Positions 1-47,838 of a DNA stretch of 47,838 nucleotides are shown here, piece after piece. The DNA comes from an uncultured Verrucomicrobiota bacterium (GTDB taxonomy: Bacteria; Verrucomicrobiota; Verrucomicrobiia; Chthoniobacterales; JACTMZ01): assembly GCA_903934135.1 (NCBI GenBank), contig CAIZMQ010000025.1:1-47838 (forward strand), read 5' to 3'. The position numbers and the translations under genes are program-made. The notes beneath the pieces are model-generated. The model was not told where the DNA came from and made no database searches. It saw only the letters and a list, made by a program, of their open reading frames with translations. Each line of letters opens with the position of its first letter. Position 1 is the stretch's first letter.

Positions 1-418
1 GGAGGTCGCGGGCCGCGGCCATGCCGAGGCCGGCGGAGAGGGCGGTGCCAGCATGGCCGGCGCCGTAGCAATCGTGCTCGCTTTCGGTGCGGAGGAGGAA
101 GCCGTTCAGTCCGCCGGGTTGACGGATGGTGTCGAGGCGTTCGCGCCGCCCGGTGAGCATTTTGTGCACATAGCCTTGATGGCTGACGTCGAAGAGGAGT
201 TTGTCCGCGGGCGAATCGAAGGCGCGGTGCAGGGCGACGGTAAGTTCGACCACACCGAGGTTGGGCCCGAGGTGTCCGCCGGTTTGGGAGACCGCGCGGA
301 TGAGTTCCTCGCGGATTTCCCGGGCGAGGCGCGGGAGGTCGGCTTCGGGGACGGCGCGGACATCGGCCGGGCCGTTGATCCCGGCGAGCAGGTGCGTTTT
401 AGGTTTCTTCGCCGTCAT
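1..418 (-). CDS. dxs: 1-deoxy-D-xylulose-5-phosphate synthase, N-terminal part (cut by window edge)
   Basis: Dxs condenses pyruvate and glyceraldehyde 3-phosphate in a thiamine-diphosphate-dependent reaction, the first step of the MEP isoprenoid pathway in the cytosol. The minus-strand reading from the ATG at 418 gives about 139 codons before the window ends. It contains [18 protein letters not shown], then [11 protein letters not shown], then [20 protein letters not shown], the hallmark N-terminal blocks of Dxs with the catalytic and cofactor-loop histidines. The start lies inside the end of xseB, an overlap of about 20 bp, so the two are probably translated together. The C-terminal two thirds of the enzyme are outside the window. 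The identity is secure; only completeness is unknown. Confidence 0.95.
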
Positions 419-653
419 CGAACTCCTCCAAAGTCACGGTGCCGTCCGCCTTTTGGGCAATGAGGCGCACCTTCTGTTCCGCCGCTTCCAACTTCTCCCC
501 GCAGTAGCGGGCGAGGGCCACGCCTTCCTCGTAGCGGGCAAGCATTTCGTCGAGCGGAAGTTTGTCCTCCTCCAGTTTGGCCACGATGGCGTCGAGGCGT
601 TGCATGGCGTCCTCGAAATTTTGCGGGGCTTCGTCTTTTTTGCGGGCGGCCAT
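399..653 (-). CDS. xseB: Exodeoxyribonuclease VII small subunit
   Basis: XseB is the small subunit of exonuclease VII, which degrades single-stranded DNA from both ends together with XseA. The 84-residue product has the family pattern: an acidic helical protein with [32 protein letters not shown]-type content (residues about 14-45), followed by a basic stretch and an acidic tail. Length is normal for the family (about 70-85). It lies 5 bp downstream of a GT-C-like gene and overlaps dxs by about 20 bp. xseB next to dxs is common in bacteria, sometimes with ispA between them; neither xseA nor ispA is present here. The start is the ATG at 653. Confidence 0.93.
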
Positions 654-658
654 GATGG

Positions 659-2383
659 TTACTGGCGTTTACTCCAGCGATCCCGGTTGGAATAGAAGAC
701 GCACTCGTTGTCGATCGGCAGGGGAGTGAAGTATTTCAGGGGGAAGCGGGAAAGGTCGGCGCTGCGCATGATGAAGGTGGCCCATGACCCGTAATCGCCT
801 CTGGCGATTTGCGAGATGAACGGGCGGTTGCCCGAGACCGGGGTGAGGTAGAGCCCGTTGACCGGCCCGCCCAGGTATTCGTAGTCGTGGATGGAGATGA
901 ATTGCTTGACCGTGGTGGGGAGAAGGAGAGAGCTGCGTCCGCCATACCAGGCGGTGGCCCAAGGCATGTCCGAGCAAAGCACTTCGTTGGGGTCCATCCA
1001 GTCGGCCACCGTATGGATGAAGGGGGCGACGTAGGGCGGCCAAGCGGTGCGTCCGGGCGGCGCAGTGAGAATGTTGACCGCCATGGGCAGGGCTGAGACG
1101 ACAAAAACGGCCACGATAAAAGCGATACGGGCCGGCTCGAAGCGCAGGTCCATGCGGTTCCAGAGCACGATGAGGAAGGCCATGCCGTAGGCGATGAAGA
1201 GGGGGATGAAGAGGACGTGGAGCTGGTTGTGGGAGACGGCACCACGCGGGCTGAAGGCGGCCATGCCGAAGGCGGCAAAGAGCCACATGAGCACGAGGGC
1301 CCAGCGGAAGAAGTTGGGCACGCGTTGCTTGAAGATGTGCAGGAGGGAAAGAAAGAAAGCGGCGGCGGCCACATTGTAGCCGATGTAAGAAAAGAGGTTT
1401 TGAAACTGGTCGAGCAGGCCGCCGCGCAACTTGGCACGCACGGTGCCGAAGGCGGTGAGATCGGGCTGCAGGTTGCTCATGAACGAGAACTCCGAGCTGC
1501 CCGCCCCGTCGAGGATGCTGAAGATGCCAAGTCCGAGCGGGTTTCCGCAGACCAGAAAGTTGCGCACCAGCCAGGGGGCCACCACGGCGGCGTAGATGAA
1601 GAAGACGAGCAGGCCGCTGATGGCGCGCGGACGGAACCAGGTGAAGACGAAGGCGAGGAAGCCGAGGAACATCCACGAGGTCAGCGGCTGGGCGAGGGAC
1701 ATGAGGCCGAAAAGCAGGGCCGCCCCGGCAAGGGACAAAAGGGTGCGCCCGGTCAGTTTGTCTTCCCGCGCCATCATGGCGCAACGGGTCAACCACAGGG
1801 CCGCGCTGAAGAGGAAGAGCAGGAGCATTTGTGGCAGGCCGGAAATGGAAAACCGCCAGAGCAGGTCGGTGAGCAAAACGAGTCCGGTGGTCAACCAGGC
1901 GATGCGCGGGTCGAAGAGGCCCCGCACCAGAAAGAAAGTGATCAGGACCGAACCGAGAAAGAGCATGATGCCGGCCGCGGCAATCACGGTGTCGCCAATG
2001 TAGACGACATCGGTCGGTTCCATTGGCCACCAGCGTTTGATCGGTCGGAGGAGGGCGGCGTTGAAGACGGGATTGAGGGGAAAATTGTAGATGTCCGGCT
2101 GGGGAGTCGGGGGGATTTGCTCGCGGTGGTTGAGGAATTGCCACAGAGCGAGCGGACGGGCGTAAAGGGTGGTGTAGCCCGAACCCGCGGCGATCTGCCG
2201 TCCGATCTGCGCCTGATCCATGGCGGTCTCGGAGTCCAAACCGCGGAAGATGAAAAAAAGATAGACCGCGGCGAGGGCCGCCACAGTGACGAAAAAAAGG
2301 AAACGCAGGACGAGCGGCTTCAGCCGGCCGGCCTCGATCTGGTAGACGAAATCCTGAACGTTCGTGTCTTCTTGATGGATCAT
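659..2383 (-). CDS. Polytopic membrane protein, GT-C glycosyltransferase-like (paralog 1)
   Basis: This 574-residue protein has a single helix near residues 25-48, then a loop with SETAMDQAQIGRQIAAGSGYTT, then roughly ten further hydrophobic segments and a soluble C-terminal domain of about 120 residues. The acidic first loop followed by many helices is the layout of GT-C (PMT/ArnT-like) enzymes, which use polyprenyl-phosphate sugars at the membrane, but I cannot name a substrate. It is a clear paralog of the next upstream gene: both share MDQAQIGRQ, LYARPLAL, WRF..SGLPQM and PWATAWY.GR. It lies 74 bp downstream of that paralog and 5 bp upstream of xseB. GT-C function is an inference from topology and loop pattern. 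Confidence 0.8.
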   Translation of the reverse strand: MIHQEDTNVQDFVYQIEAGRLKPLVLRFLFFVTVAALAAVYLFFIFRGLDSETAMDQAQIGRQIAAGSGYTTLYARPLALWQFLNHREQIPPTPQPDIYNFPLNPVFNAALLRPIKRWWPMEPTDVVYIGDTVIAAAGIMLFLGSVLITFFLVRGLFDPRIAWLTTGLVLLTDLLWRFSISGLPQMLLLFLFSAALWLTRCAMMAREDKLTGRTLLSLAGAALLFGLMSLAQPLTSWMFLGFLAFVFTWFRPRAISGLLVFFIYAAVVAPWLVRNFLVCGNPLGLGIFSILDGAGSSEFSFMSNLQPDLTAFGTVRAKLRGGLLDQFQNLFSYIGYNVAAAAFFLSLLHIFKQRVPNFFRWALVLMWLFAAFGMAAFSPRGAVSHNQLHVLFIPLFIAYGMAFLIVLWNRMDLRFEPARIAFIVAVFVVSALPMAVNILTAPPGRTAWPPYVAPFIHTVADWMDPNEVLCSDMPWATAWYGGRSSLLLPTTVKQFISIHDYEYLGGPVNGLYLTPVSGNRPFISQIARGDYGSWATFIMRSADLSRFPLKYFTPLPIDNECVFYSNRDRWSKRQ

Positions 2384-2457
2384 GTGCAGTGCGGCCGGGT
2401 CGGATCGGATTCTTTTTTAGCGGCGGGCGGGCGGGGCGTCGATGGTGAAGCGAGTGT

Positions 2458-4176
2458 TCAACGCCAGCGGGGGCGGTCCGCGTAAAATATGCTCTGGCCT
2501 TCGATTGGCAGGTTGACCGCGGAGGGCAGCATCCAGCCGGTCAGGTCGTCATCATCGACTTCGCGCAGCACGAAGCGGGCCCACTCCTGGTAGCGGCCCT
2601 GGATGATGGTTTCGTAGGTGGGTTGGTCGCCGCTGAAGGGGGTGAGGTAAATGCCGACCAGCGGGGCGCGCAGCAGTCCCTCGGTATGGATGAGTTCGAA
2701 CTGGGCGATATTTTCCGGCAGGAGCAGGGAAGTGCGCCCGGCATACCAGGCGGTGGCCCAAGGGATGTCGGCCGCGATGGCCTCGCCAGGCTGCACCCAC
2801 TGGCTGAAGCGCGAGATGAGTGGCGGTAAATAGGGCGGCCAATTGAGGAGCGGAGGTTTGAGGGCGATGGTGCCGAGGAGCGGGATGCTGGAGACGAGAA
2901 AAAGAAGGGTGATGAAGGCGCCCCGCAGGAAAGGTTGCTCGAGGCCGAGGCGGCTCGCGAGCAGGAGAAGGAAGGCGAGTCCGTAAAAAATCATGACCGG
3001 CAGGAAGAGAATGTGAAGTTGATTGACCGAGACGGAGCGATCGACTCCGAAGACGCTCATCCCGGCGGCGGCTCCTAACCACATGAAGAGCACAGCCCAG
3101 CGAAATTGTGCGGCCTGCCAGCGTTGGAAGACGTGGAGGAAGACAGCGAAGAAAAAGGCGGCGGCCACCACGCTCCCGCCGAGGTAGGTGAGCAGGTTGC
3201 CGGCCTGTGCCAGCGTCTGGGTTGCCGTATTGGTCAGAAAATCACCGGCTTGGAAACGCAGGATCGGCTCGAAGTCGGCGAGCAGCGCCAGAGGGTCGGT
3301 CTGCGGCTGGCGGTACAGTTCGTAGAACGAGAGGCCGAACGGATTGCGCAGGGCCTGCCAGTTGTGCCAGGCCCAGGGCACCAGGGGCAGGACGTAGACC
3401 ACCGGGGCGACAAGGGCGACGAGCCAGCGCGGACGGATCACGGCCACGGCGTAAAGCCAGAATCCGGCGAAGATCCACAGGCCCAAACCGTGGCCCAAGG
3501 TCATGAGGCCAAGGAGCAGCGCGGCGGTCAGGATCATGACGACCGATTTCGACCGGCGCCGTGCCTCGTTGGCCTCGAGGGCCCGCGCCAGCGCAAGGAG
3601 GGCGCCGGTGAAGAGGAAAAGCATGGCCATTTGCGGCAGGCCCGAAAAGGTGAACCTCCAAATCAAGTCGCTCGCGATGATGAGCCCGAGACCGATCAGG
3701 GCCAGGGGCCCGTCGAACAACCATCGGCCGAGCAGGTAGGAGAGGGCGAGCGAACCGGCGAAGAAAAGGAAGGCGACCGCGGTGATGGCGCGCTCGGCCG
3801 GGACAATAGGCTGGTCCGAACCGGGAGCGAAAGACTGGCCGCCCGCCCGCAAGACGACGGCATTGATCAGCGGGCCAAGGGGAGCTTGGCTGGTCTCCGG
3901 AAGGGGGGATGCAATGGTTCCGGTCCGCGCGAGCATAAGATGCAGGGCGAGGGGCCGCGCATAAAGGGTGGTGAATCCTTGGCCGGTGGCCAACTGGCGC
4001 CCGATCTGCGCCTGATCCATGGACTCGGGCACGGAAAAGCCGTTGAACTTGTAGGTGAACCACATGGTGGCGAGCAGTCCGATGATTATGGCGACGACGA
4101 GGCGGCGCAACCAGACCATGGCCCGGCCTTGTTCGAAGGCGTGGAGCAGTCCCTGCAAACTGACTTCGAGGCCCAT
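2458..4176 (-). CDS. Polytopic membrane protein, GT-C glycosyltransferase-like (paralog 2)
   Basis: This is a 572-residue paralog of the 659-2383 gene with the same layout: an N-terminal helix, a loop with PESMDQAQIGRQLATGQGF, about ten hydrophobic segments and a C-terminal soluble domain containing DIPWATAWYAGRTSLLLPE. I chose the ATG at 4176 (MGLEVSLQGLL). A longer open frame runs upstream but is antisense to the response regulator and has no protein-like features. Only 4 bp separate it from the stop of the sigma-54-dependent regulator, so the two are very likely co-transcribed. Membrane location is certain from hydrophobicity. The sugar-transfer role is inferred from the GT-C-like loop. 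Confidence 0.8.
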   Translation of the reverse strand: MGLEVSLQGLLHAFEQGRAMVWLRRLVVAIIIGLLATMWFTYKFNGFSVPESMDQAQIGRQLATGQGFTTLYARPLALHLMLARTGTIASPLPETSQAPLGPLINAVVLRAGGQSFAPGSDQPIVPAERAITAVAFLFFAGSLALSYLLGRWLFDGPLALIGLGLIIASDLIWRFTFSGLPQMAMLFLFTGALLALARALEANEARRRSKSVVMILTAALLLGLMTLGHGLGLWIFAGFWLYAVAVIRPRWLVALVAPVVYVLPLVPWAWHNWQALRNPFGLSFYELYRQPQTDPLALLADFEPILRFQAGDFLTNTATQTLAQAGNLLTYLGGSVVAAAFFFAVFLHVFQRWQAAQFRWAVLFMWLGAAAGMSVFGVDRSVSVNQLHILFLPVMIFYGLAFLLLLASRLGLEQPFLRGAFITLLFLVSSIPLLGTIALKPPLLNWPPYLPPLISRFSQWVQPGEAIAADIPWATAWYAGRTSLLLPENIAQFELIHTEGLLRAPLVGIYLTPFSGDQPTYETIIQGRYQEWARFVLREVDDDDLTGWMLPSAVNLPIEGQSIFYADRPRWR

Positions 4177-4180
4177 AAGA

Positions 4181-5554
4181 TCAGTCGGCGGCGAGCTGCG
4201 GGTGCTCGCGCAGTTTCCGGTGGAGGGTGCGTCGGCTGATGCCGAGTTTTTGGGCGGCGAGTGTGCGGTTGCCTTTGCTCTCGGCGAGGGCGCGGCGGAC
4301 GAGGGAGAGCTTGGTTTCGCCGAGGTGGAGCGGGAGGGGCGCGCGGGGGGCCTCGCCGGCCGCGGCGGCGCGCACGCCCGGGGGCAAGTCGCGCAGGGTG
4401 ATCTTCGGTCCGCCAGCCATGACCACGCCATGCTCGATGGCGGCCCGCAGTTCGCGGACATTACCCGGCCAGTCGTAGGCGGTGAGGCATTTGAGGGCAT
4501 CCGAGGTCACCTCGCGGAAAGGTTTGTCATTTTCCCTGGCCGACTCGCGCAGGAAGTGGACGACGAGCGGCGGGATGTCCTCCCGGCGGTCGCGCAGGGG
4601 AGGAAGGTGGACCTGGACGACATTGAGGCGGAAGAAGAGGTCCTCGCGGAATTTGCCCTCGGCCACCATTTGGGCGAGGTCGCGGTTGGTCGCGGCGAGG
4701 AGGCGTACCTCGGCGGCGATGGTTTTGTTGCCGCCGACGCGCTCGAAGACGCGTTCGCCGAGGACACGGAGGATTTTCACCTGGGTCGCGGCGTCGATCT
4801 CCCCGATTTCGTCGAGGAAGAGGGTGCCCCCGGCGGCCTGTTCGAATCGTCCGATGCGCCGCTCGCCCGCTCCGGTGAACGCACCTTTCTCATGCCCGAA
4901 AAGTTCGCTCTCGAGCAATTGCGGAGAAAGTGCGGCGCAATGCACCGCGACAAACGGTGCGCTATGGCGCGGGCTGAGCCGGTGGATGGCCTGTGCGGCC
5001 AGTTCTTTCCCGGTGCCGCTCTCGCCGGAAATTAGGACGGTGGCCCGGGATGGCGCGACCTGTTTGATCGTGTCGAGCACGTGGGACATGGCGCTGGAGT
5101 CGCCGACGAAGTTGTCCAGGCCGTAGCGTTTGTCGACTTGCTCGCGCAGGCGGACGTTCTCCCGCTCGACTTCGGAACCATGGAGGGCCCGTTTGATCAG
5201 GAGGTCGAGGCGGTCGATGTTGACCGGCTTGGTCACGAAGTCATAGGCCCCGCGTTTCATGGCCTCGACGGCGGCATCGACCGTGCCGTAAGCGGTCATG
5301 ATTATACACACAGGAGGGTGGCTTTGCCGGAGGGTCCAGGCGAGGAGGTCCATGCCGTCGTCCGCCCCGAGGCGCAGGTCGGTGAGGAGAAGGTCGACAC
5401 GGTCGGTCTCCATGACGGCGCGCGCGCCGGCGGCATCCGGAGCCACATAGACCTCGTAGTTTTCCTCGAGCGAGGTGCGCAGCCCTTCACGGGTATTTTT
5501 CTCGTCGTCGACGACCAGGATGGTTTTCTTCACGGGCGGCGTCAGGTGTGACAT
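4181..5554 (-). CDS. Sigma-54-dependent response regulator, NtrC family
   Basis: This 457-residue regulator has three domains. The receiver (about 11-125) has DDE near residues 16-18, phosphoacceptor D59 in LLLTDL and K109. The AAA+ domain (about 147-385) has Walker A GESGTGKE at 177-184, the sigma-54 contact loop GAFTGA at 224-229 and Walker B TLFLDE at 244-249. A Fis-type helix-turn-helix lies near the C terminus (GNRTLAAQKLGISRRTLHRKL-like). It should activate RNA polymerase-sigma-54 once phosphorylated. No sensor kinase is visible nearby. The start at 5554 (MSHLTPPVKK) places the receiver normally; an upstream open extension is spurious. It heads the cluster with the GT-C-like pair, xseB and dxs. 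A good sigma-54 promoter lies about 11.5 kb away before glnN, but a link is unproven. Confidence 0.93.
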   Translation of the reverse strand: MSHLTPPVKKTILVVDDEKNTREGLRTSLEENYEVYVAPDAAGARAVMETDRVDLLLTDLRLGADDGMDLLAWTLRQSHPPVCIIMTAYGTVDAAVEAMKRGAYDFVTKPVNIDRLDLLIKRALHGSEVERENVRLREQVDKRYGLDNFVGDSSAMSHVLDTIKQVAPSRATVLISGESGTGKELAAQAIHRLSPRHSAPFVAVHCAALSPQLLESELFGHEKGAFTGAGERRIGRFEQAAGGTLFLDEIGEIDAATQVKILRVLGERVFERVGGNKTIAAEVRLLAATNRDLAQMVAEGKFREDLFFRLNVVQVHLPPLRDRREDIPPLVVHFLRESARENDKPFREVTSDALKCLTAYDWPGNVRELRAAIEHGVVMAGGPKITLRDLPPGVRAAAAGEAPRAPLPLHLGETKLSLVRRALAESKGNRTLAAQKLGISRRTLHRKLREHPQLAAD

Positions 5555-5651
5555 TTTTTCTCTATGGCCGGACTGCTCATGGCAATAAGCAACTTCGTCC
5601 GGCGGCGCTTTATGCTTGCCTGCGCGGTCCAGTTGCCTATGAGTGCTGGAC

Positions 5652-6263
5652 ATGAAAAACGTCTTCCTTGGCACCTTGATGCCGGTGTTGGCCCTCGTGG
5701 TTCTCACCGGATGCGAAACCACCCGCCCGGGGGGCAACAATTCTTTCACCTTCGACCCGCCGGTCCGCCAACCCCGCAACCCCGCGAACGTGCAGGTCAA
5801 ACTGAGCACCGGTGCTCAGCGGTTGTATGTGGTTGAAGGCAACGAGGTGTTGCTGGCCACACCGGTCTCGGTAGGCACACCGTCCACGCCCACCCCGCAC
5901 GGCAACTACAAGATTTATTCCAAGACGGCCAACCGCCGGCGGGTCAGCAATCCCGGCGCGGGCTATCCGATGACCTATTGGATGGAATTCAAATCGGCCT
6001 ACGGCATGCACTGGGGTTTTGTCAAACCTCACCCCAGCACGATGGGTTGCGTGCGCATGCCGCTGAAAGCTGCGCAGAAAACCTTCAACCTTGTGCGGAG
6101 TGGAACGCCGATCAACATCTCGACGAGCCAGCCTTGGGACGCGACGGTCGGAAAATCGTTGCCTCGCCTCGACGACTCGGCGCTGCCCAACCCGCCGATG
6201 TCTTACATGCTCAGCCCCCAAGTTTTCGCCGACGCGAAGCAGGGCAAGCTGTGGCGGTTCTGA
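5652..6263 (+). CDS. Lipoprotein L,D-transpeptidase (YkuD domain)
   Basis: The 203-residue product begins with a lipoprotein signal peptide (MKNVFLGTLMPVLALVVLTGC), with lipobox LTGC and lipidation at the cysteine. It continues as a YkuD-type domain: VKLSTGAQRLYVVEGNEVLLATPVSVG is the typical first strand pair, and the active-site region is MHWGFVKPHPSTMGCVRMP. Such enzymes make 3-3 peptidoglycan cross-links or attach proteins to the wall using the cysteine. The upstream histidine and the cysteine are present, but the residue usually histidine in the (S/T)HGC motif is methionine. I use the ATG at 5652; a GTG at 5643 would add only three residues. It is divergent from the response regulator. 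Confidence 0.85.
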   Translation: MKNVFLGTLMPVLALVVLTGCETTRPGGNNSFTFDPPVRQPRNPANVQVKLSTGAQRLYVVEGNEVLLATPVSVGTPSTPTPHGNYKIYSKTANRRRVSNPGAGYPMTYWMEFKSAYGMHWGFVKPHPSTMGCVRMPLKAAQKTFNLVRSGTPINISTSQPWDATVGKSLPRLDDSALPNPPMSYMLSPQVFADAKQGKLWRF

Positions 6264-6285
6264 CCGCGCCGCGCCTGCGGCGCGG
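6264..6285. terminator. GC-rich hairpin after the L,D-transpeptidase
   Basis: Two perfect 9-bp arms (6264-6272 CCGCGCCGC and 6277-6285 GCGGCGCGG) around a 4-nt loop start directly after the stop codon. No T-run follows, so it may act as a factor-dependent or partial terminator, or protect the mRNA 3' end. Confidence 0.5.
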
Positions 6286-6475
6286 AGTGTTCAGTGATTG
6301 GCTAAGGCCCGTTTGGTCGCTGAGCCGACCTATCTACGTCCGCCGAAGCGGACTGCGGTTCGAAGACTCGGCTCGGTGTTCAGTTTTCCGTCGGAGGGAC
6401 TGAAGTCTTCCCAGTATCGCGATTTTCCGGCTCTGCAAATACTGAACACTGGACACGAAAAACTCTCATCTCACT
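6286..6475. repeat. Heptamer-periodic repeat units between two genes
   Basis: The gap between the L,D-transpeptidase and the minus-strand membrane gene contains three groups of 7-bp units. On the plus strand: AGTGTTC, AGTGATT (6286-6299) and GGTGTTC, AGTTTTC (6375-6388). Facing them: ACTGAAC, ACTGGAC, ACGAAAA, ACTCTCA (6441-6468), whose complement is the same RGTKTTC family. The last unit abuts the stop codon of the gene ending at 6471. Between them lies a 6-bp-stem hairpin with a CGAA loop (6338-6353). I see no gene here. Confidence 0.55.
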
Positions 6476-8177
6476 CCTCCAGCAAGCAGGGGGTGAGGAG
6501 GTAAAGGACGCCGCTCGGGGTGGTCGCCAATGGTGGCGCGCACGGGACCCACGGTAGGGAGGAGTCGGGCCAGCGTTCTTTTTCTTTCCGGCCCCAGAAA
6601 AGGTAGTGGGTCTGCAGGCCGCGGGCCGCATCGCGCCAACCCTCGCGGCCTGACATCAAGACGTCCAACTTTTCGGACACCGGGCCGTAGTCAAGACCCT
6701 GACTGAAAAGGTGGCCGTCATGGCCCATGACCACGGGTTGTCCAAGGAGCAAGGCCGGATGGTCGTAAGCCGGGGCGCAGGCCAGGCGGGCGTTGACCGG
6801 AAGATGGCGGAGCAGGAATTGCACGTCGTCCAATTCGGCGCGCCCGGCGATTTTGTAGCCGTGTCGTCCGTCAAGGCCCCCGGCCAGCGCGAGCGCACCG
6901 GAGGTGAAGAGGGCCAAGCATGCCGCGATGCGCAGTCCGAGCGGCCAGTGCTTGATCAGACCGTCCCAAAGCAATGGCGCGAGGACGAGGTAACCCCAGA
7001 CGATGAGCTTGGTATTGTCCCAAGGCCAGGCGGCGAAAAGAAAAAGGAAAGAGAAGGCGAGGGTGGCCGCCGCGACGCCATAAAAGACGCGGGTTGCGGT
7101 ATCGGCCGCCCCACGCCGCAAGAGCACGATGCCGAGCACGGCAGTCAAGGGAAGAAAGAGTCCGAAGTTTTCCAGCCAGAACCACCATCCATTTTCGCCC
7201 TGCATCCAGCCCGGCGCCCAGCGCAGCGCGTTCGGTGCGGTGAAGTTGCCGGTCACCATGCGGACCAGCCAGGTGGCAGGAATCACGGCGAGCAGGGTGA
7301 CACTGAGAAAGTCGCGGGAGCGTCCCGTTCGCCAACCGGCAAAGAAGCAGACGGCGAGAAGAACGCTGAGAAAGACGAAAGCCGGCGCGTTGAAGAAGGG
7401 CATCGAGGCATAGAGCGCCGCCTGGGCGGGCACGGAAAGGCGTGGTCCGTCTGATCCGGAAAGCCGAGTGCGCCAGACGGTCAGGAGGACAAATCCCGCC
7501 GGCAGCGAGAAGAGCATCCCTCGCTGTGTCACCAGCATGGTGAGGAAAAGGTTTTTCCAAGCCGCAGCGTCTTGTTGCCCGTCAAGAACGCCTTCCCGGA
7601 GCAGGACCAAGGCGCCGAGTCCTCCGGCGAAAAGGAAGGAGGCGAGGGCAAAGCCGCGACCATAACGCCAGAGCGCCGCGGCCGTCGCGGCCGCCCCGAG
7701 CAGCCCCACCCAGCGCAGGCCGGCGATAACCGGCAGGCCGAGCACGCCGAGGATGGCGTTCCAGAAGTCCATGCCCGGGTGATAAGGAAACACGGCGCCG
7801 GCGAGGAAAGGATTCTCCGGCCAGAAAGTGCCGCCATTGGCCCAGCGCAGGATGAGATTAAGGTGCAGCGCGATATCACCGAGGTTGTGTGGCGAAAGAA
7901 TTTTCAGGTCGGGGCCCTCGGGATAAACGACCCAGAGGAAGGCGCGCAGGGCGGCGAGGCCGAAGACCACGAAAAGGACCGCGTCGGCGGTGGTGATTTT
8001 CTGTCGCGGGGCGCTCGCGCCACGGGCCGCGGCGATGCCGGCCGACAAACCGAGCGCCATGGCGATCCACGCCCCGCGCGGCTCCAATCGTCCGGCCAAA
8101 GTGGAGAGCCCGGCCGCGGCAATGGTGGTGACGGCAACAAAAACAAGGCCGCCGCAGAGGATGCGCCAGCCGATCAC
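6471..8177 (-). CDS. Polytopic membrane protein, glycosyltransferase-like, unknown family
   Basis: The 568-residue product has about 11-13 hydrophobic segments, starting with two helices at about 1-50. A periplasmic-type loop after the third helix (YPEGPDLKILSPHNLGDIALH, about 87-107) is followed by a tryptophan- and proline-rich segment (WANGGTFWPENPFLAGAVFPYHPG in two halves). The acidic and histidine loop and helix count recall GT-C enzymes, but I do not recognise the exact family. The start is GTG at 8177, and its first bases overlap the TGA of the upstream Agl23-like gene (GTGA), indicating translational coupling. It probably works with that gene in glycan assembly; this is an inference from coupling. 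Confidence 0.75.
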   Translation of the reverse strand: MIGWRILCGGLVFVAVTTIAAAGLSTLAGRLEPRGAWIAMALGLSAGIAAARGASAPRQKITTADAVLFVVFGLAALRAFLWVVYPEGPDLKILSPHNLGDIALHLNLILRWANGGTFWPENPFLAGAVFPYHPGMDFWNAILGVLGLPVIAGLRWVGLLGAAATAAALWRYGRGFALASFLFAGGLGALVLLREGVLDGQQDAAAWKNLFLTMLVTQRGMLFSLPAGFVLLTVWRTRLSGSDGPRLSVPAQAALYASMPFFNAPAFVFLSVLLAVCFFAGWRTGRSRDFLSVTLLAVIPATWLVRMVTGNFTAPNALRWAPGWMQGENGWWFWLENFGLFLPLTAVLGIVLLRRGAADTATRVFYGVAAATLAFSFLFLFAAWPWDNTKLIVWGYLVLAPLLWDGLIKHWPLGLRIAACLALFTSGALALAGGLDGRHGYKIAGRAELDDVQFLLRHLPVNARLACAPAYDHPALLLGQPVVMGHDGHLFSQGLDYGPVSEKLDVLMSGREGWRDAARGLQTHYLFWGRKEKERWPDSSLPWVPCAPPLATTPSGVLYLLTPCLLEE

Positions 8178-9709
8178 AGCTCACTCCTCCTCGGCCGCCG
8201 GAGTTGCGCCGCATTTTCCATCGCGGCGTGAAGTTCGTCTTTGATCAAAGCAACGCACTGATCGACCCCGCTGCGGAGGGCAAAGCGCACTTCGTGGTAG
8301 CCGGGGCCCAACTGCGCTCGGATGGCGTCCGCTTTGTCCAACTCGACCACATGGAAGGCGGTGTCGGCGGGCACCGGGTCCGGAATTTTTCCGCCGTAGT
8401 AACCGATGTTGGGGAAATCCCCCAAGATCCAGGGAAGCGGATAGTAGCTCTCGAGATAGACCGCACCACGGGTGTGCACGCGTCGCGGATCGGCCGCGGC
8501 CAATTCGAGGAGAGGGCGGGTCAATTGGTCCATCTCGCGCCGGGTCTGCACATAGACATAAGGTTCGCTGTCGTCCTCGTAGCGGAAGAAGTTGAGCCTC
8601 ACGGTCATGGCCAGCGACACGGCCAGCAGGGCGGCTGCGGCGAGGCGCACCGGGGTCCGTCCGGTCGCGGCAACGGCGGCTCCGAAGAAGAGGAAAAAAG
8701 GCCAGATGATGGAGGTGATGCACCAAGGGGTTTTGTAGGGCACGATGGAGTAGGCGAGGAGGATGCCGCCGGCCAGGATGGCGAGAAGGCGCGGCCCGGG
8801 CGGACCCGGCCAGGCGTAACGCACGGCCCAGACCAAGCCAGCCAGGGCCGGCCACTCGTAGCGGGCGAAAAGGGCGAGCCAGTAATAGTTGACCCAGGGC
8901 AGCAGTTGGTAGGCTTCCTTCCCGTGGCCCTGGCCTTCGGTTCCGGTTTTGGTCCAGGCCGCCAGCGCCTCGAAAGGGCCGGATAAACCGCCCCAGTGGA
9001 GGAAATTTCCGGAATAGAAAAAAACCAAGAGGAACAAGGCGATAGCGCCGGCGGTGCAGACACCGGCTGGCGTCCATTGGCGTTGCGGTGCGCGACGCAG
9101 GGGCGGAGCAAGGGGAGCGACGCGGTTCCAGAGCAGCATGAGGCCGGCGGCCAGAACCAAGGATCCGGCGTGGATGGTGTAGGTCTCTTTGTTGAGCACC
9201 ATTCCGGTCAGTCCGAGTACGGCGGCCCACAGGCCGGCCCGGTCGCGGTCCAACCAAAGGGCGATGGCACCCCAAGTGAAGAGCATGGTGAAGAAGACGA
9301 ACCACGGTTCGTGGATCGAATACCGTCCGTAAAAAACACAAGCGGGCGAGACAGCGAAGGCCAGCGCTGCCCAGCGCACCGCTTCGCGTCCGAACCAGCG
9401 GGCGAAAAGAAAAAAAACCGGAAGACAAAGCAGACTGGCCAAAACAACCGGCAGCCGCAGCGCCCAAAGGTTGCGTCCGAGCAGTTCCTGCGAGAGAAAG
9501 ACGGTGTAAAAATGCCATGGGCCGTGGAAATTATCCGGAGTGTAAGCAAAGGTCCCTGTCTCTCGCAGGCGGTCGGCGAACCATCCGTTGACCCCTTCAT
9601 CGAAATGCGGGGCCTTGAGATCAAGCAGGACAAGGCGCAGCACGGCCGCGAGGGCCGTGATGGCGATGAGGTCCCACGGCCAAGAGCGCATTTTTCCGGG
9701 TAACCGCAT
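8174..9709 (-). CDS. Agl23-like (TIGR03663-type) membrane protein
   Basis: This product of about 511 residues matches the TIGR03663 pattern, a GT39-related family annotated as flippase-activity-associated Agl23. After the first helix comes LDLKAPHFDEGVNGWFADRL with the acidic DE pair, then TPDNFHGPWHFYTVFLSQ and multiple helices, ending in a soluble domain of about 150 residues. The family is tied to transfer or translocation of polyprenyl-linked sugars in archaea and some bacteria. The start is ATG at 9709 (MRLPGK) or 9691 (MRSWPW); the longer frame to 9754 would run into the divergent GT2 gene. Only about 14 bp separate the divergent starts. It is coupled to the downstream membrane gene by a GTGA overlap. 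Confidence 0.82.
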   Translation of the reverse strand: MRLPGKMRSWPWDLIAITALAAVLRLVLLDLKAPHFDEGVNGWFADRLRETGTFAYTPDNFHGPWHFYTVFLSQELLGRNLWALRLPVVLASLLCLPVFFLFARWFGREAVRWAALAFAVSPACVFYGRYSIHEPWFVFFTMLFTWGAIALWLDRDRAGLWAAVLGLTGMVLNKETYTIHAGSLVLAAGLMLLWNRVAPLAPPLRRAPQRQWTPAGVCTAGAIALFLLVFFYSGNFLHWGGLSGPFEALAAWTKTGTEGQGHGKEAYQLLPWVNYYWLALFARYEWPALAGLVWAVRYAWPGPPGPRLLAILAGGILLAYSIVPYKTPWCITSIIWPFFLFFGAAVAATGRTPVRLAAAALLAVSLAMTVRLNFFRYEDDSEPYVYVQTRREMDQLTRPLLELAAADPRRVHTRGAVYLESYYPLPWILGDFPNIGYYGGKIPDPVPADTAFHVVELDKADAIRAQLGPGYHEVRFALRSGVDQCVALIKDELHAAMENAAQLRRPRRSEL

Positions 9710-9723
9710 AAAAAAATAGTTGT

Positions 9724-10458
9724 ATGGCAGAATCTGGACCGGATGACGTGTCAATTGTGGTGCCGGCCTGGCGCGAGGAGCGCCGCATCGGGCGGGCCGT
9801 GCGGGAATTGCGTGCTTTGGCCGCCACCTTGCCCGGCCTGCGCGAGATCATTGTGGTGGTTGAACCCGGCGGGGACGGCACGGCGCAGGCCGCTCTCGAG
9901 GCGAGGCAAGGCGACCCGTCGGTCTGCGTGGTGGAGAATGCCGAGCATCGCGGCAAAGGATCGGCAGTCCGTACGGGCATGCGGCGGGCTTCGGGCGGTA
10001 TCATTTTTTTTATGGATGCGGACCTCAGTGTTCCCCTGGCCCACGTGGCCCCGTTCGTCGCCCATCTCACCGCCCACCCCGAGGTTGCCGCAGTGATCGG
10101 AAACCGTCGTCATCCGGAAAGTGTCCTGACCAAGCGGCAGCATTTTTTGCGCGAGCGCGCCGGTCGTCTTTTCAACCGGGCGGTGAGGGGCCTTGGTCTG
10201 AGTGTGAGCAAGGATACGCAGTGCGGGTTCAAGGCCTTCCGCCGCGCGGCGGCCGGCGAAATTTTTTCGCGGGCGCGGATTGATGGCTTTGCCTTCGATA
10301 CGGAGGTTCTGCTCCTTGCCCGGAAACTCGGTTTGCGGGTCGACGAGCTTCCGGTGGAGTGGATCAACGACGAAGAAACCAAGTTCCGTCCGCTCAGTGA
10401 CGGGTGGCGCAGCTTTCGTGATTTGCTTAAGATCCGGGTGTTCTTGGGGAAAGTTTAG
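9724..10458 (+). CDS. Family 2 glycosyltransferase, dolichyl-phosphate glucosyltransferase-like
   Basis: The 244-residue soluble GT-A enzyme starts with DVSIVVPAWREERRIGRAV, the GT2 nucleotide-binding strand. It has EHRGKGSAVRTGMRRASG, the DXD metal site in FFMDADLSVPL (about 97-107), and the acceptor segment KDTQCGFKAFRR. KD.QCGFKaF is typical of the DPG_synthase subgroup (Alg5/DPM-like), which loads a sugar onto a polyprenyl phosphate. It has no membrane anchor. It is divergent from the Agl23-like gene, which would use such a lipid-linked sugar, so a shared glycan pathway is likely. Its 3' end overlaps the convergent MFS gene by 32 bp. Family is confident; donor and acceptor are unknown. 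Confidence 0.88.
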   Translation: MAESGPDDVSIVVPAWREERRIGRAVRELRALAATLPGLREIIVVVEPGGDGTAQAALEARQGDPSVCVVENAEHRGKGSAVRTGMRRASGGIIFFMDADLSVPLAHVAPFVAHLTAHPEVAAVIGNRRHPESVLTKRQHFLRERAGRLFNRAVRGLGLSVSKDTQCGFKAFRRAAAGEIFSRARIDGFAFDTEVLLLARKLGLRVDELPVEWINDEETKFRPLSDGWRSFRDLLKIRVFLGKV

Positions 10459-11758
10459 CGGCGGCAGGGTGGGCACCCGGTTCGTCGGCCTTCACCCGCA
10501 GGGTGAGTAGCGCGGCGAGCAGCATGGCAAATCCGCCGAAAACCACGGCGCTCAAACGGTTGACCTGCGGAAAGTATTCCATCGCGCGGCTGAGCAGGAT
10601 TGCGACGAGGATCTGCGGGATGACAATGAAGAAGTTGAAGATGCCCATGTAGACTCCCATGCGGTCGGACGGAAGCGCGCTGGAAAGCATGGCGTAGGGC
10701 ATGGAGAGAATGGAGGCCCACGCGACACCCACACCGATGAAGGCGATCTTGAGCAAGAGGGGATCGTTGATGAAACCCACGCTGGCCAAGCCGAGGCCGC
10801 CAAGGGCGAGGGAAACGACATGGATCGATTTCGCGCTCATTTTCCGCCCGAGCCAGAGGAACACCATCGCGGTGATGAAGGCGGTGAAGTTGTAGACTGC
10901 GAAGCATTCGTTCGCGAGGTCGATGCCTTGCTGGTAGAGGTCCGATTTTGTGTCCGTCGCGCCAAGAATGTTCCGGGCCACAGCCACCGAAAAAAATATC
11001 CACATGGCGAAAAGACCCATCCACGTGAAAAATTGAACCGCCGCAAGTTGCTTCATGCGCGGGGGCATTTCCCTGAAAGCCACCCAGATTTCACCCCAGC
11101 CTTCGTTCTTCCTGCGGCGCAACTCCTCCATGTCCTCCGGCGGATATTCTTTCGTGGTGACGATGGTCCAGAGCACCGAAAGCAGAAAAACCACCGCGCC
11201 GATGGTGAAGGCCCAGATCACAACCTGCGGGATGGCCTGCTCAGCATTCGGAGCGGTGGACACCCCCCATTTGCCCAGCCATCCGGGTAGCAGTGAGGCA
11301 ATGACCGCGCCTGCGCCGATGAAAACGCTCTGCATGGCGAATCCTACGGTGCGTTGCTCCTCGGGCAGCAGATCGGCCACAAAAGCGCGGAAAGGTTCCA
11401 TGCTGACATTGACCGAGGCATCGAGAATCCAGAGCAAGCCGGCCGCCATCCACAGCACGCCGGAATGCGGCATGGCCAGGAGGGCCAGCGAGGCGAGTAT
11501 GGCGCCGACGAGGAAATACGGCCGTCGCCGACCGAGCTTGTTCCACGTCCGGTCGCTCATGTAGCCGATGATTGGTTGCACGATCAGTCCCGTGACCGGT
11601 GCGGCGAGCCAGAGCAGCGGGAGTTGGCTCTCATTCGCTCCGAGCCGTTCGTAGATCGCTGACATGTTGCCCATCTGCAAACCCCAGCCAAACTGGATTC
11701 CGAAGAACCCGAATGACATGTTCCAGATCTGCCAGAAAGAGAGATGGGGTTTCTGCAT
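10427..11758 (-). CDS. MFS transporter, GPH/SLC45-like sugar:cation symporter
   Basis: The 443-residue carrier has 12 predicted helices. The diagnostic loop after helix 2-3 reads IGYMSDRTWNKLGRRRPYFLVG, the MFS motif A variant found in SLC45/GPH-type disaccharide carriers. VNVSMEPFRAFVADLLPEEQR also fits that group. It probably takes up a di- or oligosaccharide with a cation. I use the ATG at 11758 (MQKPHLSF). An upstream TTG at 11800 is less likely. It lies 45 bp downstream of the BASS-family transporter on the same strand, and its 3' end overlaps the convergent GT2 gene. The substrate is not deducible. Confidence 0.85.
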   Translation of the reverse strand: MQKPHLSFWQIWNMSFGFFGIQFGWGLQMGNMSAIYERLGANESQLPLLWLAAPVTGLIVQPIIGYMSDRTWNKLGRRRPYFLVGAILASLALLAMPHSGVLWMAAGLLWILDASVNVSMEPFRAFVADLLPEEQRTVGFAMQSVFIGAGAVIASLLPGWLGKWGVSTAPNAEQAIPQVVIWAFTIGAVVFLLSVLWTIVTTKEYPPEDMEELRRRKNEGWGEIWVAFREMPPRMKQLAAVQFFTWMGLFAMWIFFSVAVARNILGATDTKSDLYQQGIDLANECFAVYNFTAFITAMVFLWLGRKMSAKSIHVVSLALGGLGLASVGFINDPLLLKIAFIGVGVAWASILSMPYAMLSSALPSDRMGVYMGIFNFFIVIPQILVAILLSRAMEYFPQVNRLSAVVFGGFAMLLAALLTLRVKADEPGAHPAAAKLSPRTPGS

Positions 11759-11803
11759 GGGGGAGGCCGGAGGCTTAAACAAAAAGTCGGCGCCCGGCAA
11801 GCG

Positions 11804-12727
11804 TCACGCGCCGCGTCGCCACCAGGCGGCGAGGAGGCTGCCGAGTAGGGAGTGGCACACGCTGGAGAGGGCGGACGGCACGGCGGTGAGCGGTTCGGCG
11901 GCAAAACGTGTTTTGGCCAGCACGGCGCCGAGCCCGGAGTTCTGCATGCCGACCTCGATGGAGATGGTGCGGGCCACGCCAAGGTCGAAGCCGAAAAGGC
12001 GCCCCACGACATATCCGAGGAAGAATCCTCCGCTGTGGAGCAGGGTGACGGCGAGGAGCAGTTGGCCTCCGTGCGCGAAGATGGCTGATGCGTTTTGGCC
12101 GATGATGCTTCCCACGATGAGACTGATGACGAGAACCGACATGATCGGGCCGGCCGGGAGAATAAATCCGGCGAGGCGCGGCGCCTGGTGGTGCAAAAGC
12201 AGGCCGGCCAGTACGGGGGCGAGCACCACCTGCGCGGTGGTGAGGAAAATCCCCCAAGCATCGACCGGCACGTAAGCGCCGGCCAGCCAACCGGTGAGCA
12301 AAGGCGTCATGACCACGGCAGCCAAAGTCGAGCACATGGTCATGATGACGGAGAGGGCGACGTTGCCCCGGGCCAGGTAGGTCACGACATTGGAGGCCGT
12401 GCCACCCGGGCAGCAGGCAACAAGGATCAGCCCGACGGCGAAGGGTGCGGGCAAGGCGAGCATCTTGCCCACGCTCCAGCCGAGCAAGGGCATGATGGTG
12501 TATTGGGCGGCAAAGCCGACGGCGACGGCACCCGGCAGGCGCAGCACCGCGGCAAAATCTGCCACGTTGAGGGTCAGACCCATGCCAAGCATGACCAGAG
12601 CTAGCCCCCAGACGATCCACGGGCCGCTGAACCAGGTGAAAAGAGAAGGCTGCCAGAGGGCGAGGAGGGCGGCCGCAAGGACCCAGGCGGGGAACCAGTC
12701 GGCAGAGGCCAGAAGGAAGCGGCGCAT
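11804..12727 (-). CDS. Bile acid:sodium symporter (BASS) family transporter
   Basis: The product of about 307 residues has 9-10 hydrophobic segments and the BASS core: a long amphipathic start (MRRFLLASADWFPAWVLAAALL), LGMGLTLNVADFAAVLR, the discontinuous-helix motif VACCPGGTASNVVTYLARG and the second-repeat motif ISIEVGMQNSGLGAVLA. Bacterial members move organic anions such as bile acids, pantoate or keto-acids with sodium. The cofactor motifs for sodium binding (PGGTASN and EVGMQNSGL) are intact. The start could be ATG 12727 or GTG 12739; neither has a clear ribosome-binding site. The gene is divergent from the UPF0173 hydrolase. The substrate is unknown. Confidence 0.9.
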   Translation of the reverse strand: MRRFLLASADWFPAWVLAAALLALWQPSLFTWFSGPWIVWGLALVMLGMGLTLNVADFAAVLRLPGAVAVGFAAQYTIMPLLGWSVGKMLALPAPFAVGLILVACCPGGTASNVVTYLARGNVALSVIMTMCSTLAAVVMTPLLTGWLAGAYVPVDAWGIFLTTAQVVLAPVLAGLLLHHQAPRLAGFILPAGPIMSVLVISLIVGSIIGQNASAIFAHGGQLLLAVTLLHSGGFFLGYVVGRLFGFDLGVARTISIEVGMQNSGLGAVLAKTRFAAEPLTAVPSALSSVCHSLLGSLLAAWWRRGA

Positions 12728-12804
12728 GTGGCCGACCACTACGCAGCTTACGCCGCAGGTTTGACAATGAAAAACGGCCAGATTTACTGCAGGGAGACAC
12801 GGCT

Positions 12805-13485
12805 ATGAAACTGACCTACTACGGACACTCCTGTTTCGGCGTCGAGGTGGACGGCACGCACCTGCTCTTCGATCCGTTTATCACTCCCAACCCAAAAGCG
12901 GCCGCGATCGACGTGACCAAGGTTCCCGCCGACTACATTCTTCTTTCCCACGGTCATTTCGACCACGTGGCCGATGTGGTCGCCATTGCGAAGCGGACCG
13001 GCGCCACGCTGATCGCCAACTGGGAAATCGTCGAGTGGTTCGCCAAGCAGGGGGTGGATAAAGCGCACGCCATGAATCTTGGCGGGGCGAAACAGTTTCC
13101 CTTCGGCCGGGTCAAGATGACGGCCGCCACCCATTCGAGCAGCATGCCGGACGGCAGTTACGGCGGAAATCCCGCGGGATTCCTTGTCGAGACGGAGCAA
13201 GGTCATTTTTACTACTCCGGCGACACGGCCTTGACCCGCAACATGAAGCTGATCGGCGACAGTGCGTGCCTGAAGTTGGCCATTCTTTGCATCGGCGACA
13301 ATTTCACCATGGGCCCGGCAGACGCTGCCCGTGCCGCCGGGTTTCTCGAGGTCAAGGAAGTTGTCGGGGTGCATTATGACACGTTTCCCGCGATTGAGAT
13401 TGACCGGAATGAGGCCATCCGCGAATTCGCCGACCGCCAACTGCGGTTGAACCTCCTTGAAATCGGCGGGTCGAAAGAGTTTTAG
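12805..13485 (+). CDS. UPF0173 metal-dependent hydrolase (metallo-beta-lactamase fold)
   Basis: The 226-residue enzyme has the MBL metal motif in LLSHGHFDHVADV (HxHxDH, about residues 50-58), later ligand candidates in ATHSSS and YYSGDTALT (aspartate in SGDT), and a final histidine in VVGVHYDTFPAIE. Length and order match UPF0173 (YtkL-like), whose cellular substrate is unsettled. A good ribosome-binding site (GGGAG) lies about 10 bp before the ATG. It is a single-gene unit convergent with nuoG; the 107-bp gap between them shows no gene. Confidence 0.93.
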   Translation: MKLTYYGHSCFGVEVDGTHLLFDPFITPNPKAAAIDVTKVPADYILLSHGHFDHVADVVAIAKRTGATLIANWEIVEWFAKQGVDKAHAMNLGGAKQFPFGRVKMTAATHSSSMPDGSYGGNPAGFLVETEQGHFYYSGDTALTRNMKLIGDSACLKLAILCIGDNFTMGPADAARAAGFLEVKEVVGVHYDTFPAIEIDRNEAIREFADRQLRLNLLEIGGSKEF

Positions 13486-13592
13486 GCTGGCCGTCCTCTC
13501 GGCCACGGGGCCTGGTTTTGGTTGACCTTGCAGTCCGAGCGGGGCTTGGCCCACCCGCCACGCGCGCGAATAGCTTTCCGGATTGCGGGACT

Positions 13593-15248
13593 TTACACGG
13601 GGCCCGTCGCCAAGGGGACGCCTTGTTCGCCGAGTTTGGCTAAGGTGAGGCCGCTGAAAGCGGGGACGGTGGCGGTCATTTCTTTGAAGACACCTTCGAG
13701 AGTCTGCGGCGCGTCGGCCCCGAGGGCGCGGAGGAGGTCGCAAAGAATTTCCCAGTCGTCGCGGGCTTGGCCCGGGGGTTGCGTCGCGCGGTTGAGGCGC
13801 TGGATGCGGCCTTGGACATTGACCATCGAACCGCGTTTTTCGGCGAAGCCGGCACCAGGCAAAACAGCGGTGGCGAGCTTCGTTGCGGTGTTGGGCAGGA
13901 TGTCGAGGCAGACGACAAGATCGAGTCGGGCGAGTTCGGCTTCGGTCAGGCCGTAGTGCCGCGGGTCTTCGCCGAAACAGAGGAGTGCTTTCACCGTGCC
14001 GTCTCGCACCGCTGTAGCCATTTCCGGCGCTCGCGCTCCGGGGTCGGCATGGGTGATGCCGAGGAGCTGTGCGCCGGCGGTGTTCGGGTTGCCGTCGTTG
14101 CTCACCAAAATGCCGTCGGCTGTCTGAGGGCGGGCCACGACGTCGTGCAGGGTGATGCCGAGGTGGCGGGCGACTTTGCCCGCCAACCAAAGTTCCTCGT
14201 TGGTCATGCGGGAGGAGGCGATCATGGCGGTTTCGCCGCGCGGGAGGGCGGACAATTTTTCGGCCACTTGCTGGATGACGCGCGGCCAGGTGGATTTCTG
14301 CAATCGGCCGTTTTCGCGGAGTTGCGGCTGCACCAGACGGTCTTCGCGGTAGAGGTAGGCGTAGTTAAGGCGGCCGTGGTCGCACATCCAGTAAGAATTG
14401 ACCGCATCGTTCTGCCGCGGGGTCTGGCGGATGATTTCGTTTTCACGGGCGCCGATGATGGTGTTGCATCCGGTGCCGCAGGAGGTGCAGAGGCTTTTTG
14501 TTTCGCGCAGGAACCAGACCCGCATTTTGAAGCGGAAGTCTTTGCTCGTCAGCGCTCCCACCGGGCAGATGTCGACCGTATTGAGAGAATAATTACTGTC
14601 GAGGCGCTGTCCCTCGTGGACGGTCAGCGTGGTGTGGCTGCCGCGATCGACGAAGCCGAGGACGTCGTCATGCGCCACCTCCTGCATGAAGCGGACGCAG
14701 CGTGAGCAAAGGATGCAGCGTTCGTCGTCCAGGACGATGTGTTTGCCGATATCCTGGCGTTTGGGCTTTTTGACTTTCTCCTCGAGGAAGTTCGATCCGC
14801 CATGACCGAATTCCACCGCGAATTCCTGCAGGCGGCATTCGCCGGCTTTGTCGCAGATCGGGCAATCGAGCGGATGGTTGATGAGGAGAAATTCCATCAC
14901 ACCTTTGCGGCAGTCCTCGACCAGCGGGGAGTTGGTGCGGGCCGCCATGCCATCGGTGATTTCAAGAGCGCAGGAAATCTGCGGTTTCGGCGACCAGGCG
15001 ATCTCGGGCCGTCCGTCGGGGCCGAGGACCGGCTGGCGGTTGGCGTCCATTTTCGGACCGCCGATTTCGAGCAGGCACATCCGGCAGTTGCCGGGCGTGC
15101 TCAAGGCCGGATGGTAGCAGTAGTGCGGGACGAAGCTGCCGCTCTGCATGCAGGCCTCGATGAGCTTGGTGCCTTTGGGGAACTGGCGCCAGGCACCGTC
15201 GATCTGGACGTTGATCATGGTGGTGCCGTTGCTGCCGTTTGCGCTCAT
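13593..15248 (-). CDS. nuoG: NADH-quinone oxidoreductase subunit G, standing alone
   Basis: NuoG is the large iron-sulfur subunit of respiratory complex I. The 551-residue product keeps all ligand sets: the 2Fe-2S site C44, C55, C58, C93; the H125/C129/C132/C138 site; C178/C181/C184/C228; and the extra N7 site C254/C257/C261/C289. Residues from about 300 to the end form a shortened molybdopterin-oxidoreductase-like domain with EKRGSMVNVQGRIQR. E. coli NuoG is about 900 residues, so the C-terminal domain is much reduced, as in several other phyla. Start ATG 15248 (MSANGS); MINVQ at 15218 is an alternative. Neighbours on both sides are on the other strand and no other nuo gene is visible. Confidence 0.9.
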   Translation of the reverse strand: MSANGSNGTTMINVQIDGAWRQFPKGTKLIEACMQSGSFVPHYCYHPALSTPGNCRMCLLEIGGPKMDANRQPVLGPDGRPEIAWSPKPQISCALEITDGMAARTNSPLVEDCRKGVMEFLLINHPLDCPICDKAGECRLQEFAVEFGHGGSNFLEEKVKKPKRQDIGKHIVLDDERCILCSRCVRFMQEVAHDDVLGFVDRGSHTTLTVHEGQRLDSNYSLNTVDICPVGALTSKDFRFKMRVWFLRETKSLCTSCGTGCNTIIGARENEIIRQTPRQNDAVNSYWMCDHGRLNYAYLYREDRLVQPQLRENGRLQKSTWPRVIQQVAEKLSALPRGETAMIASSRMTNEELWLAGKVARHLGITLHDVVARPQTADGILVSNDGNPNTAGAQLLGITHADPGARAPEMATAVRDGTVKALLCFGEDPRHYGLTEAELARLDLVVCLDILPNTATKLATAVLPGAGFAEKRGSMVNVQGRIQRLNRATQPPGQARDDWEILCDLLRALGADAPQTLEGVFKEMTATVPAFSGLTLAKLGEQGVPLATGPV

Positions 15249-15317
15249 GGGTCGATGGTGAGTACCGTGAAGGTTAACGGCCAGCATGACGGCATCGGGT
15301 GCGCGGGGAAAGGAGGA

Positions 15318-15369
15318 AGTGAGGAGAAGTGACGAGTGATGTGTGGCGGGTGAAGAGAGATGAGTGGCG
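15318..15369. repeat. Heptamer-periodic array, RGTGAYG family
   Basis: Between the divergent nuoG and lipocalin genes lies a run with a 7-bp period: AGTGAGG (15318-15324), a 3-nt break, then AGTGACG, AGTGATG, TGTGGCG, GGTGAAG, AGAGATG, AGTGGCG (15328-15369). Positions G2, G4 and G7 are the most constant. It lies where a promoter would be expected for both genes, so it could also be regulatory. Confidence 0.55.
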
Positions 15370-15407
15370 GGTTTGACTCGCGTGGCAAGGGGTGGTTTGC
15401 TCGTCGT

Positions 15408-15932
15408 ATGGACCGAATTTCTTTTTGGCTGCTGCTGGTTGGCGGAATGGTTTTGTTCGGCGGTTGTGCGGCGAAGCCGCCGCTCAAGGCGGTTGATTAT
15501 GTCGATCTCCCGCGGTTCATGGGCGACTGGTGGGTTCTCGCGCACATTCCTTACTGGTTGGAGCGCGACACTTATGATTCGAAGGATACTTATCGCCTGC
15601 GGCCGGACGGGAAAATGGACAACATTTTCAGCTACCGCAAGGGCGGGTTTGACGGTCCGGAAAAGGTGATGAACGGCATCGCTTGGGTGGTGGACAAAAA
15701 ATCCAATGCTGAATGGCGGGTCCAGTTCCTCTGGCCCATTGCGCTGCCTTACTACGTGCTTTATCTCGATCCGGACTACCGCTTCATGGCGGTCGGCCAT
15801 CCCTCGCGCGACTACGGTTGGGTCATGGCACGCGACAAGCGGATGAGCGAGGCGGACTACGCGGTGGTGATGAAGGCGCTGGAGGCCCAGGGCTATGACC
15901 CGGCGCAGTTCCGCAAAGTGCCTCAGAGTTAG
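15408..15932 (+). CDS. Blc-type lipocalin lipoprotein
   Basis: The 174-residue product starts with a lipoprotein signal peptide (MDRISFWLLLVGGMVLFGGC; lipobox FGGC). The mature part is a lipocalin barrel: the first motif is MGDWWVLAHIPYWLER (GxW), and the late motif YRFMAVGHPSRDYGWVMARD matches the conserved RDY..W..SR-like segment of bacterial Blc. Blc proteins sit in the outer membrane and bind fatty acids or lysophospholipids, often under envelope stress. The preferred start is ATG 15408; a frame from 15360 would put junk before the signal. The heptamer array starts one base after its stop codon, followed by lgt, the enzyme that would lipidate it. Confidence 0.88.
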   Translation: MDRISFWLLLVGGMVLFGGCAAKPPLKAVDYVDLPRFMGDWWVLAHIPYWLERDTYDSKDTYRLRPDGKMDNIFSYRKGGFDGPEKVMNGIAWVVDKKSNAEWRVQFLWPIALPYYVLYLDPDYRFMAVGHPSRDYGWVMARDKRMSEADYAVVMKALEAQGYDPAQFRKVPQS

Positions 15933-16021
15933 TTGAGGGTTGAGAGATGAAAGTTGAGAGAAAAGGCAGGATAGCAGGGCTAGTTTTTCCGTTCCCTCAA
16001 CCCTCAACTTTCAACTCTCAT
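15933..16021. repeat. Facing heptamer arrays (TTGARRG) forming an imperfect inverted repeat
   Basis: Left arm 15933-15960 is four exact-phase heptamers TTGAGGG, TTGAGAG, ATGAAAG, TTGAGAG. Right arm 15994-16021 is CCCTCAA, CCCTCAA, CTTTCAA, CTCTCAT, the same family on the other strand. A 33-nt spacer separates them. The 28-bp arms could pair with G-T wobbles and A-C mismatches. The left arm starts directly after the lipocalin stop, and the right arm ends 14 bp before the lgt start. It may act as a terminator-like structure or be a mobile repeat. Confidence 0.75.
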
Positions 16022-16035
16022 CCGCGCCCCGCGCA

Positions 16036-17004
16036 ATGATCGCCTACTGGGTGCATAATTGGGATCCGTTTGCCGTGCAGTTCGGCGGTGGATTCGGGGT
16101 GAGGTGGTACGGGTTGGCTTACTTGGCAGCGTTTGCCGCGTCATTTTTCCTCTACCGTTATCTGGCGCAGCGCGGATTTGCGGTCATCCCGGCCGACAAG
16201 GTCGGTGATTTCATCACGGGGTGCGCCGTGTTCGGGGTGCTGATCGGCGGGCGCTTGGGCTATGTTTTGTTTTATGATTTCGGCGCGTTCGTGCGGGAAC
16301 CGCTGATGTTTTTCCGGGTGTGGGAGGGCGGGATGTCGGCGCACGGGGGCATTCTCGGGGTTGCGGTCTACACCCTGTGGTATGCGTGGCGCCACAAAGT
16401 GAATTGGCCGGGATTGGGGGATAATCTCGTGGTCGGCGCGGCCCTCGGAATTTTCTTCGGACGGCTGGCCAATTTCGTCAACGGAGAGCTCTACGGCCGT
16501 CCGACCGGGGTGGCGTGGGCGGTGAAATTCCCCAAGGAGCTTTACGAGGCCCCGGTGGAAACCCAGCGCGAGGTGCTGGCCGCGGTGCAGGAAAGGTTTG
16601 CCGCACCGGTCGGGTTGGAAGAGGTGGTGGCTGCGGTGCCGGGGTCGGCCGAAGTCACGGTACTGCTGGGACAATTTCTCGCCCCGCGGCATCCGTCGCA
16701 AATTTACGAGGCACTGCTTGAGGGGTTGTTGCTTTTTGTCCTGTTGTGGATGGTGCGGATCAAGGTGCGGGTGCCCAACGGGGTGGTCACAGGGTTGTTT
16801 TTCGTGGGTTATGCCCTGACGCGGGGCCTGGCCGAAAGTTTCCGCTTTCCGGATTCGGGCTATGTTGGATTTTTAACCACAGGTCAATTTCTCTCGATTT
16901 TTCTGCTCTTAATCGGCGCGGGGTTTTTGCTCGCGGCATGGCGGCGGCCGGTTTATCCACCGGCTTGGGCGGGCCAAGGGCGCCATTCCGTCAGTGTTCA
17001 GTAG
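16036..17004 (+). CDS. lgt: Prolipoprotein diacylglyceryl transferase
   Basis: Lgt moves a diacylglyceryl group from phosphatidylglycerol to the lipobox cysteine of prolipoproteins in the inner membrane. The 322-residue product has about seven helices and the hallmark segments VRWYGLAYL (about 22-30), EGGMSAHGGILG (about 97-108, with the catalytic-loop histidine) and the signature FGRLANFVNGELYGRPT (about 142-158; canonical GRxGN, here GRLAN). HPSQIYEALLEG is near 225. An insertion of roughly 45 residues between the signature and HPSQ is plausible for this phylum. The last residues (SVSVQ) are encoded by a heptamer-repeat unit, so the C terminus may have been reset by the repeat. Confidence 0.95.
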   Translation: MIAYWVHNWDPFAVQFGGGFGVRWYGLAYLAAFAASFFLYRYLAQRGFAVIPADKVGDFITGCAVFGVLIGGRLGYVLFYDFGAFVREPLMFFRVWEGGMSAHGGILGVAVYTLWYAWRHKVNWPGLGDNLVVGAALGIFFGRLANFVNGELYGRPTGVAWAVKFPKELYEAPVETQREVLAAVQERFAAPVGLEEVVAAVPGSAEVTVLLGQFLAPRHPSQIYEALLEGLLLFVLLWMVRIKVRVPNGVVTGLFFVGYALTRGLAESFRFPDSGYVGFLTTGQFLSIFLLLIGAGFLLAAWRRPVYPPAWAGQGRHSVSVQ

Positions 17005-17006
17005 CT
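16993..17006. repeat. Heptamer units overlapping the lgt stop codon
   Basis: AGTGTTC (16993-16999) and AGTAGCT (17000-17006) are in the 7-bp phase of the RGTKTTC family; the second supplies the lgt stop codon. With only two units, chance cannot be excluded. Confidence 0.4.
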
Positions 17007-17076
17007 TTCCTTGGTCAAAAATCGCCATAATCCAACCCCGCGACCGTGTGCGGTGCATGGTTGGCAAGATCAGCAG

Positions 17077-17131
17077 CGGTTGTTTTTGCTCGACCGAGGT
17101 TTTGGCACGTTTTGTGCTCCAATAACAACCG
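17077..17131. promoter_or_regulatory. Inverted repeat bracketing the glnN sigma-54 promoter
   Basis: CGGTTGTT (17077-17084) and AACAACCG (17124-17131) are perfect 8-bp complements centred on the -24 box. The match extends to 11 bp with one mismatch. This could be an operator for a repressor or activator, or an RNA hairpin element; no known consensus is recognised. Confidence 0.45.
17103..17118 (+). promoter_or_regulatory. Sigma-54 (-24/-12) promoter of glutamine synthetase III
   Basis: TGGCACGTTTTGTGCT matches the sigma-54 consensus TGGCACGNNNNTTGCW at all but one fixed position, with GG and GC at the required spacing. Transcription would start near 17129, giving an 80-nt leader before the ATG at 17210. 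The leader carries a small CTGAAA/TTTCAG inverted repeat (17163-17178). Confidence 0.82.
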
Positions 17132-17209
17132 TCGACTTTCTGCTTTGGCCCCGGGGCTAATGCTGAAAGTCTTTTCAGTCCTTCAACCCAAAGAATCCAT
17201 CATCAAACT

Positions 17210-19363
<2,154 letters not shown>

Positions 19364-19391
19364 GAAAGTTTAGCCAAACTCAAAACAAGCA

Positions 19392-19430
19392 CGCCGCCGG
19401 GTTGATGATACCCGGCGGCGTTGTTTTTTT
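19392..19430 (+). terminator. Rho-independent terminator of glnN
   Basis: Perfect 10-bp arms CGCCGCCGGG (19392-19401) and CCCGGCGGCG (19411-19420) around a 9-nt loop, followed by TTGTTTTTTT. It lies about 30 bp after the glnN stop. Confidence 0.92.
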
Positions 19431-19493
19431 TGGTGGCGGGGTTGTCTCCCGAAAGCAGGGAGGGTGCGATGTCTGCGCCGCGCGCCCCCGTCC

Positions 19494-20129
19494 TTACGGC
19501 TCGATCGGTCGCCCCGCGTCTTTCGGTTTGCGGAAGAGGGCGATCATCACGCCTTGGATGACAAGCTCGCGGGCGGGAATGAGGTCCGGATACCCGGGAT
19601 GCTCCGCGCGGAGGAAGGGGCGGCGGTTTTTGACGAGGTAGCGCTTCAGGGTGGTTTCGCCGTCGATGAGGGCGGCGACGATGTTGCCGTGGTTCGGTTC
19701 CCGTAGTTCGAGCACGACGAGGTCGCCGTCGAGGATGTGGGCGCCGGTCATGGAATCGCCGCGCACGCGCACGGCAAAGGTGCGGGCGGTGCGGCGGATG
19801 TCGAGCGAGTCGAGGTCGGCATAGACGCAGCCATCGGGCTGTTGCTCGCGCGTGTCGGCAAAACCGGCCGGGATGTCTCCGTAGATCGGGATGGCGGCCA
19901 CTTCTTTGCAGTGGTCGCCGGTCACCCGCAAGGCGCGGGCCGTCCCGGGATGGCGGTACAGCAATTTTTTGCGCTCGAGGGCGCGGAGGTGCGAGGCGGC
20001 GGCGTTCGGGCTGGCGAACCCGAAATGTTTCTGGATTTCGCGCACCGTGGGTGGCAGTCCCTGCTGCGCGCGGTGGCGGCGGACGTAGTCCAAGATCTGC
20101 TCCTGGCGCTTGGTAGGAATGCTGGACAT
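19494..20129 (-). CDS. lexA: LexA repressor, SOS regulator
   Basis: LexA represses DNA-damage genes and cleaves itself when RecA filaments form. The 211-residue product has the winged-helix DNA-binding domain (about 1-68; recognition region REIQKHFGFASPNAAASHLRAL), the scissile A88-G89 in DIPAGF, and the catalytic dyad S126 (RGDSM) with K162 (TLKRYL). All are intact, so autocleavage should work. It is transcribed alone, toward the glnN terminator. The region upstream has a TATAAT-like -10 so close to the ATG that the mRNA may lack a leader. I do not find the TGTTC-N4-GAACA palindrome reported for Verrucomicrobia in the first 90 bp upstream. Confidence 0.96.
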   Translation of the reverse strand: MSSIPTKRQEQILDYVRRHRAQQGLPPTVREIQKHFGFASPNAAASHLRALERKKLLYRHPGTARALRVTGDHCKEVAAIPIYGDIPAGFADTREQQPDGCVYADLDSLDIRRTARTFAVRVRGDSMTGAHILDGDLVVLELREPNHGNIVAALIDGETTLKRYLVKNRRPFLRAEHPGYPDLIPARELVIQGVMIALFRKPKDAGRPIEP

Positions 20130-20138
20130 TTGTGCAGT

Positions 20139-20144
20139 ATTATA
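20139..20144 (-). promoter_or_regulatory. Possible -10 box of lexA
   Basis: On the minus strand TATAAT ends 9 bp before the lexA ATG. A TTGACC hexamer lies 14 bp upstream of it, which is short for a -35. If used, transcription would begin 2-3 nt before the start codon, i.e. near-leaderless. No ribosome-binding site is visible. Confidence 0.4.
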
Positions 20145-20215
20145 GGGACACGAAAGGAGGTCAAGCGCAGGGGGAAGGCGGCGCCCCGCCGGGAAGGCCA
20201 GAGAGGCGCGGGGAG

Positions 20216-20500
20216 TCAGGCTGGGCGCGGGGTGGTGCCGGAGAGCAGTTGCTTCCGCCGCCGCTTGGCCTCTTTGCGCTCTTTTTTCAATTGTGTGTAG
20301 AGGTGGTCGCGCTGCTCGGCGGTGAGATTGGCCAAGACTTCCGGATCGCCGGCTTGCTCGAAGTCGACCGAAGTCACGGCGACCGGCCGAAGCCCGACGA
20401 TGCGACTGCCGCAGATGATGCCGATATTGTCTCCCGCCACAGCCTCCTTGAGGTAGGCACCGAGGTGTTTTTTGGCTTCGGTGATGGTGACGGTCTTCAT
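20216..20500 (-). CDS. Phd/YefM-like antitoxin-type protein without a visible toxin
   Basis: The 94-residue product starts with MKTVTITEAKKHLGAYLKEAVAGDNIGI, the Phd/YefM N-terminal DNA-binding fold (T-I-x-E-A-K-x-x-L spacing), followed by RIVGLRPV. The C-terminal half (about 50-94) is charged and helical (TAEQRDHLYTQLKKERKEAK). Such proteins usually repress their own operon and neutralise a Doc, YoeB or VapC-type toxin. Here no toxin gene is adjacent: the upstream gene is a DUF6132-like membrane micro-protein whose stop overlaps this start (ATGA), and lexA follows. It could be a solitary regulator. The start at 20500 gives the canonical N terminus. Confidence 0.8.
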   Translation of the reverse strand: MKTVTITEAKKHLGAYLKEAVAGDNIGIICGSRIVGLRPVAVTSVDFEQAGDPEVLANLTAEQRDHLYTQLKKERKEAKRRRKQLLSGTTPRPA

Positions 20501-20670
20501 CGCTGTATCGGGGAGGGCCAGGTAACCAGGACGCCGAACAAGGCCCCGAAAAGTGCTCCGCGCCACCATGTGGCGGTGAGCGGGCAGGTGCCGGAAGTGC
20601 ATTGCCCGAAATAGCCCAGCGCGGAGCCGATCGCCGCGCCGATGAGGATGGGCAGGATAAAGCGGGTCAT
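20497..20670 (-). CDS. DUF6132-type small membrane protein (57 residues)
   Basis: This short gene reads MTRFILPILIGAAIGSALGY, then FGQCTSGTCPLTATWWRG, then ALFGALFGVLVTWPSPIQR. It has two glycine-rich (GxxxG) helices flanking a C-x4-C-P segment, the layout of DUF6132 proteins (helix, CxSGxCP(I/L)T, helix). The function of the family is unknown; the two cysteines could bind metal or be redox active. Its TGA overlaps the ATG of the Phd-like gene, so the two are coupled. Upstream sequence to 20733 is a short divergent promoter region. Confidence 0.75.
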   Translation of the reverse strand: MTRFILPILIGAAIGSALGYFGQCTSGTCPLTATWWRGALFGALFGVLVTWPSPIQR

Positions 20671-20732
20671 GATTTGAATTTAACCAGCAACGGCGGATTG
20701 CAAAGGGAAAGCGGACCAGTTCTTCTTGGGCC

Positions 20733-21314
20733 GTGACCAAAGCCTTGGCCCTGCAATCGAAAGGAAGGCATCCACTCCATATCCTGTGGGAGTCGGAGGT
20801 TTGGCCCGGCGGGGCGGACGAGACCGTTTTGCCCGGCGGCCTCCGTGAGCGGGTGCTCTCCGGCTTGCCGCGCATGGAGCGTTCCGACCGGGCATGGAGC
20901 ACGATCGGACTGCGTTCCGACAGCGTTTTGCAGGAAATTTTCCACACCGAAGAAAAGCTCACGCCGGCCGATGTGCCGCGGTTGTGTTGCGGTCTGCCGG
21001 GGATCGAGGGCTGTTTGTTGTCGCGTCGCCGCGAGGTTCTTGCCGCATGGAGCATGCCACTCGATCTCAAGCAGGCGGAGCTGCTCGAGGCCGCTTCGGG
21101 CGCGATGGACCGGGCGGCCGATGCCGGCGGGGCCGGCTGGGGTGAGCCGCGCGGAATCACCCTGCATCTCGAGGTCGGCAATGCCAGCCTCTTGCGCAGC
21201 GATGCGTTGCAGCTCCTCGTTCTGCACGAAAAGCGCGGCTTTGCGCCCGGGGTGCGGGAAAAATTGACCATGGCACTCGGGGCTGTGGCGCGGTCTTTGC
21301 GGGCCGGGGCTTAG
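20733..21314 (+). CDS. Hypothetical protein with a Roadblock/LC7-like C-terminal half
   Basis: I do not recognise a named gene. The 193-residue frame from a GTG at 20733 has an unconserved-looking N terminus. From about residue 80 it has a pattern like Roadblock/LC7 domains: LPGIEGCLLSRRREVLAAW, an amphipathic helix (LDLKQAELLEAASGAMDRAA), GITLHLEVGNASLLRSDALQ, and LLVLHEKRGFAPGVREKL. Such domains dimerise and often pair with small GTPases or gliding-motility systems; no partner is visible here. An in-frame ATG at 20874 is an alternative start that would still include the domain. Long antisense frames exist but lack protein-like features. Confidence 0.5.
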   Translation: MTKALALQSKGRHPLHILWESEVWPGGADETVLPGGLRERVLSGLPRMERSDRAWSTIGLRSDSVLQEIFHTEEKLTPADVPRLCCGLPGIEGCLLSRRREVLAAWSMPLDLKQAELLEAASGAMDRAADAGGAGWGEPRGITLHLEVGNASLLRSDALQLLVLHEKRGFAPGVREKLTMALGAVARSLRAGA

Positions 21315-21380
21315 AAGCGGGCTTTGAGCCCTGGCGAATTTGCCTTTTGTCGTGGGTTCGCGGTTGGCAAGGTCGGATCG

Positions 21381-21908
21381 ATGAAGAAAGTTCTCTTGAT
21401 CGCGCTTCTTGCCGCAGGAGCCTACTTCGGTTGGGAGTATTTTTTGGCGCCGGAACCCGAAGCCAGTCCGGTTACCCGGTTGTCGCAATTTATCGATGCG
21501 CACATGGACGAATTGCTCGGACCTCTTCCTCTCGAGACACAGGGCCAGATCCCGTTCCCTGCGCCAAACCAGCAAATCCGCACCTTGCGGGAAGGTCTCC
21601 GTGATAAGCAGCGCGGTGCCGCCAAAGATCAAAAACGCCTTTACGAGTCGGCCGCTCTCTTGTGTGACGATCTGCTGCGTGCCGGTGAGGAAAGAAACCG
21701 GCACATCGGCCGGATCAACGATACCCGCGCCAAGTCGGATTCTTCCCCGCTGGCCACGGATCCCGAGAAGCACCGCCTTGAACGATTGGCCTTCTTCGAA
21801 AACGGCATTGCTCTGTCCTGGCAGGAGGCAAGCAGGAAACTGCGGGCGGGGATTGACCGGCGCTACGGACAGGTTCGGGAGTTGGAGAGAAAATTGACGA
21901 GGGAATAA
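21381..21908 (+). CDS. Hypothetical membrane-anchored or secreted protein with helical tail
   Basis: Not recognised. The 175-residue product starts with MKKVLLIALLAAGAYFGWEY, an N-terminal signal or anchor helix, followed by a proline-containing linker and a highly charged helical region (about 70-175, e.g. REGLRDKQRGAAKDQKRLYE) that may form a coiled coil. The ATG at 21381 is chosen because it places the hydrophobic helix at the N terminus; the frame is open further upstream. It follows the Roadblock-like gene by 66 bp on the same strand, so the two may share a transcript. Confidence 0.6.
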   Translation: MKKVLLIALLAAGAYFGWEYFLAPEPEASPVTRLSQFIDAHMDELLGPLPLETQGQIPFPAPNQQIRTLREGLRDKQRGAAKDQKRLYESAALLCDDLLRAGEERNRHIGRINDTRAKSDSSPLATDPEKHRLERLAFFENGIALSWQEASRKLRAGIDRRYGQVRELERKLTRE

Positions 21909-21955
21909 AAGCCCCCAGTCCGGACCAGGTGCGGCAAGACTTTGCGGAACGTCCC

Positions 21956-22360
21956 TTACTGAAACCACTCTGGCGGCAAGCGTTCTGCTTTGGCTCCGGG
22001 CATGCGAATGAGGGCGAGGGTCTGCCGGCAGTCGGCGAGGATGGTTCCGTCCTCCGGCCGGACAACCTCGAAATGCACGTCGAAGCGGACGCGGGCCAGT
22101 TGGCAGACCCCGCCGCGGACAAGCAGGCGTTCGCCGAGTTTGCCCGGCGAGAGGTAATCGATTTCGGTGCGCAGGACGACCGGATAGAGGCCGGTCTCGA
22201 CCATCTGGCGCAGGGGCATGCCCATTTTTTCAGCCATGATGGTGCGCGCTTCCTCGATAAAGCGCAGGTAAGCGAGGTTGTGCACGACGGCGGCGCAGTC
22301 CGTGTCGTAGAACATTACGGTGACCTCGTGCTCGATGCGGGGAAGGTTAGAAAGTGGCAT
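21956..22360 (-). CDS. Acyl-CoA thioesterase, YbgC/4-hydroxybenzoyl-CoA thioesterase family
   Basis: The 134-residue hotdog-fold protein has the family active-site block FYDTDCAAVVHNLAYLRFIEEAR (shown in part: YDTDCAAVVHN), where the first aspartate is catalytic. It is followed by a long helix and strands ending with ADCRQTLALI. YbgC-like enzymes hydrolyse short- or medium-chain acyl-CoAs and in many Gram-negatives are tied to the Tol-Pal locus; in others similar proteins act in menaquinone or fatty-acid metabolism. Nothing nearby decides between these. The ATG at 22360 gives the usual N terminus (MPLSNLPRIEHEVTVMF). Confidence 0.87.
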   Translation of the reverse strand: MPLSNLPRIEHEVTVMFYDTDCAAVVHNLAYLRFIEEARTIMAEKMGMPLRQMVETGLYPVVLRTEIDYLSPGKLGERLLVRGGVCQLARVRFDVHFEVVRPEDGTILADCRQTLALIRMPGAKAERLPPEWFQ

Positions 22361-22435
22361 TTTGAAAGTCTGACGGCGGGGCCGGCCCGGCGCCAAAGCA
22401 AAATTTCTGAGAATTCCATTTGCACGCGGGGGCAG

Positions 22436-24394
22436 ATGGCCGTATTAGCGCGCTCGCAAATGAAAGAATGGGACATCTCCTCCGCACTGGCGCTTTACAA
22501 TGTGGAGCGCTGGGGCGCGCCTTATTTCTCGGTCAATGACCGAGGACACGTTTCGGTGCGCCCCTGCGGCGAGCCTCGCTGCGAGGTGGACATGATGGAG
22601 CTTGTCGCCGAGGCGCGCTCTCGCGGTCTGTCTTTTCCGGTGACTCTGCGCTTCCAGGATCTGCTGCGCCACCGCGTTGAAACGGTCAACAAAGCCTTCG
22701 CCGAAGCCATTGCGGGCTCCGGCTACGCCAACGTTTACCGGGGTGTTTTTCCGATCAAAGTCAACCAGCTGCGCGAGGTGGTCGAAGAGATTGTCGATGC
22801 GGGCGAGCCGTTTCACTTCGGCCTCGAGGCCGGCAGCAAGCCGGAGTTGCTCGCCGCGCTTTCCGTGCACACCGACCCGGAAAGCCTCATCATTTGCAAC
22901 GGTTATAAGGACGCGGACTACATCCGCAATGCCATGCTCGGGCGCACGCTGGGCAAACGCCTCGTCATGGTGGTGGAAAAAATCGAGGAGCTTACACAGG
23001 TCCTCGCCATCGCCAAACAGATGGGGGTCGAGCCATGGATCGGCGTCCGCGTCCGGCTCGCGACCAAAGGCTCCGGGAAATGGGCGACGAGCGGCGGTGA
23101 GGACGCCAAGTTCGGTCTTTCCACCGCGGAACTTGTCCAGGCCAGTGAACTGCTCCGGCGCGAAGGCATGGCCCATTGCCTCAAGCTGGTGCATTTTCAC
23201 GTCGGATCGCAGATTACCGATATCGGTACGATCAAGCGCGCGGTGCGCGAGGCCGCCCGTTTCTACGCCAAGTTGCACAAGCTCGGCCACGAGCTCGGCT
23301 ACCTCGATGTGGGTGGGGGCCTCGGCATCGATTACGACGGGTCGCGCACGACCTTCGACAGCTCGGTCAATTACACCTTGCACGAGTACGCCCGTGACGT
23401 GGTCGGTGCGGTGCAGGAAGTCTGCGACGAGGAAAAAGTGGCCCATCCGATCCTGGTTAGCGAGAGCGGCCGCGCCATTGCCGCTCACCATTCCGTCCTC
23501 ATCGTCGAGGCGTTCGGGACGATCGAAAAAGTTTCCCGCGGACCGGAAGTGAAATCGGCCGGAGGTGATCCCTCCATCGTTCAGGATATCCTGGAGATTT
23601 ACGCTTCGCTCGGCAGCAAACACCGGCTGGAAAGCCTGCATGACGCGCAGGAGATCCGGGAGAAGGCCGATTCGATGTTCGCTCTTGGGTTGCTCGACCT
23701 TCCGGCCAAAGCGAAGATCGAAACTGTCTACTGGCGCATCGCGGCCAAGGTGGTCGAACTTTTCCGCGATGTGCGTTACGTGCCGGAGGAAGTGAAGGAC
23801 CTCGAGGTTTCCCTCAGCGACCAGGTGCTCTGCAATTTTTCCGTCTTCCAGTCCCTCCTCGACCACTGGGCGCTGGGACAACTTTTTCCGGTCATGCCCC
23901 TGCACCGCCTCGACGAGGCGCCGGACCGCCAGGCCACGCTGGTGGACATCACCTGCGATTCAGACGGCAAGGTTTCGCGCTTCATCGATTTGCAGGACGT
24001 GAAGCCGACGCTCCCGCTGCATCGCGTGGAGGAGGGCAAGCCCTACTACATCGGGTTTTTCCTCGCCGGTGCCTATCAGGACATCATGGGAGACATGCAC
24101 AACCTCTTCGGTCGCGTCAACGAGATGCATATCTTTTTGGACGAGGACGAGGAGAGCGGCTACTACGTCGAGGAAATCATCGGCGGCAACACGATCGGCA
24201 ATGTGTTGGCCCTCACCCAATGGGAAAAAAGCGAATTGGCCCGCCGGATGAAAGTCCAAGTGGATGCCGCCATCAAACAAGACCGTCTCAAGCCGAACGA
24301 GGGTATGCGTCTTCTCGACGAGTATGCCAGGGCGCTTGACGGATATACCTATCTGAACTGTTTTTCCGGTTCTTCCCCCGGGGTCAAATCCTAA
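22436..24394 (+). CDS. speA: Biosynthetic arginine decarboxylase
   Basis: SpeA converts arginine to agmatine, the entry to putrescine and spermidine. The 652-residue product has the length and order of the fold-III PLP family: the Schiff-base lysine K108 in VFPIKVNQ, the glycine-rich LDVGGGLGIDYDGS phosphate loop (about 295-308), ESGRAIAAHHSVLI, and the C-terminal QDIMGDMHNLFG and substrate-site region. The start ATG 22436 has a GGGGGC stretch just upstream. The frame is open to 21929, but that part is antisense to the thioesterase. No speB or agmatine deiminase is nearby, so the rest of the pathway must lie elsewhere. Confidence 0.95.
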   Translation: MAVLARSQMKEWDISSALALYNVERWGAPYFSVNDRGHVSVRPCGEPRCEVDMMELVAEARSRGLSFPVTLRFQDLLRHRVETVNKAFAEAIAGSGYANVYRGVFPIKVNQLREVVEEIVDAGEPFHFGLEAGSKPELLAALSVHTDPESLIICNGYKDADYIRNAMLGRTLGKRLVMVVEKIEELTQVLAIAKQMGVEPWIGVRVRLATKGSGKWATSGGEDAKFGLSTAELVQASELLRREGMAHCLKLVHFHVGSQITDIGTIKRAVREAARFYAKLHKLGHELGYLDVGGGLGIDYDGSRTTFDSSVNYTLHEYARDVVGAVQEVCDEEKVAHPILVSESGRAIAAHHSVLIVEAFGTIEKVSRGPEVKSAGGDPSIVQDILEIYASLGSKHRLESLHDAQEIREKADSMFALGLLDLPAKAKIETVYWRIAAKVVELFRDVRYVPEEVKDLEVSLSDQVLCNFSVFQSLLDHWALGQLFPVMPLHRLDEAPDRQATLVDITCDSDGKVSRFIDLQDVKPTLPLHRVEEGKPYYIGFFLAGAYQDIMGDMHNLFGRVNEMHIFLDEDEESGYYVEEIIGGNTIGNVLALTQWEKSELARRMKVQVDAAIKQDRLKPNEGMRLLDEYARALDGYTYLNCFSGSSPGVKS

Positions 24395-24416
24395 GATCAG
24401 CCGCGGTTTCCGGGCA

Positions 24417-26051
24417 CTACCTTTTCGCGTCGGGGCGGTTTTCCCGGTCAAACCAGGCGAACGGCACCGCGCCGTGGGAAAGGAGTTGGTCGTTGAAGTT
24501 GCGCAGGGAGTCGTGCTGCGCGGCGAAGAGTGAGGCCACTTTCTCGCGTCCCAGAAGGTAACTCATGGGAACGGTGGGGGCGGAAGTATACCAATTCACG
24601 TCGGCAGCGGCGCGCGCCCTGGTGAAGCCGACATTTGTCACCAGGTGGCGGGTCGCTGCGGCATGGGTCATTCCGCCGGTGTGCAATCCGATATCGACGA
24701 TAATCCGGTGGGCGCGCCAGAGGGCGTCATGCAATTGGATGAGCCTGGCGTGCGGGGCGCGGTAGATTTTCTGGTCGATGCAGAGCTTTTCGCACCAGAG
24801 CGTCCAGCCCTCGTAAAAAATGGCGTGCGAAAACATGCGCCGCAGCCGGCTCGGATGACCGTTCTGCACGACGAATTGGAGGTGGTGCCCGGGATAAGCC
24901 TCGTGGGCGCAGGTCAACTCGAGTCCGAAATGCTGTGCTATTTCGGCCCGCCGTTCCGTTTCGCTTTTCGCATGTTTGGAAAGATCATTGACCCAGAAAA
25001 TGCCCGTCTGGTCGGCATCGAACGGTCCTGGGGCGCTATAAGCCGCGGTGGGGAATTGCTCGCGGAGAAAATCGGGGACGGGAAGGACTTTCAGCTTTTC
25101 GCCGCGGGGCAAACCGACCAACCCCGCGGTGGCCGGATGCTTTTTGATCGCTTCGGTGACGGTGCGGTATTCGGCGAGCAGGTCGCCGGCCGACGGCGTC
25201 CATTCGTCGCGCAGGCGCCCGAGGATTTCATCGGCGGGCCGGCGTCCGAACTTGGCCGCTTCGCGACGCAGTTCGTCCGAAACCGTGGCGACCAGCCGGC
25301 GGCCTTCGGCTAGCAACTCGGCCGCGCTGGCATCGGTTCCCATGCGCTCGCGCAGGAGAAACTCGAAGTTGGCGCGTCCGACGGAAAAGCCGTTGGCCGG
25401 TCCGGTCCGGATTTTTTGCAAATGCCGCGCATAGGCACGGAAGGCGCTGGCCGCGGCGGTAAAAAGTCGTTTGGCCCGCGCAGGTGATTCCGCCAACGGT
25501 ATGATTTGCGCGGCAGCCTGCTCGAGGAAAGTGGCGGCGTGCGTGCTTGAGCGCACGGCCAGCTTGGTCCAGAGCGGCACCGGACGCCGCAGGCAGGCGC
25601 GACCCTCGTCGAGAAAACGCGGAATGCCGGCCACCAGCGAAAGGATGTCGGGCGTGACCGCACGCAGGTCCTCCGCGTGGCGCACGAGGAAGTGGAAGAC
25701 GGCATTGACCGCGGTGCTGCTGTGCGTCTGCGGGTCGATCTGCCAGCGCGGATGGTCGCGTGTGAAAAACAAGCCGGTACGGAGGAAAGCGAGGAAAGCA
25801 CGGCGGTCGGTCCAATCGTCGCCTTCGCCCGGCGGAAGGTCTTCGATCAAGGGGAGGGTCTGCTCGAAGAGACGGATGCGGTCGCGGTGCGATCCGGGAT
25901 CGTTCGGACCGAGTTTCCCGCGGTATTGGACAAGTCCGAGTTCGGCGGCTTCCTGCGGGGCAAGCTTCCATGCAGCGCGGAAATATGTTTCCGCCGCGGC
26001 ATGGAGTTGACGGGCGCGGCTGTGGGGCGGCGGATGGAAGAGAACCGGCAT
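24417..26051 (-). CDS. DUF885 family zinc-peptidase-like protein
   Basis: The product of about 544 residues matches the DUF885 family: an N-terminal helical part and a C-terminal gluzincin-like core with CAHEAYPGHHLQF (HExxxH-type), a downstream GWTLWCEKL in which the glutamate would be the third ligand, and GREKVASLFAAQH near the end. Family members are predicted metallo-carboxypeptidase-like enzymes, mostly uncharacterised. There is no signal peptide from the chosen ATG 26051 (MPVLFHPPPHSR), so it may be cytosolic. It lies 33 bp downstream of the secreted hypothetical gene and may be co-transcribed with it. Confidence 0.85.
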   Translation of the reverse strand: MPVLFHPPPHSRARQLHAAAETYFRAAWKLAPQEAAELGLVQYRGKLGPNDPGSHRDRIRLFEQTLPLIEDLPPGEGDDWTDRRAFLAFLRTGLFFTRDHPRWQIDPQTHSSTAVNAVFHFLVRHAEDLRAVTPDILSLVAGIPRFLDEGRACLRRPVPLWTKLAVRSSTHAATFLEQAAAQIIPLAESPARAKRLFTAAASAFRAYARHLQKIRTGPANGFSVGRANFEFLLRERMGTDASAAELLAEGRRLVATVSDELRREAAKFGRRPADEILGRLRDEWTPSAGDLLAEYRTVTEAIKKHPATAGLVGLPRGEKLKVLPVPDFLREQFPTAAYSAPGPFDADQTGIFWVNDLSKHAKSETERRAEIAQHFGLELTCAHEAYPGHHLQFVVQNGHPSRLRRMFSHAIFYEGWTLWCEKLCIDQKIYRAPHARLIQLHDALWRAHRIIVDIGLHTGGMTHAAATRHLVTNVGFTRARAAADVNWYTSAPTVPMSYLLGREKVASLFAAQHDSLRNFNDQLLSHGAVPFAWFDRENRPDAKR

Positions 26052-26084
26052 GGGTTGGCGCGCCACAGAGTGTCGCGGCGGCAC

Positions 26085-26930
26085 TCAGTCCTTTTTCACG
26101 ATCTGGCCGTCTTGGTTGACGCGGGCGGACATAATCGTGTTGATTTCGACGGCGAGATCGCGCATTTGCTCGACTTCCGATCTCGAGGGTGCCCGGTCGG
26201 CAGCGCCGCCGGCAATTTTGCGGATGGCTTCGAGCCGCGAGGTGAGGGAGGTGACCAGTTCGGTATCCTTGAGGCGCGGGTTGAGGGTTGAGAGCCGCTC
26301 GAGGAAGTAGTCCATCACATCGGGTTTCATCAGCCCGGCGGCACGCTGCGGGCTGTAATCGTCCGCGGTGACAAGGCAGCCGATTTCAAACCCGCGCAGC
26401 CAGCCCCCGAGGCTGATCATGTGGGCCATTTCTTCGTCCCGCAGTTCGATCATCGCTTCCTCGACACCGGCCTGGGTCTTGATCAATTCGAGTTTGAGTT
26501 CTGCCCAGTCGCCGCGCATGCCTAGCTCGAGCAGGCTGTTGGCGTGGGTCGAGAGGCGTTGCCCTACGGCAAGACTCTTGGCCTGCCGGAGCAGGGCGCG
26601 CCCGACTTGCTGGATGAGGCCCTTCTGTTCGGCCACCACGGCAAAGAACCCGTCGCAGATGAGCGCTCCGAAATTCAGGGAAGTCTGGAAGCGGTTGCTG
26701 TAGGTGCGTTCGAAATCCGTCTCGGCGAGGAGTTGGACCGGAACGGGCTTGAAGAGTTCCAATTCGTTGAAGAGGCGCTGGATGGAGGGCGCGGTCAGCT
26801 CGTTCACGCCGAGTTCCTCGCGGGCGTAGGTGTCGGAGAGTATTTCCGCCGCAGTCTCCTCGTCTTGGGCGCGGGCACCGTCCGTGGCAAGGGCAAGCGC
26901 GGCGGCAAGGAATAGGCTCCGCTTGGACAT
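26085..26930 (-). CDS. Hypothetical secreted protein
   Basis: Not recognised. The 281-residue product has a clear Sec signal peptide (MSKRSLFLAAALALATDGARA) with predicted cleavage after ARA. The mature part is mostly helical and acidic, with no cysteine pattern suggesting a cofactor (one CDG and one GCL). The C terminus carries an MSARVNQDGQIVKKD tail. The start ATG 26930 is set by the signal peptide; a longer frame exists upstream. Codons for STLN near residue 215 coincide exactly with two TTGAGRG heptamers read on the other strand (26281-26294). Followed at 33 bp by the DUF885 gene. Confidence 0.75.
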   Translation of the reverse strand: MSKRSLFLAAALALATDGARAQDEETAAEILSDTYAREELGVNELTAPSIQRLFNELELFKPVPVQLLAETDFERTYSNRFQTSLNFGALICDGFFAVVAEQKGLIQQVGRALLRQAKSLAVGQRLSTHANSLLELGMRGDWAELKLELIKTQAGVEEAMIELRDEEMAHMISLGGWLRGFEIGCLVTADDYSPQRAAGLMKPDVMDYFLERLSTLNPRLKDTELVTSLTSRLEAIRKIAGGAADRAPSRSEVEQMRDLAVEINTIMSARVNQDGQIVKKD

Positions 26931-27024
26931 GCCGGCACCCTGCCACAAATGGCCCCGGGTGTCCATCGGTGGCCCGCCCCATTTCGCGCTGGCCCGGCGG
27001 GCCGGACGGACGGATGATAGGGCT

Positions 27025-27483
27025 ATGAAAAACGTGCTGGTGGCGGTTGATTTCAGTGACACCCAGGAACGGTTGCTGTCCGCCGCGACGGATGAGGCGA
27101 GGGCCCGCGGTGCCGCGCTTGTGCTGCTCCACGTGATCGAGCCCGCGGCCGAGGTGGCGGGGTTCGAGACCGACCCGGAGATGATGCGCCTGCGGATCGG
27201 GCAGGACTTTGAGGTCGAGGAACGCATTGAGAAAGAGCGTCTCGCCCAGTTGGCCGCGGAAATCACCGGGCGCGGCGTGGACTGCGAGTCGCACGTGCGT
27301 TTCGGTCTTCCGGCTGACGAGATCATTGCTGCCGCCGCGGAGCTCGGTGCCGAGCGTCTGGTCATGGGTTCGCACGGCCACGGTGCGATCTACCACCTTT
27401 TCACCGGCAGCGTGGTCACTGGGGTGCTCAAACGCACGGGTTGCCCCGTGCTGGTTGTTCCCCTGCGGGACCAAGCCAAATAA
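27025..27483 (+). CDS. Universal stress protein, ATP-binding UspA type
   Basis: The 152-residue single-domain Usp begins MKNVLVAVDFSDTQERLL and ends with the nucleotide-binding signature GSHGHGAIYHLFTGS, an exact G-2x-G-9x-G-S fit, so it should bind ATP. Usp proteins are induced by starvation or stress and their output is often unclear. It starts an operon: the NUDIX gene begins 13 bp after its stop. It is divergent from the secreted hypothetical gene, with 94 bp between them. Confidence 0.93.
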   Translation: MKNVLVAVDFSDTQERLLSAATDEARARGAALVLLHVIEPAAEVAGFETDPEMMRLRIGQDFEVEERIEKERLAQLAAEITGRGVDCESHVRFGLPADEIIAAAAELGAERLVMGSHGHGAIYHLFTGSVVTGVLKRTGCPVLVVPLRDQAK

Positions 27484-27496
27484 TCCCGACCTCGAC

Positions 27497-27997
27497 GTGA
27501 CGACCGACTGGTCCACCTGGCAACCGCGCGAGCGGGCCAACCTTTGCTTTGTCACCCGCGGTGACGAAGTGCTCCTTATCCACAAGAAGCGCGGTCTGGG
27601 AGCGGGAAAAATCAACGGTCCGGGCGGCCGCCTCGAACCGGGCGAAACGGCGCTGGAGGCGGTCATCCGCGAGGTGCAGGAAGAACTCTGCGTCACACCG
27701 CGCGATCCGCAGCAGCGCGGGGAGTTGCACTTCCAATTCACCGACGGCTACGCCTTGCACTGCACGGTGTTTGTGGCAGAGGGGTGCGAGGGTGAACCGG
27801 CGGAGACGGACGAGGCCATCCCGCTCTGGGTGCGGCGTGATGAGATTCCTTATGAGAAAATGTGGGCCGACGACCGTCATTGGTTGCCCGGCGTGCTCGA
27901 GGGGCGAAACTTCCGCGGCTATTTTGAATTCGAAAGCGATCGCATGTTGGCCCACCACCTGGAGTGGATCACGGGGGAATTTTCACCGGGACTATGA
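27497..27997 (+). CDS. MTH1-like NUDIX hydrolase (8-oxo-dGTP diphosphatase candidate)
   Basis: The 166-residue protein starts at a GTG at 27497. Its NUDIX box is GGRLEPGETALEAVIREVQEEL followed by CV (shown in part: GETALEAVIREVQEEL); the usual EExG glycine is cysteine. The second half resembles eukaryotic MTH1: EIPYEKMWADDRHWLPGVLEG and FRGYFEFE align with its MW..D..W.P and F.GYF.F segments, suggesting hydrolysis of oxidised purine nucleotides. The upstream frame to 27209 overlaps usp and is not coding. Its stop overlaps the start of the TSUP gene (ATGA), so the three genes form one operon. Confidence 0.88.
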   Translation: MTTDWSTWQPRERANLCFVTRGDEVLLIHKKRGLGAGKINGPGGRLEPGETALEAVIREVQEELCVTPRDPQQRGELHFQFTDGYALHCTVFVAEGCEGEPAETDEAIPLWVRRDEIPYEKMWADDRHWLPGVLEGRNFRGYFEFESDRMLAHHLEWITGEFSPGL

Positions 27998-28359
27998 CAA
28001 CGACGCAATTCCTCCTCGGAATCGGTATCGGGGCCGTCACCGGCGTACTGGCTGCACTGTGCGGTGTGGGTGGCGGATTGATCATGGTGCCGGCTTTTGT
28101 TTTCTTTTTCGCTCTCGATCAGAAATCCGCCGTGGCCACCTCGCTCGCGGTGATCATCGCGGTTTCCCTCGTCGCCACCACCAAGTATGCCTCCGGCTCT
28201 TTGGTCAAATGGCACGTGGTTCTTCCGGTCATGATCGGGGCGGTGGCCACCACATGGGTGGCCGCAGATTGGCTGAAGCTTCTTTCCAATGATATTCTCA
28301 CCCGGGCCTTTGCCATCTTGATGATTGTGGTAGGGATTCGAATGCTTTTTGTCAGATAA
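27994..28359 (+). CDS. Half-size TauE/SafE (TSUP) family membrane protein
   Basis: The 121-residue product has four hydrophobic segments and the TSUP repeat signature GAVTGVLAALCGVGGGLIMVPA near the N terminus. Full TSUP anion exporters are about 250 residues with two such repeats; this has only one, so it would have to dimerise or pair with a second half-protein. The next 253 bp hold no second half. The ATG at 27994 overlaps the NUDIX stop. The substrate is unknown (sulfite, sulfoacetate and others occur in the family). Confidence 0.85.
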   Translation: MTTTQFLLGIGIGAVTGVLAALCGVGGGLIMVPAFVFFFALDQKSAVATSLAVIIAVSLVATTKYASGSLVKWHVVLPVMIGAVATTWVAADWLKLLSNDILTRAFAILMIVVGIRMLFVR

Positions 28360-28406
28360 AACGTGATGGAGCCGATTGTGACGAAAATGTAACAGTTGGT
28401 AAAGTA

Positions 28407-28434
28407 TTGATATGAAACAGTTTATAATTATAAA
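28407..28434 (+). promoter_or_regulatory. Sigma-70-like promoter in the leader before the TamB-like gene
   Basis: TTGATA (28407-28412), 16 bp, TATAAA (28429-28434), in a local AT-rich island that stands out in this GC-rich window. A second perfect TATAAT at 28423-28428 overlaps the spacer. Start would be near 28441. Confidence 0.5.
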
Positions 28435-28501
28435 TCTTCTACCCTCAACATTTTCCATTTTTTTCTCTTGCGCATGTCGGGTCGCGTGTTACTTTGATCA
28501 C

Positions 28502-28516
28502 ATCTTTAGTAAAGAT
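28502..28516. promoter_or_regulatory. 15-bp palindrome ATCTTTAGTAAAGAT
   Basis: Perfect 7-bp arms around a single central G. It could be a dimeric regulator site or a small RNA hairpin within the leader. The consensus is not recognised. Confidence 0.35.
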
Positions 28517-28532
28517 TGTTCTGGGGGGAACA

Positions 28533-28574
28533 GTAGCCCTTCTCACCATTCGGTGAGGAGGGCTACAACTTTTT
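28533..28574 (+). terminator. Strong terminator-type hairpin before the TamB-like gene
   Basis: Arms 28533-28547 and 28552-28566 form a 15-bp stem with a single G-U wobble and an ATTC loop, followed by AAC and five T residues. It lies 173 bp after the TSUP stop and 39 bp before the next ATG, so it may end an upstream transcript or attenuate the TamB-like gene. Confidence 0.85.
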
Positions 28575-28612
28575 AGGGGACTTACTTCGGGCGCAGGTTT
28601 GCCCTTCCACCA

Positions 28613-31600
28613 ATGAATCGGGAATCCAGTTCCTTGTTGCCGCCCCGCCGCCGGGCCCTTTTCACGACTTTCTTCGTGGTCCTGATTCTTGCCCTCCTGT
28701 GGCTGGTCCATGGGGTCGTTCTCGGGCAGCTGGCCTTCCGCCTTATTCCTTGGCTCGGCGCGACGACAGGCCACACGGTGCGGATTACTGCGGCCGAGGC
28801 CGAATGTTTTGCCCCCATTGTCCTACAAGGAGTGCAAGTATCCGGCGCATCTGGGACCGACGTGGAAATTGCGGAGGTCCGTTTCGCCTGGGCCTCGCCC
28901 GTCGATTGGGGTCTTTCTCCGCGGACGTGGGTCAGCCGGGTGGCGCTGCGCGGGGTCCGGGGCAAAATTGTTGCCGTTCCGCCGTCTGCACCGGAGGTTG
29001 CCGTCGACGGACAAGGTGCCGGTCAAACGTTGCCCTGGCCTTCGTTGGTTGAAGTGACCGATGCCGAGGTGGCGGTTTATGGTGCGGGTTGGAGGCTCGA
29101 CTTGTGCGGGCTGGAACTTCTCCTCGACGAGGGCCGCACCGGCTTGCTCCGCGTGCGCGAGGCCACGGCGGGGTTGGGCCGTCACTCCCGCGTCTTCACG
29201 GACCTCACGGCAGTCACCGCTTGGCGCGATGGTGTTGCTTATCTGGCCGACCTCACACTCGATCGCCATGTCACGGTGGACAATGCGACACTCTCGGTGG
29301 TCGGCCAGACCACGCTGACCTTCGAGTTGCGGGCCTTCGGCGGTTACGCTTTTGCCGATGTGGCCTGGGACGGGGCGGGCGTCAAGGCGGCCCTTAACGC
29401 CCTCAATCTGTCGCTGGACGGGGCCGCAGCCTTCGCGGGTCTTGAGGGGGAGATGGAGGGCATGGTCGATCTGGCCAAACTCACCTTCAACGGCGACCCG
29501 GGCCGCCCTTTGTCCGGACAGATTTCGCTGCGACTTGAGGCCAAAGAGTTTGCTTGGCGAAAGAATGCGGTCGAGGAACTGGCCATTGGACTCAGCGTGG
29601 CGGGAGGGCGGGTGCGCCTCAATGAATGCAACCTGCGGCAGAAGGCGAATACCGTTCGTCTGCGCGGTACGATCACCGTCCCCGCGACCCCATCGGGATG
29701 GCGCGAGGTGCCTTTTGACTACGACTTTGACGCCGAGATCGGCAATCTTCGTGCCTTGACCGGTTTGCTCGGTCCGCCGTGGGATGGTTTGTCCGGCGGG
29801 CTGCGCGCCGAGGGTCAAGGTTCGGGGCCGGCAGCCGGCGGCCGCGGCTGGCTCAAGGTTCGCGCTTGGGATTTGTCGCTGCGCGGTTTGCCGCGCGGGT
29901 CATTGCAAGCGGATCTGAAGTTGGAGGGGCGCGATTTTAAACTGACTAATCTTGACGCACAAAGCGGATCCGATTTTCTGCGTGGCGCCGGCCAACTCAC
30001 GCTGGATGATTCGTTGTCCTACCACGGGCGACTCGAGTTGCGGATCCGTGAGGTGGCGAGGTATCTCGGGCCGATCGGACGCTTCGCTCCGGACTGGGCC
30101 CGCGAGGGCGGTGTGCTGCTTTTCTGGGATGGCGATGGCACGGCATCGGCGCATTCCGGGGTCTCCACCCTCGAATTGGTTCGCTTCACTGGCGACCTCA
30201 ACCCGGTGCCGGTGAACGGCAAGTTCTCCGGCAGCTACTCGCCCGGCAACATCTACATTTCCCGGTTTCTTCTTGATCGCGGACCACTCTCGCTTTCCTC
30301 GTCGCTTTATTTCGGGGAAGAGGGACTCTCGGTGCAGGATATTCAACTTTTTAGCGGACGTTCTCGCCTGATGGGCGGCGAACTGTTCTTGCCGCTCTCG
30401 TTCGAAGCGGTCCTGGCCGGTGAGCCGTGGGAAAAGGCGGTCCGTCGCGAGCGCGATATTTACGCCTTCCTTCGTTCGGACAATCTCGACCTCGGCGCGC
30501 TGGTCGAATTGTTCGGCCAGGAGACGACACTCCGGGGCAAAGCGGATTTGCGCCTCGACGGGAGTGGTCCTTGGGAAAACGTAACGATCGACGGAAATTT
30601 TTCCGTTACCGGATTCGGCGCGGCCTTTCCCGGCCTGACCCTGCCGGAAGCGCGAGCCTCTCTCGCTTTGCAAGTCAAAGACCGGCGCACCTCGATTGGT
30701 GCGAAGTTCCAGCCGGACGGATCCGCTGCCGCGACCTTGCAGGCGGACTTGCCGATACTAGGAAAGCTAGAGGGCGGTGGTTGGACGCTGATCGACCAGT
30801 CACAACCATGGAGCGCGCAGTTGGATATTCCGCCTACCGATTTGGCGCGGTTTTCGCCGAAGGCAGGCGGGATGACTTTCGACCGCGGCCTTCTGCGGGG
30901 GAAACTCCGAGCCGGTGCCACGCCGGCTGCGCCGCTGGTGGAAGGAAGCTTGGAATGGAGGGGCGGGAGAATTTCTTTTCCGGGAGATTGGTTGCCGATC
31001 GAGGCCGTGCAAGCCAGGGCGGTATTTGCCGGGACGAAAGCTGCTCTCGAGGGAACCAGCGCCAAGATGGGTGAAGGCGTCCTCGGGGCGAGGGGCGGCG
31101 TTGACTTTACGGACCGGCATAATCCTGGGTGGGAAATCCTCCTGCAGGGAGAGGGGCTGAGCATCTACGAGAACGACCACCTCCTGCTCCGCGGCAAAGG
31201 CGCCCTCGAGGCTCGCGGCAATCGCGAGGACGGTGAGGTCAAGGGCGCGATTGATCTGGATGGCAGCGAGGTCCGGCGCACGGTCGTCCTCACGCCCCGG
31301 CTGGGCCTCGAGCCGGCCGCGGCCGCGGGCGTTGCCCCCTGGCGGGTCGCGCTGGAGCCTTTTTCCGGGTGGAAACTCGACCTGAAAACCGGATCGTCCG
31401 CGCCTCTGCGGGCCGGGCCGGCTGAGGGTGGTGGATTGCTCGAACCGGATCTTTACCTGCAGGGAACGTTGGGCGAACCCCTCCTGCTCGGAACCCTCCG
31501 TGCGGCGAACCTTCCGGTGACTTTTCCCTCGCGCGGCAGGTTGGCCGCGGCGGGCGCTTTCCATTTCACCCGCGAGCAGCCCTGGGTCGCGGTGCTCGAT

Positions 31601-31936
31601 CTGGTCGGGGCGGGTGAAGCCGGGCCTTATGACATTCGAGCGGGGGCCTTCGGTCCGATTTCCGCACCCAAACTTTTTCTTTCCGCTCTCCCGCCGCTGA
31701 CCACGGAGCAGATCGTCATGCTTCTGACCACAGACGTGACACCCGTGCCGGTCGGCGGGAAGGATCTCGCGCCGCTGACGCCGGAAGCCAAAATGGAGGC
31801 GGAGCCTGCATGGTTGGACTTGGATAAAATCCGCGGCTTGTTCGGCTGGGGAACGGATGCCGCGCTGGAGGAGAAAACGGCTTCGGAATGGAGTTTGGGG
31901 GAGGAGCCGGCCGGGTTCGGGTGGGCTTGGCAGTAA
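28613..31936 (+). CDS. TamB/AsmA-like envelope protein
   Basis: The 1107-residue product has one N-terminal membrane anchor (about residues 14-38, TTFFVVLILALLWLVHG) and then a long beta-rich periplasmic part with repeated LEGxxDLAKLTFNG- or LRGKADLRLDGSG-like segments, typical of AsmA/TamB repeating beta-groove proteins. The C-terminal region (about 1000-1060) has YDIRAGAFGPISAPKLFLSA and LPPLTTEQIVMLLTTD, matching the conserved TamB C-terminal segment (P-x-L-x-L-x-S-x-P-P-L-x-x-x-x-I-x-x-L-L). Such proteins carry phospholipids between the membranes or help outer-membrane protein assembly. No TamA/BamA neighbour is seen. It is preceded by a terminator-like hairpin and followed by a terminator. 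Confidence 0.85.
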   Translation: MNRESSSLLPPRRRALFTTFFVVLILALLWLVHGVVLGQLAFRLIPWLGATTGHTVRITAAEAECFAPIVLQGVQVSGASGTDVEIAEVRFAWASPVDWGLSPRTWVSRVALRGVRGKIVAVPPSAPEVAVDGQGAGQTLPWPSLVEVTDAEVAVYGAGWRLDLCGLELLLDEGRTGLLRVREATAGLGRHSRVFTDLTAVTAWRDGVAYLADLTLDRHVTVDNATLSVVGQTTLTFELRAFGGYAFADVAWDGAGVKAALNALNLSLDGAAAFAGLEGEMEGMVDLAKLTFNGDPGRPLSGQISLRLEAKEFAWRKNAVEELAIGLSVAGGRVRLNECNLRQKANTVRLRGTITVPATPSGWREVPFDYDFDAEIGNLRALTGLLGPPWDGLSGGLRAEGQGSGPAAGGRGWLKVRAWDLSLRGLPRGSLQADLKLEGRDFKLTNLDAQSGSDFLRGAGQLTLDDSLSYHGRLELRIREVARYLGPIGRFAPDWAREGGVLLFWDGDGTASAHSGVSTLELVRFTGDLNPVPVNGKFSGSYSPGNIYISRFLLDRGPLSLSSSLYFGEEGLSVQDIQLFSGRSRLMGGELFLPLSFEAVLAGEPWEKAVRRERDIYAFLRSDNLDLGALVELFGQETTLRGKADLRLDGSGPWENVTIDGNFSVTGFGAAFPGLTLPEARASLALQVKDRRTSIGAKFQPDGSAAATLQADLPILGKLEGGGWTLIDQSQPWSAQLDIPPTDLARFSPKAGGMTFDRGLLRGKLRAGATPAAPLVEGSLEWRGGRISFPGDWLPIEAVQARAVFAGTKAALEGTSAKMGEGVLGARGGVDFTDRHNPGWEILLQGEGLSIYENDHLLLRGKGALEARGNREDGEVKGAIDLDGSEVRRTVVLTPRLGLEPAAAAGVAPWRVALEPFSGWKLDLKTGSSAPLRAGPAEGGGLLEPDLYLQGTLGEPLLLGTLRAANLPVTFPSRGRLAAAGAFHFTREQPWVAVLDLVGAGEAGPYDIRAGAFGPISAPKLFLSALPPLTTEQIVMLLTTDVTPVPVGGKDLAPLTPEAKMEAEPAWLDLDKIRGLFGWGTDAALEEKTASEWSLGEEPAGFGWAWQ

Positions 31937-31949
31937 GGCCGGATCCTGT

Positions 31950-31984
31950 GGGGCGAGGGGTAAGCCCGGCCCTGCCCCTTTTTT
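31950..31984 (+). terminator. Terminator after the TamB-like gene
   Basis: GGGGC-G-AGGG (31950-31959) pairs with CCCT-GCCCC (31970-31978), leaving one bulged G, then TTTTTT (31979-31984). It lies in the gap between convergent TamB-like and clpC genes. Confidence 0.7.
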
Positions 31985-32033
31985 CCTCCTGAAATTGCCC
32001 GGGCTGGTGGGCCCTTGCGGTTCGACGCCGGAG

Positions 32034-34535
32034 TTATTCGGGCTTTTCCGCCGCAGCCAAGGCGGGAGGCTCGGTCTTGCCTTTGATTTTGAAGGCCAGC
32101 TTTTCACCGTCCCGGACCACGAGGAGATGCTGTCCGGGCTCGTAGCTGCCGCGGAGAATTTCTTCGGCCACCGGATCTTCGAGATACCGCTCGACGGCGC
32201 GTCGCATGGGGCGGGCGCCGTATTGCGGATCGTAGCCCTTGATGATGAGGAATTCTTTGGCGTCGGACTCGAGGACCATGGTGATGTCTTTGGCTTTGAG
32301 GCGGTCGACCACTTTCTTCACCTCGAGGTCGACAATTTGCTCGAGGTCGCTCTTTTGCAAGCTGTGGAAGACGATGATATCGTCCAGGCGGTTGAGGAAC
32401 TCGGGCTTGAAGACGCGCTTGGTCTCTTCCATCACCTTGTCGCGCATGCCTTCGTGGCTCTCGTCGAGTTTGGCCGCACCGAAACCGAGGCTGGTCTGCT
32501 TTTTCAGCAGTTCGGCGCCGACGTTGGACGTCATGATGATGATGGTGTTGCGGAAATCGATCTTGCGGCCGAGGGAGTCGGTCAGTTTGCCTTCCTCGAG
32601 GATTTGCAGGAGCAAATGCATGACATCCGGGTGGGCTTTTTCCACTTCATCGAAAAGGACCACCGAATACGGGCGGCGGCGGACGGCCTCGCTGAGTTGA
32701 CCGCCTTCCTCGTGCCCGACATAGCCGGGAGGCGAGCCGATGAGGCGGGAGGCGGTGAACTTTTCCATGTATTCCGACATGTCGATCTGGATGAGCGAGT
32801 CGGCATCGCCAAACATGAATTCGGCGAGGGTGCGGGCGAGGAAGGTCTTACCAACGCCGGTCGGGCCGAGAAAAATGAACGATCCGATCGGGCGGCGCGG
32901 GTCTTTGAGGTCGGCCCGGGAGCGGCGGAGGGCCTTGCTGATGGCAATAACCGCTTCGTCCTGGCCGATGACCGACTTCTTCAGTTCGCCTTCCATGGCG
33001 AGGAGTTTGCGCGTCTCGTTCTGGTCCATGCGGGCCAGGGGAATGCCGGTCCATTTGGAAATGACGTGGAGGATTTCGTCTTCGCCGACGATGACCTCTT
33101 TTTCGTCACGCTGGGTGCGCCAGTCGGCCATGATTTTTTCCAGCTTCTCGCGGGCCTGCTTCTCGCTGTCGCGAAGGGAGGCGGCTTTTTCGAAATCCTG
33201 CGCCTTGATGGCCGCTTCTTTTTCTCCACGGATTTCCTCGATTTCCACTTCGAGGGCTTTGACATCGGGCGGGCGCGTCATGTTCTGGATGCGGGCCCGG
33301 GAACCGGCTTCGTCCATCACGTCGATGGCTTTGTCCGGGAGGAAGCGGCCGGTGAGATAGCGGTCGGATAGCTTGGCCGCAGCCTCGAGAGCAACATCGG
33401 TCAACTTGGCTTTGTGGTGCGCCTCGTATTTCGAGCGGATGCCTTTGAGGATGAGGATGGTGTCTTCCACGCTGGGCGCCTCGACTTTGACCGTCTGGAA
33501 GCGGCGTTCGAGGGCGGCGTCCTTCTCGATGTATTTGCGGTATTCGTTGAGCGTGGTCGCGCCGACGCACTGCAGTTCGCCGCGGGAAAGCGCGGGCTTG
33601 ATGATGTTTGAGGCGTCCATTGCCCCTTCGGCCGAGCCGGCGCCGACGATGGTGTGCAGCTCGTCGATGAAGAGGATGACGTTCTTGCTCTTGCGGATTT
33701 CATCCATCACCGCCTTGATGCGCTCCTCGAATTGCCCGCGGTATTTGGTCCCGGCCACCATAAGAGCGAGGTCGAGGGTGATGACGCGTTTGTCGCGGAG
33801 GAGTTCGGGCACGTTGCCGGCCACGATTTCTTGGGCCAAGCCTTCGGCGATGGCAGTTTTGCCCACGCCGGCTTCACCGATGAGGACGGGGTTGTTTTTC
33901 GTGCGGCGGCAGAGGATCTGGATGACGCGCTCGATTTCGCTGCTGCGTCCAATGATGGGATCCATGTTGCCCTTTTTCGCCACGTCGTTGAGGTCGCGGC
34001 CGAAGGCGCGGAGGGCGGGTGTTTTGACCTGCTTGCCGCTGCCGCCGGCCCCGCCGCCGCCCACGTCGGCGGTTTCCATGTCATCGTCTTCAGGCGTGAA
34101 ATTCGGATTGAGCTCGCGGAGGATTTCGTTGCGCGTGCGCTCGATGTCGACGTCGAGGTTTTTGAGGACTTTGGCGGCCACGCCGTCGCCTTCGCGCAGC
34201 AGGCCGAGCAGGATGTGCTCGGTACCGACGTAGGAGTGGCCGAGCGCCTTGGCCTCCTTGCCGGCGAGGGCGAGAACCTTCTTCACGCGGGGCGTGTAAG
34301 GAATGTTGCCGACCATCTTGGTCTCGGGACCGGAGCCGACTTGTTTTTCGACCTCCATCCGGACTGTCTCGAGGTCGAGGCCCATTTTGGCCAGAACGTT
34401 GATGGCCACGCCTTGGCCCAGCTTGATCAGGCCGAGCAGGAGGTGCTCGGTGCCCACGTAGTTGTGGTTGAACCGGTCGGCCTCCTTGCGGGCGAGGGCG
34501 AGGACTTGCTGGGCTCGTGGCGTGAAGTTGTTCAT
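32034..34535 (-). CDS. clpC: ClpC-type AAA+ unfoldase
   Basis: ClpC unfolds proteins and feeds them to the ClpP peptidase. The 833-residue product has two N-terminal Clp_N repeats (about 1-145), a first AAA+ domain with GEAGVGKT and [12 protein letters not shown], a UVR-containing linker ([21 protein letters not shown], about 415-435) that marks ClpC rather than ClpA or ClpB, and a second AAA+ domain with GPTGVGKT and [10 protein letters not shown]. The C terminus is alanine- and proline-rich. In the McsB system ClpC:ClpP degrades proteins tagged by phospho-arginine through the N domain. It is last in the ilvE-mcsA-mcsB-clpC operon, with an ATGA overlap with mcsB. Confidence 0.97.
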
Positions 34536-35650
34536 TTGTCCTTTTTCTTGCCGTTACCGTTTGCGGCCGGTTTGACCTTGGCGATATCGGGTTCCGGAAT
34601 TTTCTTAACTTTCGCACGGACCAGATCGGCGCGCAAGGTGTCGCGCTCTTCGGGGCTGAGCTTTTCTTTTTTCTCCCCCAACTGGAGGTGGGCCGGCTGG
34701 GTGGTCATGAAAAGTTCGTCCACCGCCAGCTGGGTGGATTCAGGGAAAAGTCCGAGATCCGCCCCGAGTTTCATCACGGAGAGGAGGTTGAGCGCTTCTT
34801 TCGAGGCGATGGCCCGCGCGTGGCCGAGGACCCCGTAGGCGCGGCCGATCTGGTCGAGAAGCATATTGGCGCGCCGCTCCAGGAGCGTCTGGCGGGCGTT
34901 CTGCTCGTGCTCGATGACCTGCTCGATGACTTTGACCAGACGGTCGATGATTTCCTCCTCGGTCTCGCCGAGGGTGGTTTGATTGGAAACTTGGAAGAGG
35001 TTGCCGAGGGCTTCGGTGCCCTCGCCGTAAAGTCCGCGCACAGCCAGACCGATTTTGCCGACGGAATTGACGATCTGGTTGATTTGTTCGGCGAGCACGA
35101 GGGCGGGAAGGTGGACCATGGCCGAGGCGCGCAGGCCGGTGCCGACATTGGTCGGGCAGGCGGTGAGGTAGCCGAGATCCGGGTGAAAGGCGTAGGGCAC
35201 CCGGTCTTCGAGAAATAGGTCGGCTTCGTTGTTGATCTTGTAGGCCTCGCGGAGCTGGAGTCCGGGCAGGAGGGACTGCATGCGCAGGTGGTCCTCCTCG
35301 TTGATCATCATGCTGAGTTGCTGGTCGTGGCTAATGACCACGGCGCTGCCGGCACTTTTCGAGGCGTGCTCGCGGCTGACGAGGTGGCGTTCGACCAGGA
35401 TCTGCTTTTGCAATGCGGTCAGGTCCTGCAAGGGCGCGGTGTAGCCGTCATCCATGGCCGGAATGGCCGCCACATGATCCTGGATCTCGCCAAGGATTTT
35501 CAGCCGCTCGGCTTTTTTGGCCCAGCCGGGGAAGGGTCGGTCTTTGAGGTTGCGGGCAAAGCGGATGCGGCTGCTCACCACGATTTTGTCGTGGGGGCCG
35601 TCGCCGCGGAGCCATTGGCCGGGATGGGCCACGATGTCGTCGAAAGTCAT
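34532..35650 (-). CDS. mcsB: Protein arginine kinase McsB
   Basis: McsB phosphorylates arginine side chains of substrate proteins and so marks them for ClpC:ClpP. The 372-residue product has the phosphagen-kinase-like fold: the nucleotide-binding [10 protein letters not shown] near residue 25, [17 protein letters not shown] (active-site loop), [20 protein letters not shown], and the helical C-terminal domain. The final 25 residues are lysine-rich ([13 protein letters not shown]), which is unusual and may be disordered. Start and stop overlap mcsA and clpC by ATGA, so the three are translated as a unit. The family assignment is secure. Confidence 0.96.
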
Positions 35651-36141
35651 GCCTGCAGCTCGTGCTCGATTTTCTGGATTTCATCGCGCAAGCGCGCGGC
35701 ATCCTCGTAGTTCTCGTTTTTGACCGCTTTTTGCAGATCGGTTTCGAGGGATTTGACCCGGTCGGCCATGGCGTAGCGGCGGGAAAGATGGGCGGGCATC
35801 TTGCCGGTGTGCTTGAGGCCCTTGTGCATGCCCTTGAGCAGATTGGCTAGGCCGTCGGCAAAGGTGTCGTAGCAGGCACTGCAGCCTAGGCGCCCGGTTT
35901 TCTTGAAATCGATCTGAGTGAAACCGCACACCGGGCACTTCTGGGCAGGCTGTCCGCCGTGCTCGATCTGTTGGGTGGCGCCGAGACCGAGGAGGAGGTC
36001 GGCCATGGCAAAACCGGTCGGGTCGCTCACGCCTTTCTCTTTGGCGCAATGCTCGCAGAGATTCACCTTTTGCATCTTTCCCTCGACGATTTGTGTGAGG
36101 TAAACCGTGGCATCGTTTTTCTGGCAGACGTCGCAGCGCAT
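35647..36141 (-). CDS. mcsA: McsA, activator of McsB, zinc-binding UVR protein
   Basis: The 164-residue product has four CxxC zinc knuckles (CDVC at 3-6, CEHC, CPVC and CSAC) and a C-terminal UVR motif (NENYEDAARLRDEIQKIE). This is the McsA layout: the zinc domains activate and bring McsB to its target, and the UVR domain contacts ClpC or McsB. I use the ATG at 36141 (MRCDVCQKND), which begins the first zinc site; a longer frame upstream overlaps ilvE. Its last bases overlap the mcsB start. It lies 8 bp after ilvE. Confidence 0.95.
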   Translation of the reverse strand: MRCDVCQKNDATVYLTQIVEGKMQKVNLCEHCAKEKGVSDPTGFAMADLLLGLGATQQIEHGGQPAQKCPVCGFTQIDFKKTGRLGCSACYDTFADGLANLLKGMHKGLKHTGKMPAHLSRRYAMADRVKSLETDLQKAVKNENYEDAARLRDEIQKIEHELQA

Positions 36142-36149
36142 GTTCTTGT

Positions 36150-37019
36150 TCAACAGATCGGCGTGCCCGTGGTGCGTGTCAATTCGCGGAAAAGTCCGGT
36201 CAACCTCAGAGTGACGGGGCCGGGTTTGCCGTCGTGGATGAGGCGCGAGTCGAGTTCGACGGCGGGGATGATTTCCGCGGCCGTACCGGTAAGGAAGCAT
36301 TCGTCAGCCGTGTAAATGTCATAGCGGGTGATGTTTTCCTCGCGGATGTCGATACCCAGGCTGCGGGCCAGCTCGAAGACCACGGCGCGGGTCACGCCGG
36401 CGAGGGCTCCGGCCGCGATGGGCGGGGTGACGATCCGGCCGTCGCGGATGACGAACACATTATCGCCGGTGCATTCGGCCACGTAGCCCTGCTCGTTGAG
36501 CATGAGTCCTTCCCCGGCGCCGGCCTGTTCGGCCTCAATTTTGGCCATGATGTTATTGAGGTAGTTGAGCGATTTGACCATGGGGCTGAGCGCGCCGTGG
36601 GCGATGCGGCGGGTGGCGCAGGTCACGAGCTTGAGCCCTTTCTGATACATCTCGTCGGGGTAGAGGGTGATGGTCGACGCGATGATAAAGACGGTTGGGT
36701 TCGGGCAACTCTTGGGTGAAAGCCCCAAGGAGCCTTCGCCGCGGGTCACCACCAGGCGCACGTAACCGTCTTGCAGACCGTTGGCCCGGATGGTTTCGAG
36801 GACGGCGAGAGACATTTCGTCCGGCGTTATCGGGATGGTCAGGGCAATGGCCCGGGCCGAGCGGTAGAGGCGGTCCACATGGTCATCCAGGCGGAAGACA
36901 CGGCCGGCGTAGAATCGGATCCCCTCAAAGACGCCGTCACCGTAAAGGAGACCGTGGTCGAAGACCGAAACGGCGGCCTGTTCTTTGGGGACGAGTTTTC
37001 CGTTGAGATAGATTTTCAT
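36150..37019 (-). CDS. ilvE: Branched-chain amino acid aminotransferase (class IV)
   Basis: IlvE transfers the amino group between branched-chain keto-acids and glutamate. The 289-residue fold-IV PLP enzyme has DHGLLYGDGVFEGIRFY (about 21-37), PLP lysine K149 in PMVKSLNYLNN, and the glutamate/threonine cofactor segment ECTGDNVFVI. D-amino-acid aminotransferases and 4-amino-4-deoxychorismate lyases share the fold, but the YGDGVFEGIR and LNYLNN patterns fit IlvE best. The start ATG 37019 matches the family (MKIYLNG). It is the first gene of the mcsA-mcsB-clpC operon, in the place that ctsR holds in Firmicutes. No CIRCE element is seen upstream; a GTATAC -10-like hexamer is at about 37035-37040. 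Confidence 0.92.
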   Translation of the reverse strand: MKIYLNGKLVPKEQAAVSVFDHGLLYGDGVFEGIRFYAGRVFRLDDHVDRLYRSARAIALTIPITPDEMSLAVLETIRANGLQDGYVRLVVTRGEGSLGLSPKSCPNPTVFIIASTITLYPDEMYQKGLKLVTCATRRIAHGALSPMVKSLNYLNNIMAKIEAEQAGAGEGLMLNEQGYVAECTGDNVFVIRDGRIVTPPIAAGALAGVTRAVVFELARSLGIDIREENITRYDIYTADECFLTGTAAEIIPAVELDSRLIHDGKPGPVTLRLTGLFRELTRTTGTPIC

Positions 37020-37115
37020 GGGAAAAGAAGTGTGAGGTATACGTTTCGGGGCAAACAATCAGATTGCCCGCAGCGGGAAGGGAAGACAAGAAGGTCCGGC
37101 GGTGGGATCCGCCAA

Positions 37116-39704
37116 TCAGCGCTGGAGCAAGTCGGCGATGCAGGCGGTCCAGCCGGTTTGGTGGGAGGCGCCGAGGCCGCGGCCGGTTTCGGCGTGGAAG
37201 TATTCGTGAAAGAGGAGCGGGTCGCCGTCGCGCCCGCCGTCGCAGGGGCGGGTGCCGTCGGGGCCGGGGAGGAAGAGGGAAGTGAGGCGTTTGGTCAGTT
37301 CGTCGGCGATTTGCGCGAGGTTGAGTCGGCGGCCGGAGCCGGTGGGGAATTCGGCGGTGAGATCGTCGCCGTAATAGGTGTGGTATTTGCGGAGAGATTC
37401 GATGAGGAGGAAGTTGACGGGCATCCAGACCGGGCCGCGCCAGTTGGAGTTGCCGCCGAAGAGGCCGGAGTCTGACTCGCCCGGAGCATAGTCGACGCGG
37501 TAGGTGTGGCCGTTGATTTCGAGCTGGAAGGGTTGGTCGAGGTGGCGGAGGGAGAGGGAGCGGAGGCCGAAGGGGCCGAGGAATTCGTTTTCGTCGAGGA
37601 CGGTGGCGAGAAGGCGTTCGAGGCGGGGGCGTTCGAGCAGGGAGAAGAGGTGAATACTTTGGGCGTTGGCGGTGCGCCAGCGTGAGGAGATCTCGCGGAG
37701 GTCGGGGCGGCGGTCGATGAACCAGGTCCAGCGGTTGGTGAGGGGGCGGCCGACATCGGCCAGTTCGGATGGGATGGTCTCGACGGCGAAGAGGGGGATG
37801 AGGCCGGCGACGGAGCGGAGTTTAATCGGAATGCGGCGGCCGTCGGGGAGGTGGAGCTGATCGTAGTAGAAGCCTTCGTCTTCGTCCCAGAGGTCGGCGC
37901 CTTTTTGTCCGGCCATGTCCAGCGAGGAGGAGATGTAGAGGAAGTGCATGAGGAACTTCCCGCAGAGGGGTTGGTAGGCGATGTGCTCACGGGTCAGTTC
38001 AAGGGCGATGAGGAGCATGTTGAGGGCAAACATGGCCATCCAGCTGGTGCCGTCGCTTTGCACGAGGTAACCGCCATCGGGAGGCGGTTCGCTGCGGTTG
38101 AAGGGGCTGGCATTGTCGAGGCCGAGGAAACCGCCGCCGAAGACTTCGAGTTGGTCGTCGGTGGAGGCGTCGTTGGACCACCAAGTGAAGTTGATGAGTA
38201 GTGCGTGAAAGACGTGCTCGAGGAAGATCCGGTCGGGGCGTCCGGTGCGGCGGGCATCGGCGAAGTAGGTGCGGAGTGCCGCCCAGGCATAAACGGGAGG
38301 GTTGGGGTCGCCAAAGTTCCACTCGTAAGCGGGGAGGCGTCCGTTGGGATGCATATACCATTCCTTGAGCAGGAGCTTGAGTTGGTGCTTGGCCAGGGCG
38401 GGATCGGAGAGGGAGAACGGGATGGTGTGAAAGGCGAGGTCCCAGCAGGCGAACCACGGGTATTCCCAGTCGTCGGGCATGGAGATGACGTCGTGGGCGA
38501 TGAAGTTGCGCCATTGGAGGTTGCGCGGGTTGGTGCGGTCGGGCGGCGGGAAAGCGGGGTCGCCGTCGAGCCATTTGCCGACGTCGTAGTGGTAGAACAT
38601 TTTGTTCCAGTTCAGACCGGCGAGGGCTTGCTGCTGGATCCGCCGCTTGGCGGGATCGAGGGAGGGCGCGGCGATGGTGTCATAATATTCGGCGCACTCG
38701 CGGCTCCGGGTGGTCATCACCTGGCGGAAAGCCACCCGGCTCGTGGCCCGCGCCGAGCGGAGTCGCATTTCCAAAGTGGCCGAGGTGCCCGGGGCGAGGT
38801 TGAAATGGTAAACGGCGGCGGCTTTGGTTCCGACTTTCGCCGGATTGACTGCCCCCTTCTCGCCGCCGACGAGGTGGCGATGAAAGGCATCCTTGGTGAA
38901 CGGCGTGGCGTCCGGCGTGCCGAAGAGGAGCGTGTTGTTGGTTTCGTTTTCGGTGAAAAGGATTTCCCCGGGAGTGGGGCCTTCCAGCAGCCATGCGCCG
39001 AGCGATTCGTCCTGAGCCGTGAGGAGTGCGGTGGATGAAGTGCCGAGGCTGGTGGTCTTCGGTCGCGCGGGATCCCATGTCCAGCGATTGCGGAACCACA
39101 GCGTCGCCAGAATCCAGAGCGGGGCCTGGTCGGGTCCGCAATTTTTCGCGGTGATGCGGATGAGGATGTCGTCCGGCGCAACTTTCGCGTAGGCGACCTC
39201 GATCTCGAAGAAGCGATCCTCCGCGAAGATGCCGGTGTCGCGCAGTTCGTATTCCGGATCGAGGGGGCCGCGTTTGGCGTTTTCGGCGACGAGTTGTTCG
39301 TAGGGAAAGGCGCGTTGCGGATAGCGGTAAAGCGCACGGAGCCACGAGGCGGTAGGCGCGGCCTCGAGATACCAGTATTCCTCCTTCACGTCCTCGCCGT
39401 GGTTGCCTTGCGGACCGGTGAGACCGAAGAAGCGTTCTTTGAGGATAGGGTCGGCGCCGTTCCAAAAGGTCGGAGCGAAGCACAGACGTTGTTCCCGGTC
39501 GCAAAGCCCGAAGATACCGTCCTCTCCCCACCTGTAGGCCCGGCTGCGGGCGTGTTCGTGCGGGAAGTAGGTCCAGGCTTCACCGTCCGGGCTGTAGTCC
39601 TCGCGGACCGTACCCCATTGGCGCGAAGAAACATAAGGGCCCCATGCGCGCCACGCGTCATGCGGAGAGGGGCTTTTGGCGAGACGGTTGGCTTCGGGGT
39701 TCAT
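37116..39704 (-). CDS. GH63-type glucosidase (MGH1-like)
   Basis: The 862-residue protein matches the glucosidase/MGH1-like family of (alpha/alpha)6-barrel enzymes related to GH63. The N-terminal third is a beta-sandwich with GTVREDYSPDGEAWTYFPHE; the barrel includes WDLAFHTIPFSLSDPALAKHQ, EWNFGDPNPPVYAWA and WRGPVWMPVNFLLIESL, where W-E-N/D acids in these loops are catalytic candidates. It likely releases glucose or mannosyl-glycerate-type units from compatible solutes or glycans; the exact substrate is unknown. There is no signal peptide, so it is cytosolic. It is transcribed in the same direction as the hydrolase upstream, with palindromes in the gap. Confidence 0.87.
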   Translation of the reverse strand: MNPEANRLAKSPSPHDAWRAWGPYVSSRQWGTVREDYSPDGEAWTYFPHEHARSRAYRWGEDGIFGLCDREQRLCFAPTFWNGADPILKERFFGLTGPQGNHGEDVKEEYWYLEAAPTASWLRALYRYPQRAFPYEQLVAENAKRGPLDPEYELRDTGIFAEDRFFEIEVAYAKVAPDDILIRITAKNCGPDQAPLWILATLWFRNRWTWDPARPKTTSLGTSSTALLTAQDESLGAWLLEGPTPGEILFTENETNNTLLFGTPDATPFTKDAFHRHLVGGEKGAVNPAKVGTKAAAVYHFNLAPGTSATLEMRLRSARATSRVAFRQVMTTRSRECAEYYDTIAAPSLDPAKRRIQQQALAGLNWNKMFYHYDVGKWLDGDPAFPPPDRTNPRNLQWRNFIAHDVISMPDDWEYPWFACWDLAFHTIPFSLSDPALAKHQLKLLLKEWYMHPNGRLPAYEWNFGDPNPPVYAWAALRTYFADARRTGRPDRIFLEHVFHALLINFTWWSNDASTDDQLEVFGGGFLGLDNASPFNRSEPPPDGGYLVQSDGTSWMAMFALNMLLIALELTREHIAYQPLCGKFLMHFLYISSSLDMAGQKGADLWDEDEGFYYDQLHLPDGRRIPIKLRSVAGLIPLFAVETIPSELADVGRPLTNRWTWFIDRRPDLREISSRWRTANAQSIHLFSLLERPRLERLLATVLDENEFLGPFGLRSLSLRHLDQPFQLEINGHTYRVDYAPGESDSGLFGGNSNWRGPVWMPVNFLLIESLRKYHTYYGDDLTAEFPTGSGRRLNLAQIADELTKRLTSLFLPGPDGTRPCDGGRDGDPLLFHEYFHAETGRGLGASHQTGWTACIADLLQR

Positions 39705-39753
39705 GAGAGCAGGAGGGATGAAACTTGAGTGGGAAACTTGGGTGAAGGGGTGG

Positions 39754-39801
39754 CATCGGCATCCTGCCGATGATGACCGGACGTCACGGGCAAGATGCCC
39801 G
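39754..39801. repeat. Pair of REP-like palindromes
   Basis: CATCGGCA-TCC-TGCCGATG (39754-39772) and CGGGCA-AGA-TGCCCG (39787-39801) are perfect hairpins with 3-nt loops. The second is followed on the plus strand by CGCTACTTTTTTT. They fill most of the 109-bp gap between the hydrolase and glucosidase genes. The paired GC-rich palindrome layout suggests a dispersed REP-type element. Confidence 0.6.
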
Positions 39802-39813
39802 CGCTACTTTTTT

Positions 39814-40707
39814 TCACGTGCGGGCCTCCGTGATCCAGCGGGTGATGCGGGCAAGGACGTCGTCGGTGTCGACATCGTGCCAGAGCAGATGATGGCTTCC
39901 GGGGTAAAAGACATATTCCTTCTCCGGTGCGGCGATACGATCGAAAAAAGCGCGGCTTTGGTCCGGACGGATAAAAACGTCGCGGCCGGCGGAGAGCATC
40001 AGCGTGGGAACTTCGAGGCGGCCGGCGGATTGTTGCGCTTCTTGCATGAGATGGTGGAAGCGGGTGAGAAAATCGAGGGTGAAGCCGCGCACGCGGTGCG
40101 GGATGTTGTCGAGGTAGGCCATGTATTCGTCGTCGGCGGTCAGGCGCGGAATGGAGGTTTTCCCGTGGACAAAGCGCATGGGACCGAGCTTGACCCGCGG
40201 GGCCAGGCAGCACGCTTGCCGCAGGAGAGAGACGACCCAGCGGGGAACGGGCGCGCGGGTTTCGGTCACGGGGACAGAGAGCACGAGCCGGCGCGGGTGC
40301 AGGGCGCCGTTGGCCACCGCATCGACCGCCACGAGCGCGCCCATGCTCTCGCCGACGAGATGAAAGGGTGCACCGGCCAGAAATTCCCGAGCGAAGGCGG
40401 CGAGGTCGGCGCGCCATTCCTGTGGATCAAGAAAATGTCCGCGGCGCCGATGATCGGGATCGTTGCCTTGTCCGCGCAGATTGATCGCCCAGACGGTGAA
40501 ACCTCCGGCCGAGAGGTGTCGGGCGAGCGGACCGAAATCCGCCGCGGCGCCGCTTAGGCCGTGGAGGCAAAGGACGTGCTCCTGGGTTTTGGTGTCGGCT
40601 GCCTCCCAGACCAGCCCGGGGAAGGCCGCGCCGTCGTGGCCGTCCCAGACAAAATGCCGCGCTCCGCGGGTGAGGTGTTCGAAAGTTACTTGGCGTTTTT
40701 CAGGCAT
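39814..40707 (-). CDS. Alpha/beta hydrolase, monoacylglycerol-lipase-like
   Basis: The 297-residue enzyme has the nucleophile elbow GESMGA (about 119-124), an oxyanion HGLSGAAAD (about 50-58), an acid in DVFIRPDQ and the catalytic histidine in GSHHLLWHD. The segment INLRGQGNDPDHRRRGHFLD fits the monoacylglycerol lipase (Hydrolase_4) subfamily with its RGHxxx signature. It probably cleaves a lipid or short ester. Start ATG 40707 overlaps the stop of the upstream MFS gene (ATGCCTGA), so the two are coupled; a GTG at 40713 is also possible. Substrate unknown. Confidence 0.88.
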   Translation of the reverse strand: MPEKRQVTFEHLTRGARHFVWDGHDGAAFPGLVWEAADTKTQEHVLCLHGLSGAAADFGPLARHLSAGGFTVWAINLRGQGNDPDHRRRGHFLDPQEWRADLAAFAREFLAGAPFHLVGESMGALVAVDAVANGALHPRRLVLSVPVTETRAPVPRWVVSLLRQACCLAPRVKLGPMRFVHGKTSIPRLTADDEYMAYLDNIPHRVRGFTLDFLTRFHHLMQEAQQSAGRLEVPTLMLSAGRDVFIRPDQSRAFFDRIAAPEKEYVFYPGSHHLLWHDVDTDDVLARITRWITEART

Positions 40708-42091
40708 CGTCACGGGGTTTAGGGCGGCGTGGATTGTTGCGCAATTTCTGCAGAGTCATGCTGGCGAAGAAGCTGGTGCCTTGGGCGGCGAGGAGTTGGC
40801 GCATGGTGCGGAAGGCGCCGGGCAGGGAGGTGCGGACGGAGCGTTGAGGCTCGCGCAATCCGTGCAGAAGGAGCAGGCCGGCGAGCACCGCGGTGGATTT
40901 GACCGCAAAACCAACCCGATAGGCAAGGAGACCGGTGCCGGCTCCAATGAAATGAGCCAGGAGGAGTCCGGCCAACATTGGTGCGGCGGCGGCGGCGATC
41001 GAAGTCACGGCAAGGTGCAGGCTGATCCCAGCGAGTTTCGTGCCCGGAGGAACCAGTTTGAGCAAAAGGTTGAAGCTCGCCGCAATGTAGGCGGTGGAAA
41101 AGAAACCGCCGACCACCCAAAGCGGATAAAGCATCCAGACCGTTTCGCGACTGACAAAGACCCAGACGTAAGATGAAATTTCCCAAAAGAACAACCCGGC
41201 AATAAGGACGGGAACGCAGCCGTGCCGATCGACCTGTGTGCCCCAAAACCACCAGCCGAAAATGCCGGAGACCGTGGCCAAGATGACCAAAACGCTGAAC
41301 GAACCGGGTTCAAAACCGAGTTCCTCGAAGCTGAAGACAGGTATGAACGGCCCGACGAAGCCGAGCCAGAAACTCGTCCAGGCCGAGAAGACAATGAAGA
41401 TCACGAGATTCCGCGAGGCGAGATTCTCGCGCAGGTGGGAGACCCAGCTGCGGTCGAGCACGTCGAGGTGATCGGCCGGGGTGTGGATCGCATGCTGCCA
41501 GACGAGTCCGCCACAGCGCATGGCCACGCCCATGCCGAGGAGAACCTGGTACGGCCAGAGTGCGTGTTCGTTGAGCTCAAAAAGCGCCAGTGCCAGCAGC
41601 AAGAACAGGACGGTCGAGACGCTGAGCCAGCGGTTGCGTTGGCCGAAGTATTGACCACGCAAGCGGGTCGGCACCCAGTCTTTGACCCATGAGGTCCAAC
41701 CAACACCCAGAAAGGACTGGCTGACGCTGGCCAAGAGGAAAAAAATCAAAAACAAATTGGCCACGCCGGATGCCTCGCCGGTGGGAAGATACGGGAGGGC
41801 GGCGGCCAGTACGGTCCACAGCCCGATGTTGAACCAGCTCATGCCGAGGGTGAGGTCTTTCGGCGTGAGGAAGCGGGCCAGCCACGGAATGACAATAATC
41901 TGCACGGCATTGGTCCACGCCGGCAACGAGACGATCAGACCGTAGGATATTTTATCCAGTCCGTAGAACTGGGTGAGGAGAGCGGCGAGGATGAAGTTGC
42001 CGGGAACGGAAATAAAAGCCCAAGGCATGGCGAGAATTCCTTCGCCCGTGCCGATGTACAAATTTCTCCGGCTGGACGGGTTTCTGGCCAT
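40700..42091 (-). CDS. MFS-type membrane transporter
   Basis: The 463-residue product has about 12 hydrophobic segments and MFS character: WLARFLTPKDLTLGM at the cytoplasmic loop after helix 2, RLRGQYFGQRNRW between helices 4 and 5, and WFWGTQVDRHGCVPVL, a motif-A-like loop in the second half. It fits a poorly characterised MFS group seen in environmental bacteria; no substrate can be given. Its stop overlaps the start of the alpha/beta hydrolase. Divergent from the alpha-hydroxy-acid oxidase, with 97 bp between them. Confidence 0.8.
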   Translation of the reverse strand: MARNPSSRRNLYIGTGEGILAMPWAFISVPGNFILAALLTQFYGLDKISYGLIVSLPAWTNAVQIIVIPWLARFLTPKDLTLGMSWFNIGLWTVLAAALPYLPTGEASGVANLFLIFFLLASVSQSFLGVGWTSWVKDWVPTRLRGQYFGQRNRWLSVSTVLFLLLALALFELNEHALWPYQVLLGMGVAMRCGGLVWQHAIHTPADHLDVLDRSWVSHLRENLASRNLVIFIVFSAWTSFWLGFVGPFIPVFSFEELGFEPGSFSVLVILATVSGIFGWWFWGTQVDRHGCVPVLIAGLFFWEISSYVWVFVSRETVWMLYPLWVVGGFFSTAYIAASFNLLLKLVPPGTKLAGISLHLAVTSIAAAAAPMLAGLLLAHFIGAGTGLLAYRVGFAVKSTAVLAGLLLLHGLREPQRSVRTSLPGAFRTMRQLLAAQGTSFFASMTLQKLRNNPRRPKPRDDA

Positions 42092-42188
42092 GACGACAAA
42101 TGCGGCTTAGCGGGGATAAAGTCCCGCGTAAAGACAGCACCGCGCCTCGTTCTTGCCGCGGGGCGGTCGCAGGTGCAGTTTGACGGGA

Positions 42189-43259
42189 ATGACCCTGGTC
42201 AATTTGGCGGAATATGAGGAGGCGGCGCGGGCCAAGCTGCGGCGGGAGGCTTACGATTATTATGCCGGCGGGGCCAATGATGAGGTCACCTTGCGGGCCA
42301 ACCGCGAGGCTTACGGGAGGTTGGCGCTGTATCATCGTGTGCTGCGCGATGTGGCGGTGCGGGATACTTCGGTCGAGTTGCTCGGGGAGCGGATTTCTCT
42401 TCCGGTGATGGTGGCGCCGACGGCGTTTCAACGGATGGCATGTGACGAGGGTGAGTGCGCCACGGCGCGGGCGGCGGGGCGGGCGGGGACGATCATGGTG
42501 ATGAGCACGCTGGCCACGACCGTGATTGAAGAGGTGACCGCTGCGGCGACCGGTCCGACGTGGTTCCAGCTCTACATTTACAAGGATCGCGGGGCGACGC
42601 TGGATCTGGTGCGGCGGGCCGAGGCGGCGGGCTGCCGAGCGCTGGTGCTCACCGTCGACACGGCGGTGTGGGGACGGCGCGAGGCGGATGTGCGCAATAA
42701 TTTCACGCTGCTGGACGGGTTGACCGTGGCGAATCTCGCGGCGCACGCGAAGCAGAACTTTCCTCACGGTTTGGCCGGTTCCGGTTTGGCGGCGTATGCG
42801 GCGGCGATGCTTGATGCGTCGTTGACGTGGAAGGATCTCGAATGGTTGCGCGGACAGACAAAGCTGCCGGTTGTGCTCAAAGGTGTCGTGCATCCCGACG
42901 ATGCGCGGGCCGCGGTGGAACACGGGGCGGCGGGGGTGATCGTTTCCAACCACGGTGGACGCCAGTTGGACTCGTCACCGGCGACGATCGATGCGTTGCC
43001 GGGAGTGGTGGAGGCCGTTGCGGGTCAGGTGCCGGTGCTGCTCGATGGTGGCGTTCGGCGGGGGACGGATGTGGTTAAAGCGCTGGCGCTGGGTGCGCGT
43101 GCGGTGCTGGTGGGGCGGCCGATTTTGTGGGGGTTGGCGGTGGATGGGGAAGACGGGGCGTATCGCGTGTTGGAGTTGCTCAAGGCGGAGTTCGATCTGG
43201 CCATGGCGTTGTGCGGGGTGCGGACGGTGGGGGAGATTGAGCGCGGGTTGGTGGGGTAG
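42189..43259 (+). CDS. FMN-dependent alpha-hydroxy-acid oxidase or dehydrogenase
   Basis: The 356-residue TIM-barrel flavoprotein has YDYYAGGANDEVTLRANRE (active-site tyrosine), PVMVAPTAFQRMACDEGE, WFQLYIYKDR, LTVDTAVWGRREADVRN and the catalytic SNHGGRQLD segment (histidine near residue 254) followed by LLDGGVRRGTDVVKALALGA. All key residues of the glycolate/lactate oxidase family are present. Substrate may be lactate, glycolate or a longer 2-hydroxy acid; sequence alone does not decide. Start ATG 42189 is chosen because it gives the normal N terminus. A heptamer array follows its stop by 7 bp. Confidence 0.93.
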   Translation: MTLVNLAEYEEAARAKLRREAYDYYAGGANDEVTLRANREAYGRLALYHRVLRDVAVRDTSVELLGERISLPVMVAPTAFQRMACDEGECATARAAGRAGTIMVMSTLATTVIEEVTAAATGPTWFQLYIYKDRGATLDLVRRAEAAGCRALVLTVDTAVWGRREADVRNNFTLLDGLTVANLAAHAKQNFPHGLAGSGLAAYAAAMLDASLTWKDLEWLRGQTKLPVVLKGVVHPDDARAAVEHGAAGVIVSNHGGRQLDSSPATIDALPGVVEAVAGQVPVLLDGGVRRGTDVVKALALGARAVLVGRPILWGLAVDGEDGAYRVLELLKAEFDLAMALCGVRTVGEIERGLVG

Positions 43260-43266
43260 TTTTGGG

Positions 43267-43294
43267 AGTTTTCGGTGTTCAGTGTTTGGTGAGT
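43267..43294. repeat. Heptamer array, RGTKTTC family
   Basis: Four consecutive in-phase heptamers AGTTTTC, GGTGTTC, AGTGTTT, GGTGAGT start 7 bp after the oxidase stop codon. The first two are the same units found at 6375-6388 in reverse order. Confidence 0.6.
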
Positions 43295-43367
43295 TCTTGT
43301 GGGTCGTGACAGGCGAGCAGGCTGCCCGTGCCCCTTGGCTGATGCAGCGGCAGCGTTGCAATTTTTT

Positions 43368-43711
43368 AGGCGTGCGGTGGTGCAGCGGGTGTCAAAGGCC
43401 TCGGTGACGGGAGAGGGTTGTGTCACCGGATTGATCGAAGGTGGGTTGCTCGTGTTGGTCGGGATGGCGGCTGTGTTTTTGTCGCGAGCCATTTCACCCT
43501 ACCGCCCAGCACACGCAAGGGAACGAAACCCTCTTGGCATCGCGCGGCGGGGCCAGAGGTAGCCGGACCGCTTTACGAGGCATTTGTACGGAAGACGGAG
43601 GAACTGCTAGGCCGCGCGGTGGCCACGGGGGAATTCGGGGCGATGATGGAGGTGGCGTTGGCTGATGACGGTCCGGTTACGTTGGTGCTGGACTCGCGGC
43701 TGCGCGAGTGA
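43368..43711 (+). pseudogene. dtd: Decayed D-aminoacyl-tRNA deacylase
   Basis: Dtd removes D-amino acids from mischarged tRNA. Frame 1 from 43371 reads RAVVQRVSKASVTGEGCV, then GLIEGGLLVLVGM, the exact N-terminal block of Dtd. Frame 2 from 43463 reads DGGCVFVASHFTL, then TRKGTKPSWHRAAGPEVA, PLYEAFV, TGEFGAMMEVALADDGPVT and LVLDSR, the C-terminal two thirds. Three lesions are visible: the start ATG is AGG (43368-43370), about 40 central codons are missing at about 43463, and the junction shifts frame. Total residual coding is about 114 codons against a normal 145-150. The catalytic SQFTL is SHFTL, but the GPVT motif survives. The gene is therefore non-functional, unless rescued by an unseen copy. 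Confidence 0.9.
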
Positions 43712-43927
43712 GGTTGAGTAGGCGATTATCCGGTAGGGTCCGGGCCTTTGCTGCCCGACTAACTCGCGCGTTGGTGGGTGTGCGCTGGGAAGTAGCTGGC
43801 GGGTGAAAAAGGACTGCAAGGTAGGGCGCAACGTCCCCAGCGCTCCGGTACGGGTGCGCGGCGGGTCCAACCGGAACGCAGTGGAGATGGCTCATAGGCA
43901 AAGGCCCCACCCTACCATGGAATGTCA
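43712..43927. repeat. GGTAGGG-bearing intergenic segment
   Basis: This 216-bp gap before the cupin has no convincing gene. It contains GGTAGGG at 43732-43738 and 43820-43826 and the inverse CCCTACC at 43910-43916, each next to GC-rich palindromic text (for example GGGCCTTTGCTGCCC). A fourth GGTAGGG with a similar following stretch is at 46168. This suggests a short dispersed repeat, not a tRNA or protein gene. Confidence 0.45.
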
Positions 43928-44281
43928 TTAATCGAAGTAGACGTCCGCATGGTCGTAGAAGGGGGAGCAGGAGCAAAGGAAGCGGAGTTTTGACCGTGCG
44001 GTGATCTGGTGGCGGGCGCCGGCGGGAATGAGGATGGCGTCGCCGGGGCCGACGTCACGGGTTTCGCCATCGACGTCCATGAGGGCCGTGCCCTCGAGGA
44101 GGAAATAAAATTCCTCGCAGAGTTTGTGGTAGTGGCGTTCGGTGGCTTGGCCCGGGGCCATGGTGGCCTCGGCCAGACTGTGTTTTTCGACGGGCGCATT
44201 GGTGCGGTCGAGGATGCTGCGAATGGTGGAGCCGTCTTTGGTCGTGAAGGGGCTTTGATTTTCGAGCTGCTGGACTATCAT
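43928..44281 (-). CDS. Single-domain cupin protein
   Basis: The 117-residue product has both cupin motifs: ERHYHKLCEEFYFLLEG (HxH...E...G, about 49-65) and PGDAILIPAGARHQI (about 79-93, with the third histidine). Metal binding is likely. Such small cupins can be isomerases, dioxygenases or sugar-binding proteins; the sequence does not tell. The start at 44281 leaves only 11 bp to the divergent SDR gene, so at least one promoter must lie inside a neighbour's coding region. A GGAG sits directly against the ATG. Confidence 0.85.
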   Translation of the reverse strand: MIVQQLENQSPFTTKDGSTIRSILDRTNAPVEKHSLAEATMAPGQATERHYHKLCEEFYFLLEGTALMDVDGETRDVGPGDAILIPAGARHQITARSKLRFLCSCSPFYDHADVYFD

Positions 44282-44292
44282 CTCCGCACAAT

Positions 44293-45090
44293 ATGCGATT
44301 TTTCGAAGGTTGCACGGCTTTGATTACCGGGGCGTCGTCGGGACTGGGTGCGGAGTTCGCCCGGCAACTGGCGCCAGTGGCCGGCACTTTGGTCTTGGTC
44401 GCCCGGCGGGCGGAGTATTTGGACGAAATGAAGGCCGGATTGGCGGCGCGGTATCCGGGGTTGCGGGTGTTTGTTTATGTGATGGATATCACGCGGGAAA
44501 ACCAGAACCGCGATTTCGCGGAGTGGCTGGTGAAGGAAAAGATCCGGGTTAATTTTTTGGTCAACAATGCGGGGATGGGCGACCGCGGGCCCTTCGCTAC
44601 CGGAGACTGGGCCAAAATTCACGCCATGCTGGAACTGAACATCGTGGCCTTGACTCGGTTGACCCATCATTTGCTCCCCATGTTGCTGGAGGGCGGGCGC
44701 GGGGCCATCCTCAACGTGAGTTCCATTGCGGGATTGATTCCGTTGCCGCACATGTCGGTTTATGCGGCGACCAAGGCCTATGTGAACAGCTTCAGTGATG
44801 GTTTGCGCATGGAGTTGCGCGATACGGGGATCACCGTGACGGCGGTGTTGCCTGGTCCGGTGGAGACCGAGTTCGGCCGGGTGGCTTCGCGGGGCACGGG
44901 TGAGCCGGAATGGAGTTCGCCGGACGAATTGCTCGTTTCGGTGGAAGAGGTGGTGCGCCAGGCGCTGGTTGCCGTGGCGGCGGACAAGGCGCGGGTCATT
45001 CCCGGCTGGAAAGTCGCCTTGTTCATGGGCTTGGCCGTGGCGCTGCCGCTGGGTGTTCTGCGGGCGATTTTGCAGCGCCAGGCGCGCTGA
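44293..45090 (+). CDS. Short-chain dehydrogenase/reductase (SDR)
   Basis: The 265-residue classical SDR has the cofactor site ALITGASSGLGAEFA (about 9-23; TGxxxGxG), NNAGMGDRG near 94, the serine in ILNVSSIAG and the catalytic YAATK (about 157-161). A hydrophobic C-terminal helix (VALFMGLAVALPLGVLRAIL) suggests membrane association, as in some SDRs acting on lipids. NADP(H) preference is likely from the basic ARRAEY after strand 2, but unproven. It starts 11 bp from the divergent cupin. Confidence 0.9.
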   Translation: MRFFEGCTALITGASSGLGAEFARQLAPVAGTLVLVARRAEYLDEMKAGLAARYPGLRVFVYVMDITRENQNRDFAEWLVKEKIRVNFLVNNAGMGDRGPFATGDWAKIHAMLELNIVALTRLTHHLLPMLLEGGRGAILNVSSIAGLIPLPHMSVYAATKAYVNSFSDGLRMELRDTGITVTAVLPGPVETEFGRVASRGTGEPEWSSPDELLVSVEEVVRQALVAVAADKARVIPGWKVALFMGLAVALPLGVLRAILQRQAR

Positions 45091-45131
45091 GTGGAGGATC
45101 TGATTTTTTTTTCCGGACGTAACCATTGGCA

Positions 45132-46163
45132 ATGAATCCAAGCAAGATCCACAGCGTGCCGCTTGATCCGGTGGCTCTCACGCGCTTTAAAAAAACCTTC
45201 GAGCTGATCAATACGCACCTCTACAGCGTGGAAGAGCGGATCCGGGCTCAGGCGCGGGCCTTTGACCCTGCGATGGAAGGCTATGTGGGCTATGTTTGTA
45301 ATTCGTCCGGCAAGCGGTTGCGTCCGGCTCTCGCCCTGCTGGCCGGCGGGTCCACGGGCAAGATCACTTCGAGCCATGTCGATCTGGCCGTGATCATTGA
45401 ACTGATCCACATCGCCACCTTGGTCCATGACGACATCATGGACGGCGCGGATTTGCGCCGGGAACAACCGACGGTCAATGCCAAGTGGGGCAATGCGATC
45501 AGCGTGCTGCTGGGCGACGCGCTGCTCGCGCACGCCATGCGGTTGGCCACCAACTTTTCCGAGACGGAAGTGGTGCGGCGCATCGCCGATGCGGCGGCGG
45601 AAGTTTGCACCGGGGAAATCATCCAGACGCAGCGGAGGTTTGATCTCAATTTGTCGGTGCCGGACTACTACAAGATTGTCGAAATGAAGACAGGGGCGCT
45701 TTTCGCCGCGTCGGCCGAGTTGGGGGCATTTTTGAGCGAGACAACCCCGGAACGGATCGGGGCGCTGAAGCAATTCGGGCTCAAACTCGGGACGGCCTAC
45801 CAAGTCTATGACGACTGCCTCGATCTGGTCGGGACCGAGGAGGAAATCGGCAAAACCCTGGGGAGCGATTTGCGCAAGGGGAAGCTGACCTTGCCCTTGA
45901 TTTTTCTTTTGCAGTCGGCCCGACGGAGCGGGGATCACGATAAGGTAAGTGCCTTGTTGCTCGGAGGTGACGAAGTGGAGGCGGAGAAGATCGTCTCCAT
46001 GCTCTCGGAACGCGGGGCCCTGGAGCAGACCGTCCTGGCGGCCAGTGCGTTGGTGGAAGAGGCGCTGACCGGTTTGGATGCCCTGGACGAAAACCGGTTC
46101 ACCAGCGGCTTGCGCGGAGTGGCGGAGTATTTGCAGGCTTTGATCCGGCGGGTGGCGGGGTAA
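45132..46163 (+). CDS. Trans-isoprenyl (octaprenyl/heptaprenyl-type) diphosphate synthase
   Basis: This enzyme extends isoprenyl chains for quinones, using building blocks from the MEP pathway (dxs is at the other window end). The 343-residue product has GKRLRPALALLAGG (about 60-73), the first Asp-rich motif DDIMD (100-104), EIIQTQ, KTGALF and the second motif YDDCLD (226-231), followed by DLRKGKLTLPLI. Long-chain specificity is inferred from small residues before the first motif (IHIATLVHDD) and from length; family is certain, chain length is not. The start ATG 45132 is preferred over the TTG at 45126. Confidence 0.9.
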   Translation: MNPSKIHSVPLDPVALTRFKKTFELINTHLYSVEERIRAQARAFDPAMEGYVGYVCNSSGKRLRPALALLAGGSTGKITSSHVDLAVIIELIHIATLVHDDIMDGADLRREQPTVNAKWGNAISVLLGDALLAHAMRLATNFSETEVVRRIADAAAEVCTGEIIQTQRRFDLNLSVPDYYKIVEMKTGALFAASAELGAFLSETTPERIGALKQFGLKLGTAYQVYDDCLDLVGTEEEIGKTLGSDLRKGKLTLPLIFLLQSARRSGDHDKVSALLLGGDEVEAEKIVSMLSERGALEQTVLAASALVEEALTGLDALDENRFTSGLRGVAEYLQALIRRVAG

Positions 46164-46167
46164 TGGT

Positions 46168-46200
46168 GGTAGGGGCACGCGGCTCGCTTGCCCGTTGCAA
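46168..46200. repeat. GGTAGGG repeat unit upstream of radC
   Basis: GGTAGGG (46168-46174) is followed by GCACGCGGCTCGCTTGCCCG, similar in layout to the copy at 43732. It lies in the 110-bp gap between the polyprenyl synthase and radC. A frame through it would add 37 residues to RadC, but these read as junk. Confidence 0.4.
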
Positions 46201-46273
46201 CCGGGCGGATGAGCGACCGCTCGGCCTTAACTTTCGCCCGACGCAGGCTGGCACGGTTGCCTCGCGGTCGCGT

Positions 46274-46987
46274 ATGCTCCCGCGCGTGGCGACGCCGAAG
46301 ATCAAAGACTGGCCGGAGGAGGAGCGTCCGCGGGAGAAGTTGATGCACCGTGGGGCGGACGCGTTGAGCGATGCGGAGTTGCTCGCTATTTTTTTGCGCA
46401 CCGGGACGCCGGGGCGCACCGCGGTGGATGTCGGGGACGAAATGATCAAGGCGGCGGGCGGATCCTTGGCGCGGATGGCCCCGATGACGGTGAAAGAGTT
46501 GCGCAAACTGGCCAAGGGAGTGGGCCTGGCCAAGGCATGCGAAATGGCGGCGGCTTTTGAGGTCGGCAAGCGGTTGGCGCGGCAGACCGCGCAGAGCGAG
46601 CCGTTGGGGACGCCGGAGAAAATTTACGCTTTCATGGGGCCTTTGCTGCAAAATTTGCCCCGGGAGTCGCTGCGGGTCGTATTGCTTGATACGCGCCACC
46701 GGCTGATCCACGCGGAAGAAGTTTCGCTCGGGACGATCAACGAAAGCCTGGCCCATCCGCGGGAAATATTGCGCCCGGCGATCAGCCACGGAGCTTACGC
46801 CTTCGTGCTGGTGCACAATCATCCGTCGGGTGATCCGACGCCGAGCGAGGCGGACCGCGCCCTGACCCGCCGCATCCGCGAGGCCGCGGATCTGCTGCAG
46901 ATTCACTTGCTCGATCATGTCATCATCGGCCGCGAGCGCCCCGGAGCCCCTCCTTACTTCAGCTTCAAGGAGCACGGGCTGCTTTGA
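46274..46987 (+). CDS. radC: RadC-family JAMM protein (UPF0758)
   Basis: The 237-residue product has an N-terminal helix-hairpin-helix part (about 25-90; MHRGADALSDAELLAIFLRTG) and a C-terminal JAMM/MPN+ domain with the metal motif H181-x-H183-x10-D194 in HNHPSGDPTPSEAD. The exact role of RadC proteins is not settled. The start ATG 46274 gives the normal N terminus (MLPRVATPKIKDWP). A heptamer repeat pair starts two bases after its stop codon. Confidence 0.95.
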   Translation: MLPRVATPKIKDWPEEERPREKLMHRGADALSDAELLAIFLRTGTPGRTAVDVGDEMIKAAGGSLARMAPMTVKELRKLAKGVGLAKACEMAAAFEVGKRLARQTAQSEPLGTPEKIYAFMGPLLQNLPRESLRVVLLDTRHRLIHAEEVSLGTINESLAHPREILRPAISHGAYAFVLVHNHPSGDPTPSEADRALTRRIREAADLLQIHLLDHVIIGRERPGAPPYFSFKEHGLL

Positions 46988-46988
46988 G

Positions 46989-47086
46989 TTGAGGGTTGAG
47001 GGTTGAAAGTTGAGGGAGAGTCAGAGGATGATTCCGTTTCTCTGGCGAATTTGATTTTCTCTCAACCCTCATCCCTCAACTCTCAA
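46989..47086. repeat. Facing heptamer arrays (TTGARRG), second copy
   Basis: Left arm 46989-47016: TTGAGGG, TTGAGGG, TTGAAAG, TTGAGGG. Right arm 47059-47086: CTCTCAA, CCCTCAT, CCCTCAA, CTCTCAA. The spacer is 42 nt. It starts one base after the radC stop and ends 5 bp before the lpxA ATG, the same 28-bp arm length and placement as at 15933-16021, although the flanking genes differ. Confidence 0.75.
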
Positions 47087-47091
47087 CTTCC

Positions 47092-47838
47092 ATGAACATC
47101 CATCCCACCGCGATTGTGGCCGCCGGTGCCAAGCTGGCGAATGACGTCAAGGTTGGGCCCTACTCGATTATCGGGGCGGAGTCGGAGGTTGGCGCGGGTT
47201 GCGTGATCGGAGCCCACGTGATTTTGGAACACCGTGTCGTGCTCGGCGAGGGGACGAAAGTCGGGCACGGGACGATCCTGGGAGCGAATCCGCAGGATCT
47301 GGGATTTGAGGTGAAGCGCAAGGACACCGGGGTGAGGGTCGGGCGCAACAACACGATCCGCGAACATGTCACAATCAACCGCGCCACACTGGAAAATGCG
47401 GACACCGTGGTAGGCGATGACAATTTCCTCATGACCGGGTGTCACTTGGGCCACGACTGCCTTCTCGGTCATCGTGTCATCGTGGCCAATAACGTCCTCC
47501 TCGCGGGTCATGTGAAGGTGGCCGACAGCGCTTTTCTCGGCGGGGGCTCGGTCTTTCACCAGTTTGTCACGGTCGGTTGCTTGGCCATGGTGCAGGGGGA
47601 TTCGGCATGCAGCCAAAATGTCCCTCCCTACACCGTGGCGACGCGGCTGAACACGGTTGTCGGCCTCAACTCGATCGGACTGCGGCGCGCCGGACTCAGC
47701 GCCGAGGCGCGTTTGCAGCTCAAGCGGGCCTTCAAGCTGCTTTATCTCTCGCGCATGAACGTGTCGCAGGCCCTGGAGGCCGCGGCCGAGGAGAATTGGG
47801 GACCGGAAGCGGCGCAGTTTTTTGAATTCGTTCGTGCC
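47092..47838 (+). CDS. lpxA: Acyl-ACP--UDP-N-acetylglucosamine O-acyltransferase (cut by window end)
   Basis: LpxA adds the first acyl chain to UDP-GlcNAc, starting lipid A synthesis in the cytosol. The 249 codons seen give a left-handed beta-helix with hexapeptide repeats (IGAHVILEHRVVLGEGTKVG), the LpxA-specific ANPQDLGF (65-72), active-site histidines H118 and H121 (CHLGHDCLLGH), HQFVTVG, and the C-terminal helical domain VVGLNSIGLRRAGLS. Family length is about 255-265, so only the last few residues are missing. An active LPS pathway is implied; the other lpx genes lie outside. Confidence 0.95.
   Translation, partial: MNIHPTAIVAAGAKLANDVKVGPYSIIGAESEVGAGCVIGAHVILEHRVVLGEGTKVGHGTILGANPQDLGFEVKRKDTGVRVGRNNTIREHVTINRATLENADTVVGDDNFLMTGCHLGHDCLLGHRVIVANNVLLAGHVKVADSAFLGGGSVFHQFVTVGCLAMVQGDSACSQNVPPYTVATRLNTVVGLNSIGLRRAGLSAEARLQLKRAFKLLYLSRMNVSQALEAAAEENWGPEAAQFFEFVRA

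What the first reader, a model, noticed from the sequence alone, without database searches (positions are those of the whole stretch)
6286..47086. A dispersed family of heptanucleotide-periodic repeats at gene ends
Intergenic sites at 6286-6299, 6375-6388, 6441-6468, 15318-15369, 15933-16021, 16993-17006, 43267-43294 and 46989-47086 all hold units in strict 7-bp phase. The sequences differ (TTGARRG; RGTKTTC; RGTGAYG) but the period does not. Several begin within a few bases of a stop codon, and one supplies the lgt stop. Heptameric short tandem repeats are known from cyanobacteria. A similar system with several unit families in this group is, as far as I know, undescribed; 7 bp is not a codon multiple, which argues against decayed coding sequence. 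They could be mobile, structural or terminator-like.
Basis: partly seen in the sequence, partly recalled or inferred. Interest (0 to 1): 0.85.

Follow-up and report, generated by a model that had tools for sequence, protein, structure and literature searches.

The report
Four-heptamer DNA repeats at gene edges
This bacterium and its relatives carry short DNA blocks of about 31 bases, each made of four 7-base units, that tend to sit against the ends of genes and point away from them; they behave like inserted dispersed repeats rather than slippage repeats, and what puts them there is unknown.

Summary
The main family (F1) is a fixed arm, AGTTGARRG-TTGARRG-WTGARRG-TTGARRGA: 104 of 107 arms fit, and 3 of 101 unique arms show a fifth unit. 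A second family (AGTKTTC) also has mode four (11 of 20); a third (RGTGAYR, 5 runs) does not show this. Arms occur singly or as convergent pairs. The outer end, from which the C-poor strand leaves the gene, lies within 8 nt of a gene boundary in 54 of 81 arms, the inner end in 9 (20.8 expected), at starts and stops alike. Relatives show insertion: radC and lpxA overlap in 17 of 30 loci read, while six genomes of this genus carry an F1 element there. Arms keep their place while spacers change; in 2 of 24 orthologous gap sets another heptamer family holds the same place and orientation. Paired arms do not covary, so a selected RNA hairpin is unlikely. Closest known: GGGAATC repeats of Xanthomonas and Nostoc (four units, convergent pairs, same polarity), attributed to quadruplexes; no F1 arm of 101 has four GGG runs. 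The repeats are sparse, and no mobilising or binding factor was found.

The parts
15931..15961 (+). F1 (TTGARRG) four-unit arm; outer end overlaps the stop of the lipocalin gene by 2 nt
15962..15992 (.). spacer of the lipocalin|lgt element; the same in G388 and G390, different in G387, G396 and G389
15993..16023 (-). F1 arm, convergent partner; outer end 12 nt from the lgt start
46987..47017 (+). F1 four-unit arm at the radC stop
47018..47057 (.). spacer of the radC|lpxA element
47058..47088 (-). F1 arm, convergent partner; outer end 3 nt before the lpxA start (47092)
43267..43291 (+). F2 (AGTKTTC) arm of about four units, 7 nt after the stop of an FMN-dependent dehydrogenase gene; longer in G396, missing in G388
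6438..6464 (-). F2 arm of about four units, 6 nt from the stop of the called gene 6471-8177(-)
6286..6299 (+). two-unit F2 fragment in the convergent gap 6264-6470
6375..6388 (+). two-unit F2 fragment in the same gap
16993..17006 (+). two-unit F2 fragment containing the lgt stop TAG
15324..15372 (+). F3 (RGTGAYR) run, about six units with mismatches, between divergent genes; its ends are not close to either gene

Best explanation
These are dispersed, non-coding inserted repeats, comparable in role to REP/BIME elements, whose unit in the main family is a fixed 'tetra-heptad' arm (4 x 7 bp plus a few bases). Single arms, or two convergent arms around an unrelated spacer, are inserted at tight gene junctions, including overlapping stop/start codons. 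They are kept because such a junction tolerates them and, in F1, because TGA every 7 nt closes all three frames. Shown here: fixed four-unit F1 arm, polarity, gene-edge position, presence/absence between relatives, spacer turnover with arm retention, swap of families at one place. Inferred: that an enzyme or DNA-binding protein acting in trans reads the 4 x 7 pattern. Three heptads are 21 bp, about two turns of B-DNA, so units 1 and 4 face the same side of the helix.
For: Fixed length: 104 of 107 arms score at least 25/31 on the four-unit scaffold; a fifth in-phase unit in 3 of 101 unique arms; the A at position 17 marks unit 3 only. Family f11 of the same class, my hand count of the places listed (listing truncated): 52 arrays, 32 with exactly four exact units, 20 with one exact three-unit match, 0 with five or more. 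Position: outer end within 8 nt of a gene boundary 54/81, inner 9/81, expected 20.8; single arms alone 32/49 against 8/49. F2: outer end nearer in 13 of 16 with room. Insertion: of 30 RadC loci read, 17 show lpxA overlapping the radC stop, 6 (all own genus) carry an F1 element or arm, 7 have another gap or no synteny. G387 and the second G392 copy read TTATGA-element-ATGAAC against the empty TTATGAAA of G389. TTCTGA stands on both sides of the insert in G390 and once in G389. G423 has an inverted pair of another heptamer family (GATGGAR) at the same radC|lpxA junction. F1 in G390 faces F2 in G396, and F1 in G391 faces F2 in G394, at the same boundary. Full-length matches to the two elements are mainly at orthologous loci; elsewhere mostly single arms match.
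Against: No mobilising enzyme was found: PF01797 (Y1 transposase) is not detected in G000, G390, G391 and G394, which are rich in F1 matches, but is present in the also rich G392 and G396; all are drafts. Spacers are not shared between unrelated loci, so these are not copies of one composite element. The two junction duplications differ in length (4 and 6 bp), and the first is also what keeping a stop and a start codon would give. Arm survival at 80-90% flank identity could be selection for a function. The only two F1 arms in 325 kb of G394 taken without regard to hits overlap a gene call by 13 nt at the outer end, so neither meets the 8-nt criterion. The looser unit count gives 38 of 112 F1 runs with five units. 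F3 rests on 5 runs with 3 to 6 units.
Confidence: 0.52

Rival explanations
1. Selected gene-edge signal: the arm is a binding site for a DNA- or RNA-binding protein (for example a G-poor leader before start codons read by ribosomal protein S1, or a rut-like Rho site), and each heptamer family is a different solution to the same need.
For: Arms mostly persist in orthologous gaps while spacers change; 2 of 24 gap sets show F1 in one genome and F2 in another at the same boundary and orientation. TAACTGA heptamers of Beggiatoaceae sit just before start codons and a translational role was proposed (PMC4679880, abstract).
Against: Outer ends abut starts and stops alike (28 and 26 of 54; 21 and 30 of 51 in the looser set), so the mRNA strand is G-poor at starts but C-poor at stops; neither a leader nor a terminator predicts both. 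Genomes without any arm exist in 4 of 24 gap sets and at radC|lpxA.
Confidence: 0.23
2. Simple sequence repeats made by polymerase slippage, for which a 7-bp unit is favoured.
For: Heptamers were the most abundant class of long repeats in most genomes (Mrazek 2007, as summarised in PMC4679880 section 3). Long arrays of the same unit exist in some phylum members and in named genomes of other phyla.
Against: In this genus the F1 arm stops at four units (fifth in 3 of 101), with a unit-3-specific base and mostly purine-for-purine variation. Slippage gives no reason for convergent pairs or gene-edge polarity.
Confidence: 0.12
3. RNA hairpins: paired arms form stem-loops that stabilise mRNA, attenuate transcription or couple a stop to the next start.
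For: 21 of 86 F1 elements are convergent pairs; among neighbouring F1 arms less than 140 nt apart 21 are convergent, 1 divergent, 2 in the same direction. Both window pairs nearly fill the stop-to-start gap.
Against: Own arm pairs are no more complementary than arms swapped between elements (0.822 against 0.832; 4579 of 5000 permutations at least as good; 21 pairs, of which three elements entered twice in mirror image). 65 of 86 elements are single F1 arms, though some have a weak or other-family partner. No Rfam family matches the window.
Confidence: 0.08
4. DNA quadruplex elements as proposed for GGGAATC repeats: four units because four G-tracts are needed.
For: Same unit preference, polarity and convergent pairing in Xanthomonas and Nostoc (PMC4692102 sections 10 and 16).
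Against: 0 of 101 F1 arms have four GGG runs and 3 have four runs of two or more G; the F2 unit AGTKTTC has no G-tract.
Confidence: 0.03

Closest known systems
GGGAATC / GGGGA(C/T)T heptamer repeats of Xanthomonas and Nostoc (PMC4692102)
   Different: Other unit sequences, several families in one genome, no four GGG runs, a sharper limit of four units in F1 (lengths there run from 2 to 26 units), and empty/filled sites shown here
TAACTGA direct repeats of Beggiatoaceae, Cyanobacteria and Bacteroidetes (PMC4679880)
   Same: Intergenic heptamers near start codons, patchy taxonomic spread, no known mechanism of spread
   Different: In the Guaymas genome, two to six direct copies mostly before start codons with one indirect repeat; here arms abut starts and stops alike and form convergent pairs
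REP/BIME elements (GTAG/CGTC-tagged palindromes, PMC3733652)
   Same: Dispersed 20-40 bp extragenic units, single or in pairs; GTAG repeats are reported there as enriched in the verrucomicrobium Opitutus terrae
   Different: The arm is not a palindrome, carries no GTAG/CGTC tag, and four genomes rich in it show no Y1 transposase
MITEs (features recalled)
   Same: Short inverted arms around a spacer, possible target duplication
   Different: Spacers are unrelated between loci; single arms are commoner than pairs
Cyanobacterial short tandemly repeated repetitive sequences (recalled; only search listings seen)
   Same: 7-bp units between genes
   Different: Tandem arrays of varying length by recall, not fixed polar arms

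Membership tests
Slippage-type simple sequence repeat | copy number varies over a broad range | tested here: not met
   fifth unit in 3 of 101 F1 arms; 0 of 52 listed f11 arrays with five or more exact units (hand count); the looser count is less clear (64 of 112 with four, 38 with five)
Slippage-type simple sequence repeat | copy number changes between close strains at one locus | not tested
   no strain-level genomes used
REP/BIME (GTAG/CGTC type) | dispersed extragenic unit of 20-40 bp | tested here: met
REP/BIME (GTAG/CGTC type) | unit is a palindrome with a GTAG or CGTC tag | tested here: not met
   consensus; 65 of 101 arms hold no C on the C-poor strand
REP/BIME (GTAG/CGTC type) | associated RAYT/Y1 transposase | tested here: inconclusive
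   PF01797 not detected in G000, G387, G390, G391, G394; present in G388, G389, G392, G393, G395, G396; no relation to F1 number, and draft genomes
MITE | terminal inverted repeats with internal sequence shared between copies | tested here: not met
   the lgt and radC spacers recur mainly at orthologous loci
MITE | target site duplication of fixed length | tested here: inconclusive
   ATGA at radC|lpxA, TTCTGA at L419 against G389; lengths differ
Xanthomonas/Nostoc heptamer repeats | preference for four units | tested here: met
   F1 and F2, 11 of 20; F3 too few
Xanthomonas/Nostoc heptamer repeats | gene-proximal with the G-rich strand downstream coding or upstream non-coding | tested here: met
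Xanthomonas/Nostoc heptamer repeats | convergent inverted pairs | tested here: met
   21 of 86 elements; 21 convergent, 1 divergent, 2 same direction
Xanthomonas/Nostoc heptamer repeats | four G-tracts able to form a quadruplex | tested here: not met
   0 of 101 arms with four GGG runs
TAACTGA repeats | mostly just upstream of start codons | tested here: not met
   28 start and 26 stop boundaries among the 54 close outer ends
Intrinsic terminator or other conserved RNA hairpin | arms covary | tested here: not met

The most novel reading that the evidence does not exclude
The conserved thing is the architecture, not the sequence: about four heptads, C-poor strand running outward from the gene, convergent pairing. 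Unrelated families (TTGARRG and AGTKTTC here, perhaps RGTGAYR and GATGGAR; GGGAATC in Xanthomonas, GGGGAYT in Nostoc) would be products of, or recognition sites for, one unrecognised bacterial system that installs or reads 4 x 7 bp arrays at gene edges, for example a polymerase that extends 3' ends with templated heptamers, or a protein that follows the helix in 7-bp steps (21 bp = two turns).
Probability: 0.22. Interest if true: 0.88.

Novelty: new variant of a known kind. Interest (0 to 1): 0.6.

Why it matters
Heptamer excess in bacterial intergenic DNA has been noted without an agreed cause; the printed ideas I saw are polymerase slippage and, for the G-rich kind, quadruplexes. A fixed four-unit arm with gene-edge polarity, shared by families that cannot form quadruplexes, argues against both as the general cause and gives a testable rule (number of units, polarity, empty sites). 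The elements also change operon junctions: they part overlapping, presumably coupled, genes such as radC-lpxA.

Tried and rejected
Three-frame stop array as the general function: F1 places TGA in all frames on the C-poor strand, but in F2 the TGA lies on the other strand (sequences). G-less translation leader and Rho (rut) site: not general, since starts and stops are abutted alike. RNA hairpin: no covariation. Composite mobile element with a shared core: DNA searches with the two elements match arms at many loci but the full element mainly at orthologous ones. RAYT mobilisation: no relation between Y1 transposase and F1 number in the genus. Two arm subtypes as in BIMEs: pairs combine an A-type with a T-type unit 3 in 13 of 18, but several pairs are orthologues of one another, so this is an observation only. 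A strict lag scan of the window alone found two stretches. Literature: eight searches listed no paper that, by title and abstract, describes such repeats in Verrucomicrobiota. The passages seen of PMC4210602 mention tandem repeats in Methylacidiphilum and no heptamer; the passages of PMC6749651 mention heptamer-derived satellites in Chloroflexus.

Weak points of my own work. Gene calls came from a small script (dicodon model) that missed the lipocalin gene and mis-started a neighbour; this was patched by hand. The F1 set was collected by similarity to the two window elements, so it favours full arms. Many arms are orthologues of each other, so the binomial value printed overstates independence. 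The 24 gap sets include gaps defined twice (L389/L406, L395/L408, L423/L444). My first pooled lag scan mixed the window with other contigs; splitting it showed that all three lag-7 stretches came from the window, so I added an unselected test in G394.
Full report
What is there. The window is one contig (C25) of a 2.27-Mb draft genome of 182 contigs. I infer the order to be Chthoniobacterales of Verrucomicrobiota from the 0.9-Mb relatives; no call names it. The strong ones are two convergent inverted pairs of the TTGARRG family, between the lipocalin gene and lgt (15931-16023) and between radC and lpxA (46987-47088). The gene names follow Pfam domains; lpxA is my reading of the hexapeptide and acetyltransferase domains. 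TTGARRGTTGARRG with at most one mismatch occurs 13 times in the window against 0.26 expected, and GTGTTCAGT 5 times against 0.18. Three of the eight sites are two-unit fragments only.

How common. A lag scan (at least 17 of 21 matches, non-coding) finds 3 lag-7 stretches in the window and none at lags 4-6 and 8-15, but also none at lag 7 in 193,068 bases of the same genome not chosen for hits (one search had pooled the two). In 324,587 bases of the relative G394 taken as the first 20 kb of contigs 1-20, it finds 2 at lag 7 and 1 at lag 14, none at the other ten lags, expectation 0.0. At 16 of 21 the counts are 3 at lag 7, 4 at lag 14, 1 at lag 11 and 2 at lag 15. The lag-7 stretches there are two F1 arms and one F2 arm. 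So the repeats are sparse; the window is rich in them. By pattern the own genome holds 33 F2-like places against 4 for the reversed control, and 31 F1-like places against 19 for a weak control.

It is a fixed arm. I collected 86 F1 elements, 21 convergent pairs and 65 single arms, from six genomes of the genus counting the window's own (67 loci given; loci, mostly found by similarity to the two window elements). Of 107 arms, 104 fit a 31-base scaffold of four units; 101 are unique. The columns give AGTTGARRG-TTGARRG-WTGARRG-TTGARRGA, with purines in 88-99% at R positions and A in 54% at the first base of unit 3 but in under 10% in units 2 and 4. A fifth unit in phase is present in 3 of 101. 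In family f11 of the same class, the places listed give, by hand count, 52 arrays: 32 with exactly four exact units, 20 with one three-unit match, none longer; that listing is truncated. F2 (AGTKTTC) runs have 3, 4 or 5 units in 7, 11 and 2 of 20 cases. F3 (RGTGAYR) has 5 runs of 3 to 6 units, so the rule is not shown for it. A looser count for F1 (units with 5 of 7 matches allowed) gave four units in 64 and five in 38 of 112 runs. I take the surplus to be the purine-rich flank, since the strict test finds almost no fifth TTGA.

It has polarity. Taking the 5' end of the C-poor strand as the outer end, it lies within 8 nt of a gene boundary in 54 of 81 usable arms, the inner end in 9; uniform placement in the same gaps predicts 20.8. 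With at least 30 nt of free gap the figures are 40 and 2 of 64 against 10.2. Twenty of 101 arms were left out (8 inside a called gene, 3 without a gene on one side, 9 without gene calls). Single arms alone give 32 and 8 of 49. The boundary is a start in 28 and a stop in 26 of the 54; in the looser set it is 21 and 30 of 51. F2 leans the same way where there is room: outer end nearer in 13 of 16, though within 10 nt in only 6. The two F1 arms of the unselected G394 stretches overlap a gene call by 13 nt at the outer end and so do not meet the 8-nt criterion. Apparent start codons a few bases outside F1 arms, read by eye, are also seen in a same-order genome (L119) and in f11 (L126, L130). Of neighbouring F1 arms less than 140 nt apart, 21 are convergent, 1 divergent and 2 in the same direction.

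It is inserted. RadC was found in 49 of 57 relatives and I read 30 of those loci. In 17, lpxA overlaps the radC stop. In 6, all of the own genus, an F1 element or arm lies between. In 7 there is another gap or no synteny, one of them (G423) with an inverted pair of a different heptamer family, GATGGAR. The empty junction is TTATGAAA (G389) or ATATGAAG (G390, G392 C18); filled ones read TTATGA-element-ATGAAC (G387, G392 C17). At lipocalin|lgt six genomes are filled, and G392 has 5 nt in place of the element, which I read as overlapping stop and start. A third case, G390 against G389, shows TTCTGA on both sides of the insert and once in the empty site.

Arms outlive spacers. Searches with the two whole elements match arms at many loci but the full element mainly at orthologous ones; a few other loci match over most of the length at 69-75% identity, chiefly through the two arms. 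In G390 the lgt element matches that of G000 at 97% although flanks are about 80-83% identical, while G387 and G396, with closer flanks (88% and 86%), carry another spacer; exchange of the element between lineages is a possible cause. In 24 orthologous gap sets (three gaps defined twice) arms mostly keep their place. In 4 sets one genome has no arm. In 2 sets F1 in one genome faces F2 in another at the same boundary and orientation (G390/G396; G391/G394). One gap has F2 at the stop and F1 at the next start in two genomes. Some spacers hold another repeat, GTAGCGGCGGTC..., that looks like a GTAG-type REP.

What it is not. Own arm pairs are no more complementary than swapped ones (0.822 against 0.832; 4579 of 5000 permutations at least as good). 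No F1 arm of 101 has four GGG runs. Rfam gives no match in the window. A Y1 transposase is not detected in G000, G390, G391 and G394, which are rich in F1 matches, but is in G392 and G396, also rich, and in four more same-genus genomes.

Spread. Exact three-unit F1 is in 48 of 387 genomes of the phylum sample and F2 in 39 of 387 (the reversed control matched in 1 genome). The F1 control also matched in several genomes, because pure TTGAAAG arrays read the same backwards. Long arrays of the F1 unit occur in some of these genomes and in named genomes of Bacteroidota, Planctomycetota and others, so slippage-like arrays do exist elsewhere.

Known relatives. The Xanthomonas/Nostoc paper (PMC4692102; sections 10 and 16 read, passages elsewhere) reports four-unit preference, convergent pairs and the same gene-edge polarity for GGGAATC-type heptamers, and identified no function. 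The Beggiatoaceae paper (PMC4679880; abstract and sections 3, 8 and 24 read) reports TAACTGA mostly before start codons. The GTAG-REP paper (PMC3733652; passages) notes Opitutus terrae as rich in GTAG repeats. I file this as a new variant of the Xanthomonas/Nostoc kind. It works like a REP/BIME element but fails the palindrome and tag tests.

Mechanism. Shown: insertion at gene junctions, fixed four-unit F1 arm, polarity, spacer turnover. Inferred: a trans-acting factor that needs four 7-bp steps; 21 bp being two turns of B-DNA makes this plausible. No factor was identified.

Noticed in passing
window 43260-43927: This gap holds a shortened remnant of a gene that looks like a D-aminoacyl-tRNA deacylase (recognised from memory, not by a call); a longer, apparently intact frame stands at the same place in G390, a remnant in G388, and shorter gaps in G387 and G396.
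   Followed up: partly
L321/L322 (G392 contigs C18 and C17): G392 carries two radC-lpxA loci, one empty and one with the F1 element; a duplication or two strains in one draft genome.
   Followed up: no
spacers in L391, L406, L447: A second dispersed palindrome, GTAGCGGCGGTC...GACCGCCGG-like, resembling GTAG-type REPs, lies between heptamer arms.
   Followed up: no
L068 17374, L073 4577, L076 15583 (G000): A further heptamer family with units like ACTTGAA/ACCTGAA/ACCTGAG.
   Followed up: no
L027, around the match (G000 C39:4272): An A+T-rich heptamer array (TCAACAT and CATTCAT units) in a genome whose window has 62% G+C.
   Followed up: no
window 19382-19430: A 21-nt inverted repeat followed by a T run at a convergent gene end, conserved in G388, G387, G396 and G390: by its look an ordinary intrinsic terminator.
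   Followed up: partly
window 26281-26294: A two-unit F1 match inside a called gene (26085-26966, minus strand), the only two-unit F1 match in the window outside the two inverted pairs.
   Followed up: no
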